Source: Macrolepiota albuminosa (taxonomy: Eukaryota > Basidiomycota > Agaricomycetes > Agaricales > Agaricaceae). Taken from it: DNA of 64,000 nt. The DNA lies in contig JAMWFC010000077.1 of the NCBI GenBank assembly GCA_027475525.1, positions 1,774,112 to 1,838,111 on the forward strand, read 5' to 3'. The notes under the pieces are model-generated. The model was not told the DNA's origin and made no database searches. It was given only the letters and a program-made list of their open reading frames with translations. Position numbers and translations under genes: made by a program. Positions within the stretch are counted from its first letter, which is position 1. Every line of letters begins with the position of its first letter. This document shows, piece after piece, positions 1 through 64,000 of the stretch.

Positions 1-1262
1 GACAGTGGCTATCATAACATATGCTAAACCTGTGAGTTTGTAGAAACTCAGTTTCTCAAGAGCTATCCAATGGTATCCTGATCTTACCATTCTGCACAGT
101 AGTTCATGAGATAATCCAGGAACATTGCAAATTTATAACATTTTATATTTTCAAAATAGTATACTCTTTGTTTCTGGACTAGAAGACTCAGATTTGAGCA
201 GATCACTTAGCTTTAACAAGAAAATATGTTTCTAGACCTACTTTGCTTGCCAACCAACCAGCTATCAAGGCTATCACCCAATCAATAAAGGGACCTGAAG
301 TTGACTTTTTAAGCAATAAATTATAATTACCTTAGGAACTATTATAGTATATGTCAGACTTGTAGATTGATAGAAAATGAATTTTCCAGGAGGTATCTAG
401 AAATACACTGATTTCTAGATTCTGCCCACTAGTTTATGAGATAATCCAGAAACATTGCAAGTTTTCTAATATTTTAGATTTTTAAAAAAGTATACTCCTT
501 GTTCCTGGACTAGCAGTCTAGGATTTGAGCAAATTACTTAGGTCCAAAGAGAAAATATGTTTCTAGACCTATTTACCTTTTCTACTAACCAGCCAATAAG
601 TCACATAACCTCTGGATTCTTTGCCATAGTTCAATTAATAATAGTGTCTAAAAGTTGGTTTTTTAAGCAATAAGTTGTGAATATCTCAGAAACTACCATA
701 GTATATGCTAAACATGTAAGCTGATAGAAAACTAGTTTTATAGGAGCTATCTAAATATACCCTCATTATTAGATTTTGCCTAGTAGTTTATAAGATAATC
801 CAGGAACATTACAAATTTTCTGATGTCTTGTATATTAAAAACAGTGTACTTCTTGTTCCTTGGCTAGAAGTCTACGATATGAGCAAATCACTTTGGTTCA
901 AAGGAAAAATATATTTCTGGATCTATTGCACTTCTCAACCAATTAACCAATAAGTCACATGATGTCTGCATCCTTTGTGATGGCCCAATCAATAAGAGGG
1001 TCTAAAAGTTGATTTTTTAAGCAATAAATTGTGAATATCTCAGAAACTACCATAGTATATGGCAGACCTATAAGTTGGTAAAAGACCAGCTTTGCAAAGG
1101 CTATTTAGAAATACCCTGACTGTAAGATTTTGCCTACTAGTTCACGAGATAACCTAGAGACATTGCAAATTTTATGATGTGTTATATTTTCAAAATAGTA
1201 TACATCTTGTTCCTAGATTAGCAGTCTAAAATTTGAGCAGATCCTATAGATCAAAGAGAAAA
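1..1262 (+). repeat. Satellite array, ~350-bp monomer (left block)
   Basis: About four diverged tandem units. The anchor (…TATACTC-TTGTTCCTGG-CTAG…ATTTGAGCA…) recurs near 160, 491, 845 and 1199, giving spacings of 331, 354 and 354 bp. Each unit also carries an AATATGTTTCTAGACCTA motif and a GATAATCCAGGAACATTGCAAA motif. The same family reappears at 15385-16920, and 105-270 is nearly identical to 16379-16545. No coding potential is seen. Confidence 0.85.
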
Positions 1263-2600
1263 ATATGTTTTTAAACCTATTAGTATGACATAGAAAATCA
1301 ACTGTTGATTTTCGTCCTTCAGGGACGAAAGGACGAAAACAACGACGCACGTCACTGGCACTCAGAGAGCAACACAGGCACTGCTGAGTAAGAAACAAGG
1401 ACGATGCTGACTAAAAGATGAAAGGACAATGCTGACTAAGGGACGAGGATAAAAGGACGATGCTGACTAAGGGTCAAAAGGACAAGGACAAGAGGAACTT
1501 GTCACAGATTTAAGGTTTGCCTGGGAAATTTGAGCTATTTTTAGTTATACTATTTTTTTAAAATTTTAAAAAATTATTTTAAGGTTTCATCTTTCATTTA
1601 TATGCTTTTTGTACTATAAAACTCTCTTAATAATTCTGAAAATACTCAGAAAACTAATGTATATTTGGTTTTTGCAATTGAACAATAAGATATAGAAAAA
1701 TATACTAAGACTTCTGATGATGAAGAAGGTGGACAATTAGATATCACCTTGTAAGTGCAGCTTGCTATTGTATAGAATAAGTATTTGCTTATTGTAAAGA
1801 GTACTACTTAAAACTGAATATATTGAAACACATATAAATGATCCAGATAAAAGGTAATAGTGTACCTCTTTATAATTGTAACAAGAGCATGCATTACATT
1901 ATACTTCTCTACAGTATTCTTTTACTATTTATATATATTTATATTTTAGAGTATATACAAGAAGTTATCCTCAACAGCTTTCTTCCAGATACTGTGGCTA
2001 GACCCAATAGACAGGTTCTGACTTGTGGTTCAGTGCATGAGAGGCTCTATAACAATACATTACAGTTTTTTAAATCGACTTGCACTGACTCTAGCCTTTA
2101 GCAAAGTAGACAAACTTTGACTAAGAAGTTCTATTATTAGTAATTGAATCACAATGTTATTAGTATAATATTATAAAAATTTCACAGACATAGCAATGTC
2201 TATGGAAGATGCAGCAGCTAGAATATAAGAGGAGTAATGAAGAATGCCACATCATGAAAGAGCATAGGTGTGGAAGTTGGAATAATGCCAGAAGGGCTGT
2301 TTGTGACTATACTAGTCAGACCACTGCTTGATGGTTGACCATCAGGATAGAGTAGTGGTCTGGCTGGAGGATTTCCCAGTACCAGCCAAAGAATGAGTCA
2401 GTCTGAGCTTACTGCGAGCTTAGAAGATGGAGCTGATATGTCTTGTCACATCTATACAAGTATGCAGGGCTCTAGTAAAGAACTTTATTGTGAGAATCTA
2501 GCTTTATTGCAGGCTGGTTTATCATCTAGAGGGCATAGGACAGGGTTTTCAGCCTATATTGAGACAATTCCAGAGAATATGTCTGAAATGTCAGATATAG
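1263..2600. other. AT-rich spacer with short repeats, no gene recognised
   Basis: A short repeat with core GGACGATGCTGACTAA occurs three times around 1400-1470. A 20-base motif starting at 1499 (GTCACAGATTTAAGGTTTGC) is also present as its reverse complement at the far end of the window (63981-64000). Small open frames at 1838-2101 and 2393-2605 have no recognisable domain, and I do not call them genes. Confidence 0.5.
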
Positions 2601-2609
2601 ACTGAGGAA

Positions 2610-3533
2610 CTTACTTGCTTGTATGAGCTGTTGCTAGCACAGCATGTCTGAGATCTATTTGTTGACATTGTTCCACACTGATATAGTCTACTGCTTATAT
2701 AAGCATCTGCACACAGGCTGCTGCTTATACAAGCATCTGGATAGACAAACTGTCATGACCCTCCTATCCAGAACCACCCCAGGACACCTCCAGAACCCCC
2801 TCTGAGACCTCCTTGCTGTTCCTATGACACAACTCCCACCATCATGACTGCTGACCCTGCCATCACACACATTAGACCACACCATCACACAGCACCCCCC
2901 AACAGTTCTGCATTATAGATCCTGGCATGACCACCAATAATCAGATCATGCCAATCACCCTGGCTATCATGCATCATGTATCACAGCCTCCCCTCCATGC
3001 CTATTGATCATGCACTCCATGTGTGATCTCTGATATACAGTTCTCCTTCTATCCACTGCTATCCATTAATTTCTGGAACCATCCCAGACATCCTGGAACC
3101 TCTCAGGAACCCAGAGTGACTCCTGCACATACTTAAAGAGTAGCTGTAAGGGCGACCTCTAGAGGCTGTGGCTCAGTCACACAGCTGGCAGAGGGAGATC
3201 CAAAGTGTATTAGAGTATGTACTGACAATATCATAATAACTACTCACCTGGCAGAGGAAGATCCAAAAAGAACAAGTCTAGGGATTCCCTATGCCAGGTT
3301 GGATGCTTCTGGGGCTTCTGAAGTGTGGAAAACAACTGTACAGTACAACAAAATCTTAAAAACTCGAAAATTGACTAACCAAACAACTGTGCAAACAAGT
3401 ACTAACAGATAGTGTTGAAAGAATAGAAACAGTAAAATGAAATAATGTCAGAAGAAATAAGAGAATGAATGAAGGGAGAGTGAAGAGATAAGGAGTGAGA
3501 AAAGGAAGAAATGAGGAGTCCCTTGACATCACC
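2610..3533 (-). repeat. Probable 3' LTR of degenerate Ty3/gypsy element 1
   Basis: On the minus strand, directly after the pol remnant, there is a polypurine tract (AGAGGGGGGGTGA, about 3528-3542) followed by TGATGTCAAGG, a typical PPT/LTR junction. A TATA-like CTTATATAAGC lies near 2694-2705, as expected for U3. The outer LTR boundary cannot be placed exactly, and no second copy of this LTR is in the window. Confidence 0.4.
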
Positions 3534-4456
3534 CCCCCTCTAGAGCGTGGTGTCTCAACGTGCTGGATAGAAGTAGTTCTGGATAGCCTGGTCTATCTTG
3601 GAAAGAGAATAGAGGCCTCTGATTGCCTGGGGAGCGTTGGGATGCTGTTGATAGAATTCCCGGACCAAGGCAGGGGCATGGACATTCTCTTGTGGCTCCT
3701 ATGAGATGTCCTCAATTCCATAGCCCTTCCACTTGACCTTGAACTAAAGCTTGTTCCTAAAGAGTCGGCTGTCTAGGATTCGTTCCACTTCGTACTCTTC
3801 TTAGTTGTCTACCAGAACTAGAGGTAGAGGTGGCTGTGGACATCGACCTGGGATTGGATCCTCTGGAGCTGGAGAGAGCTTCACCATATTGAAGACTGGA
3901 TAGAGTCGACTCATTCCACTAGGCAGCTTGAGTCGATAGGCTAGTGGGCCTACCTGCCTTACTATAGGAAAGGGTCCTAGACAATGGTGAGAGAGCTTCT
4001 GAGAAGGTCGGGTGGTAGCAATGTCAGAGGCATCCAGGTAGACTCAATCTCCAGGCTTATACTTGGGGGCTAGAGTTCGTCCACGATCATAGTAGTGGGC
4101 CATGTCATCCTTTGCCTTAGCTAAAGCTGCCTTGGCTTCCTCCTGGGCTGCCTTCATCCGATCTATGAACTTGTTGACAGCTTTATTCTCTGAGGGTCGT
4201 CCACAAGGCTCAAGTCCCATCCAAGGATGTCGACCAGTATCTAGAAGGAAAGGAGACATCTGGGTGGCAGCGTGTACATGGTTGTTGTATTGAAACTCTG
4301 CCTCTGGTAATAGGTCATCCCAGTCATCCTGTCGTTCATTGCAGAAGAGCCAGAGATACTGTTCTAGCTCCTGGTTGACACGCTCAGTCTGGCCATCAGA
4401 TTGGGGGTGGTAGGCTGTGGAAGTGTGGAGTGTTGATAGGACCCTATACAGGTTAG
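3534..4456 (-). pseudogene. Ty3/gypsy (chromovirus) pol remnant: integrase core end plus chromodomain
   Basis: The minus-strand translation from about 4450 reads an integrase end (TAYHPQSDGQTERVNQELEQ … QYNNHVHAATQMSPFLLDTG). It continues through the conserved GRHPW…DMAHYYDRGR…YKPGD segment and GPLAYRLKLPSGM, and ends with a chromodomain-like EEYEVERILDSR…FKVKWKGYG…EPQENV. The reading frame is broken by in-frame stops (D-TGA-VYL, DN-TAA-EEYE, KL-TAG-FKVKW, DIS-TAG-EPQ). Each is explained by a single C-to-T or G-to-A change of TGG, CAG or CAA. The 5' part of pol is missing: the copy ends at about 4456, where GC-richer unrelated DNA starts. The copy is certainly inactive. Confidence 0.85.
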
Positions 4457-5730
4457 GTGCATCAACGGCAGGCTCGGCACCGGTTCCGGAAACCTTGCCG
4501 CACTCGTTCCGAACTTAGCGCACGCGTTCTACCCATTTTAAGCCATTCCCAACGGCTGCGCACGGCAAGAAGCAGATCCGATCAATGATAGCGCCGACGG
4601 CAGCAGGAATGACAACTGACAGATGGCATCAGTCACTGACAACAGCGCTTAGCGAGAAGCTTGATGATCTATCAAAAACTGACGGACAGCTTGGCGTTTG
4701 ACCTTGGCGTCTGACACCGCTTACCGTCTCGATTTGGCGCCCAACGTCGCTTAGGTGTTCTGACAGGCAGAAGGGTGATGGATTGATGGTTTAGTACCGC
4801 GATCTGCCGCCTGGTGGCGCCAAGGGTCCTCAAAGGACGGTAGGGATCTGAAACCGTTGGAGCTACCCCTTTGAAATTTTCCAGTTTACCGCACTCTGGC
4901 GTCATTAGCCACTGGCGACGGCGAACTTATTGTAGTATAAAAGTACTTACCGACTTGTACATTGGACACACTCTGGCGTCATTAGCCACTGGCGACGGCG
5001 AACTTATTGTAGTATAAAAGTACTTACCGACTTGTACATTGGACATCATCAAGAGAGAACAATAGACCACAGTTTACTCCCCTTTCCTCAGTCTCCCTTA
5101 CGCTCAAGAGCTCATTTACGCTACGGTCGGCAACGTCAAACTCATCGGCAGTTACAGACGCTCGCCAACACTCGACATACTCGCGCCTTGCAACTATGGC
5201 AGGCATTATCGACGCTTAGACTTCGCTAAGCTTATCGTGCTCTTGCCGCTTACCTTTGCCGTGTTCACTTACCGCATTTTCCTTAGGTGCTTTACCTTAG
5301 CGCTTGACACTTGCCGACCCCGTTACCGACTTTTACCCTTTTTCACAGACGCGTTCTCTGGGACCTGCCCGGGACTCCTCACATCACTTATAGCGCGCCC
5401 AACGCACACTCTTGGTACGGTAACACAATTGTTACATTTGTTACTGACCAAACTTTGGGCGTCATCAAATTGGAGCCCACCGCGAGGGATCTCTAGGGCA
5501 GAATTCCGCCAGAAACCCGTCTCCAGCGTAGGCGCCGCCTGCTAGAGCAGTCGGCAGAAGGAATAGCTCCTTCCCATCCATCAACCCCACAACCACCTGG
5601 TGCCTTACCGGGTCTCTCTCTCGCACAGGAACTACAGAACGCCATTGTAGACGCTTTTCCTGATCTCTTCCCGCATTCCCTCGATTATAGTGCCGACGAC
5701 CCCTTAGCGTCGCCCTAGTTGTATACATCT
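4457..5730 (+). other. LTR-like / retroelement leader segment, unclassified
   Basis: GC-richer than its flanks. A TATA-like sequence (GTAGTATAAAAGTAC) sits at about 4932-4946 and again 77 bp later in the duplicated block. Downstream a plus frame reads AQELQNAIVDAFPDLFPHSL before a stop at about 5716-5719, which resembles the start of a retroelement Gag/Pol ORF but cannot be assigned. I infer a truncated LTR retrotransposon 5' end. The segment contains two of the exact 77-bp duplications, so its order may be an assembly product. Confidence 0.3.
4892..5045. repeat. Exact 77-bp tandem duplication (copy 1)
   Basis: Positions 4892-4968 are identical to 4969-5045, and identity stops at exactly 77 bases on both sides (4891 g versus 4968 a; 4969 c versus 5046 t). 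See the finding on 77-mers: this is probably an unmerged assembly overlap, not a biological repeat. Confidence 0.95.
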
Positions 5731-5881
5731 CGCTACTATGCCCCTTGGTAGATACTAGGCAGGGATACTGCAGTAGCCGGGATACTACACCGGATCAGGC
5801 CTCTTCTCGCTACTATGCCCCTTGGTAGATACTAGGCAGGGATACTGCAGTAGCCGGGATACTACACCGGATCAGGCCTCT
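5728..5881. repeat. Exact 77-bp tandem duplication (copy 2)
   Basis: Positions 5728-5804 equal 5805-5881, again with identity of exactly 77 bases (5727 a versus 5804 t; 5805 t versus 5882 c). The sequence is unrelated to the other 77-bp duplications. Confidence 0.95.
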
Positions 5882-5889
5882 CCAAGGGC

Positions 5890-6660
5890 AGGGAGGACAC
5901 AAAAGTGAGCAGTTATAAGCGGAGGTTTCTGCCCTCAGATTGCATGTGCTGAAATCAGCAGTGGTATCAGTGAAAAGTGGACAGTTATTAAATTGAAATC
6001 AATTTAATAATAGTGGGATACTACCTAGAAACACTGCAAATTCGGTGCAATCAATTCCGGATACTACAACCAATATTACATAGAAATAGACAGACACGTA
6101 CGTTACAAATGAACAGTTATTAAATCAAAATCAATTCAATAATAGTCGGATACTACACAGAAACACTGCCAGATCCATGGAATGAATCTTGGATACTACA
6201 ACGGATACTACATAGAGATGGACAGCTAAGTAGATAATAAATTGATATAAAGATTGATTACATGTGCTGAAACTAGTGAAAGGCAGATCAAAAATAGACA
6301 GTTGTAAAATGGAAATCAACTGGATAATAATGGGATACTACACAGAATATCTGCAAATAGTATGCACTGATACCAGATACTACATGGGATACTACATTTA
6401 GAAATAGCCAAGTTTAAGTAAAAGATAGACAGTTATAAAATGGAAATCAATTTGCTAACAATTGGATACTACACAGAATATCTGCAAATTCGATACAGTA
6501 AATATCGGATACTACAATGGATACTACATCTAGATAGAGCCAAGTAGGTTGGAAATGAACAGTTATCCATTGCAGTAAATATCGGATACTACAATGGATA
6601 CTACATCTAGATAGAGCCAAGTAGGTTGGAAATGAACAGTTATCCATTGTAGTTTTGTCT
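5890..6660. repeat. GGATACTAC-rich repeat with short TTATTAAATTGA palindromes
   Basis: The word GGATACTAC or GGGATACTAC recurs more than ten times between about 5790 and 6610. It alternates with a near-palindromic 26-bp element (TTATTAAATTGA-AA-TCAATTTAATAA at 5985-6010; diverged copies near 6118, 6303 and 6434). Further copies lie at about 7289, 7350 and inside an intron at 8283-8311. This looks like a small non-autonomous palindromic repeat family. No coding potential is seen. Confidence 0.6.
6496..6649. repeat. Exact 77-bp tandem duplication (copy 3)
   Basis: Positions 6496-6572 equal 6573-6649. Identity is exactly 77 bases (6495 a versus 6572 g; 6573 c versus 6650 t). It is the third exact 77-mer doubling within 1.8 kb. 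Confidence 0.95.
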
Positions 6661-7629
6661 GATATAAATCAATAGTGAAATTCAAGCTTTGCATAGATAA
6701 ATATTTTTTTTTCTAATTTTAAAAAATAATAAAAATAATTCATAAATAAAAAATAAATTAGCCGAGTATCAAAAACATGTTTCGAATATTGCCATGTGTC
6801 TGCACCAAGCTATCAATAAAAAAAAAAACATCTGGACATTTTTTTTTCGTCGTGTTTAAAAATTAAAATCACTTGTTACACTGCAGATAACCATTGAAAA
6901 TTTAGAAAAAATATATGTCAAGTATCAGCTTATAGACCTGCATTTGACCATAATTTTTTTATTGATTTTAAAAAACATATCAAGAAAAAAAACGAACCAA
7001 AAACTCGGAATTTATTTCCAACTTCAGTTTCCTGCCCTAAACTAAAGCCTGGGAAGAAATGATTGTGGCGTGGGTTCCACCTCTTTCTTTCTTACCATCA
7101 CCTTCCGAATTTGTGTGATTACATAAGCAGAATCACAATGCCCCGTCAAGTGAGTATTCAATCTTACTATGAATCTTAGTGCTGACATACCAAATACTAG
7201 GCCTCTGAAACAGTAAGTATCTATTACAGTCCATCCTGATAATTGATCAGAATTCAAAACAGGCCGCAACCAAGGTAATTCGGACTGTTATTAAATTGAC
7301 ATCAATTTACTAACAATCTATTCAGAGTGCCAAAGCCGTGCGCTTAACTTTATTATGAAATAAAAATCAATTTACTAATTCTTTCAACGTGGTATTAATT
7401 CAGACCAAAGCCAAGGTAGAATATATCCTTGATTATACGCATATCACTTATTTCGTATATATAGACGACTATCGGAAGTCTAGAAAACGAAAAACGTGCC
7501 AAGCGGGCTGTATGTAATATTATTCACAGTCAAGTATCAAACTAATGACCAACTAGCAAACTCGCAATGAGGCAGGACCACAAGTAAGGAATCAATTAAA
7601 TATATTTCTATCCTCATCTAGGTATCTAG
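6661..7629. other. AT-rich spacer, nothing recognised
   Basis: Poly-A/T rich DNA with two more copies of the TTATTAAATTGA-type palindrome (about 7289-7312 and 7350-7375). The 75-codon minus frame at 7042-7269 shows no domain or codon pattern that would support a gene. Confidence 0.5.
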
Positions 7630-8899
7630 GTTCCGAGACTAGTTCAGAAAGCGCAAGCCATTGTAGCTGATGCGAACCAAGCTACCCAAGCCACCATCGA
7701 ATCTGCCAAAGCTGGTCAAGCGTTTCACGGATTCATCAATGAATGTATTATTGGGTACGGAAACTGGCCAGCATTGACCAATACAGGTGTCGATCTCACG
7801 CCTGAACTTGTCCGGGGTGAAATCAATCAACGGGCCCAGGAACATCGTGATCTGGATGCATTCTGGAAAAGTACTAATAATGGAAAGGACCTCTTGAACC
7901 ATGATCTCGAACATGCGATTACTATTCTTGTTACACCTTCTACCATTGCCAAGGACTCGATAACGTTCAATACGAGCGACTTGAAAACCGTCGAGTTTAA
8001 CATCGGATGGCCTGGGATGACGGTCGACAAGTGCTCCCCTGAGCAGCGCAAACAGCTGCCAGTGCTTGCCAATGGAGGCCATCGACTAGATTTGCTTCGC
8101 CAGTTCCAGCACGCAAAGCAGCTCAAGGCCTATGAAGATCTGGGAAAATCGATTGCCAGGATCGATGAAACACACAAGGGAATGCGGTCACGGGCAGAAC
8201 TGGTGCAACAACGTGAAGAGTTGCGTCAAAAATTGCAGCAAGTAACATGGGTTGCCAAGTTTCTGGACAAGGGTAAAACCGATTATTATTAAATTGATAT
8301 CAATCTAATAATTTTTGTTTTATAGAAAAAATCGAGTCCCATCCCGAAGCTACGTTGATCAAGATTGAGCTTGCAAGCAACAAAGCGGTCTTTCAAGTCG
8401 AAGAAAAGTCGAAAAACTCGCTGACACTGTTTTGTGATGCGCTCAATTCATACTCGGGAGTTGATGAAGAGAACATTGAAAAAGCGTTGCGTGCTGTTGT
8501 CAACCGGGTAGATCCTAAAGGGCAGCGAATAGCAGTTGCGCTCAGCTCAGTTGAATTGACCTATGCATACGCACGGCTCTGTTATAATCAATATTTCCGC
8601 AAGGACATGCCATTTTCGATTGCAGCTCTCTTGCGCTGGCGACGAGGTTCTGGAGCTTTTGGTGTTGTCTATATCCACTGGATGAGCCTGACATTCGAGA
8701 CTCTCTTTTCCTCACATCCATTGACTGCATTTCCGGACGTCGGTCAAGCATATGCTCGTTTCTTTTCCGACAAGTCCAATCTTCCCCTCCGCAGGCAAAT
8801 CCTATCCGATCTCTGCAGTTTTGATAAACTGCCGTTCTCCGAAAAGCTTGTTCGCTTCGATCTTATGGATGACGAATTTTATGGTATTCTCGTTCGGGC
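7630..8899 (+). pseudogene. Host-like gene truncated at its 3' side by telomeric repeats
   Basis: An open exon begins after a pyrimidine-rich, AG-ending acceptor region around 7620-7629 (VPRLVQKAQAIVADANQATQ…) and runs to about 8273. A short intron (GTAAAA…TTTTATAG, 8274-8325) follows, then a second exon reads …SHPEATLIKIELASNKAVFQ… to FYGILVRA at about 8899, where the frame runs straight into TTAGGG repeats. The N-terminal exon(s) and start codon lie upstream and are not identified. I do not recognise the family; the protein is soluble-looking, with no obvious membrane segment. The intron contains a TTATTAAATTGATATCAATC palindrome of the repeat family seen at 5.9-7.4 kb. The abrupt change at 8900 suggests a chromosome broken inside this gene and healed by telomere addition. 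Confidence 0.6.
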
Positions 8900-8936
8900 T
8901 AGGGTTAGTTAGGGTTAGGGTTAGTTAGGGTTAGGG
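8900..8936 (+). repeat. Interstitial telomeric tract (TTAGGG with TTAG variants)
   Basis: The sequence reads AGGG-TTAG-TTAGGG-TTAGGG-TTAG-TTAGGG-TTAGGG on the plus strand, immediately followed by the 3' end of the antisense Penelope-like element. The G-rich strand runs toward the element, which is the orientation expected if a G-overhang primed reverse transcription. Confidence 0.95.
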
Positions 8937-8998
8937 AGCGCGACACTACCGAGCGAAGCGAGGTAGTGGAGTTACTATACACCGAGTTGGCGAAGTAC

Positions 8999-9071
8999 GT
9001 TGCAGGGCAACAGTGGGGGAAATCCCACCTCCCTGTTTCGGCTTATATGCCTCATCAGGCCCGTTTGCAAC
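8999..9071 (-). ncRNA. Hammerhead ribozyme (PLE-A 3' region)
   Basis: On the minus strand the core reads CTGATGAG (9058-9051), a stem II GGC-loop-GCC, then CGAAAC (9040-9035). Stem I is formed by GTTGCA…GGGC (9071-9059) pairing with GCCCTGCAAC (9008-8999). Stem III starts A-U, C-G, A-U, has a GGGAG bulge, and continues GTGGG/CCCAC. The predicted cleavage site follows GUU (9011-9009), before GCCC. All invariant core bases are present. Hammerheads able to fold as monomers are known from fungal PLEs. Confidence 0.88.
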
Positions 9072-10151
9072 TATTTGCGATGTTCCAGAACCTTCCGGAA
9101 TACTACTGTATTTGGGAGGGCACCTGACCGTCATCTGAGTAAGCCTGAGTGCTCAGTTAATGCCATTGGTCCATGTGGACGAATGGCAAAATTCCCTCAG
9201 AAGAATTTCTGATGGAACACTGAGCCCTCTGCCCTGCAACTTCTCTTCTTTTCCCACACCGAGTCCACGGTGCCACGACATCATGGCAGGGGAATCCCTG
9301 GGGAATCCCGTTTCCCCGGGCGGACTCAGCCGTTCGTACGATGACTGTCTGATAGAACCCTCGGGAGCCGGAGGACCAGACCCGGTTAGGTCTCCCCGCA
9401 CAAGGTGGGTCAAACGTAGGTTTAGTCAGCACATCACCGGACTACTAAGTCCGAGCGGGCCATTGGGTACTAAGGAACTCGACCGAGGGCCGGCCTGCAC
9501 ATGGCAGAGGCTACGGCTTTCTCAAGCGGAGTTAGAAAAGAAGCGCACACTATCAAATTCCCACATTGAGACCGAATCCCTACGGGGAGTGTCAGAATGA
9601 TAGTGTGTCGTACAAGCCAAACCGGTGTAGAGGAACCCTACTGCCGCGTCACTCGGAAGTGTTGGACTCCCTAACGTCAGTAGGTTACCAAACCATAAAG
9701 TTAGGTAAAGGTTACCAGGTTAGGCTGTACGCGCAGAGTCAGATGACTAAGAGCCTATATTGCTATAGGATAGACGTACGTTAGAGTTGGGGTTCAGATT
9801 AGCTTGGCTCCTGAACCATGTGTGGTTAGTTTAATTCACACAATTAACGTGCACGTCTACTTACCGTCAGGTAGAGAACAAGAACTTGTGCAATCTTTAG
9901 GAGATACGGTGACCAATGCGAGCCGGGTGACCAGGCTGGTGTGACGTCTACCCAAGTATTTATGGGTCCCGCGTAAAGTCGGGCGGCATCAGAGGCGGTC
10001 ATTGTGCCCACCATTGCCATAGAGCTGCTCAGAGCCATCCCCCAAACCCCTCGACTTAGCCTACCGCGGCATGACCGGGCAGGTACGGACCAGCCACATT
10101 GGACTGGCGCGCTGCGAGTAAGGGGGCGGATGAGTAGATATGGTTTACTGA

Positions 10152-13100
10152 TCAAAACCTTCCGTAATTCCCAAGATGGCCGCCTCGCCAAGCATTCCCT
10201 ATTTCCGATGAAGAGCTATCAGAACTGTCATAGCCGCTCTCGCGGACAGGTTCTGGTAATTCAGTCACCTTCGGGACAACTGCTTGCGTATCATTGGCGT
10301 CGGCCACATGCTGCAAGACAACTTTTTTCCAGGAGTTAGTAAGATCGTTCAAGTTAAGCGTGCGCTTACGAGAAACTATCCATCTCCTTTCGAGCAAGTC
10401 TAATTTACGAACATCTGGAAGACTCCTGATATATTCAGAGCCGTCCTCCCTCCGGACCACGACCTCAATCGCGCCCTCGGGGACAACACCGGTCAATGCA
10501 CCGGCATCCAGCATCGTCAAGCTTCTCAAGTTGTGCACCCAACTACGGGTGTTAGAGGCAAGCTCGGCTTTTGTCAACCACAATCGCCAGCTGCTCATAA
10601 TTGTCTTGCCAAGTTCTTTGACGTTAAAGAACTCCCAAGCATTATTGAACTCAGTTTTGAGGACGAAGACTCCTTCGGACTCCCTCTCCTTGACAAGGAG
10701 ACGGTTCTTCCATCGTTCGTCTACCTGGGATTTAGCCCAGGTCTTCAATAGCTTTTCGGGATAGCCACGATTACAATAGAGCCCAATAAGGTCTCTGATT
10801 GCCTCCCTGTAGACCGCAGTGGTGCTACTGAGCGTGGCCATCCGTGACATCTCGCCCGAAAAAGTGCCTTTCTTGACATCTAATGGGTGTGCCGAGTGCC
10901 AGGGAATTCTTTCGTGATGGTTACGTGCTTTTCCGTAAGGAGCATGTTGCAAAGATCCATCGGAGTCCCGATAGATCAGCATGTCCAGAAATGGCTGAGA
11001 AGTAGCCGACACGTTCCATTCGATTGTACAATTATAGAATCTTACGTTCTGCATTATAGCCAACGCCTCGGATTCGCTACGAGCGTAAACGATGGCTAAG
11101 CAGTCATCTATATAGCGTCCGTAAAATGGCACACGGACGTCTTCCAGGATACCACACTCCTTCTCGTAGTGTAGACCATACAGATTAGCTAAGTCCGGAG
11201 AATCAGCTACACCCATGGCAAGGCCACGGTGTTGATGGTAGAATTTATCCTGGTATTGTACAATCAAGTTGTCGTTACCGACGTTCAGACATTGCGTAAA
11301 CAAAAGAACTTCATCTACTAAGTCTGCATCGAAGCTTTCTCGCATAACATCGCCTTTCCTCACACGTCGACCAAATTTGAGTTCACAGTACAAGTCAGAG
11401 ACTATCAGCTTGGCTGTGTCCAAATCTATGTGTGGGTAGAAAGCAACGACGTCGCCAGTGAGAATGAACCACTGGCGATTCGGTGGCAGAGACAACTTAC
11501 TTAATTTTATCGCCAGATCTTTCGTACCATGAATGATCGATGGCGCCGATTGAATAATCGGTTTAAGTTTTTTACTGACATATTTTGCCGCTGGGTTTTG
11601 GATGGCAGAGTGACACGGTATAATCGGTCTAAATTTAACCGGAGTTTTATGAATCTTAGGGATTCCGTAAAACTGCGGGATTTTAAATTCCTCTTTCGGG
11701 ATGACGCCCGAAACCTTATTAGGTATGAGAGAACGGAAAAATCTTCCCAGCTGTCCTCCGGGGTGAACTTTGTCCCCGAGTGAAGCTAACGCTTCCATGT
11801 CAGTGGCTGTTTTCGTGAGTAGAGAGTATGCAGTAAGCGGATGGAGAACTTTGTAGTCATTCTCATCACTCAGTAGCTCTAACGATTTTTCTATGATCCA
11901 GTTGCGCTCCGAAACCGCGATACCGAGGTTTTTATCCGTACCAGTGACAACGTAGTCATGGTCTATAAGGAATCTCTTAAGACGGTATACCCTAGGGGTT
12001 AGCGCATGGTATGGCCCCTTTGGATCTGAATCAGGGATGCTAGATAGCGAGCGGTCGACAAAGGACCTCCCTTCATTCAAACCATTCAGAAGATATTTCG
12101 GAAGATCAGGAAGTTTCGCTTTCCGCTGAGAGCGAACTTCGTAATCAGGATCATAGTCGGACTCATCACCATAGTTCTTAAAAGCGAAGTATAAGTGCCA
12201 CACAGTGCGCTCATAAAAATCAAGCCAAGATTTCTTTATCAAGTCCTTATTAATCTTGGTTGGGAACATAAAGTTCATTCCCACGCTTAAATGGTGATGG
12301 ATGTCGTCAGGAAGGGTAACATTCGGTGACATATGTACAAAACTACGGTATCTACTAGTTTGTAATATGTTAAATGGAATCGATGCTAAGATCGATCTCA
12401 CCGCTAACGGTCTGGGGATCGTTAGAACTGAATCAGGATATGAGGAAGGTTGGTCCCACCTTAATGGAGGAAGCGTGATTATAATCAAGCTTTCCCCTTC
12501 CCCTTCCTGTCCTTCTTTGAAGCCGAGTTCGGACGACTCGGCTTCTTGGTGGGTTTCGAAGTCTTCTTCTTGGAAGAGGAAGACTTGGTCTTCTTCGAAG
12601 ACCCACCTTTTGAAGCCTTGCCAGGCTTCGATTTGCCACCCACCTGTTTGGCAAAACAGGAAGTAATCGATCAGCACATGAATAGAATTAGAATTCGAAT
12701 CGAACCGAACTCCCCAGCCTTCAGTCCAACGTGCGCAAACGCAACGCTGGTCTTTAGACCAAGAGAGGAACGGACGAGTGCTTACCTTCTTTGAAGAAGG
12801 GCCGGCAAGTGCCGACGAGACGGCATCCTTAACCATCTTCTTGATGGTGTCGGAAGAGAGGGTGGCATCACCCATCTCTGCGTCAACGTCGGCTTTAAGG
12901 GCCTTCTTGCCCTGTGATCTAGACTCCTTGGCTAACTCCTGGTTCTCAACCATCATCCAAGCACGGACGCCGATTGGAACCAGGTCAGACCGGAGGTCGT
13001 TGTATACCCGAGCTGCCTCAGGATCCAACTCCCAACCGGAGATCTGGACCTCCCCCGGAGTCTGACTCGAAACAAAGATTGGCCTTTCGGCGTAACCTTT

Positions 13101-13649
13101 GATGACCTCCCAACGAAGTCGGGCAGGTTCAGCCAGCACCTCCCAGAGGTGCTGACGAGTCAGCTGCTTCTCCAAGAAGGCAACGTCATTCTTCTTGGCC
13201 TCAAGGGCCTGAGCGAAGACGGCCTTCTGTCCAGCCACAGCCTTGGCTTGGACATCGGACAGAGCTTTCTGTCCGGCAGAGGAGGAGCCATACAGTGACG
13301 ACAACTGTACAGCAACCGGGGACTTCTTGCCCAAATGGGCAGGAAGTTCGTTGCGAGCCGCAAGCGACTCCCACCGTGCAACGGTGGACCTCGCAGCAAC
13401 CAGTTTCCTGGCTGTCTGCTGGATCCCAACAAGGGGATCCCTGAGGGCAACGCGATAGTCAGCAGGGACCATCGCTAGGAGCGCCGACAAAGTCGTTGCT
13501 CCTTGGTACTCAAGGTACCGAGAGGAGGGACGGGAGGGGACAGTGCCAGAGCCAGCACTCAGGGTGACACTGTCCATCTCCACATCACCCTGGGCTGCCG
13601 GAGCAGCACCAGAACGGCGGGAGCCAGAAGGATGTTGAGTGCGAGACAT
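10152..13649 (-). CDS. Penelope-like reverse transcriptase polyprotein
   Basis: A 1165-residue ORF without a stop. I start it at ATG 13649 (MSRTQHPSGS) because the 31 upstream in-frame codons translate telomeric repeat and the neighbouring element. Residues 1-290 form an alanine- and lysine-rich ORF1-like region. The RT spans about 460-950: a GTDKNLGIAV segment, FYGIPKIHKTPVKFRPI, motif A LTGDVVAFYPHID (about 740), HRGLAMGVADSP, and catalytic YIDD at about 846-849 (FYGRYIDDCLAIVY). FLDMLIYR and a long RT-thumb-like tail follow (HSAHPLDVKKGTFSGEMSR). No GIY-YIG domain is seen, so priming is expected from chromosome ends. A canonical intron-like segment (12644-12785) lies inside the ORF; removing it gives a short, lysine-tailed protein instead of RT. 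Confidence 0.92.
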   Translation of the reverse strand: MSRTQHPSGSRRSGAAPAAQGDVEMDSVTLSAGSGTVPSRPSSRYLEYQGATTLSALLAMVPADYRVALRDPLVGIQQTARKLVAARSTVARWESLAARNELPAHLGKKSPVAVQLSSLYGSSSAGQKALSDVQAKAVAGQKAVFAQALEAKKNDVAFLEKQLTRQHLWEVLAEPARLRWEVIKGYAERPIFVSSQTPGEVQISGWELDPEAARVYNDLRSDLVPIGVRAWMMVENQELAKESRSQGKKALKADVDAEMGDATLSSDTIKKMVKDAVSSALAGPSSKKVSTRPFLSWSKDQRCVCARWTEGWGVRFDSNSNSIHVLIDYFLFCQTGGWQIEAWQGFKRWVFEEDQVFLFQEEDFETHQEAESSELGFKEGQEGEGESLIIITLPPLRWDQPSSYPDSVLTIPRPLAVRSILASIPFNILQTSRYRSFVHMSPNVTLPDDIHHHLSVGMNFMFPTKINKDLIKKSWLDFYERTVWHLYFAFKNYGDESDYDPDYEVRSQRKAKLPDLPKYLLNGLNEGRSFVDRSLSSIPDSDPKGPYHALTPRVYRLKRFLIDHDYVVTGTDKNLGIAVSERNWIIEKSLELLSDENDYKVLHPLTAYSLLTKTATDMEALASLGDKVHPGGQLGRFFRSLIPNKVSGVIPKEEFKIPQFYGIPKIHKTPVKFRPIIPCHSAIQNPAAKYVSKKLKPIIQSAPSIIHGTKDLAIKLSKLSLPPNRQWFILTGDVVAFYPHIDLDTAKLIVSDLYCELKFGRRVRKGDVMRESFDADLVDEVLLFTQCLNVGNDNLIVQYQDKFYHQHRGLAMGVADSPDLANLYGLHYEKECGILEDVRVPFYGRYIDDCLAIVYARSESEALAIMQNVRFYNCTIEWNVSATSQPFLDMLIYRDSDGSLQHAPYGKARNHHERIPWHSAHPLDVKKGTFSGEMSRMATLSSTTAVYREAIRDLIGLYCNRGYPEKLLKTWAKSQVDERWKNRLLVKERESEGVFVLKTEFNNAWEFFNVKELGKTIMSSWRLWLTKAELASNTRSWVHNLRSLTMLDAGALTGVVPEGAIEVVVRREDGSEYIRSLPDVRKLDLLERRWIVSRKRTLNLNDLTNSWKKVVLQHVADANDTQAVVPKVTELPEPVRESGYDSSDSSSSEIGNAWRGGHLGNYGRF
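12644..12785 (-). other. Facultative intron inside the PLE ORF
   Basis: Donor AAG|GTAAGC at 12785 and acceptor AAACAG|GTG at 12644, 142 bp (not a multiple of three). Splicing changes the frame to VGGKSKPGKASKGG…, a Lys/Ser-rich tail of about 50 residues that ends in TGA. Retaining the intron keeps the full RT reading frame open. The intron has no stop in the RT frame. This could separate an ORF1-like basic protein from the RT polyprotein; that role is inference. Confidence 0.55.
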
Positions 13650-13683
13650 AGTGGTGGACGCAGAGGAATATGGGCTAAGTAAA

Positions 13684-13696
13684 GTTAGGGTTAGGG
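13684..13696 (+). repeat. Short telomeric tract between PLE-A and PLE-B
   Basis: GTTAGGGTTAGGG separates the truncated 5' end of element A from the 3' terminus of element B (AGCGCGACACTACC…). The junction is the same as at 8924-8936. Confidence 0.93.
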
Positions 13697-13720
13697 AGCG
13701 CGACACTACCGAGCGAAGCG

Positions 13721-14640
13721 CATGCAAATCTCCATTCGACACAAGTGGGAATGTTACGCTCTGGCTATTGCCAGCATTTGGGCACCTTTACCAAGGGTAC
13801 CGCGCCACAAAGAACCAAGAGGTCACTGCAAGAGGCTCTACTGTACATATCAGACATCATCTGGAGAGCTGGAGTAGCCAGATCCATCAGTCTCTTAGCG
13901 TAAGTGCAATGCTAAGGCACCTGTCCTTAGTGGGCACCAGTTATCACCAGTATTGCTTCCTCCTTTACCAAGGGAGGAACCCGACAAGCGTCTTGTACAG
14001 CGCATATGTTCCACAGCTATCCAGGGTCTCCCAACCCTCTGGTGAGGTAAAGTGTCGCTAGCTGCTTGGCATATGCCCCTGGTTTCCCAGGTATAAAGAC
14101 TATATCTTAAGGGATGCAACAGCCAAAAGGCTGTACCCATTTCCCCGGGCCAGGTTGCAACAGTTAGCGCACAGTTTACTTTCACCCATAGGGTTACTTG
14201 ACCACCGATGACTAACCAACATCCCCCACTGCCATCTAGTCGTTGAACTGCATCCGGTCTGCCCAGGGAGTGAGACCCTGGTGAGCTACGGACTTGGCTG
14301 CTGATAACCCATTTCAGCTTTCGCATCATCCACTGGATTATTACCCCACTGTGCAAACAGTGTACTCCGGCTTGTTTCCAAGCGGGAGCGGTACCAGGTG
14401 GCTTTAGGGTGTTCCAGAACAATTTGACAGTGTTGCCGTCACCAGACGACTAGCCCATGTGCAAAACCACAGGGTGCATAGGCGCAACAGGGGAACGCCG
14501 CACCAAGTGCATGGACTGACCCCACAATATCCTGCCTGCAGAACACCTCCATGGGCTAAAACCAGAGGAGGGCCGCTACCCGGGGTCAATCTAGAGGCGC
14601 ACTATAGCCCTCCACAAGCAGTGCGCATAGACTGGGAGCG
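13721..14640. other. ~920-bp insertion inside PLE-B, unidentified
   Basis: Absent from the corresponding place in element A. The nonamer GAGCGAAGC is found on both sides (13711-13719 and 14636-14644), which would fit a 9-bp target duplication. The insert has no open frame with a recognisable domain, no clear terminal inverted repeats and no long poly-A. It may be a non-autonomous element or template-switched cDNA. Another copy elsewhere in the genome would define its ends. Confidence 0.5.
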
Positions 14641-14690
14641 AAGCAGGAAGTGAGGTAGTGGAGTTACTATACACCGAGTTGGCGAAGTAC

Positions 14691-14763
14691 GTTGCAGGGC
14701 AACAGTGGGGGAAATCCCACCTCCCTGTTTCGGCTTATATGCCTCATCAGGCCCGTTTGCAAC
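14691..14763 (-). ncRNA. Hammerhead ribozyme (PLE-B copy)
   Basis: Base-for-base copy of 8999-9071 at an offset of 5692 bp, with the same CTGATGAG/CGAAAC core, the same stem I (GTTGCA…GGGC with GCCCTGCAAC) and the same predicted GUU cleavage site. It is conserved although the rest of this element is truncated. Confidence 0.88.
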
Positions 14764-15359
14764 TATTTGCGATGTTCCAGAACCTTCCGGAATACTACTG
14801 TATTTGGGAGGGCACCTGACCGTCATCTGAGTAAGCCTGAGTGCTCAGTTAATGCCATTGGTCCATGTGGACGAATGGCAAAATTCCCTCAGAAGAATTT
14901 CTGATGGAACACTGAGCCCTCTGCCCTGCAACTTCTCTTCTTTTCCCACACCGAGTCCACGGTGCCACGACATCATGGCAGGGGAATCCCTGGGGAATCC
15001 CGTTTCCCCGGGCGGACTCAGCCGTTCGTACGATGACTGTCTGATAGAACCCTCGGGAGCCGGAGGACCAGACCCGGTTAGGTCTCCCCGCACAAGGTGG
15101 GTCAAACGTAGGTTTAGTCAGCACATCACCGGACTACTAAGTCCGAGCGGGCCATTGGGTACTAAGGAACTCGACCGAGGGCCGGCCTGCACATGGCAGA
15201 GGCTACGGCTTTCTCAAGCGGAGTTAGAAAAGAAGCGCACACTATCAAATTCCCACATTGAGACCGAATCCCTACGGGGAGTGTCAGAATGATAGTGTGT
15301 CGTACAAGCCAAACCGGTGTAGAGGAACCCTACTGCCGCGTCACTAGTAAGCGAGGCCT

Positions 15360-15379
15360 GGAATAACGGCCGTTATTCC
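15360..15379. repeat. Perfect 20-bp palindrome at the PLE-B/satellite junction
   Basis: GGAATAACGGCCGTTATTCC is a perfect inverted repeat. It lies 14 bp beyond the last base shared with element A and just before the satellite starts. A palindromic junction would fit a fold-back or end-joining event at a former chromosome end. Confidence 0.8.
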
Positions 15380-15384
15380 GTCAC

Positions 15385-16920
15385 TCCTTGTTCCTGGGCT
15401 AGAAGACCAGGATTTGAGCGGATTACTTTGGTCCAAAAGGGAAATATGTTCCTAAACCTATTTTGCAGGGCAACCAACCTACCACTAAGTCACATGATCT
15501 CTGGATCCCTCTCTATGGCCCCATCAATAAAGGGGCTTAACAGTTGTTTTTTTGCAGCACTAAATTGTGAATATTTCAAGAACCACTAAGGTATATGCTG
15601 GACCTGTAGGTTGGTTGCCAACCAGTTTTTCAAGGGCTATCCAATGATATCCTGATTTTCCAATTCCGCCCAGTAGTTCATGAGAAAATCCAGGAACAAT
15701 GAATTTTTTTGCTGCTGTATGTTATTAAAATAGCATACTCCTTGTTCCTGGGATAAAAGACTAGAATTTGAGCAGATCACTTTGGTCCAACAGAAAAATA
15801 TGTTCCTAGACCTATTCCGCTGGGCAACCAACCAGCCATTAAGTCACATGACCTCTGGATCCTTTGCTATAGCCCAGTCAATAAGGAGGTGTAAAAGTTG
15901 ATTTTCCAAATAATAAATTGAAAATATCACAGTGGCTACCATAGCATATGCTAGACCTGTGAGTTTGTAGAAACTCAGTTTTTCAAGGGCTATCCAATGG
16001 TATCCCGATCTTACCATTCTGCCCAGTAGTTCATGAGATAATCCAGGAACATTGCAAATTTATAATGTTTTATATTATTAAAATAGCACACCCTTGTTCC
16101 TGGGATAAAAGACTAAGATTTGAGCGGATCACTTTGGTCCAACAAGGAAATATGTTCCTAGACCTATTCTCCTGGGCAACCAACCAGCCATCAAGTCACA
16201 TGACCTCTGGATCCTTTGCTATGGCCAAATCAACAAGGAGGTGTAAAAGTTGATTTTTCAAATAATAAATTGAAAATATGACAGTGGCTATCATAACATA
16301 TGCTAGACCTGTGGGATAGTAGAAGTCCAGTTTTTCAAGGGCTATCCAATGGTACCCTGCTTTTCTATTTCTGCACAGTAGTTCATGAGATAATCCAGGA
16401 ACATTGCAAATTTATAACATTTTATATTTTCAAAATAGTATACTCTTTGTTTCTGGACTAGAAGACTCAGATTTGAGCAGATCACTTAGCTCTAACAAGA
16501 AAATATGTTTCTAGACCTACTTTGCTTGCCAATCAACCAACTATCAAGACATATGACTTCTGTATCCTTTGCTACAGTTCTATCAATATGGGAATCTGGC
16601 AGTTGATTTGTTTAGAAGTAAATTGTATATATCTTAGATCTACCCTAGTATATGCCAGACCTGTAAGCTAATAAAATTCTCCAAAAGCTATTTAGAGATA
16701 CTTGAATATTTATTAGTCTACAAGTAAGTCACATAATATTTTCAGGAATTATTATAGCATCTGCTAGATCTAAAAGTTGACAAAGAACCAGCTATTTAAA
16801 GAGTATCTGAAAATGCTCTGATTTTAAAACCTTGTCTAGCAGTTCATAATATATTTCAGAAATATTGCAAATTTTCTAATTTTTTAAAAGAGTACAATTC
16901 TTGTTTCTCAAAGAGAAGTC
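15385..16920 (+). repeat. Satellite array, ~350-bp monomer (right block)
   Basis: Units are anchored near 15385, 15734, 16087 and 16439 (spacing about 350 bp), with a diverged fifth unit near 16891. It is the same family and orientation as 1-1262. The first unit begins directly after the palindrome that follows PLE-B. Confidence 0.85.
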
Positions 16921-17900
16921 TATAATTCTAGAAGATAATATAAATCTAAAAGATAAATATAAAAACTTTAAGTTATGCACTATAAGTCAGTTATTTTAAA
17001 AGCAGTCAATATTAAATCAAAGTATAATATGCATGTAAAATACAAATATTAAATAATATAATTTTCTATTTTTTAGTTTGTTTATTTTAATTAGAAAATT
17101 ATATTAATAGAATGTATAAATCGGCACTCACATTTGGAGTGCCACTTATATTACATTATAAATTTATTATTTTTCTTCTTGCTAAAACTGTAGCTATCGA
17201 TATTTATTTTTTTTGAAACTGCAATTTCTGCAAGTAAATAAACAAGTATTTTTATGCTGCAGCAAAATACTTTGCTAGTTATTAAGCAATTCAGTGGCTG
17301 CTAATTAAGTAGCAGTTGGTTTAACAGTGTATAATATCATGAATTATACAAGTTGCACAGTGTTATCTAAAACACAAGTATTGCCCCTTAGCTCTTAGTA
17401 GAGTAAGAGTTCAAAGGTGGCAAGTAGGCTATAGCTAGGCATTTTCTTCACATTATAATATCCATCTGTTTAGGGTCTTTGAACTAGTTTTATTTGAGCA
17501 GACAATAGTCTAAGTACTGCTAAATCCTTCCTCAGTAAATCTTATATTAGATAAATACATAATGTAATATGTTCCAAAAAAATAGCATTTTGATAAAGTT
17601 AAAAAACAGTTTATAGCAGTGGTTGAATTTTTTGATAAGTCCTATTGCAAAGATAAAAACTATACAAAACTCATATATTATTAATAATAAAAAAGCCTCA
17701 AAAGAAGTTGAGCTTTCTACAACTTTAAAATTTACAATAGTCATATTCATTATAGAAGTAGATGCAAACTATATAAAGAAGTCATTTGATATAATGAAGT
17801 ACTTTACAGAATATTAAATATTCTGATGGGCAGTAGAAGCTTTTCAATAAACTTTAGCCTAAGCAATTTACTTCTTGGGAAACTACTGTGTCTTTGTCTA
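16921..17900. other. AT-rich spacer, no gene recognised
   Basis: Very AT-rich. It contains one copy of the GGCACTC-loop-GAGTGCC hairpin (17123-17143). Open frames at 17547-17817 on both strands are low-complexity and not credible. Confidence 0.5.
17123..17143. repeat. GGCACTC hairpin motif, outer left copy
   Basis: Arms GGCACTC and GAGTGCC around a 7-nt loop ACATTTG, preceded by AATC. It matches the copies at 21649-21891 and, inverted and with a shorter loop, 45159-45179. It lies on the far side of the gypsy-2 wreck, so that element may have inserted between two copies. Confidence 0.8.
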
Positions 17901-18625
17901 CCAATAGACTTCCAATAAGAAGTTCAATAAACTCTAGCCTAGATGATTTATTCTCTGGGAATCACTAAGCCTTTGCTTATTAAATGCCTGTATATTTTCT
18001 ACTCTATTTGAACTATTTATATTTTCTACTCTATTTGAACTATTTATACTCTTTTTATAATACACAGACTAATAGCTGCATATAATTTTTTATTCTGACC
18101 ATCCAGCATTTCTGATCTAATTTGCTGCTCCAATTTTCATTTTGTGATGCATGTTTTAGTGCTACTATTCCATTCATCTTTCTTACATGTTTCAGTGTTA
18201 CTATTTCATGCATCCTCTTCTTTGGATTCTTCTTTCATTCAATGCTTATGCCACTATTTGATTCATTTTTTCTTTTCTCTTGCTAAAAGCGCCAAATTGG
18301 TCATTGCTGATCAGATTTATCAGATCTTGCTTGTTTGATCTAGATCATCACAATTTGATGGCATTTTATCATCTTTGCCAGCTTCCATGCTTTCTCTCCT
18401 CACATAACAATGGCTAAACATTATTGAATTGATAGCTAGCACTGGTCCCCTCCTTTTATTGTTTTGTACTTTCTGTGTATTTGTTGGAGTATTTTTGTGG
18501 AGATATATTTTGTTGAGACTGCTACTAGGAGGCTTACAGTTTTTAGCCTATAATTAAATGTTTATTTTGACTTCTGATGCATGTTGTATCTCTGACTGCT
18601 AGTACAGCATTATATCATCTCCTCC
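17901..18625 (-). repeat. Probable 3' LTR of degenerate Ty3/gypsy element 2
   Basis: On the minus strand a purine tract (AGTGGGGAGGAGA, about 18624-18636) is followed by TGATATAATGC, a typical PPT/LTR start. Short imperfect internal duplications occur (for example TTTTCTACTCTATTTGAAC twice at about 17996-18046). The outer end is not determined. Confidence 0.35.
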
Positions 18626-21560
18626 CCACTAAATACAGACTGTTCTCAGTCATTTACAGTTTTAGATTAGGTTAAGTACCATCTCTTTGCTATAATTTTT
18701 AAATTTTTGTTATAAACTTTCTATCACGTTCAAAGGTTTCCTTTGCATGTTTTTGCTGTCTTTCATTTCGCTCCAGAGCTTATTTAAGCTCTCTCTATAT
18801 TGACACATACATTCTCATTTCCTCATCTCCTATAGCTTCTCCAACTGGTCCCAAAAAGCCTCTATTTTTACTACTAGAGTCTTAGAACAAGAAGCCTAAA
18901 TCATTCTTTCTGTTCCTCACTCAGATATACATTTCTAAGATAGAGGTCCTCTTCTAACTGCCCTTCCTGCCTTTTTCTCTTAACTCTTGTAGTTTAGAGG
19001 GTGTGATATCAATCTATTCTTCAATACTAATAGACAGAGTAATTTATTGCTTGGCCTTGCAGGCAGCAACCCTCTCTTGCTACCTAGTACCATTCAACTC
19101 TGCCACTATGTAGTTTTCCCTCTAGTTCTAATTAATACTACCATGGGTCCCCAACAGCAAGCTGACATTTTTTTACTTAGAGATTTAGCTGTCACTATGT
19201 TTCTAACCAGCATTAAGTCTCTTAGTTTGAACTTGTATTTTTTAATAAAGGCTTCATTTTTACTTGTGAAATTCTCTGCCCATTTCAACTTCTTCTTGCT
19301 AACTCTAGTCTCTATTTCCTCTATATGCTAGTAATGCTTTGCTAGCACTTGAGCTCTTAAGCCAATTAAGTCTTTTGTAGATACTGATCTATCAGGCCTG
19401 TCTACTAACTAAGTGGCTTCCACTAAGTCCAAGGGTAGTATAGGATGTGATCCAAGCATCCAAATATCTTTCTAACTGTAATCCTGTCTGCCCATATTAC
19501 AAGTCAGAAAAACTAGTACTACTTGGTCTTGTCTTCACAGGCTTTATACAAAGCCTGCCTCGCATCTCAATGTGGTCTTTCTATCTTTCCATTAGCTCTA
19601 GAATTATAAAGAGCAATAGTTATGCCTTGTATCCCATATTTTTTAAATAGCCAATGCACAACTTTTATAAAGTGCTCAGCATTATCTGTGACAATGTTGC
19701 TTATGCATCCTATTTACAGATCACTTCTTTAAATAGCCACTACTCAATCAACTTGTGGTTATCAACTTTCTGCTTAACTTGGCAAGCATGATAAATGTCT
19801 ACATATCACTTTACATTTGCTTCTATTTTCAGCCACTAAAACCTTTTCTCAAATAAAGCCTTAGTTGCAAAAGTTCCTCTGTGACCAAGTACATCATGAG
19901 CTGACTTCAACATGTACATCCTCCTGTTTTTCTCTATAACTAGCTTATGTTTCACTTTTTTTCCTTTCTTGTAAAATCTTTCTTTTAGATCAAAAAAGAA
20001 CTGTCTTGCAAATCTGAGGAATTGTTTTTCTTTCAATTTTCTTGACACTTTGTCAGGATGCCTAAGCCAGTCCTGTACTAGTAACAAGATCACCTCCTTC
20101 TCCACATTCTCTGAAGTTACTGCTAACAAATAACTTTCTTTTGTGTCAATCTCATCTATGAAGTTTTCTCTCTCAATCAGGTACTTTGTTAATCTTATTT
20201 GAATATTCAAAAAACATTGGCTTTAGATTATCTAGTAAAAACTGGTCTATAGAGGCATACTCTTTATCTCCTAGTTGTTTTTTTCTACAAGATAGACCAT
20301 CCATACTGAAAGTCTTTTCAGGCACATGCCTCAAGGTGAAGTGATACATAAGTATAGCTTCTACTCAGGGCATTATAATAGCATTAAATCCAATTTCTAC
20401 GGTGCTCAGCATTTCCTTGAGGTATTTGGCATCACTTTCAACAACAAGCTTTTTGCACCTTAGTAATCAATAGCTGCTAACTTGTAATGCTCTTATAAGA
20501 CCATACAACTCTCTTTTAGGTTGTAAAAATCTAGCCTCCTTCTCATTCAAAGTAATGGACCCCAATTTAGTATAAGTTCTCTTTTTGGGGTCTGCACTAT
20601 TTTCTTAAAAGATCTCAAATCCAACACTCATCTAAGAAGTGTCTACTGCTAAGATGACAGCCTCCTTCTATTTTTTCTCACAGACAAAAGCCACATCATC
20701 CTTGTAAGCCTATTAATAGGCTCTGAGATCTTGACATAGTCTTGGATGAACATCCTGAAGGTGCCAAAAGTTTTCAGAAATTTTTTAACTTTAGATATAT
20801 TGCAGCAGTCTCCCTAACTCATGATTACTCCATATCTTTTGATTTCTGATTTCTACTACAGTGATTTCTGTACATAGCATAGACTTAGTCTCTGAGAAAG
20901 TTCCTCTAGCATACTTGATGCACTGAACAACTCTATTCACATTATTCAGATGCTCTCAGACAAAGTGCTTAATTCTTTTATTCTCGGCAATAGTTTCATA
21001 CCCTCCTCCTTCCAACTCATATCTAGTAATTCTGCAAGATATAAGTAACATCATCATAAAAAATGAGAACTGAATTAGTCTATTCCATTAGTAATTTTAC
21101 CAATCTCAGAGCTCTATAAAGTGTCTGAAAAATATTATAGTCTCTAGACTTTGAATCCAAATTCTTTCTATCATATTCAACATATATATTACACATCTCT
21201 TCACATACTCTTTCAACAAAGTGGTTGGCTAGTTATTTTGTAGCAGGAGATACTCAAGAATGAGCTATAGTGACCTTGTTTAGAGTGTCTAGACTATGTA
21301 CAATTTTTAGACTTTTTCCATCTTTCTTTAGACCAGCAAGCTACTGTGATCTATATAAGGAGTTTGACTTTTTTATAAACCTCTACTTCCAACTTCCCCT
21401 AAATCTCCTTGTACAGGTCATTGTACTTTTTAGCGCTAGTGAGGTACTACTAATGCAATCACAGATGTAAAGTATTCCTTTTTAAACTCCCTCTTCTAGC
21501 TGTTATTCTATATAAAGACTTCATTTTACTGCATCATCAACTGGTGCAACAACTTCTTCT
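18626..21560 (-). pseudogene. Ty3/gypsy element 2 pol remnant (RT/RNase H to integrase)
   Basis: The minus-strand translation shows an RNase H-like stretch (EKEARFLQPKRELYGLIRAL, VVESDAKYLKEML), then HVPEKTFSMDGLSCR (about 20330), the H2C2 zinc region (AHDVLGHRGTFATKALFEKR, about 19850-19900), NGKIERPH, and the region after the integrase core (LRAQVLAKHY…KKYKFKLRDLMLVRNIV…GPMVVLIRTRG, about 19120-19340). Many stops interrupt it, chiefly TAG/TAA at positions where TGG, CAG or CAA is expected. Composition is far more AT-rich than in element 1. The copy is long dead, and the pattern suggests repeat-directed C-to-T mutation. Confidence 0.8.
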
Positions 21561-21617
21561 TTTCTAGCCATAAAATGCTAGGTCAATAAACTGTTTGCAC
21601 TTCTTTGCATATCTCCC

Positions 21618-21930
21618 AGCATATTCGAATATAATATGCATATCAATCAGCACTCACATTTGGAGTGCCACTTATCAATTTTTTTTTGCTAAAAAGCATA
21701 TTCGAATATAATATGCATATCAATCAGCACTCACATTTGGAGTGCCACTTATCAATTTTTTTTTGCTAAAATTGAGTAAGCATATTCGAATATAATATGC
21801 ATATCAATCAGCACTCACATTTGGAGTGCCACTTATCAATTTTTTTTTGCTAAAATTGAGTAAGCAAATCGGCACTCACATTTGGAGTGCCACTTAGCAA
21901 TTTATTTTTTTTTGCTAAAACTAAAATAAC
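21618..21930. repeat. Tandem cluster of GGCACTC hairpins next to the helicase gene
   Basis: Four copies of (A/G)GCACTC-ACATTTG-GAGTGCC lie at 21649, 21726, 21810 and 21871, each followed by ACTTA…T-tract…GCTAAA. The first doubling (21618-21694 equals 21695-21771) is exactly 77 bp and likely an assembly overlap; the next has an 84-bp period with 89 bp of identity and looks real. The innermost copy (21871-21891) ends about 220 bp beyond the helicase stop codon. Confidence 0.8.
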
Positions 21931-22111
21931 AAAAATTGCATTGACATAATCATAATATTTAGATTGAGCTTAGCTACTTAGTCAATATTTCTTTGCATAT
22001 ACATAGTGTTTGGAAAAATTGAAGGCAGGTTTTTTCTTTAATGCATATTTTATAAAGTTGATCTGTTAAAATGTAAAATATTAAATAGAATATAGTATAT
22101 AAAATATAAAA

Positions 22112-25100
22112 CTATAAACTGCTAGAGTCAATATCCATTGGCACTACATCTTTAAGCTGTTTATAAATTTGATAAAATGCAATAAGAAACTGTATATGTC
22201 GAGGAAGTTCTGTATGGTCTTTAGGTTCAACAATAATCCATTTAGTAAAAGCTGCTGGAGATCTCCAATGTTTTTCCCAATCGTCAATACCAATAGCTTG
22301 AGCAATAGGATTAAAGAAGGCAGCTCTCTCCTGCATTGGCTTTTGAGTCAAGATATGAGCAATAACAGTTGGCAAGAGTCTGGGAATAATAGAATGATAA
22401 GGGCATTGTGATGCATTAGCAAGTTGACCTTTAAGATGTTGAGGATGATTAAACTCTTCTCGAAATGGAATCCAACAAATATAGCAAATTGGCCAGACCG
22501 CAAAGGTTGTAAATTTCATCTGCTGCAGGCATTGCACCCAAATTGAGAAGAATCCATCGACTGCATGGTTATGAGGTTTTTGTTGAGGTTCTACAAGTCC
22601 ATGAACCCAGCAAAAAGCACATCCAATGCTGACTATCTGATCAATGATATGCTTCAAAATAGAAAGCCTATTTTCAGCTTCTGAAATTGCATCTTTCAAT
22701 AGTTTGCTGCTCATTTCTACATTGAATATTTGAGGCAATGTTAAAAAGATGCAATTAAAGTTTCAACAATTCTGACCTTGATTGTTTATAAATAAAGCAG
22801 TACAATTGGGTCCTTTCTTGTGAGAATTGTCAAATGAAGAAGATGATAGGCCAAGTAGAGGGCAATCTAAAGTTGCAACTTGATTTGAGGATAACTATTG
22901 CAAATTATTTTAGCATTGATTAATAAAAGTTTTAAACATATATAAAACTTACATTATTTTGCAAAATGCGACAGTTATCACAAAGTGGTGCATTTTTAAC
23001 TGAGAAGCATGAGTGGGCTACACCATCTAAAGCATATAGCTCTAGTAATTGACAATTTGGAGTTTTCATAAACCGCTTCATCTCAGCAACACCTGTGTGA
23101 TCGCCTGGAAGTGCATCCTTGTCCAAGTATGGAAGTCTGGAATAAAATAGCATGGAATGGCAGATGGATCCATCTCGGCCTCCTCGTCCTACTTCTTGAA
23201 TAAAATGCATTAAACTATGCACTTCATAGTGAATTATGTGCCAAACAGAAGGATAGTCGATGCCTTGACCAAAGCCCATAGTCGCTACTATCCATTGCTT
23301 GGAAAGATTGCCAGTAAGAGGTGTATGCCATTCATTTTGCCGCTGTTTTTTGATTTCTTTGTTTTTAGATTCGTCAGGATCCATCGTGCTGAAATAGAAT
23401 GGAAAGCCAAGCATATCTGCTATATGCTGAACTTGTTGAACTGTTCGGCAATAAATGAGACCTCTTTTATGAGGCTGGAGCTGAATAGAAAGAGCATAAT
23501 TTTGAAGCTCAGATTCCAGAAAATCAGTGTCGGCTATATGGCGAACAGTATATTCGATATTTCGTCTAGGATTGAGTGATCGGATTTCATGAACTAGATG
23601 CCGAGGAATATCCATCCAGTTGCATAATAAATCAACAGATCGAGGAAAGATAGTGGCTGAAAGAAATGTAATGGGTTTTTGAAGAGCTGTTAACACTTTA
23701 AGAAGGTGAAATGTTTTGCGATATGCAGAGGTGTAAATATGATGGGCCTCGTCCATGAAAATGCGCTTGATTCAATACTTTGCAGCATTAGCCCATTCTC
23801 AAAACCTGTCCTGGGTAGCTAGATGATATGGAACCAAAACAATTTGATTTTTGATTGCATCTGATTTTGGATAGATGCTCCCAGAAATGATTGTTTGATC
23901 AAGCCGCCGCTTCATATCTTCCACAAGAGATGTAAGAGGAATAATGACCAAGAACAGACTTTGAGGATGAAGAATAGCAGCTGAAAAGAACCCTAAAGCT
24001 TTTCCACTACCAGTTGGCAAGATAGCAAGAACATGTTTGGTGGTAAGATTTGACTGCACCAATTCTGCTTGCTCAGGACAAGTCCAAGAATAATTGTTAG
24101 AGTCATCTTGATGAGGCATAAGCAATCGGATTTTTGATAGAAGCTGAGGATGAACACATATAAGGTGCTGAGCATGATGAATTCCAGAAGGTGAAGGAGT
24201 AGCGCCAAGTGCATGAACAACTTCTTCAGCTATAGCAGGTGCCATAACTCCCAAATAGTGTTCTAGCTGCCCAACTATTTTATTGGTAGTCTCTTCAAAT
24301 CCTTGTTGCAGCTCAACTTTGACATTGTTGAGCATAGTATGAATACATGCATCAAGCTGCATGAATAGATCTTCCTGGGATTTAAAATCTTGATTCTATA
24401 TATAAATTTTTATAGTTTTTTTTAAATAAGAAACAAAATAAATATGCCCACCATGTTTGTATTTTTAATTTCTTTTACCAAAGAAGGATGCAACTGATTG
24501 ATGCATGCATGCCATCGGAAACAAACGCGCTGATCGGATGCAATTGAAGTATGTGAATTTCTTGGTAAAGCGTCATTGATTTGAAGAGCATAGTGTTGTT
24601 CGCCAGTTTTTACTGAGTGATTAAACAACTCGTGGATTATTTTGAGATCTTCATCTTCATCGTCAGGAATGTGAAAATCAATATGCCCAATATTGATTAT
24701 AATACTGCACATCACCTGCTGCCAATCCCTCATACCCATTGCTTGATTTAGCATATTCTTTGTGAATGAGGATAAAGCCTTTGAAAAATTATCTGTTTTC
24801 ATAATTTTGCCACTTTGCACAAAGACATGAGTGAGATAATTTTCGGCATCTTCTTTGGGCATTAGACACATAATGGCCATATAAGAAGCAGCTGGATAGA
24901 CAGTTGAAAGAAGAAGAAGAAGGAGCCGTGAAATTCGGAAGCTAGGAGAGTGGGCAACTTGACGAGTGACTCCATGGATATTTCTGGTCTTGGTGTATGT
25001 GGAAATAAAGGTGAGAGTATTGCTGAGCATAAAGAGATGCCGAGGACCATCTTTGTTATTCGCATATTTGAGGTCGTCACATTCTGATCCGCGAGCACCT

Positions 25101-27825
25101 CCACCCCATGTTGTAGAAGCAAGGCAAAACAATAAACCAACAATTTCATCAAGCAAGCTAAACCATTCCCAAAGTTCTGGTTTAAAAAATTAATATATAC
25201 TGCATCAATATTTAATTGCTTAGAAAAAGTACCTGCTCGAGCTTTTACTATTCCTTGAATATATTGAAAAAGTCTTGGATCTTTAGACAAGTGATGGAAT
25301 AGTCGAGGGGCAAAGGGTTTGAGATTATTTTCATGCATAGAAAAAATTGAAAATCGAATATCTTCATTTTGAGGATCATCTCGAAACCAATGTTCTGCAT
25401 TTGCAGTGCTAGGATCCAGTCTTGAATCAATATAATGAAGTATATCATAGAAGTGGCAGCCTCGAAAAAGTTGTGCAATAAGAGATTCCACTCGAATTAT
25501 TGCATTATCCAGGCCTAGATAGAATTTTTTCAAAACAATCGGAAAGCCATCAATGCTGAGAGCAGTTTTTTCTGAATTCCAATTAAATCGAGCAATTCCT
25601 GGCTGAGATTTTGCAATAACAGTGAGGTGAAGCATGCTTTGCCGAAGAGAATTGAACATATGCTGCTCTCCTTCATGTATCCATGGCTGAATTTCTTGCT
25701 TATATATTCTAATTAATTAAAATATAAGTGAAATGAATTTTCTTTTTAAGAAATAAACATACACTTGGCATGAAGTTTCTGTAAGTTCAGCAAGGCGGAT
25801 AATTTCCCAGCAAGCAGTAGCTCTAAAGCACCATTGAGCCCGCGATATATTATGAGGAAATTCTGGTGGAGAAGCAAGAGTGCCATAATCATCTTTAAGA
25901 TGATATGCAATCAGGAAGCGAGTGAATGGATCTTGAGTATCATTATAAAGAAACTTGTCACTTGGCCGAGATAAAAGAGCCCAGATGCACTGATGAATAT
26001 TCTTGATGAGTGAATCGGTACTGGTGCTTGAATTGGGAAGAGATTGTTCTAAAAATGTGAAAAGAACAAGTGTGTCGGGATGCAGAGGGATAGGAAATTT
26101 CATCATAGGTGCTTGAAGATGCCTTAGAATGAAAACCAGGAAATAAGCGACAAAAGCAGAATATTCTGAAAGTGTATTGCTTTCTTGAGGCTTCATGAAC
26201 GGTTTATGCTTGATTACAATTCTAAAAAAGCAGTTAGACCACAATAGATCTAAACAAGTTGAAAATTACTTGCTTTGGTTCTGGAGATCTAACAAGGCGC
26301 CGAGTCAAAATGTCGAGTTGATTAAGTTGCTCAGCAATATTAAAATAATATTCCTTAACAAGCTGGCAAAGTCGATGAAGATGTGGTTCAGATTCGGCCA
26401 TTGGAGGATGAGCAGTCGATCGCAGTTCAGCAAGATTGACATCTTTTAAAAGACCATCCCATTGCATATGATCAAGAAGTAATGTCCGAGCATGAGTATT
26501 GTTTGCTGGAACATATGTTGTAGAAAGAGTACCCAAGCCGATAGATTTCGCATAATCTTCTATAGCAGTAAGTGCATTGATACCTGCAGTTGGCCTATAT
26601 GAAATTTCTTGAATTTGTCTTTCTTGAAGATTTTTACTCAGAGGTTGGCAGGAAACCTCTGAGAAGCGGCGATCTTTCCCGACAAAGTCTGGATGAGCTT
26701 GTTTGCAATGTTTATAAAATGCGCGGGTGCTGGAATGAATGAGATGGCGATGAAGGCAGGAAGGAAGTTCGCATTTAATGCCTGTAATAATATCTATGCC
26801 ATCAAAAGGAGGAATAGGTGCTGTGCCAAGAGAAACAGGTTTATGGGCATCAAGCAGAATAAGCAACTGCTCCAGAACTTTTTGACTGGGAATTTGTCGA
26901 TTTTTTGAAAGTTGGAAGCGATGGCCTGCAGTATGTTCATAGGCATGGCGATGAGCTCGATCGAAGGGAATGAGAGATTGACATGCAAGGCAAATGATGC
27001 GATTGAAATTTGAGTCGACAGCAAGCTGATAACCACTGAGTTGATGCCGAGTTTTTTGAACTATATCATCTGAGGTAGTGAGGAAAGGGCGCTCTGGCAA
27101 AAACTCAGATTCATCATTATCCAAGTTTTTTTCAGAATCTTGATCCAAGTCATATTCATCATCGGACTCCAAATGAAGATTGGCAAGAAGAGGCTGAGGA
27201 GCAGTTGGATTATCCAAAGCAGGTTGAGTGTTTTTACTTGATGAAGCAGTGCATGGAGCAGAAACTGATGTTGGCAAGCAATGAGATGCAGATGATGGTA
27301 TATCATCTAGCATTGTACTATCTTGAACTAAATTTGAAAAAGAAATATTAATGTTAGTTAAATTTGCAAAAGTCATCTTACTGCTATTCTGAGCAATTAC
27401 TTCATCTAAAACTTGATGACTAAGTGCAGAAGAACTGGATTTGAAATCTGGATAATGAGAATCATCACTGGGTAAAGGATGAGGATTAAGGCGGCATAAA
27501 TGTGCAATATTAAGAGATGAAAATCGAGCATGCTTTTGAGCACCACAAGGACATGGCAATTGGCCAGCAAGATGAGAGCGCTTGATAGTAACTTGCTCTC
27601 CTACCATGAAAAAAAATCAATACTGATAGATACAAAGTTGAAATTGCTTACCATTGAATACAAGTGAATGCTCTAGACTATGGAATATATTGTTGTGTTT
27701 TTTTCTTTCTGCATTTGTATTGGGGTAATCTGGCTTTTGACAACCTTCAATTGGACATTTTTTGCTATCAAAACTTATATTTAATAAAGTGAAAAGCAAG
27801 CAAGATTTTTGAACCTTCTTGGCAT
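22112..27825 (-). pseudogene. Zinc finger - tyrosine-recombinase-like - RecQ helicase fusion (telomere-linked-helicase type), two in-frame TGA
   Basis: About 1760 codons in ten exons, joined in frame by nine short introns (for example 27651-27601, 26269-26209, 25762-25709, 25232-25177, 24451-24396). Order: C2H2-like fingers (CPIEGCQKPDYPN…H; CPCGAQKHARF); a middle domain with ARGSE, YTKTR and a C-terminal HSVKTGEQHY, where the H-to-Y spacing of nine equals that of tyrosine recombinases; then an SF2/RecQ helicase with PTGSGKA, DEAH, LSATI, GFGQGIDYP and QEVGRGGRDG; last a CAFCW…CYICW zinc-like tail. The Walker A Ser/Thr is Ala. Codons 23799-23801 and 23772-23774 are TGA within an otherwise open region just before DEAH; both fit TGG-to-TGA. 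The usual HxxR arginine seems replaced (DWQQ). The start ATG (27825) and first 43-bp intron are tentative. Confidence 0.75.
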
Positions 27826-28179
27826 GATTGCTATAAGCTGTGAATAAGTGCTATATCAAATAAAGAAATAAACTTGCTTTGAGATCAAAAACCAACTATT
27901 TGCTGAGGTTTTAGAGACAATAGTATAAGAAATCTTTCAATTAGATGGAAGAAGTTGAAAACAAATTTTTTGAGAATTATATAATTAAAAAAAAAGCTTT
28001 AAATTTTCAAAATATAGTAGTTGAACTTATTATTATTATTTAATTGCATTTACTTTGTATAATATGCCAAGAAGCCAAGATGCAAGTAAAGTTCTATTAT
28101 TATGAGTTTTGATAGAATTCTTCTTTATAGTACTTGAAATGTATCAAAAAGTTTTACTGTAGCAAAATTAACTATGCAG

Positions 28180-29696
28180 TTAGGAATCATTGAATTCTTC
28201 AATATCTGAATATAAAAATTGAATATCAGATTTAGCAATAAAAAAATTACTTACTTCTCAATTGAAGAGGACCATGAGGAAGCTGATTATCTTCTCGAAG
28301 GCGGAAATATGCATATACCAGCATTGAAAGATTTGAAACTTGAACATTCATTGGAAATGGACCGCGCTTTAACAACCATGTCTTGTATATAGCAAGATCT
28401 GTAAAATCAGAAGGAGAAAGCCCTAAAAAGTTGAAAACAAGATGGAAAAGTGCATCACATCGCCAGATAAGATATCCAAGTCCTCGCCAAAAATCTTGAT
28501 GCCAGTGATTTTTGCACGCTCGGCCTTGAGTTTCATCATGAGAATAGTTTTCGAACGGCTGAGGACACCAGCAAGAATAGCAAGCTTGGATTCCAGAGTC
28601 GGTGCGCAAGCCTCGGCGAAAAGCTTTATCGTAATGAGTATAAAAGGCTCCTCCACCTCGCAAAGGTATCGAACATTTGTATAGAAAATGATTCGAGCTT
28701 CCATCAGAAATCTGGAGAGTGGTATGTGCGACGCATAAATTCTCCATAAGCTCGACTCCAGTGCGAAGGTATTCTTTGAAATCTTCATACTTTGAATGTT
28801 TTGGTGCAAGTATAGCAAGAGATATAGGTCCAGGAACTACTGCAAAGTCATTGGAGTTGCAATTGCTTGCAAGCTGATTCACATCATGGTGTTTGGAAGC
28901 ATTAGAGTCAAAGCATTTGGTAACTGAGGTATTTAGCTGAGCTGATAAAGGAGTTGGCGATGATAAAGAGGAAGAGTGAGGCAGCTGCATTGATATAGGT
29001 GATGTCAAGGCCAGAGTCTTGTTGCCAGAATAATTGGATTGAAAGCGCAATTGAGAAGTCGAAGGATATTGAAATGGATCATTACTAAGTCGGAGTATTT
29101 TTGAAGAGCTCTGAGGAGTAGAATCAGATTCGGATAATTGTTTTCTTTTGCCTTTGATTGAAAAATTTGGCAAAGATCTAGCAGCAGGAGAAGTCATAGA
29201 ACCAGCAGGAGTACAAAGCTGCAAAGAATTTCGAGTTCGAACTGAAAGTTGATCCAAATATACTGGAAGATTTGCAGGTGGCAGTGGATCAAGAGGAATA
29301 TCATATTTCTTTAAAAGGTATTAGAATTAGTCAGAAAAAAAAAGTAAATAATCATACTTTTTGGTGGTCTGAGGAAATATGTAAATAAAGATCTCTTACT
29401 TCACCCACATTCAGGTAAAGGGCACCAAAATTTCAAATCTGCTTCATCCATATGGATGGTAAAAACTCGTCCTGTAAATAGATTAAGTAGGATTAAAGAC
29501 TTTAAGAAAAAAGTATTTATACCCAACATATTTAATGCAATTTCAGTTTTATCATTGTATAAAGGTATATGCAAAAGTAATCGCTTCTCGCTGTCAAAGA
29601 GTTGAGAACAAACAGGACATATGATGCTAAAAAAGAATCAAGCCAAGTAAAAAATGAAAGAAATGGTTCTTACTGAACAATAACAGGAGGGACCAT
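28180..29696 (-). CDS. C2H2 / CYSCW zinc-motif protein
   Basis: ATG at 29696 (MVPPVIV), a short intron, then a C2H2-like segment (CPVCSQLFDSEKRLLLHI), a second cysteine pair (WCPLPECG), a Ser/Pro-rich linker, and a C-terminal module CYSCWCP…H…C…H followed by DFWRGLGYLIWRC. The last intron has a perfect GTAAGT donor and leads to the short end …LRNIEEFNDS, stop at 28180-28182. The CYxCWxP…H…C..H module resembles the C-terminal tail of the helicase gene next door (CYICWIP), so the two are probably related by domain sharing. Same strand as its neighbours, about 350 bp upstream of the helicase start. No stop breaks the model. Function unknown; DNA or RNA binding is plausible. Confidence 0.6.
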
Positions 29697-29817
29697 GAGT
29701 GTAAAAACTAAAGAGTTGTTAATATGTGACAAGTAACTGTTATAATATGACATCATTGCTAAAACTTTTAATTATTTTGAGTATTATTAATGCAGCAATA
29801 CAATTTCATGCAATTTA

Positions 29818-31304
29818 CTATACTGAAAACTCTTCTACAAATGTTTCAATGTAGTCCCAAATAGTATCTAATTCCAGTGCTTCAAATAATTGTCTTAGCA
29901 AAATTAATGACCCAGTTCGAGACATTTGCAAATATTCATCAAGTGAACCATATGTTTCATCTTCATCAATTCTTGTTTCAAGCTGTCGGAACATTGTATT
30001 GAGCAAAGGGCCAAAAAGTGTAGATCGTCCTGTCTTCAAGTTGTTTGGAGTTGTCCATGTCATGTCAAGTAATATACCAACTCCAAACTACAAGATAAAA
30101 AAAATGAATAAAGCACAAGCAAAGCAATAGACTACCTTTTGATAAAGATGCAAAATATAATTGCGAGTTGTTGTTTTTCTCTGATATGCTTTTCCAAAGG
30201 CTTTTCGCATTTTCTTCCACTGTGATTCTTGTTTTTGTGCTGCAGTACAAAAGCGCATTTGCTGAATTTCATCCTTGCAAAGATATTCGAATGCATGGTC
30301 CAAATATTGAGTTCTTTCTTTTTGTGAGAGGCCATTCCAAGCAGTTTGAAATTTGAGGGTGTGAATTGTGCGAAGAACATAGCAAACAAAAGAGACCAAA
30401 TTTTCTCCATGTGGATTTTCATGAAGAAACTGCAAGCAATTAGTTAGAAGTTGTATATTTGAAGATATTAATTTTTACTTTTTCTCGCTTTAAAAGACAT
30501 TGATCCATATTGTTTTCATCATCAATAGTTTTAGACAACTCTATGACATCTGCCCATTCTCCTATATTTTCTATAGTATCTTGCAAGAGAGATTTCTAAT
30601 TTGATATTAAAATTAGCAATTTATATATATAAATAAAATATAAAAGCTTGCCAGAATTTCAACTGTTGTAGGAGAATATCCTAATAGCAATCGCAAGAGT
30701 GCATAATCTTCATTTTGAGCAAAACTGCGCTTTTTTGGTCGAATAATATTGCTAACGAGCTCTTCAACACTAAAGTGCCTATCAAATCTTTCTGGCCAAA
30801 TATTGAATAGTCTTTGAGTCAGACCCTGCAATTTGATTATCAGAAACTAGAAATATATACAAAAGAAAATACTTGCATCTGTATTTTCTTCACTATCATT
30901 TAATTCTTCTTCATCTCTATTTTCTTCATTCAAAATCAGTCTTGTATTGTGGGGGCTTTCGTTTTGAGGTGTAGAAACAGGAACAAAGTTCATATCCAGC
31001 AAACTATCTGCAAATATAAATCTAAGCAAGTAGTTGAATTTAAAACAATCTTAAATTTACCTTCAATATCTCTATTATCATCTGATTGATATTCTCCATC
31101 CAAAAACTCCTCAGATATAGTTGCCAAGAGAGCTACTTGTGATTCCATCTGCCCTATGAATTCACGAGCCAGTCTAAGAGTTTGTGCAAATTCCCGGCGA
31201 CTAGGAGGAGTAGTAGGTGTATTCAAAGGCTCCAAAGTACCAACAGCAGTAAGAGCACTTTGCAAAGAGTTAAGAACATCTTCATGCTCTGCATAAAGAG
31301 CCAT
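29818..31304 (-). CDS. Unknown multi-exon protein of the helicase/JmjC cluster
   Basis: ATG at 31304 (MALYAEHEDVLNSL), about six exons with GT-AG introns of 50-70 bp, stop at 29818-29820 (…FVEEFSV). An acidic middle (NEENRDEEELNDSEENTD) separates an N-terminal helical part (REFAQTLRLAREFIGQME) from a C-terminal region with aromatic and basic patches (LSQKERTQYLDHAFEYLC; QWKKMRKAFGKAYQRK). I do not recognise a family. It sits between the JmjC and zinc-motif genes on the same strand with small gaps, which suggests a co-inherited gene set. Exon edges were read by eye and could shift. Confidence 0.5.
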
Positions 31305-31487
31305 AAAAATGCAGGAAGCAGAAGAATATTTAGATGAGTAGTTAAATCTGACAAAGCAAATCTTTTGCATTTTAATCATTATTTTCAATAAAAATATTCA
31401 TCAATCTAAATTGAATTTCAAAAATTCATAATTGCCAATCACCTATTTATGTACAATGATACTCAACCAAAAAAAATGATATAATAT

Positions 31488-34400
31488 TCAAGTATCAACT
31501 TTGGCTTTTTTGGTATAAGTAGAAAAAGTAGTATCAGAGCTTGATGAATGATGCTTTCTTTTTCTAAAATCACTTGAAGTATCTGGCCATGCTGAATTTT
31601 CCTCATCAATATCATGTATGATTGTCTTGTGGCGAATATCAGCCCAGGTATGACCTTTGATATTTGCTGGAACTAAAAACTAATGTTAGACACTTAAAAA
31701 TAAATAATACAAATAACATGCCTGGAATATTGTTGGGAAGAAGTTTGAGGATATATTTTTTACCTCTCCATGACAATCTAGTCGATTTCTTGCTCTTGCA
31801 TTTGATATAATCATCAAATGCATGATGATTTCGCAGACATTCATCAAGAGCACCTTCAAACATTCCAGGAGTAATCAAGTCAATTTTACCAGAAAACTCT
31901 TTGTATGCTCGCAGCAAGTTAGCTGATTGGAATGTTTGCTCTCTGAGAGCAATTAACATTATAGCTTGCCGAGCGATAATTGGATCGTAAATAGCTTGCA
32001 GTGCTGAATTACCTATTAATATTATATTAATCATTAAATAATTAATACTATGATTTTAAAATTTACCTGTCAATGGCTTTGATTCACTTGCAGATGAATT
32101 GTCCTCCAAAAAGAACTCGTGATTATAAAAAATCCAAAAGACTAGGCACCGTGCTATTGCCCTCATGCGCTGAGTCCTGTCAAAGTCCTGAATGGTGCCA
32201 AGATTTCGGTTATACCCCCATAGTGAAAAGACATTTTGAAATTCGAAAAAAGCACATAGTGTTATGACATCTAAAAGCCCATCAAAAGTGTTGAGATCAG
32301 GGAGATGGTCTTTGATGAAAACTATACCAATAAAAGTTAAATTTTTTTTTTACCTGAGTTAAATATATATTTACCTGAGTTATGCTTTGTTCTATCAGTA
32401 AGATATTCAAAATAAAGTACCAAAAGTCGGCGAAAGATTTCTTGAGAAGCCACCAAATGATCGGCATTTGTGAGGCTAGAGGCCAAGAAGGTAAGATACC
32501 AGCCAAAGATACTTTGCTGAATTGTTGAGGTGGCATAGAAATGGCCACCAAGACATATCGTAGGCTCAGGAGTAATAACAGAATGTGGGGTATTTGGTTG
32601 CATTATCCTGCAAAATCAATCAATAACCAAGTTATTAAATAATAATAAAAAATATAAGCAGCTTACAATGTTGAACCAGGTTCAAGAACAACCAACTCCA
32701 AGTCATATTCTTCCATCTTAGCATTGAAATCCTTGTAGAATAAAAAAGGATCAGAAGTTGCCTGAGATTTAGGAGTAGCAATAATCCAGATTTTTTTCCC
32801 AGTAATAGTTTTGATAAAACTGCCAAAACCATTAGTGTCTACATGCCAGTCATGGACAGTATCGCCTGTGGAAGCCAATCCCCATCGCATGTCAAAGCAC
32901 GGATAGTTGTGCTCCTCTTTAAAATACTCTCTGCCAAGACAGGCAGACCATGCCAATTTATCAGAAGTAAATTTTTGATGAGGATAAGGATCTTCCCCAA
33001 GAGGATTGGCAAGAGCATTGATAGCTTTTGGATCTTGTTGAGAAACAGTCTCTAGCAAGCTAGAAAGAGTGGCAATCCTTTCATGAAAATTCGGCCCTCC
33101 AGATCTTTTTTTGTTACCAGAAGTCTTTTCTGACACGGATAAATCTGGATCAAATAGTAAGACAAAATAAACAAAAATATTGAGAATAAGTAGGCTAACC
33201 ATGTATGTGAATGTCCTTTTCCAAAGGCCCCAGCAAAAATAGTGCTTCTGCATCAAAAGAGTATTTTTTCTGAGGTTCTCCAGAAACCATGATATGTTGA
33301 TGTCGGAAATGATTCAAAACATCTTTGTGGGATAGTTGAATATACTCTTCATATGAAAAAATCTTGATTTTAGAAGAGTTGGGATCCATTAAATGACGAG
33401 GCCCATTATTGATGTAATTTTTTTCAACAGCTTCTAGAAGCTGTTGAATCAAATTTATCTGGGAAGAAAACTAGAAAAAAAAAATCTGAAATAGTTCATT
33501 CTGAACATATAAAGTCACATACATGAAGCCTAGGAGTATATTCTATTTTTTGATCAGAATTTGATCCAAAAAGAATATATGTTTTGGTTCCAGATTCCTA
33601 AAATATTTATTAGATATTTCTATCAGATAAATTATTGATAAAACCTTTTTGGCATTAAAAGATACCAATCTTGGTATTTGAGGTGCAACCTAATAATATG
33701 TAAATAAAAAAAATATTAGAATATAATATTCTTACAGGGCGATCCTTCAAAAGATCAAATACTTTGACTTCCTCATAGACATTTCTTTTAATCCATAAAA
33801 GATCAGTATCAGCAGCATCTTTTTTGGAAGATTTTGAAGGAGCTTTTGAAAGAAATTAGTAGTTTGCATTATTGAACTAAAAATATACTGACATTTGCTA
33901 TTTCTAACAAAATTATCCTGCCTGCTAGAACCAGAAGAAGCTTTTGATTTTGTAACAACTGCTTCTTCTTCTGAAGATAGCATATCTTCTGCAAATGCAA
34001 ATTATTATGATGAATATATAATTATTTGATATTCTTACCATCATCATTTTCCTCGACTTGATGAGGATGAGCAACTTTTTCTTCTTCTGAAAGTTGCATA
34101 TTATCTTGAGATAAAAGTTATTATAATAAATATATGATTATTTCATGTTCTTACCATCATCAGTTTCTACACCTTGATGCCTAGCTTCTTGCACAGGATT
34201 GACATCTTCCTGTATAGAGATGACTTTCTTTGCAACATGCCCAACTTCTTCTTCTTCTGAAAGTTGCATATCATCTTTAAATAAAAGTTACTATAAATGA
34301 ATATATAATGATTTGATATTCTTACCATCAGATTGTGCAACTTGCTGACCAGCTTCATCTTCACTACTGCCTTCTTCCTCTACAGGAGTGACTTCTCTAG

Positions 34401-36379
34401 CCTCATTTTCACCATCTTGAACAGAACCTTCCTCTTCAGATTCTATATCAGATAATGAACTTGGCTGAGATCTTTCTTCTTCAGAATGTTAATAAAAGTA
34501 ATTATAATAAATATATAATTATGTGATATTCTTACCATCATGATCATCTTCCTGCTCAGCTTGAACTTCACTGGTCTCATCTTCTTCATCAACAAGTTTC
34601 AAGCTAAGTGATGCATTAGTAATAGTGCAAAGCCTTCTTTTTCAAATTCCTACCTAGATGTGATCTCTTGCTGAGCAATCTGCTGCTCAACTGGAGTCTC
34701 ATCTTCTTCATCAATAAGTTTCAAACTAAATGATGCATCAGTAATAGTACAAAGCCTTCTTTTTCAGATTCCTACCTAGATGAGATATCTTGCTGAGAGA
34801 TCTGTTCTTCAGCAGGAACTTCCTCCTCTGCATCCAAATCCATTTCAAAGTTGAGAGGTTCTTGAGCCAATATAATTTCTTTTTTAATCTCAAGTGAGAC
34901 TTTATCCTCACTGCTAGCCTGATTGCTAGCTTGAGCATCTGCAGTATAATTTGTAAAAAGACCTTTAAATATATGTAAAGCATAGCACTGACCATTGATA
35001 TAGTCATCAAGAGATAAATCAATAATATTGGAAGTGGTGCATTCCAATTCAGCCTCTGCCAGGCTCAGTCTATCAATACTTGGTCCAAAGTCTATTATAT
35101 TCAAATTTAGCAGATAGAAAAATAAAAATGTAATTTTACAAACCAAGATTTCTTTGGAGCCAATTTTGCCCATCTTGAAGATGGGTTTCTCCAATTTGAT
35201 CCAGTGCAGTTGAGAGACAAGATGTCAAATTTTCACCATTTGCAATATTGAAAATGCACCTCCAAAGAATCTTTTCTGCTTCAATAATGCATGGGGGCTT
35301 TTTCCATGTGCTCAGGGACTTCCAGAGCTAGAAGAATTATAAATACATTTTTTTTTAAAAAATAGGCCAATATCATTCTTACTTGAAGTAAATCTTGTTT
35401 CTTAGGATAGGACTTTAAAGTCCTGGGAAACAAAAGGCAAATTGGTGATACCAAAAGTGAAACTACAAGGGGTCCTTTAATTTCTTGAAGTACTCGAGAT
35501 TTAGGGATATTCCATTTGGACCACACATTCATCTCTGCATTGGTGGCTGGGCCACTTGTATTGGAAGTAATTGTAAGTATAAGACCTCTTTGAGAAAGTG
35601 AATAATTATACCTTGAACAAAGATAATCCAGCATAGCCTGAGGATTCCCCGGCAAATCAAACTCCCCTTTGTCAAGGACATAGGAGAAGTAGAATGCTGC
35701 TCCTTGCAGATTGCTCAAAACTGTGGCTGTATGATGAGCTAGATCTTGCTGGCACATTTTAAAAAATAAGTGGCGAGTCATGCTAGAGCTAGACTGAGGT
35801 AGAGCTGCAATTTCGAGAGAACTATCTGGCAGGGAGGTAGACAAGCGGTTTCTTGTAGCAGTGAAAAAAGTTTGCCAGTCATTCAAGCGATCCAAGGGCT
35901 GCCAATTAGTTAGCAGCTGGTTTCAAAGTGTTTGAATTCTTACTAATAGTTTAGCTTGGGGGATATCTGACATTGTGATACTATGGTGCTTGGAAGGCCT
36001 TCCATTCATAAAAAAGAGAATATTGATCATTCTATAGGCCAAAGTTTTATAAAAAACTGCATCCTCAATAGTTTTGACTGTGAGCATGTGGGAGTGGGCA
36101 GGATTTGGTTTCATTGCCTCTTTGAAAATTCTTGTCTTGTTGGTAGCAGAGGGATATAGAGTTGATTCTAATTGAACAACTTTTTTCGCAAACTCCTAAA
36201 AATGTATGAGAAAACATCTCAATCTACTGCTAGCATATTGTTACCAGTGCCCGGGGTTCCTGACTGCCTAGTGACTCCATGCAGAGCTGCAGCCCAACAT
36301 CATAAACATCCGTTGCCCAAGGCAACTCTAGAAAAGTTTTTTCATTTTGAGGATTCAAGCCATGCAAATCCAGTTCCAT
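31488..36379 (-). CDS. JmjC-domain (Fe(II)/2-oxoglutarate) protein with acidic exon repeats
   Basis: Starts at ATG 36379 (MELDLHGLNPQNEKTF) and ends at TGA 31488-31490 after a basic, NLS-like tail (RKRKHH…KKAKVDT). The N-terminal half is an unrecognised domain (about 36.3-35.2 kb). Next comes a run of short acidic exons with repeated introns (33.9-34.8 kb), then the JmjC core at 33.2-32.4 kb: WHVDTNGFGSF gives the H-x-D pair, KTITGKKIWII follows, and after an intron MQPNTPHSVIT supplies the distal histidine, then GGHFYAT. All three metal ligands are present, so catalysis is possible. JmjC proteins are hydroxylases or demethylases of histones or other proteins; the substrate cannot be told here. 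The whole set of exons keeps one frame by eye, but boundaries in the acidic part are uncertain. Confidence 0.7.
33990..34790 (-). repeat. Repeated exon-intron units in the JmjC gene
   Basis: Two families. (1) An acidic exon plus a near-identical intron (minus-strand GTAAGAATATCA…, donors at about 34040, 34156, 34325 and 34535; an intron end like ATAAAAGTTA…AAG each time) occurs four times. (2) A ~117-bp unit with donor TAGGTAGGAAT is repeated (about 34577-34693 and 34694-34785) with several differences. The exons encode runs rich in Glu, Asp and Gln (EEDETPVEQQIAQQE-like). Divergence between copies shows these are biological, not 77-mer assembly repeats. Confidence 0.7.
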
Positions 36380-36719
36380 GATGGTTTTGAACTGTGAGAG
36401 TGCAGTAAACAAAGGTAAAATTTTAGCCTAAGAAGTTGCCTGACTAAGCACTGACCGTGAGACTATTTTACTGCCAGATGCACTGCAACCCTGCAGCACC
36501 AAAAATTAGGCCTGAGAAGGAGTCAAACCTTCTGCAGCCTTGAAATTCACTATGCAAGTGTATATAAAATACAAAAAGTACAATATGAGCAAATGTAAAA
36601 TACATCAAGTCCATCCCCACCCTCCCCTCAATGACCTTGCCATCGGCTCGTCCCATCTAAGCAATGCTAAGGTAGCTGCGCTGCTGCCAGTTGCTGCACC
36701 AGATGCCCATCTGCAAGTC

Positions 36720-37440
36720 TGGCAACCTGATTCAGTGAGTACAGTTCACCTTGCACAGCGTCCACAGCACCCTCGGTGGCAATCCCACACTCTCACGAGG
36801 CAGCGCACATGCCCAAGACCATGCAGATGTGCTCGTCGAGGGATCCAAACTTGCAGTGAGCACGGTGCTCCCCACGCAGCGCCCACAGCACCCTCGACGG
36901 CAATCCCACGCTCGCACGAGGCAGCGCACATGCCCAAGACCGTGCAGACGTGCTCGTCGAGGAATCCAAACTTGTTATCTGGCAAAGTCTGGCGGCCTGA
37001 TTCAGTGAGCACGGCGCACCTTGCACAGCGTCCACAGCACCCTCGACGGCAATCCCACGCTCGCACGAGGCAGCGCACATGCCCAAGATCGTGCAGACAT
37101 GCTCGTCGAGGGATCCAAACTTGCAGTGAGCACGGTGCTCCCCACGCAGCGCCCACAGCACCCTCGACGGCAATCCCACGCTCGCACGAGGCAGCGCACA
37201 TGCCCAAGATCGTGCAGACATGCTCGTCGAGGGATCCAAACTTGCAGTGAGCACGGTGCTCCCCACGCAGCGCCCACAGCACCCTCGACGGCAATCCCAC
37301 GCTCGCACGAGGCAGCGCACATGCCCAAGACCGTGCAGACGTGCTCGTCGAGGAATCCAAACTTGCTAAATGGCAACTGGCACCAGAAGCCCATCCGTAA
37401 GTCTGGCGACCTGGTTCAGTGAGCGCGATGTCAGACGCAC
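36720..37440. repeat. 121-bp minisatellite
   Basis: The word GCACATGCCCAAGA recurs at about 36805, 36926, 37075, 37196 and 37317: period 121 bp, with one 28-bp insertion. The unit is GC-rich against an AT-rich background (CACAGCACCCTCGACGGCAA…GTGCTCGTCGAGG). Long open frames on both strands (up to 253 codons) are a by-product of the repeat and are not called as genes. Confidence 0.9.
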
Positions 37441-37854
37441 CGTGTGCAGCGTCCGCGATACCCACGGTCGCACGAGGAAGTGCGGGCGTGATGTTGGCAC
37501 ACATCACTAGTTATAGCGCAAGACCGTGCAGACGTGCTCATCGAGGGGTCGATAGAGACGTTGATAGACTCTGAGAAATGCCAATCAGCGGAGAAAATGT
37601 TACTGACTTTGAAAGAAATCATATACCCGGGGACAAGGTTTGTTCCCAATCGGGTACACGACCTTCACCGTTAGAGAGAGCGATCGCGATGAAGGCCGCA
37701 CCTTCCATGAAAATGAGGAACTGTGAGTGGCAAAGTAAATGTCTTGGCTGCGCAAAAAAAGAAGGTTACCTGAAAGAAGGCGTTTTGTTTTCGTGCTCAA
37801 GTTTGTGGGTCCAAAGAGCTCTAGACGGCGGTCGACCTCGGTGGTAGACCTTTG
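37441..37854. other. Spacer between the two minisatellites
   Basis: No domain is seen. The 89-codon plus frame (37578-37847) and the overlapping minus frame give no recognisable protein. Confidence 0.4.
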
Positions 37855-38490
37855 GCACCTGCTTACATCAGTGAGCGTGAGCATGTGACCGCGGCATGGA
37901 ATGCCGGGTGAGGTGGATATCCACCTGCTTACATCAGTGAGCGTGAGCGTGAGACCACGGCATGAGCTGCCGGGTGGATTGGATATCCACCTGCTGACAT
38001 CAGCCTCATGTGAGCGTGAGCGTGTGAGCGTGGCATGGCGTGCCGGGTGGATTGGATATCCACCTGCTGACATCAGCGAGCGTGAGCGTGAGCGTGTGAG
38101 CATGGCATGGCATGCCGGGTGGATTGGATATCCACCTGCTTACATCAGCCACATGTGAGCGTGTGAGCGCGGCATGGCGTGCCGGGTGGATTGGATATCC
38201 ACCTGCTGACATCAGCCCCATGTGAGCGTGTGAGCGCGGCATGAGCTGCCGGGTGGATTGGATATCCACCTGCTTACATCAGCCACATGTGAGCGTGTGA
38301 GCGCGGCATGAGCTGCCGGGTGAGGTGGATATCCACCTGCTTACATCAGCCAAGCGTGAGTGTGTGACCGCGGCATGAGCTGCCGGGTGAGGTGGATATC
38401 CACCTGCTTACATCACCCAAGCGTAAGCGTGCGACCCCGGCATGAGCTGCCGGGTGAGGTGGATATCCACCTGCTTACATCAGCCTCGCA
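37855..38490. repeat. 67-bp minisatellite with GGTGGATATCCACC palindrome
   Basis: GATATCCACCTGCT occurs at 37916, 37982, 38055, 38127, 38194, 38261, 38328, 38395 and 38462. The last six steps are 67 bp or, for one, 72 bp; early units vary from 66 to 73 bp because of GTGAGC additions. Each unit holds a palindrome around GATATC and a GCATGAGCTGCCGGGT segment. One solitary unit is found at 42440-42492. Confidence 0.9.
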
Positions 38491-41400
38491 CCTGATGCAT
38501 ATAGCAAGCTCAGGGCTAAGGCCAGAATCACACTCGCGTCAATCAGTAGACATACAGACATTCTGAACCGCACTTTTTGTACCAGAACGACAGGTAATAG
38601 ATCATACCGGCATAGAAACCTGCTTCTCCGATTCCCAGTAGTATTCTTTAAAGAGACCTGGGCAAAGTCAATCGCTACCCGCTGCAGAATAACTCACCTT
38701 AGAGCCAAAAGACCTCCATACCCCTTTGCATACACAAAGGAGAGGGATGCTACGCCCCATCCCGTTAGCGAAAGTTAGAAACTGCGTCATTTAGCAGATT
38801 TCCATGGTAGCGCATGATTATCTTACAATCTGCTGGCCCCGATATGCCTTTGCAAGACTGCGAATTGTGTCAGAAGACCTAAGGAGTAGAATTATCGTGA
38901 CTCGCTATTGGCAGGTATTTCAAAGAGACGTAACAATGTCACGGTAGAAGCATGAAACTTGAGTTTCTGCCAGTGCAAGCTCACAGTATCCGACGTAAAA
39001 GATGCTCAATGCGAGGGTCCACTTCGCATTAGTCGAAACTCTCTTCAATCGGTATATCGTTCAAAAGAGTAGGTAAAAGAGTGGAGCGAGCACGTACATA
39101 ATTATCATTGAAAGCCTCGACGACATGGACATTACCACTGCAGCAGTCAACCAACTATTGAGAGCAACTTAAAACTGAAGGGGCACACATGTTCGTCCGG
39201 TCTTTATTAGCTATCAGTATATACATTCCTAGATACGAGTTCCCAGTTGAGAAAAACCCACCGAATTGGTTAACTGTAGAAAATGTAAGGAACATTGTTA
39301 CTCAGGATACATATAAGTCATTGTGAGATCACTCACAAATGAAACTATGAAGTTATTGTTGGCAGAGGCTTTGTATAGGAAGTAAGTACTAGTAAGTCCT
39401 CACCTGCAGATTAGTCAATCTTACGCTTCACTCGTCTCTTTTGGGAGAAGAAAACGAGTCAGAAGGGAAAGGCCAGAACGAAGATTATGTACGTACCTCA
39501 TCTTCGTCACTGTATTCGGCGGTTTCTGCATCACGGTACACGGCTTCCGCACGCGTAAGGTCTGTCGATTTGACTCCTAGTTGCGCCTGAAAAAAGGTGC
39601 CTTCTGCTCCAACTTTATTCTGCTCAAGGTCAGCCGTGGAAACCATATGTGAGTCGATAGGAAGGACAAGACGTTCAATTATTGGAAGAGCAACTCATTT
39701 CGAACCGCCGTGAGCGCGTAAGCCTTCATCTGCCATTGGGAGGAAGTAGCGGCCCGAATGACTCTTCGACACCATCTGACCATTTCATCCATCCACTTGG
39801 CCCTTATGTACATGTCTTCCTCACGAAACTATCGATATCAGTGGCTCAATGGTTTCCGGTCTCTGTGCAAAATTCCAGCCTCAAGATGTTTCTTCAAGAT
39901 GGACAAGAATCGGGTCCAGAAGCTTGAACAAGAGGCATAGGGTTCGACCAATCCTTAGTGGGGAAGTAAAACTCTGGGAAAAAATGCTATTTTTGTGAAT
40001 GACCATCACACTACCGAAGGGACGAGTTTTTCATCCATTCGACCATCTTCAGAAGACCAGCAAGACTTCCTCAGTGGGTATTTTGTGATAGAAAGATCAC
40101 AAAAATCAAGGAGACCAGGATCAATAATGTGTGGATTTCAAATGAAATCCCAATACCCAACTCAAGCTTTTGGCAACTACGTATACATGAATCAGGATAC
40201 ATCGATTGAAATTTAGATATCTTTCGAGTCCACTTTTATCTCATCAAAGTTCGGTTATGTCCGGCGACGTATACAAGCAGTACTATAGAAAAGTCGTGTC
40301 AGGATTACGTGTTGATGCCTACAAGGGCGGAACCATCGGCAGCCCAAACGTCGTTGATTTCAATGTGGCACGCGTATTGGGTGCCACAGTTTCCGCACTA
40401 AAAGGTTTACATCATTAGCCCGGGCGCAAAGGACATGGGTCAAACGAGGTACGCTGCGATAAAGCTTTCCGAAATCTTCGACATAGAACTAGAAAGACAT
40501 TGGTTGCATCACGGCGTTGCAATGTCGAGATACTATTTTTACAGGAATGAGATTGACCGCTTTCCAGCTGGATAGACCTGATCGTCACTTACGGCTCAGC
40601 TAAAACAAGGGCAGCACCAAGAAAGACGAATGTGAACAGCTGAGCTCGGTACATTGCGTTATTTGCAAGCACCGGAAGAAAACGAGGTAGAACATACCTT
40701 CTCAATATAATAACCAGTACTAACATCAACGATGACGTGTCGGGATCTGACAGGTTCCAGGAATATACAGTGAGTTGGTCAGTGGAACGAGGATGGTTTT
40801 GTCTACCGGCGGTAACGTTCGACGAAATTTATAGTCACCGATCACGACCTTCCAGAATGAGCCAGGAACGTCCAGCATTCTATCCCGAATCTATGAGCCA
40901 TCAGCGTGCAGCGGTCAAGCAAGCGAGTCAGACCGAGTCAGGCAGAGGGATACATGGTTTGAACTGAGCTAACGCCGTTTCCAGGTACCCTGTGCGCCAT
41001 TATTGCGCAAAGCTGGCTTCCCACTTCTCGCCAACCTCCGAGAACGAGTGACGTGGCTTTCGTATGGCATAGTCTCGTCTGCTAAGTGATACCCACTAAG
41101 ATCATGTAGAGCGGCAAGAGCTCTCAGCTCCCTCTCAACAGTGCTTTGCCAATCTACAAAAGTGCTGAACACGTCGAACAAAAAAAGGTCAACGTCCCTG
41201 AGAATAGGTGCAGCTTCCAATGTCATAGTGTGAGTGTGAGTGGTGAGCGCATGGGGGCGTTGGAAGAAGCACTTGAATTGAAACAAATGAAGTGGTTCAT
41301 GCTTAAGTATATTATGGTGCCCAGCGTTACGGAGTGATATTCACAGAAACCTATTGTATTAACGTGCTCGCGGAAGAAATCCTGAATGTAGTGGGTGTGG

Positions 41401-42430
41401 CAAAACTAACGTCAAATCAATGAGATCAACAAATCGAGAGAAGGACCCAGAATCACCGAGGTGCCTATCACTAAGCTCCTACGAATCCTGAGTCTCTCCT
41501 ACAAATATACGATGCTGTGATTGGGGCTGCCGCAGCGCTACACTTCCAAGAATCCAGATCTCACGGCCAATCAACCTTAGGCGGTCACGATATCGATTGT
41601 TTTGGCTTTGACCCAGTGGAAACTGGTGTGGGGTCTTCCTGGGCCTCTCGCCAGCTGCAAGTGACCATTCTTCACCTGAGTCCGCTTTCAAATACACGTC
41701 CACAGTCGGAATGATTCCATTAGGCAACTGAGGCCGTTTTGATGCGCGCACAAACTTTTCAGCCCTGTTAGACGTACTTGGATTTTCTGAGGGAGTATTG
41801 TTCCCATGGGAGGACGGGAATTGTCCGAATCATACGCAACCAACTTGGAGTATTCCAGGACAAGGAAGGGGACTCAGCAAAGGACAGGTGCGCTCAAAAT
41901 GACGGATACATGTCTTTTGACCCACCAGCCAATCTCACACCGGTACTCATACTTAATCCAAACAAGTTTTCGACGAAGTAACGGGTGCGGTACCGAATAA
42001 CAGCATGCCGGCCACGAGGACTTACTGCTTCCAATCACGCCGCTGGAATATCCTCTCAAGACCACAAAGGTTGAGAATTCTACTTATGCGAAGATCAGTG
42101 AATCACTCCTGATACTGTATTTCTGTGGCATAAGAAAGGAGTGAAGGGGCTTCAGACAATCTCAGAGTCATTTGACCCCCGCTTTAAGTGCAAAGAATTG
42201 GAGCCTGCTTTACACTGCGATGTTTGCTTGTACATTTTAGGATGCCATCAGCTGCATGCCGAGCCCTTCTGGCGTGGAAACATCTGGACCAAAGCTTGAG
42301 AGCTTGAGCAACCTCTCAAGGCGAAGTAAACCAGCTTTTGCTAAACACTTATTAGGACTGAGGTGATTCACGCTGTTTCATACTGAGCCCCCTTTGCAGG
42401 AAGAAAAAGAAAGTGGTGGCAGTTTATGCA
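38491..42430. other. Unassigned host-like DNA between 67-bp repeat copies
   Basis: Base composition is like the 45-63 kb part. Apart from a haloacid-dehalogenase fragment (40969-41226), I see only short frames. A plus-strand stretch at about 40255-40570 reads SGDVYKQYYRKVVSGLRVDA…, and after one frameshift ISPGAKDMGQTRYAAIKLSE…, which looks like decayed coding sequence of unknown family. Around 39710-39940 another decayed reading (FICHWEEVAARMTLRHHL…) is visible without identification. Confidence 0.4.
40969..41226 (-). pseudogene. Haloacid-dehalogenase (type II) N-terminal fragment
   Basis: From ATG 41226 (MTLEAAPILRDVD) the minus frame reads LFLFDVFSTFVDWQSTVERE, which matches the motif I region of fungal HAD type II dehalogenases (usually FDVFGTxVDW, with the first Asp as nucleophile). 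The Gly of DxFGT is Ser here. Only the first ~60 residues look homologous. The cap and motifs II-IV are absent, and the frame ends in unrelated sequence, so this is a 5' fragment. Confidence 0.6.
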
Positions 42431-42439
42431 TAAGAATGC

Positions 42440-42492
42440 GGCTTGAGGTGCCGGGTGGATTGGATATCCACCTGCTTAAGTCAGCTACGTGT
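42440..42492. repeat. Solitary copy of the 67-bp minisatellite unit
   Basis: GAGGTGCCGGGTGGATTGGA followed by TATCCACCTGCTTAAGTCAG is the same unit as at 37.9-38.5 kb, 4 kb away. The AT-rich gene block resumes immediately after it. Confidence 0.85.
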
Positions 42493-42693
42493 GAGGGGGG
42501 GGACCATGGTCTGCAAATTGTCGAGTTAGAAAAACCAGACTTTGATATTTTTACTTTTTTCTCTTATTTAGCAGTACCATAGTTTGCACCAAAGCTCCAG
42601 CTTTGAAAAAAAATTAAACTTGTAGCATAATACAATATTTCAGAAATTGCATGTAAAATATTGCAAATCAAGATGGCATAATATTCATAGTTT

Positions 42694-44351
42694 CTATATA
42701 TCTTTATCAATTGCTAAATTATGCTCCTTTGCATATGATTTCCATGAACTAAGCAAATGAGGAGAAGTAACAAATGAAAGTCCTCGCTGAGCAAATTTTG
42801 GATTAATTTCTGAAGGATAAAAGTCTGGAAGGCTTGTTCCATGTGGTTGAAGTGGTTTCCATACAGTTAGAGTATTGGGGGCTGAGCGCATTCTAATTCC
42901 ATACTGGGCAAAATAAAAATGTCCTCCAGCATTGAAATCCATATTGCGTGCTACTGTCCAAGCAATAGCAAATTTATGAGGCTGATATTCATGGCGAATT
43001 GCTCTGAATCAATTTCAGCTTTTATACAAGTAGAAAATTATTATACAACTTACCTAGAGTAGTTGACACCCATTACACCTGCAGGAGGTGCTAGGTCCAT
43101 GTTTTTAAAGGTGAATTTGAAATCACCTGCTTGCACACTGCATTTTCCTCTAGTTAGACCAGGAAGATGCTGAATAGTATCCAGAGGCCGCGAGGAAGTC
43201 TGAGTAGGCTTGATGTAATTATTTTCAGCTTCTTTTTGCCTAAGTGCCTGGTCATAGATTGAAGAGTTAGAGGAAGGTGCTTCTTCTTGCTTAGAAAGCA
43301 AAGCAGCATCACAAGTCATCTGCTTGTTTCCATCCATTCCTTTTAGTTTTGCAGCTGCTAGAAAGGTGGTAAAATCTTCAATGACTTCTTTTGGCAGCCT
43401 AGATTTTGCCATATTCCATAAAATTGCAAACAATGAGCTTGCTTCCACATCTACTTTTGCTCCTTCTTCCCTAGCTTCTTGTTTCTGGGATAACAAGTTT
43501 CTAACCCAATGAAACTCGGTCTTGCTTCTAGAGCCAGCTGAATATCCCATTTGAATGAGCTTTCCTGGATCTTCTTTCTATATTGCAACAATTAGCCAAT
43601 TTAGTTTTCAAGGTAAATCAACTTACTCTTATATTTACTCTTTGCTCTACTGCCCTCTGCACTACTGAATCTGCCCATTCTACCAAATCTGCTGAAAGAC
43701 ATATGTTTCGCAAAACAATGCCAATCAAATGACCATTTTCATCTTTGAAGATGCAGCTCATATCTTCAGCTACATCAAAATATAGCTTTGAGCCGTCAAG
43801 AACATGGACAGGAAGCCGCTTTTTCCTTTTGTCTGCCTGATAACCATTATCGAAGTGATCTCGCCATTTAGCTGCAATGCTTTCTGATTCTGCAATGCAG
43901 TGTCCATAAGGAGGATAACATTCTTCTAGTTTTTGCACTTGTATCACAGGAAGTGCTCTGATAAAAGCTTCTCTTTGTTCTTCTTTCCAGTTGATACCTG
44001 TTTCTTTGATAAAAGATTTTTTTGCTTGTCTAAATTTTTTAATAGTTAGTGAATATTTGGTAAAATCCTTTTTGCTTGCCTAAATTGTTCAATATATTCT
44101 TTTCTGCATGCAAGTGCCTCCAAAATTCTTTTATCAACATTGACTTGGTTTCCACACCATTCAGCAAAAGTTTTCAGACTTTTGATTGCCTCCAACTCCA
44201 TGATTATCCCTCGCTGTGCTGCTAGCTCATGCAGCTGATTTGAAAAATTATCTCCATCATTGGTGGCAAGATAGGAGAGAGCAGTCCAGTTTTCTGCCGC
44301 TGATTGTAAGATGACTGATATGTTATCAGAAGTTAGCGCGTAAAAAGCCAT
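42694..44351 (-). CDS. Double-stranded beta-helix (2OG-oxygenase-like) protein, possibly TET/JBP-related
   Basis: ATG at 44351 (MAFYALTSDNISV). Four exons are joined in frame by three introns: a GC-AG intron 44079-44030, a GTAAGT…ATATAG intron just after …EQRVNIR (about 43.6 kb), and a GTAAGT…TTCAG intron after GVNYS (about 43.05-43.0 kb). Stop after …AIDKDI. The N-terminal half is unrecognised. The C-terminal part (HKFAIAWTVARN…GGHFYFAQYGIRM…NTLTVWKPLQPHGTSL) looks like the beta-helix of fungal 2OG-Fe(II) oxygenases of the TET/JBP-like group, including the distal His and a candidate 2OG-binding region. I cannot see a clear H-x-D pair, so it may be inactive or misassigned. No stop interrupts it. 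Fungal TET/JBP genes often travel with transposons. Confidence 0.55.
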
Positions 44352-44494
44352 AAGTGGTGTGTAGAACAAGGCTAGAAAGCTGCTGCAAAGACTTTTAAAA
44401 AAGCAAAGCTTATTTTTGAAAAAAAAGTATTAGCTGCTTAGTCAATTTTCTCACTTTCATTTTACTTTTGATAAAGTTTTAATTTAATTGCAAG

Positions 44495-44892
44495 CATGGG
44501 TCTGAACCATGAGAATCAAGTAATGTGCCATTTATCTGATTCTGATCTCTTAGAAGCTGACCTCCAAAAATATGCCCAATCTATTGAACTTGCCCCTTAT
44601 AAGTAAGGCTTTATTTATTGCTGAACTATTCAGCAAATAAAGTGCAATGCTCAAGTCCTGAGTTTCCTATTCTATTATAGCTTTATGCATCTAGATGGCA
44701 GAGAAAACATCACCAGCAACTGTGTGCATTAGATCTATTTGTTATTCTATTTTTTTTTATTCAAAGCTTCCATTTTATAACAAGAATACACTTCCAGGTA
44801 ATCATTCTAGTATTGCTAAAGTGATCTGCTTTTTAAAGACTCCTGATTGCCAAATAATTGAACTCTACTATATTAGTAGCTTTGCACACTGA
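44495..44892 (+). pseudogene. Deleted second copy of the RecQ-type helicase gene, opposite strand
   Basis: The plus strand reads CHLSDSDLLEADLQKYAQSI-ELAPYK, matching RHIADTDFLESELQNYALSI-QLQPHK of the 22-28 kb gene. After a deletion of the motif IV-VI region it continues CYSIFFYSKLPFYNKNTLPG…FLKTPDCQIIELY, matching CHSMLFYSRLPYLDKDALPG…FMKTPNCQLLELY. Identity is partial, so this is a diverged paralogue, not a recent copy. It is oriented toward the right-hand hairpin, as the main gene is oriented toward the left-hand hairpins. Confidence 0.75.
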
Positions 44893-45158
44893 TTTGTTAT
44901 ATTTGTTAGATTCTATTTCATGAAAACTTGGTCATTCTTCTTATGCCCATATTCTAATCCAGAAACTAATGCCTGAAAAAGATAACTAGAAATAACTGAA
45001 AGAGCTAACTTTTTAGTGCCTATTGCACATACTATAGGAATAAAAAGATGTGAGAATAATTGGAAGTCACTAGCATCTTTTATTAAATAAATCAGCAGTG
45101 AATCAAAAGATCAGGTAATAAAACAAATTCAATATCTGAGAGCATCTCAAGACTGGCT

Positions 45159-45179
45159 GGCACTCACAATGTGAGTGCC
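45159..45179. repeat. Right terminal palindrome, inverted relative to the left copies
   Basis: Arms GGCACTCACA and TGTGAGTGCC around a single A. Its reverse complement with one flanking base on each side (CGGCACTCACATT-GT-GAGTGCCA) matches the innermost left copy (21870-21892, CGGCACTCACATT-TG-GAGTGCCA) at 21 of 23 positions. It therefore forms an inverted pair with the left hairpins across 23.3 kb. Confidence 0.85.
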
Positions 45180-45656
45180 GCACTAACTTTTTTCTCTATT
45201 GCCATCTTGCAAGCTACATTCTAGCCTAGCTAAATCATCTGGCTCGCAAGTGAAGTAATGGTTAGATTTACTTGTTGCCTTAGCTATAACTTCCTTCTTT
45301 TTGTAATGAAGGCTATAATTCTCCAACCTTTGGTACCAGAGATTTAACATCTCAGTTTGTAGTCTCCTCCAGATCCTCATTTGGCATTTGGATGACTTCA
45401 TTCCTTAAATCAAAAGAAAAGAAGCCTGTTATGGAGGATCAAATACAGATCTATGTCTTTACTGTAGTCTTTGAAACTGTGTGCATAGGTAGCCAGGAGA
45501 TAGACTAAATGCAAGCACAAAAAGAATGTACTCTAAATATGGCGCGCTATGTTTAGTGAGTGTTCCCACACTAAACCTCTCCCTCCAGGTCAAACTTGGC
45601 TTTGATCCTTCTAACAATGTGCGCACATTATTGACACTTATCGTTCCCAGTCCGAT
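45180..45656. other. Transition from AT-rich block to host-like DNA
   Basis: Composition changes near 45540. A 72-codon minus frame (45183-45401) gives no recognisable protein. Confidence 0.4.
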
Positions 45657-45660
45657 GAGA

Positions 45661-47497
45661 TGTATCTAGCAAGATCTGTATCGAGCTTCGATAAGACGCT
45701 CCCGCTGCCACCAAATTTAGAAGAGAATCCTTGGGGTCCTTGGCATCGTCCTTTTGGGTCTGGGCTGGCCCAGGTGCCGAAGAATGAGGGCGATGCGGAG
45801 GAATGTGTGGTTAGTGTTGCGGACGAGAAAAGGAAGAAAGTCGATCCTAGAGTGAGGCTGAGAGAATTAAAGTGTATGTCTTGTTTTCTTGGAAGGTCTC
45901 CTTCATTTTTTCCTGTGCACGTAATCCTTTTGACGCATCCCTTTTTGTGGTTGTTTGCTTCCATACCTGTCACGCCATCCGTGGGGCGCGTGTTGATGTC
46001 CTCTTGTTGATGACTCGAGCAGGAAGGGATACCGTCAGCTGGGTATGGGGAAGAAGATGAAGAGACCATATACATCTTCTGGACGCAGATGTTCTGCGAC
46101 TGAGCCCCAACTGTTCACATCAGCTACGGATTCCAAACTTGCACCAAATGAAGAGGGCGGAGGGAAATACCGGCCACATTATACTGTCTTCGGCACCGCC
46201 TCAGACCATGTCGTAGCCACTGGCAAGCCCAAGGATCGGCACCACCTCTCATACGAGATTGTTCCGCCATTCACACTTAGTCACAAGAGGAGTGATGGTG
46301 GGGAAGGAGGGGGGTTACGTACGCTCACCCAGAAGATGTCGGGGCGATTCAAGAGGGCCGTGAATGCAATGCAGAGTGAGGGCGAAGACTAGAGGCAGCG
46401 CATTAGTTTGCATAATGAAAGGGAAAGAGGCCGGCAGAGTTTAGGCGGTGCGAAAAAAGGCGTCTGTCATTCTCGGAGTGAAGGTGACGTCAAACTGCGA
46501 ATTGCCCATAAAACCATTGGTACCGTCCTCGTCCCTTGCCTCCCAAGTTCCTGCTCCTATCGTACGCCCATCTCTGTCTCTGCAGAGACCTTATATCACG
46601 ACCTGTTCGTCCTCTTCTGTATCTAGCGACGTCGCTTCGTCACGATTCTTCACAGGTCACAAGCCCTCGCCGATGTCAGCTCATTCCAGTACGTCATCGC
46701 TCCCCATTGAAGTCAGTTCTCATCCTCCACCGCCGCTTCCTCCGTGTCTGTCTCACGATGACAGCAACGTCGGTCAGCCCATTGTGCCCCCCAGTGAGCT
46801 TGGGAAGGTGCATGTCCAGTCCGACGACGGGCAGAGGCACGGCTACGGAAGAAGCGAAGCCTCACTCACCTCGTCCTTGCCCGGGAATTCTACTATCCAG
46901 TCTCCTCGTAACCAGATGAAATTGAGGCTCGTTGTACCCAATACGCCTGTGTCGCCTCTTGAGACACACCATGACCATGACAACTATACTATGACACATA
47001 CACCGCTTGCTGTTGAAATGGAGTCATTGTCTCTTCCACCTCGTCGGCCAGGCTTCTCACTCGGTCGTGTCAGAAGGGATACCTATGCGTCTCTCACGGC
47101 TGAGGTGGGGCAGGACCAGGACGGGGAGCATGAGGAAGACGAGGAAGTAGTTGAGCATATGAAGGAGTGGCAGTGGCTATGGAGAAGAGGCTCAAACTCG
47201 AGTCTGAACGTCGACGAGAAAAAACTCGACAGTCGCTCGGGGTCGCCACTGATTCCGTCGTTCTCCATAGAAGATCCAATTAACACCTTCAGCCCCAAAC
47301 GCACGTCGACAGCATCGAGGCGTAATTCTAAACCATCTCCGTCGACTAGCTTTCCGTCCATCATTTACCATTATCCCTCTGCCGGGTTATGTTTCCAGTC
47401 CTGCAGAATCACTTCCTCTTCCACCACGTCCAGCACAGAGTTTGCAACGTCCAGCGTCAAACCCGACTCAGTCCAATTGAAGTCTTCTTTACCTTGA
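45661..47497 (+). CDS. Serine/proline-rich hypothetical protein (gene model tentative)
   Basis: ATG at 45661 opens an exon (MYLARSVSSFDKTLPLPPNL…RVRLRELK) with a GTATGT donor at 45874 and an acceptor CTCGAGCAG at about 46021. Joined in frame it reads KVKGYRQLGMGKKMKRPYTS… to a stop at 46390-46392. A second long frame (46448-47497) begins nearby and is rich in Ser, Pro and Thr, with an acidic patch (EHEEDEEVVEHMKEWQWLWR) and RRGS/SPKRTST-type phosphosite-like motifs. I infer one disordered fungal protein whose middle intron I could not place, or two adjacent genes. No known domain is seen; the codon pattern and serine-rich character are typical of fungal signalling or cytoskeletal proteins. 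Confidence 0.45.
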
Positions 47498-48440
47498 TTC
47501 ACGTTGAGTATGATTAATTTACCGTTCTCGTTGTGTGTTCTGCTAATCTGACTCGTTGCGATTGGCAGACATAGCCTTACGATTATGAATGTATCACGTC
47601 CTTTCTGCATTGTACCCTTACTACCTCATCTTTTATGTTCCTACCTATGACGCAACAGAACTCCTGAGAAGATAGTGAGATTACCAAACAGGATGGTGGA
47701 TTCTTTTGGTTTTAAAGACCCCACAATCACTCTGAAACGCTTACAATGATAAGCAGATGTTAACGCCCGCCTTAGTCTCATTTTATTTAATCTTATCCCA
47801 CATCTTACTTTTCACTAATACTACTATCGGTTCAGTCACATACTACTGTTTCAAAATAAACATGTTTCAAGGTTCTTACTTTCCATACCCTCTTTAGATT
47901 ACGAATTGAGGATATGGTAAGCACGTTCTTCTTTCGCGTCCGACAGATCTGGAATAACCCAAATCATAGTGTTGTCATCATGTCTAATTCTAAATCGTGA
48001 AACTTTACACATAATGTATGAATACGTTGCTAGCAAAGTCCGGTTTCCTCGGTCTATACCGCCTTGACTACGGAGAGTGTCGGCAGGCTCGTGCAAAGTG
48101 TTGATAGCCCAGACACCATGGGATTGACAGCGCCTCAGACCGTCCCTCGACCCAGTGACCCTCTCATGTTTATTTTGTTTCAGCATTGGTCCCACCCATA
48201 TCACACGTCATCAATCGTGGTCCTGGCTTTTGAGTTATTACGGACCACATTCCAGGCGATCTATCGCTTGTCGTTTCCTTTTTGGTTATCACGGATTACA
48301 TTCCTAAGGTTGACCCAAATCCTCGCTGGAGCCTGGGAGGCTCTGTAGACTCGACAAAATTTCTATCACTTTCACCAAGAATCTGTGGACAACATCACCC
48401 AGTCCACCTAGTGCAGCGGGACCGCAGATCCGCATCATTG
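47498..48440. other. Intergenic, nothing recognised
   Basis: Includes probable 3' flank of the upstream gene and decayed sequence before the kinase-like fragment. Frames at 47899-48348 show no domain. Confidence 0.4.
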
Positions 48441-48442
48441 CA

Positions 48443-48775
48443 ATGCTAACTGGACGCATGCCGTTCTTGCCATACTCTGAGCTCCCCATATCACTTAGTG
48501 AAAAGCACCAAATGGCTGTAAGGCACTCTCAAAAGAATGAGCCCTTTTACGATTTGGAACTGCTCGTACTGACTCATCAGGACCTCAACCTCCTCCACAA
48601 TAACACTGTTGACTACGACGGTTGCCTTGGGATGATTCATCGGGGGGCGGACTATCATGCCGTGTGGTTTGAATATACAGGAATGCAAATCCAGGACAGG
48701 GATTTTACCTATGGTTCCTTGTTACAGGAAAGGCTAATCGGTGAAGGAGATTCGATCCGAAGAGATGGTGTTTAA
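48443..48775 (+). pseudogene. APH-type phosphotransferase C-terminal fragment
   Basis: The frame reads VLTHQDLNLLHNNTVDYDGC, then a divergent GMIHRGADYHAVWFEYTGMQ. This resembles the fungal aminoglycoside-phosphotransferase-like fold, where THxDLNxxNI carries the catalytic Asp and IIDWxxAGxxPxxWEY carries the Mg-binding Asp. Here the second Asp (IDW) is His and the first loop has an extra residue, so the site is broken. No N-terminal lobe is found upstream. Probably a decayed gene fragment. Confidence 0.5.
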
Positions 48776-49000
48776 CAGGAAAGGTGGTCTGGAAGATGGT
48801 ATGCATCTTCCTCGAGAACAGTGTGTAGCAGCCGATGACATGTAACAATGAAATGTAAGAAAGTATAATACGACAAGATGGTAGATTATATTGAAAATAC
48901 GACATCCATAAGAGTAGCATGGATATAGAACAAATACTACATGACGATACAACTAAAAACCATAGGCGATAAGCAAAGCAAAAACAAAATACAGAGAAAA

Positions 49001-49102
49001 CTAGAGAATTCCAGAATCTTTCAGTGCGTTTTGTAATATTGTCTCTTTCACTGCTGCAAAGACAAGCCTGATATTCTGCGTGTCCGTGGCTTGTGTAAGA
49101 CT
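49001..49102 (-). pseudogene. Orphan last exon of a heterotrimeric G-protein alpha subunit
   Basis: After a good acceptor (CTCCCTTTCAG, exon start 49102) the minus strand encodes [31 protein letters not shown] and a stop. This is the extreme C-terminus of a Ga protein, including the TCAT-type guanine-binding loop (TQAT) and the receptor-contacting tail. None of the preceding exons (P-loop, DxxGQ, NKxD) can be found upstream on the minus strand, so only this exon is present. The reading frame of the exon itself is undamaged. Confidence 0.8.
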
Positions 49103-51076
49103 CTGAAAGGGAGTGAGTAACAGGTTCGATAGATCATATAAAAACAGATGAGAAGTTGTACAGCAACGACAAACACATTGACCAGGGTAAAAACACAACG
49201 ACAAAAGTTAACATGGAAACGGCACTACTCTGCGCCATTTAACGTCGCCAAAATAAAGGCACTCAAAGTATACACAAGATGGCGAGACTCAGAGATGACT
49301 TACTGAGGATACACACTCAATTTCATCCTGTTTGTCTGCATAAACTTCCATGGATATCACAGTTCTCGCATCTCTCAGGCACAACGGCGGCACAGCGTTG
49401 CCGCGACACTCGTCAACAAACGGGGTGCGAACAGTTAGGGACGATTAGAAGCTCATGGCCACTGACTCATGTACGCAGCACCGACGTCTGAATTGTTGTG
49501 ATCCTGGAGGAGATCGAGGATGTCGATGGAAGATTGTGAAATGTAGTGTCGCATCTGGTGGAAGAAGAGAAAAACATCGACTGCGCTGAAAGATAGACAG
49601 CCGCCGATCAATAGAAAACCTCGACACCGGTGTTGGCTTCAGGGAAAAAAATAGATTACCAATAATGTAAGATTCCTGCCTAAAAACATTGGCAGGCATG
49701 GTATGATGCGATTGAATGCGGGCTATGGTCGCCATGAATATTCTTCTCATCATCGTTCCCAGTGTCCCTAACTCCTCGCGCCACTCCTCACGTCGAGGGC
49801 CTTGGTGCCCAGAACAGCGTGGTCCTGCCTCTCCACGTCGCCGGGTCCTGCGCATATGAATGTATGTGGTCTTGCTAGTTGTTGTTCTGCTTTACTGATC
49901 GATCCGTGGAGCGGAGCGTACAAGATCGATGCTACTGTCGGTGCTGCTGTCCCAAAGACTGTGGCTTCAAGTTGACGCTGGCTCATCTGATCTTTTGTTG
50001 TAATTGTCATGTGCGATCACCAGCTCACGGTTTCTCCAGTGGATTGCTTCAAAATCGTGTTCATCATCGTGCAGCAAGATCAGCGAAAGTTAGGGTTCAC
50101 CCAGACTGATATAAGTTTCGTGGAGCAAGATTATACTGGACCGAGATTGATTAAAAATAGAATTGGAGGATGGAAAAGGTTTTTGAGAAGACAACAATGG
50201 GCATCGAAACAAGAGTCATTGTTATAACCCGATGGATTAAACACTTGTTGACTGCTGATAATGACCAGTAACTTTATCTACTGTAGTTATGCCAGTATAT
50301 TTGTTTGGCTCACCCTCAGTTTAATTATCATTGAACTGAGGGTGTACATTTTATGTGAGGAGAAAATAGTCGGCGCTGTGCAGCAAGACTAGCGGCCATC
50401 TCTGCGACCCGTCGAGCTTGAGGAAGACTGGGAAGGATTTTAGCATCCAGTATCTGCAAGGTAATGTTGCTGGCCACATCATCTGGGACCAGTTCAACAT
50501 TGGCAGCTACAGCCTTGATTATCACGCTCTCTGTGTGTGAATTTAACCCTTCATTAACCGGTCTAACGCACACGCGCAGCTGCCAGAGATGACATCAGCT
50601 CCGAGGCTCTTGGCCACAACTTTAGCGATGTCCTTGGCCTTGCCCTGCCTCTCGACTGGATCATCGCAGAACACATCCCACCACTCACCTCCAACAACCC
50701 AGGTGTCGTCGCATGGGCTTCTAATCTCTTTTCAATCAGACCAGTGTCATTGGCGCCTTCTGCCTGCTTCATATCCCTCCTTTTCTCATGTCTGGAAGCC
50801 AGAAACTGTCCGTAAGCTTCATAAGAGCAGATAGATTATATCCCCATGTGACGATGATATCTTATATAAATTATAACTGGGTGGTCCGTGAAACCCGGTT
50901 AGAAGTCTCGGGAATTTTTCCACCGTAGATGAGCAGGTTGTGAGAACTAAATAAAGGCGAGGCTGTCCATTTGTGAGAGATTGAAGACAAGAATGGCTGG
51001 CATCAGATATGATCAATCGATTGCAAAGACATGAGAAAATTACTCACGAGTATGAGATACCAGTATCTCTCATCGA
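49103..51076. other. Intergenic or decayed, no gene assigned
   Basis: Short frames on both strands only. At about 50560-50720 the minus strand reads CDDTWVVGGEWWDVFCDDPV…AKVVAKSLGADVISGS without a stop; it looks like old coding sequence but I cannot name it. At 50009-50227 a plus frame (…TVSPVDCFKIVFIIVQQDQR…) likewise has no assignment. Confidence 0.35.
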
Positions 51077-51109
51077 TTGCCACTTTCCTTGACATTGTTC
51101 TTCGAATAT

Positions 51110-52279
51110 ATGTCCTTAAAAGCGGAAATGATCCACCAATCTGGCACTTTTCAGCGCGCCCTCCAAACTACTCCTGATCCGCTACCCAAACAATCTACGA
51201 AACGTCGAAAAGTTGATTATACTAGGTCGAAGCACTGGTATGATGAACAGCCAGTTATTGTCCAAATTCAGGACACCAAGTTTAAACTCAATGCAGATAG
51301 ATTGAGAAGGATAAGTGGCTGGTTCAGAGATACACTCTTTGATGAAAACCCAGATGCAAAACTACTTGATGAAAATGAAGTGATAGTTAATTTGGATGGA
51401 ACTGGAGTATCTTCTGATGATTTCGAAATACTACTTGATTATCTTGAAGCGTTTGCGCAAGTATCACCTGCATTTTAAGAGAAGGCAAACTAACTGTTCT
51501 ATAGGACATTTGAAAATAAACGCCGGTCATTCACTGATATCACTGCCATCTTGCGAGTAGCCACTACTCTCCGATTTGAAGGCGAAGCAGCGTGGGCAGC
51601 AAATCACGTCCTAGCAATGGTACTACCTGAATCTTATGACATCAACCCCCGACTGGATATGATCGAGGCAATCTTTACAGCCCGCCAGTGTGCAGCACGT
51701 TTTCCTAACCTGAATGCGGTTATCGCACGAGCATTCTACGAGCTTGTGCGAGGTCCCCAAACTTCAGACGCGATGAAAGAAGAGGTTCTAAAGGGAAGGC
51801 TTGAAATGGAAGATCTCGTAACGATCGAGTCAGCCAGAAACAAGTTTGCGAGGCGCTGGGTGGAACTCACAGGTGTGCATGACAATGCAAATCGCTTCCG
51901 GCCTTGCGAAAATGCGCGCGCTGAAGCATCCTTCCCTCGAGTGGCCATCAGCAATGTCAGCGTTGCTCGGAGAATTAGAATGTATGAAAATATAGGACGA
52001 GTCAAGGTTACGACACCTTGCATATCTACGGATGCAGAGCGCCTTAAAAAGGCACATACAAAACTCGTACATGAGTCGGGAATGCTTCAGCAATATCTCT
52101 GTGATCCGGTGCGTGGGTTACTTGAACTTGCAAACGCACCATGGTTAAGCGAAGGGATGTGTCGCGCCTGCATCGAGGCAAGGAAGGCAGTCTGGAAGGA
52201 AGAGAGGAGGAGACTTTTGGACGAGATGGATGACTGGTTTGGAGTTGGCGAGGACGAGTTATATGAAGTGTACCTTTGA
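51110..52279 (+). CDS. BTB/POZ-domain protein
   Basis: I start at ATG 51110 (MSLKAEMIHQ); an in-frame ATG at 51077 is an alternative. Residues ~40-110 form a BTB-type domain (PVIVQIQDTKFKLNADRLRR…GWFRDTLFD…DGTGVSSDDFEILLDYLEA). A 54-bp intron (51451-51504, GTTTGC…CTATAG, phase 2) joins to TFENKRRSFTDITAILRVAT, and the frame then stays open to 52279, rich in helices and ending WKEERRRLLDEMDDWFGVGE…. The more obvious GTATCA donor at 51461 would break the frame, which favours the weaker GTTTGC donor. This architecture is a large, expanded family in Agaricomycetes. Function unknown; protein-protein interaction or ubiquitin-ligase adaptor roles are typical of BTB domains. Confidence 0.7.
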
Positions 52280-52343
52280 CTTCAATTTCGTTGGATATGA
52301 AATATTACAATTTGCTCCCGAATCAGTTCAATTGCAAGTATGA

Positions 52344-52988
<645 letters not shown>

Positions 52989-53539
52989 AGGTCCGATTAT
53001 CTCCGACCTTGAGGGTAGGGCGAGGCCGTAACGAACAAGGTTGTATATGAAAGTAAGGGCTTTTAGAATTCGAAGATGTGATCTGCTCGTTCTGGAGTGA
53101 AGCAATGAGCAGATTTCATAGACTATTGAATCTCTCTGATAACACGAACCGAGGAGACAATTCGGAATCGTAGACGTCTCGACTCCACCATCAATGATCG
53201 AGGCGTCGCGAGAACATATACCTTGAACCGACAATAGTCTTTGAACGAAGAACAAAGAAAAAAGAGACGAAGACGACAAAAATGGAGTCTAGGGTCATTC
53301 TTAGCGGCTAGCTTCATTATGCACCGGATGTCACTGTTCAAGGTATTATTTGATCACACAGAAGTCATGGCATGGGCAGGAATCGCGCTCGTAAGAATTG
53401 CCAGCGAGAAACACAATCCAAGTGGCTCATTACATGTCAGAAACGTCGAACTGTTTGGTCTCTTTGCGGAGATTTCGACATAGTTAGTCTGCGTTATTCG
53501 ACACACTAACATTGACTTACGGCTTAACGCGTCGGTGGA

Positions 53540-56500
53540 TACAGCCGGTGACCATTCCAGAGTCTGTCGATTTTATCTGGCAGCACAATGCTGATCTTCC
53601 CGTACTTACTTTGACTTGAGCAAGGTAACTGAGATCACGTTCCTTGAATTTGGACGTACATGTCATCGAGTTGCTCACCTGGTTCCGCCTGGGCGCGTTG
53701 GCCCTGACTGGGAAATCGTCGCTTTCATCGCATTGGCCGATACAATTGTATACCAGGCGGTGACGGTAGGACTGATGATCACCGGTCTAGGGTCAGTATT
53801 TCCACCCCTTCGAATTTCGGAAAGAGAACTAGAAATTGAACAGCTGTATTTGATCCAGTTTCGCGACTACAGGCCCCGAGTGCGCGTTGCAACCATGATC
53901 CTTTCTCCATTCCATACATTCGGCATTATTGTCCAGATTCTCTATATTATGTTTGGGCTAATTTGTGTCAGCATCTACCTTCCTTAGATGACATCAAATG
54001 GAAGGACGCCAAGGATACCAACCCCGGAGAACATTCTCCAACATACCCGACGCTCCAAGTCCGATTGCATATTTACTATCCCTGCGCTCTTGCAGGTCTG
54101 GGCACAGTCTCCAGAGGCCATCAACTTCCTTAGGACACTGCATTTTGTGGTATGTCGGAATTTTTGACATTCATACATGCATATAAGTTTACTCATACAA
54201 CTTAACCAGGGATACTCTGGTGGATCCTTGTCATCAAGGCTCGGCAACTCCATGGTTTCACAAGGTATTAGACTCATTACTGCTTATGGTGGTATCGAGT
54301 TCGGCTCGCCAAGATTTGCCATGACACGTCCTGGCGACGAGCTTGATTGGGCGTATGTGGAGTTTAGCGACCGTGCGCCGATCAGATGGGTGCCTCAGGG
54401 TGATGGGACGTTTGAGTGTCAGTTTCTGGTATGTGAATGTTTTTGACTCTAGCTTCTTTGTATAATGTTCGAGCTGGCACGATTCAAATTAGACTATGGA
54501 TAGGCATTCGCTCACCGTCGAAAATATACCTGATGTCAGAGGGTATGCCACTTCTGACCTTTTCAAACCTCATTCTACAAAGCCTTATCTGTGGAAGATG
54601 TGTGCAATAGATCCCTCCTGCCCTGACATTGTCTGACGATTTCTCCAGCGTTGGGCGCATTGACGATGTCATAATCCACTCGTCTGAGGAGAGGACTGTG
54701 CCGGGATCTATACTCTGTGTTATCCAATGCCATTTAACTTGTATCCTACTTATCTTTTGAGCAGTGTTTTGAGTACTATCATATTCGGTCGCGCCCACAA
54801 TCGGCCCGGCATCCTCATCGAGCCCAAGGACCAATACACTATTGATGTCACAGATCAGACTCAGATCACGAAATTGTGAAACACTATTTGGTACATAGTT
54901 GAGTGATTAATGTTTGCTTAGGTCCATGGTGGAAGAAGCCAACAAGGTCGCCCCGGCGTTCAGCAAGATATTCGAGGAAATGATTCTCATCACTTCGAAA
55001 GATAAGCCTCTTTCTTGAACATGGAAAGGTACCGTTATGCGGAAGCTGGCTCTGAAGAATTATGACAATGAAATTGAGACGCTGTAAGTCGCAGACCATT
55101 ATATAATTGCTGCGTGTGTTTTTCCAATGCCACTATCTATACACCGTTGAAGGAAGTGCGAAAGGACAAGACATCGTACCTCCTGTTACTTGGGAAGGAT
55201 GAACATGTTCGGGTCTGACTCCTCCAACAGGCTGCAGATCTCCATTCGGGCAAAGCATTCTCAATATCAAGAGATCTTTTCGAGCAGGGATTTGATAGGT
55301 TGGTTGTCCTCTGCAACCTTGTTATCACAATTCTCATTCTCTCCGGAAAAGTCTGAGCGCAACAATCCTTCGTCTCCGAATCGTCGGCGCTTTACAGGGA
55401 AGCCAGGATAGTTCTATGGTAAAAGCCGCAGAGAATATAGCACAAAATATGGTCTATACGTACCTGTCTATTGAGGCACTTACAATGCTCGCCAAAATAG
55501 TTGCTCATCCTTAGGGATATCAAGGCGGAAAGAACGCAAAAGCAGAAATAGAAGTGATGATTGACAAGTACAGCACTGGTTTGGAGGACTCACCAGTCAT
55601 CACCAGCGGCACTTTCCCTCTGCCTGAGAACAAAGTGGTCCTACTGACAGGGTCGACTGGAAACCTGGATTCCCAGATCCTCACTGATCTTTTACTCGAT
55701 CCATCTGCTGAGCTTGTGTATGCTCTGGATCGTGCATCTACAGTCTCAGCTTTGATCCCCAAACGCCACACTGAATGGTTTGTCGGCAAAGGGCTAGATG
55801 CGGAACTCTTACGGTCTGACCAGCTTGTTTGTGTGGAGGGAGATACTTCAATGCTCAGCCTTGGTTTATCAGCTGAGCTCTACAACAAAGGTAAGTACGT
55901 TTGTCCTCCATTGATCTCTGAAAGCTTCCTTGCTCCTGTTGAATCACTTCTTTTCTCCCCTTGCAGATTCGGGACTCCGTAACTGTTATTATCCACAATG
56001 CCTGGCGCCTTGACTTTAACCTTTCGCTGACGTCATTTGAACTGAACGTTCGAGGCATTCGTAGGCTCGTTGACTTTGCGCGTTCTGGATCTCATCCTGA
56101 GTTGGTTCGGTTCGTGTTTTCATCGTCTGCAACGTCAGCACAAGCACATGGACGCATTGACATACCATTTTCCAAGGAAATCATGGCGGACGCCGCTGGT
56201 GCGATAGGGACTGGTTATGAAGAGGGGAAGTATGTATCGGAAAGAGTACGTACTACCTTTGTCCCCTACAGAACTTACTTTGAGCTTATTTTATGTTTTT
56301 TTTTTTGCAGATATTCGCAGAGACAGACAGCCTCTCTCCCGGAGTACGTTACCTTTATTTTTCTAATTTGTGATCAGGATGCATTCTTTGTGGGCTTGCA
56401 TGTAGTTTATCTCCTGGCTGCCTATGCATGCAGTCTCAAAGATTATCATTGATATCGCGTTTTCCGGCGAAAAGCTTCCGGAGGCTATCATTTGATTCAT

Positions 56501-56937
56501 CCTCGGCCTTCACAGTGGAACAGGATGATAGACGCTGTCAAAGTGGCATTGGATAAGGATGTGTCTCCCTTACGCATGGTATCTTTCCAGGCACGGGTTG
56601 CTCTGCTATAACAACGTACTAGGTATGCCAGCGCCGCAGACATTAAAGTTATTGTGAGTATTTTTTGGTGATCAACTCCATTTGACCTTGATAATAACTC
56701 ATTGATTCCATTCATATTCTCTAGCCAGCTGTGAAGCTTCTTGAGTTCTTCCGTGCAATGTCTGAGTCTGACAATGTCATTCCTGAGGCCGGTAATTGTG
56801 AAGCCGAGATTGGTGGACTGGCTAAGTTTGCAACCGTCAAGATACAAAACCTAAGTCAGACGATGAGAGAGATGCAGTCCATTTTTAGAGACGTCAATCG
56901 ATGGGTTGACTATTGGCGCTGTTCTGAATTTTTGTAA
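53540..56937 (+). pseudogene. Adenylate-forming reductase (A-T-R) pseudogene
   Basis: Domain order is complete. A domain: PVTIPESVDFIWQHNADLPV at 53550, TFLEFGRTCHRVAH at 53640, SRLGNSMVSQGIRLITAYGG at 54235, then a GYATSDLFKPH-type segment and GRIDDVIIHS. The A-domain tail reads FSKIFEEMILITSKDKPLS, then a TGA where an Arg is expected, then WKGTVMRKLALKNYDNEIE. Carrier domain: FGSDSSNRLQISIRA at about 55200, with the pantetheine Ser in GSDSS. Thioester reductase domain: VVLLTGSTGNLDSQIL at 55635, then HNAWRLDFNL, FVFSSSATSAQAHG and GYEEGKYVSER, ending WVDYWR at 56910. Such enzymes activate a carboxylic acid and release it as an aldehyde. Internal stops and frame changes make this copy inactive, though some breaks may be introns I could not resolve. 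Confidence 0.85.
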
Positions 56938-59714
56938 TTAAAGTTACAAATGAAAGATTTAAACAGTGGTAGAATTGTAGCCGGTCTAGTAATCAGGTCT
57001 TCCACCTTACAGAGTTTGATATGAATAAATGTTCAAAAAGAAATTTCTAATCTCTCCTCGCAATACTCTTGCTGCTATTGTTCATCTTCTGAAGTAAAGG
57101 TATGCATTCTTACGCGAGGAGCCTAAGATCCCCGCGTGGGTAGGAGTATAACGAGCTCAAAACGGGAGGGAACGGCAAGGCACGGCGGCTGATTGAGGGC
57201 TGATATAACCATTTGTAATTAATTGGAGCTGAGAATATATTTTGTCTTTGTCTTGTCTTTGTTTCAGGTAATGTAGCTATAGCTAGGAATATATATATAT
57301 TCTAGTCTATTCAGAAGGCTGCTGGTTGTTGACACCAACGATCTTCAACTCCTATCCTAGCCTCCGTCACTCTTTGGACAGTTCCACACTCCTTACCTGT
57401 CTTGCGCCACACTTGTCCAACAAATGGGATCATCTTTGGACAGTTCCACACTCCTTACCTGTCTTGCGCCACACTTGTCCAACAAATGGGATCATCTACT
57501 TCCACATGTGAGTAGTATCATCTCCGTCCAACTTGCAAGTTTTAATCTTTTCTTGTTTCAAAGCATCTCCGATATGGTACATTTATTTACATTACACAGC
57601 AGTTGAGCTCAACCTACCTGCCTTCTAGTTCCTCGACCTCACTGTCGAGCTCATCGTCAACCTCGGCAGCAGCAATACCCACTTTGAGAACCACGACGAC
57701 GACAAATCCAGCAATACCAACAGCAATCACCAGCTCTGACCTATTGTTGGTTTATCTCACCTACACAAAAGCCATAAATAGCTGTAAGGACCTACATGAA
57801 GTCGTTCAGTTCAAAGGCTAACATGTGGTTACTGAGCACCTACACCCATGGCTACAGAAAATCGGGTATAATGTATGTAGGTGGAAGAGAAAAGAGAAAC
57901 ATTGTGCGCCTGATTCTCGACAGATTTCTAAGAACATCATCAACAAGCTGACCTAAAGAGTCATGGAGTTGGTTTTCAGAACGCCTCCCCCGTCCAATTT
58001 CCAGAGTTAGTGAATCTATTGATTTGACGTCGACCCCAAGACCCAACTCAGGGGATGCCGAGGATGCTGTACTCACAGCATCTTTGAGTTTCTGGTTCAA
58101 CCCCTGGACGTGGTACTCGTCCGCCTCCACTTCTACGCTCGTTCCTACACCTACTGCACCTGCAAGTACATCCACAGAACGACATACGCTCCGGGCAAGA
58201 AACCGGAAACCAAAACGATAATGGGGTCTGCACTCACAGGAATCAGGGAGGTAAGAGACGCAGTGGGTGCGCACACCGAGACTTCGAAAGTCTCGGAGCT
58301 GGAACAGTTACCGAGGATGCTTAACCCTGTCGAGGCTACCATCGCCCTGAACAGGTCCGGATGGGCATCTTTCTTTTCCTCGAGATCTTTCATTATCAAG
58401 ACTATCGCTGCTCCACCGGCGCAGGATGTTGAAAGGAACTAAAATGGGATGGGGGTGATGGATGTGCCTGACGACGAACCGCAACAGGATCCGTGAACTC
58501 AAACTCATGCACCAGCACAAAAACGGGGTTGCGATGCCACTGTAAAGGGTTCAACTACTTCCGCGGGGAAGACCAAGCCCGTTGCTACGGACGAGTCCGT
58601 CAAATGGGAGAAGAATAATGAGAAACCAGCAGACAAAGCTGTGGAAACTCCATTCTGCTCGATGGGCATTGGTGGCTCGGCTATGTTTGGAAAGGCTGTC
58701 ACTAACAGGAGAAGTTGATGACTGAGCATGGACTTCACGACTGCTCGAGCTAGATCATCAGCAAAGTTCAGACCTTCAGAAAGCTTTGCTCCGATGACGG
58801 CCAATAAAAGAGCACCACGAGCCTAGATAGTAGACGTTGGCTGCAGAAATTGTTGAATAGCCAGATAATAGACGAACATAGACCTACAGTATCATGGATA
58901 GCAGCAGGGGTCCCCCCAAGGCATCTATAGGTGTTGTGTAAACGAGTAGTATTTTCAACTTACAAATGTATGCTTAGCGGGCGGAATGGAATAGATAGCA
59001 ATACATATAAATCGCTGGCCGAAGTATAAAGGAAGCATTACAAATCCAAGAGTCAAGAGTGAAATGGCAAAACTATCGTACGAGTTTGTAGTACAGAATG
59101 ATAACGACGCATAACCGTCATGGCGCAGAGTATAAACCGCTGCTTGTAAATTCTGAAAAGATAAACAAAGGGACAAAAATGCGGACTCACTGTCCGATCA
59201 TCTTCTTGATCGTTCCAGATGCACGCTCGATATTGGAATCTGCACCTCGTACTGCACAAACCAGAAAATAAGCCTGAAATCGCACGTTTATCCAAAACTC
59301 ACAGTATCTCGCAGTCTCCAACGTCTCCCTCTGGCCTCTCAACGTCCTCAATATATTCGCATCTGATCCTCCGCTTCCGATACAACCCTCTGTGTATCTC
59401 TCAGCCATCTACCGCTCCCTTCCAATGTATGTGTCCCAACAAGCAGCCGCGTGTAATCACCTTATGGATCGTCCGAACACTGCATCATGCCCCCGCCCAC
59501 ACTCCCACTGCCGTTTCGCAAAAGCAAGTCCGACCGCGCTTGCTGCGCGTGCACGTCCTTTGCAAGTTTCCTATACCGCGTGAGTTCACACTTTACCTAT
59601 TTCAGCTCAGATGCATCTTTTGACCCTATTTAGCATGCACCGTGGACTCGTAGCTTCCACTATCAATGGAGTTGATATTAACGATAACTCAGCTCTTCTC
59701 CTGTCCTTTCCTGC
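56938..59714. other. Intergenic / uncertain coding
   Basis: A Ser/Thr-rich frame (57603-57821) and a minus frame at 57852-58274 (LGLGVDVKSIDSLTLEIGRG…DSLGQLVDDVLRNLSR) followed upstream by 58505-58804 could be pieces of one minus-strand low-complexity gene. There is no domain and no confident model. Confidence 0.3.
57371..57497. repeat. 62-bp tandem duplication
   Basis: Identity at an offset of 62 bp extends for 65 positions (57371-57435 against 57433-57497). The period and overlap differ from the exact 77-mers elsewhere, so this one is probably a genuine duplication. Confidence 0.9.
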
Positions 59715-61083
59715 ATGACCTCATACAGGAAGAGATGGTGCGGGACACCTCATTCCCTACAAAAAGCTCATCTACACAATAGATATTGGCCAGCATTACT
59801 TGATGGAAAATACAACCCTCGGCATGCCTGCGCTCTTCCAATCCGAAGGTCTGCTCTCCCCCTACTCCGACCGCTACCTCCTGTTCTCCAGGCCTCCACG
59901 GGTTCACAGACAATGGGACAATATTCCCCTCTCCTATCGGCCTCGCGGCATCCTTTGACACAGACCTTGTATCTCAAGTCGCCAGCATTGGCCTGATGAA
60001 GCAGAAGGCCTTGGAATCACGCACATGTTCGCACCTGGGCTTGATCTTTCGTGCGAGATCCAGTGGGGTCAGGTCAAGGGGGAAGATCCGTTACTCACGG
60101 TCGCCCATGCATTCTTTATGGGAATGCAGACCTGAGGAAGAAAACTAGTGAGGCGGCGATTCGGTGGACAACTTCAGTGTGTTTACTACCGCTCGTCTTC
60201 ACTTCTAATTCATACCCATTACATAGGAACCTTCACCTTTCTCACTCTTTCAGGTACCGGACCCCTCATCGACTTCAGTACAGTTCATACTGACCATGTT
60301 TAAGATCAAGTTCGAGCTGGAAATGCGAGCATGTACTCCATCGATGGCACACTCAAAGGCATCCTCTGAACAAAATTCGCCCTTGGATTGTTCGAGAGTA
60401 AGTACTCTCCTTTCCTGTAGTCAGCTCATTATCCTTACTAATTGCATGTGATAGATCCCTATTCTTACGAAGACTAACTCTCCTCTATTCGCCCCTCAAA
60501 ATCTAAAGAAATCCTCCATGCCACAGATACAGGGAGCATTGACCTTCTCGAAAACAGAGGGAACACGCTCCCGCTCAGCACAAACGTTGGTTCCGTAGCT
60601 CTTATTGGTCCCCAAGTCGACCGCGTCGTGCATTCTATACATACATTATCTTCCCTCTACTGACACACTCAGTTCAGTGATTACGTCTTTCTGAACGCGT
60701 CTAAGAGAGGTATTACGCCCCTCGCAGGGTTCAAGCAATACCTCGCAAACATATCGAGCTCCACGAAGATCAACTTTGCGCAGGGATGTGATTTGTGGTC
60801 AAATGATGAGTCTGGTATTGAGGCTGCGAGGAACTCTGTGTGATGGTACGTACGTATGGTGCTCTTCCTTCCTCTTCCTCATTCCCTCTCCATTACTATT
60901 GTACTGATGCGCTTTACGAAGGTGGGAACGTGGTCTCTCGACCAACCAAACCTCTGGACGCCATGGATGAATGTGACCGGGGGCGAACACGTTGACCTTT
61001 TGCGTTCAGACTTGTCTGTGCACAGCTCGCGCTCGTGCAAGCTGTGAATCAGGCTGGAAAACCGACTATCGTGGTCTTTTCAG
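59715..61083 (+). pseudogene. Glycoside hydrolase family 3 (beta-glucosidase-type) pseudogene, 3'-truncated
   Basis: The plus strand reads YTIDIGQHYLMENTTLGMPA and LFQSEG. A clear intron (GTCTGC…CTCCAG, about 59849-59893) joins to LHGFTDNGTIFPSPIGLAAS, then FDTDLVSQVASI. After a one-base deletion near 59990 it continues EAEGLGITHMFAPGLDLS. Further on come LLENRGNTLPLSTNVGSVAL and IGPQVDRV (60540-60630), the C-terminal-domain region INFAQGCDLW at about 60770, and LDQPNLWTPWMNVTGGEHVD, then QAGKPTIVVFS at about 61060. Similarity stops there. GH3 enzymes are usually secreted and remove terminal beta-linked glucose or xylose. Frameshifts, several stops and loss of the last exons make it a dead copy. 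Confidence 0.82.
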
Positions 61084-61649
61084 TCCAAACACCGCTTCAT
61101 CTCGCCAATCTCCACATCCCAGAACCTGATCGTCTCATCATAGCTGCCACTGATAAGCCGCTTACCCCTTAGGAGCAGCGTCGTACAGAAGTTTGTGTGC
61201 CTCGTGAGGAAGCGGATTGTTTGTGGAAGGGCGTGCCGGAAGTTGGTTTCACGGTGGTGGAGGGCACGAATCGCACGATAGAGGGGTTTCCTGGAGAGCG
61301 TTGTTAGTTCGTAGATATAGATGGGGAAGGGGAGCATATCATCCTTCGGGTGCGGCAGGCGGCCGGAGCGGAGAGGGGTCGGTGGCAGTTATACGGAGAC
61401 AGTGATACCGCCAGAGGGCAGGGTGCGCCACAATCGTACGCCACTGTCGTGAGACCTGAATATCCAATTGTGTTTTCTCAACAAGCAGTCTAATCTACTG
61501 AAACAAGAATTTGAACGCACCAAGCACGCACCAACTACTTCTTTGATTGGAACATGTTTAAAAACGCGGAAAGCGAGGTCTGGAGCCACCCGTACAACGA
61601 AACAATCAATGCACACACTTTCGCGGTCCTGACGGTCTATTTCTCCCAC
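61084..61649 (-). pseudogene. F-box / WD40 protein fragment
   Basis: On the minus strand an F-box (LAFRVFKHVPIKEVVGACLV) begins at about 61590. Linker sequence ([11 protein letters not shown]) and, after a frame change or intron, [20 protein letters not shown] and [20 protein letters not shown] follow: a first WD40 blade of the Cdc4/Met30-type ubiquitin-ligase receptors. The remaining blades are missing, because the fragment ends at about 61084, exactly where the opposite-strand GH3 fragment ends. The two gene pieces were therefore joined tail to tail by a rearrangement. Confidence 0.75.
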
Positions 61650-62020
61650 ACCAGCTTCGACATCGAACGTCTATTTCGTTCCAGCGCGCAAGAGCGAGAG
61701 CTTCAGGAACCGTTTGATCCAAGCTTGTGCTTGTATTCTGAAGACGAGCTCGAAGCGGCGTTGGTTAATGAGATGACGGAATGCAGCACGGGATTTCTGA
61801 TAAGCAGACGTACTCTGACTGGTGAGTTGATGTTCATTTGACGCTTAATTCGATTTCTGGGTGTCCGGACAACTTGGTTATCAAAGGTCTACCTAATCGC
61901 TCGCTTTGCCACAGAATGACACTGTCTTCATTGAATACTTGCAACATTCCCTGAAAAGCTGCTACGCTCTCAACTTCACGCTCTCCCTCGATCACCCCCG
62001 CACCCAACATTGAAGGCAAA

Positions 62021-62500
62021 GTGCCTCCGCTGATCATTGCCAACTCCATCAAATTCGCGCCTGCATCTGCTTCCGTGCGCTCCTCGAGTCCCGATCTCAG
62101 CACGCCACCACCTCAAGTCGGATCGGAGAGTGCGTTCAGCAAGACGATGCGGTTAGTCAACGGAGTCTTGTCCAGTGGCGACGAAGGTGGTCAGACGTCG
62201 GATGTGCACCCGGACAAACAGCGGGAGAGTGCAGAGTGCCTCAAATATTTTGGCAAGGAACTTCCGCGTGCTTATGATATTGTGAATCCTACCCATCCAC
62301 CGCTGTCGACGTCTACCTCTAGTCCAAGATGGGATCTGGGTAAAGGCAAGGGCAAAGGCAAAGGCAAAGATAGGGATGTGGGAGACGTGAAGAAGGACAT
62401 GCCGAGAGGGTGTAAGCGCATGGTTGTTATTAGTGTGCACGGCTGGTTCCCCGGCGCTGTCATGCGGTATTGGAGAGTTCGTGTTTTCACACACCACTAC
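62021..62500 (+). pseudogene. Alpha/beta-hydrolase-like fungal protein, N-terminal fragment
   Basis: The frame starts MPPLIIANSIKFAPASASVR, runs through SESAFSKTMRLVNGVLSSGD, LPRAYDIVNPTHPPLSTSTS and a Gly-Lys repeat (GKGKGKGKGK), then KRMVVISVHGWFPGAVMR, a hydrophobic-strand plus oxyanion-type HGWFPG motif seen in large fungal lipase-like proteins. After YWR the sequence becomes unrelated. No catalytic serine motif follows in frame, so I read this as a truncated 5' fragment. Family assignment is from memory and uncertain. Confidence 0.45.
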
Positions 62501-62644
62501 CATGTGGTGAAATCTGTAATGGGGCGAACGAGCTTTATAGTTCAGATTCAACCTGTGGTTCAGATCCTCTTTCGCTTATGCCTGCTTCAATTCTTCACCT
62601 GTCGCGGGATTCCTGAGGTTCCCCCCACAGTGCTATCAATATAG

Positions 62645-63899
62645 ATTCTAATCGTGATCTGGTCTTATCCGTATTCATGGGCTGTCCACTAAGACTTGTC
62701 GTGGCAAATTTCTGATGAGATGGCATTGACTAGATACGACGTTGTTTCCTGTAGTAGTTACATCAGACCCGAGTCCTCGCACGTTCGACTCGTGCAGGAA
62801 CTCGTTGCCTCTTCCCTAGTACCATTTCTGATACCTACTTATCCAGTGTGGACATCATCTCGGCACAATGGATCATTGCAGGGGCTGCGGAGCTTAGAAT
62901 TGATGTTCTCAATATCTCTTGCGTAAGACAGAACTCGCGTCTTTCCAAGTGATGTCTCATACGTTCAGAGAGTCGCGTACCTGTTATTCCAACAAGAAGG
63001 TGCTCACGCTGAGCAACAATCCCGGTGAGCCCGTTTACTGCACCATCCCCACGATTAGCTGACAATAGACATAAAGTTTGACCACTTTCTTATAATTTCT
63101 CGTAAGAATTCTGTCTTTCGTTGAATCTACTAATGTTTCACAGTTTCATATTTTTTGGCATCGATCTCGACACCGCCTCCCTTGCATGACCCACACCTCA
63201 AGCCTTATGTGGCCACTTCTTCCCAGTTCAAAGAGCATGCTTCGCTTCACTGTCAGACCCTTCTTCTTCCAGCAGTCTCATAGCCACGCATCGTGCCACC
63301 GACAATGAGGCGCATTTAAAGTTTTTTTTTAAGATCAAATTTTTGCTACATTTATCTATAATTTAACCGTTTTTTACTCGTTGTAGGTGACTCGACCCAT
63401 TATTGCTGCTGGAGGCCACCTTGCCTTGCCCGCACACCATCTTGGACAATGATGATGAGGTGAGATCTTTTTCCTTCTGTCATTTTTTTTTTTCATTTTT
63501 GTTTTGCCAAATTTTTCATGGTATATTCATTTGATTCCTTTGTACTCGCCTTCATTCCAAGTATAAATGCGCTGCCGCACCTCACTCATGCCAGCCAGAG
63601 TACCCTCTCTGAGGCCTATAGATCCATGTATCTCGCTCAGAATGGTACTTACTTTTATATGTAATTTTCCGAAAATCAGAGTATTGACGTTGTTCCATCT
63701 TCTTCTCAGGCTCAGGGTGCTTTATTGGATGAAAGTGTGTCTGAGGATAATTAGAATAGGTGTGACATGCAGTTTGACCATTGACTTGTAGAATTTTTAT
63801 GATATTTCTTGAATTATTTTTGGTGAGAAAAAAACAGTAAAGAATATTTTTCTCATGATCTGGAGAGGTACATAGAGTGTTTTTGAGTGCAAAGGACAT
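62645..63899. other. Decayed / AT-rich right flank, no gene recognised
   Basis: Short frames at 62696-62926 and 62835-63065 show no domain. From 63300 the DNA becomes AT-rich with poly-T tracts. Confidence 0.4.
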
Positions 63900-64000
63900 G
63901 TATTTAAAAAGGGCTATTCAAAGATAATATTTTCAGATTTTTTAAAATTTATTTAAATAAAAATAGAACAACTCTCTCACGCAAACCTTAAATCTGTGAC
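63900..64000 (-). repeat. Inverted copy of the 1.5-kb motif at the window edge
   Basis: The reverse complement of 63981-64000 (GTCACAGATTTAAGGTTTGC) equals 1499-1518. Both copies are followed by a short GC-containing stretch, CTATTTTTA, and then T/A-rich sequence with TTTTAAAAAAT. Likely the terminus of a dispersed element present in both orientations; the element body lies outside the window. Confidence 0.6.

What the first reader, a model, noticed from the sequence alone, without database searches (positions are those of the whole stretch)
21870..45180. Candidate ~23-kb mobile element bounded by inverted palindromes, carrying a recombinase-helicase fusion and chromatin-type enzymes
A 23-bp motif (CGGCACTCACATT…GAGTGCCA, itself a hairpin) occurs at 21870-21892 and, inverted with 21 of 23 positions matching, at 45158-45180. 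Between them lie five minus-strand genes: the zinc finger/recombinase-like/RecQ fusion, a CYxCW zinc protein, an unknown protein, a JmjC protein and a beta-helix dioxygenase-like protein. A diverged helicase copy faces the opposite end. Base composition differs sharply from 45.6-63 kb. I know of no described fungal element with this gene set; KDZ transposons, Cryptons and Starships share single parts only. The inside also holds minisatellites and host-like DNA, so it may be a composite or an old, rearranged element.
Basis: partly seen in the sequence, partly recalled or inferred. Interest (0 to 1): 0.88.

Follow-up and report, generated by a model that had tools for sequence, protein, structure and literature searches.

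The report
Subtelomere-type recombinase-helicase gene block
The stretch is a decayed block of mushroom genes of the kind found near chromosome ends, not a transposon marked off by its two palindromes, but its main gene appears to join a cut-and-rejoin recombinase to a DNA-unwinding helicase, a combination I found no description of.

Summary
The motifs and genes are real; the element boundaries are not. The palindrome's 21-bp core occurs six times in the window and is dispersed in the genome (25 exact 22-mer places). Homology to other copies runs outward past both proposed ends: 1.5 kb at 21870 (C86 copy), 112 bp at 45158 (C6 copy). The right palindrome is the 3' flank of a second, inverted RecQ remnant.

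What it is: one of about ten loci of a RecQ family resembling fungal telomere-linked helicases; 8 of 10 have a CYxCW gene within 20 kb. C6 carries a collinear, partly broken copy of the five genes.

The parts
22112..27850 (-). RecQ fusion gene, broken copy: zinc fingers/OrsD-like, tyrosine-recombinase-like domain, RecQ helicase, C-rich tail
   Evidence: ORFs; Pfam DEAD 1.6e-8, Helicase_C 1.9e-7, OrsD 5.9e-6; exon/intron candidates; in-frame stops between helicase exons where the C68 copy is open
24452..25177 (-). exon with the tyrosine-recombinase-like catalytic core
   Evidence: AF2 mean pLDDT 73, pTM 0.70; VIA-align: 34 of the top 35 rows are YR or topo IB; first R, K, H and Y present, second R replaced in this copy
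28247..29637 (-). CYxCW zinc-type protein, regular neighbour of the RecQ fusion
   Evidence: 8 of 11 CYxCW loci lie within 20 kb of a RecQ fusion; three homologs found, in Termitomyces and Lyophyllum
29818..31397 (-). unknown protein, relatives also next to CYxCW on C6 and C68
   Evidence: tblastn
31639..33470 (-). JmjC-type protein, keeps HxD and a distal H by eye; possible N-terminal part up to about 35.9 kb
   Evidence: Pfam JmjC E 7.9e-4, below the curated cut-off; 150 matches scored in the genome
42694..44429 (-). dioxygenase-like (TET/JBP-like by motif only) gene
   Evidence: no Pfam or PDB sequence match to a dioxygenase; 86% identical copy on C6
44526..45144 (+). remnant of the 3' end of a second RecQ-family gene
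   Evidence: about 81% DNA identity to the C68 RecQ 3' end; tblastn 45-50% to the window RecQ
21870..21892 (.). palindrome 3' of the RecQ gene (proposed left end)
   Evidence: homology with the C86 copy spans it
45158..45180 (.). palindrome 3' of the RecQ remnant (proposed right end)
   Evidence: homology with the C6 copy spans it; a C94 locus shares the outer flank, set off by about 150 bp from its own palindrome
21618..21866 (.). 77/84-bp tandem array holding three more palindromes
17123..17143 (.). palindrome at the end of a 352-bp repeat module (flank class A)

Best explanation
The interval is a decayed subtelomere-type gene block in a Lyophyllaceae-like mushroom genome, built around a RecQ helicase family comparable to fungal telomere-linked helicases. 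Its key protein carries N-terminal zinc fingers, a tyrosine-recombinase-like domain and a RecQ helicase. Shown by computation: domain make-up, predicted recombinase fold, conserved catalytic-type residues, multi-copy linkage with CYxCW, and a broken window copy. Inferred: intact copies bind DNA near chromosome ends, nick and rejoin it through the recombinase tyrosine and unwind it with RecQ. Blocks then spread between chromosome ends by recombination, either helped by this enzyme or simply by subtelomeric duplication. The palindromes are dispersed sites inside such modules, not the termini of this unit.
For: RecQ family: 18 matches, which I count as ten main loci (two remnants and three matches at 27% identity left out). 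8 of these 10 and 8 of 11 CYxCW loci lie within 20 kb of each other (one of the 11, at the edge of C52, scores the same as the C124 one and may be a duplicate). Lyophyllum atratum P0006 and P0030 share the printed contig length and have near-adjacent tags. 14 of 17 exact palindromes on contigs >=600 kb lie <100 kb from a contig end, 3.2 expected. Recombinase fold. Residues in the 27 sequences of A5: first R 27 of 27, K 27 of 27, second R 25 of 26 with a letter (the exception is the window), H 27 of 27, Y 27 of 27; P0025 and P0027, which lack part of the domain, were not put in A5. Collinear C6 copy. Homology past both palindromes.
Against: Contig ends are not proven telomeres: no exact (TTAGGG)4 was found (the tool warns that simple repeats may be skipped). 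Foldseek alone gave no significant match, and its best row was unrelated; the fold claim rests on VIA-align, which re-aligns Foldseek's own candidates, and on motifs. The conserved H and Y lie in a stretch with pLDDT under 50 in the window-exon model, so their placement in the active site is not shown. The His of the usual HxxR box is not conserved (R/Q/S/A/P). No activity is shown. No empty site, target duplication or second strain could be examined.
Confidence: 0.72

Rival explanations
1. A true 23-kb transposon with the palindromes as terminal inverted repeats, moved by the recombinase-helicase.
For: Both palindromes exist in inverted order; a collinear five-gene copy exists on C6 and keeps the right palindrome.
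Against: Homology continues outward past both palindromes. The C6 copy shows no palindrome in the 3.2 kb fetched beyond its RecQ match. The right palindrome belongs to a different, inverted RecQ remnant. The palindrome also lies in several unrelated repeat families.
Confidence: 0.05
2. The palindromes are recombination core sites (two 7-bp arms around a 7-bp spacer) of the recombinase-RecQ protein, which shuffles subtelomeric modules at them.
For: Arm-spacer-arm shape; by subtraction, a palindrome 0.96-1.11 kb past the helicase match in 5 of 10 RecQ loci (a sixth at 1.9 kb) and 0.27 kb past both remnants; the same hairpin in at least four clearly unrelated flank families, six by the clustering; one class joins one left flank to about six different right-hand sequences, grouped by eye.
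Against: Dispersed repeats can look the same. Only 5 of 30 palindrome loci have RecQ within 1.5 kb. C6 has none within 3.2 kb fetched, and C86 217.9 kb, C121 and C124 show none with <=1 mismatch within 2 kb. For the classes seen in the window, homology does not break at the palindrome. Binding was not tested.
Confidence: 0.15
3. Plain subtelomeric segmental duplication: RecQ and its neighbours are passive passengers, and the recombinase domain is a relic or serves another role.
For: Near-contig-end bias; long homology shared with C86 and C6 copies including flanking DNA; broken copies.
Against: The catalytic-type residues stay conserved across genera at 28-69% overall identity, so the domain has been under selection.
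Confidence: 0.3

Closest known systems
Subtelomeric (telomere-linked) RecQ helicases of fungi, e.g. Agaricus bisporus var. burnettii (PMC7473861: passages and part 1 of 2 of the discussion read)
   Same: RecQ core, several copies of differing completeness, near chromosome or contig ends; that paper also reports Penelope-like elements at chromosome ends
   Different: That paper found no domain beyond the helicase core; here a recombinase-like domain and zinc fingers precede it. I could not test whether the A. bisporus genes share this.
Crypton transposons (recalled)
   Same: a tyrosine recombinase as the recombination enzyme
   Different: fused to RecQ, about 1,500-1,800 residues in most full-length homologs, no insertion site or target repeat shown
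Academ transposons (RecQ helicase mentioned in PMC3627910, passage read)
   Same: RecQ-type helicase in a mobile-element setting
   Different: Academ uses a DDE transposase (recalled); here the predicted fold is recombinase-like
KDZ and other TET/JBP-carrying fungal transposons (PMC12730594: abstract, outline, section 3.2 and term search)
   Same: mushroom genomes with dioxygenase genes beside mobile elements
   Different: RecQ, JmjC, Crypton and tyrosine recombinase have no hit in that main text; no KDZ transposase matched in the pieces scanned here
Starships (recalled)
   Same: large fungal elements with a tyrosine recombinase
   Different: no DUF3435 captain match; recombinase-like domain fused to a helicase

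Membership tests
Telomere-linked RecQ helicase | RecQ-type helicase core | tested here: met
   Pfam DEAD and Helicase_C; profile of 27 homologs matches RecQ-family structures best, E 7.6e-46
Telomere-linked RecQ helicase | copies next to telomeres | tested here: inconclusive
   window ends at a contig end; contig-end bias measured for palindromes, not RecQ; no (TTAGGG)4 found
Telomere-linked RecQ helicase | multi-copy family with truncated members | tested here: met
Tyrosine recombinase | catalytic-domain fold | tested here: met
Tyrosine recombinase | R-K-HxxR-H/W-Y residues | tested here: inconclusive
   R, K, second R, H, Y conserved; H of HxxR not; H and Y in a low-confidence stretch
Crypton | short direct repeats at insertion junctions | not tested
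   no boundary established
Starship | DUF3435 captain | tested here: not met
   no such Pfam match for the fusion's pieces at E<=0.1 or for homologs P0026 and P0004 at E<=1
KDZ transposon | KDZ transposase | tested here: inconclusive
   no such Pfam match in the 20 window ORFs scanned, 16 of them inside the interval; other ORFs not scanned
Helitron | Rep/PIF1 protein | tested here: not met
   the C90 RepHel protein has no tblastn match in the window at E<=0.01
TIR transposon bounded by the palindromes | homology between copies stops at the termini | tested here: not met
TET/JBP dioxygenase | family profile and HxD | tested here: inconclusive
   no Pfam or PDB match; no HxD seen by eye

The most novel reading that the evidence does not exclude
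A eukaryotic site-specific recombination system of chromosome ends: a zinc-finger, tyrosine-recombinase, RecQ fusion acts at a palindromic core site (7-bp arms, 7-bp spacer) that is shared by otherwise unrelated subtelomeric modules, and so reshuffles the modules between chromosome ends.
Probability: 0.14. Interest if true: 0.88.

Novelty: new variant of a known kind. Interest (0 to 1): 0.56.

Why it matters
Why many fungi keep a fast-changing RecQ gene family at chromosome ends is unsettled. A recombinase domain in the same protein would offer a direct, testable answer: the family may be selfish, or may drive subtelomere exchange, by cutting and rejoining DNA itself. It would also join two enzyme types whose fusion I did not find described in the searches listed.

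Tried and rejected
Rejected: the palindromes as element ends. Rejected: the palindrome as a Helitron 3' hairpin, since the following bases vary and homology continues past it. Tried without result: CYxCW as a copy of the RecQ tail (hhalign probability 5); the dioxygenase-like gene against Pfam and PDB; Rfam on 20-46 kb at gathering threshold (none); telomere repeats in the assembly (none). The profile search for distant RecQ relatives did not reach further fungal lineages that I can name (8 rows; only the 7993 candidates sharing most words were scored). Literature: searches gave no paper that I could see on a tyrosine-recombinase/RecQ fusion; most hits were seen in the listing only, and the library lacks most subscription journals. 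The one paper holding 'RecQ', 'subtelomeric' and 'tyrosine recombinase' together is on Trypanosoma cruzi, listing only. PMC10799480 (passages) mentions these terms only in its references. PMC4289320 (passages), on mushroom Helitron cargo, has no hit for JmjC, jumonji or histone. Structure absences: DDE folds were not listed, which does not exclude them.

Full report
Setting. The window is G000:C62:1774112-1838111 and ends at the end of its contig (contig length); the genome has 100.1 Mb in 129 contigs and is unnamed. The closest protein relatives are from Termitomyces and Lyophyllum, so a Lyophyllaceae-like mushroom is inferred.

The observation. The two motifs are where stated and match 21 of 23 positions in inverted order (counted by hand). 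Each is a hairpin, so either orientation fits fairly well (18 of 23 direct). Four more copies of the core lie at 17123, 21649, 21726 and 21810. In the genome the exact 22-mer pattern has 25 places. The 21-mer at <=2 mismatches gives 74 forward and 73 reverse counts, many being one site read on both strands, with none for the reversed control.

The palindromes are not the ends. Left: the C86 copy (L026) aligns from window 20659 to 22382 at 86%, straight across the motif, and again at 20404-20669 at 92%, where the fetched locus begins. Right: the C6 copy aligns across the motif, from 45157 to 45292, at 80%. A C94 locus matches the outer flank 45180-45281 at 86%, but there about 150 bp of other sequence lie between flank and palindrome. 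The right motif sits 3' of a RecQ remnant on the plus strand (44526-45144) that is about 81% identical to the C68 RecQ 3' end. Both motifs are thus 3' flanks of two RecQ-family genes facing outward. Among 40 distinct palindromes with 60-bp flanks, found with strict arms in the loci then at hand, the clustering gives six recurrent flank families. Two of these, both from the window region, resemble each other and class A next to the motif, so I count four as clearly unrelated. RecQ-family sequence lies within 1.5 kb in 5 of the 30 loci L009-L038. One flank class, absent from the window, joins a constant left side to about six different right sides (grouped by eye) at the palindrome or its half, in 17 loci. 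That is a genuine junction and the basis of the novel case.

The block. RecQ matches number 18. I count ten main loci, leaving out two remnants (C62 at 1818.6-1819.0 kb, C122) and three matches at 27% identity (C121 at 71 kb, C65, C105). CYxCW has 19 matches, which I count as eleven loci. Eight pairs lie within 20 kb, in varied order and strand. In Lyophyllum atratum the homologs P0006 and P0030 have tags ...1683436 and ...1683438 and the same printed contig length of 53,721 bases, which implies but does not prove one contig. JmjC has 150 matches scored of 157 candidates, some being two pieces of one gene; the dioxygenase-like gene has 13. Among the places found, these two lie beside a RecQ locus only in the window and on C6. 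C6 holds pieces of all five genes in the same order and strand, the larger blocks 91-93% identical in DNA and the protein pieces mostly 78-86%, enlarged by insertions; its RecQ, JmjC and CYxCW matches carry stops. I found no palindrome in the 3.2 kb fetched beyond its RecQ match.

State of the window copy. The C68 relative is open through the helicase exons where the window has in-frame stops, and the window lacks the second conserved Arg. It is very likely a pseudogene; less damaged copies exist.

Position. Of 34 exact 21-mer places, 30 lie on contigs of known length, and 17 of those on contigs of at least 600 kb. 14 of these 17 are within 100 kb of a contig end, against 3.2 expected, with no simulation of 200,000 reaching 14. 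Places on one contig are not independent. No exact (TTAGGG)4 was found in the assembly, so 'subtelomeric' is inferred.

JmjC. The window protein keeps HxD and a distal His by eye but scores under the Pfam cut-off (E 7.9e-4). A relative on C90 lies about 0.4 kb from a 2,568-residue Helitron Rep/PIF1 ORF, convergent with it. The stretch with the end of that ORF and the JmjC gene recurs at 97-100% identity on C45 and C106, and on C78 in part (3 of 426 candidates scored). That Helitron protein has no match in the window. A Helitron origin for the window's JmjC gene is possible, not shown.

Literature. The A. bisporus telomere-to-telomere paper (PMC7473861, passages and part 1 of the discussion) reports subtelomeric RecQ genes with no other domain recognised. 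PMC4522978 (passages) reports low-GC subtelomeric RecQ in an ascomycete. PMC12730594 (abstract, outline, section 3.2, term search) treats TET/JBP in transposons; its main text has no hit for RecQ or JmjC. I found no description of the fusion in the searches listed under Tried and rejected.

Verdict. The mobile-element boundaries are not supported. The gene block is a decayed member of a known kind of subtelomere-type RecQ region. The recombinase-helicase fusion is, on this evidence, an undescribed variant.

Noticed in passing
L063, L045 and L064 (C90:1495001-1525000): A JmjC gene lies convergent with and about 0.4 kb from a 2,568-residue Helitron Rep/PIF1 ORF; the stretch with the ORF's end and JmjC recurs at 97-100% identity on C45, C106 and partly C78. 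JmjC matches number 150 in this genome. This may be a JmjC-carrying Helitron family.
   Followed up: partly
window 8892-15292: A 1211-residue ORF with a YIDD box (reverse-transcriptase-like by eye, resembling Penelope-type elements from memory) lies between two identical 153-residue ORFs (9139 and 14831) and near (TTAGGG)2 units at 8909, 8925 and 13685. No Pfam or PDB match.
   Followed up: partly
L046-L062, 17 loci: A 24-bp sequence, often doubled into a 51-bp palindrome, precedes ...AAGCTCTCTGGCACT and then about six unrelated sequences: a modular junction.
   Followed up: partly
window 277-1281 and 15383-16574: Arrays of a ~352-bp tandem repeat shared with many palindrome loci elsewhere.
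   Followed up: no
window 19839-20222: ORF with a weak integrase H2C2 match (E 0.0053, under the cut-off), possible retrotransposon remnant just outside the DNA seen to be shared with the C86 copy.
   Followed up: partly
window 51056-52988: Diverged relatives of the 51.1-52.3 kb ORFs also lie near the clusters on C6, C68 and C118; next to an ORF with a Helicase_C match at 52485-52985.
   Followed up: no
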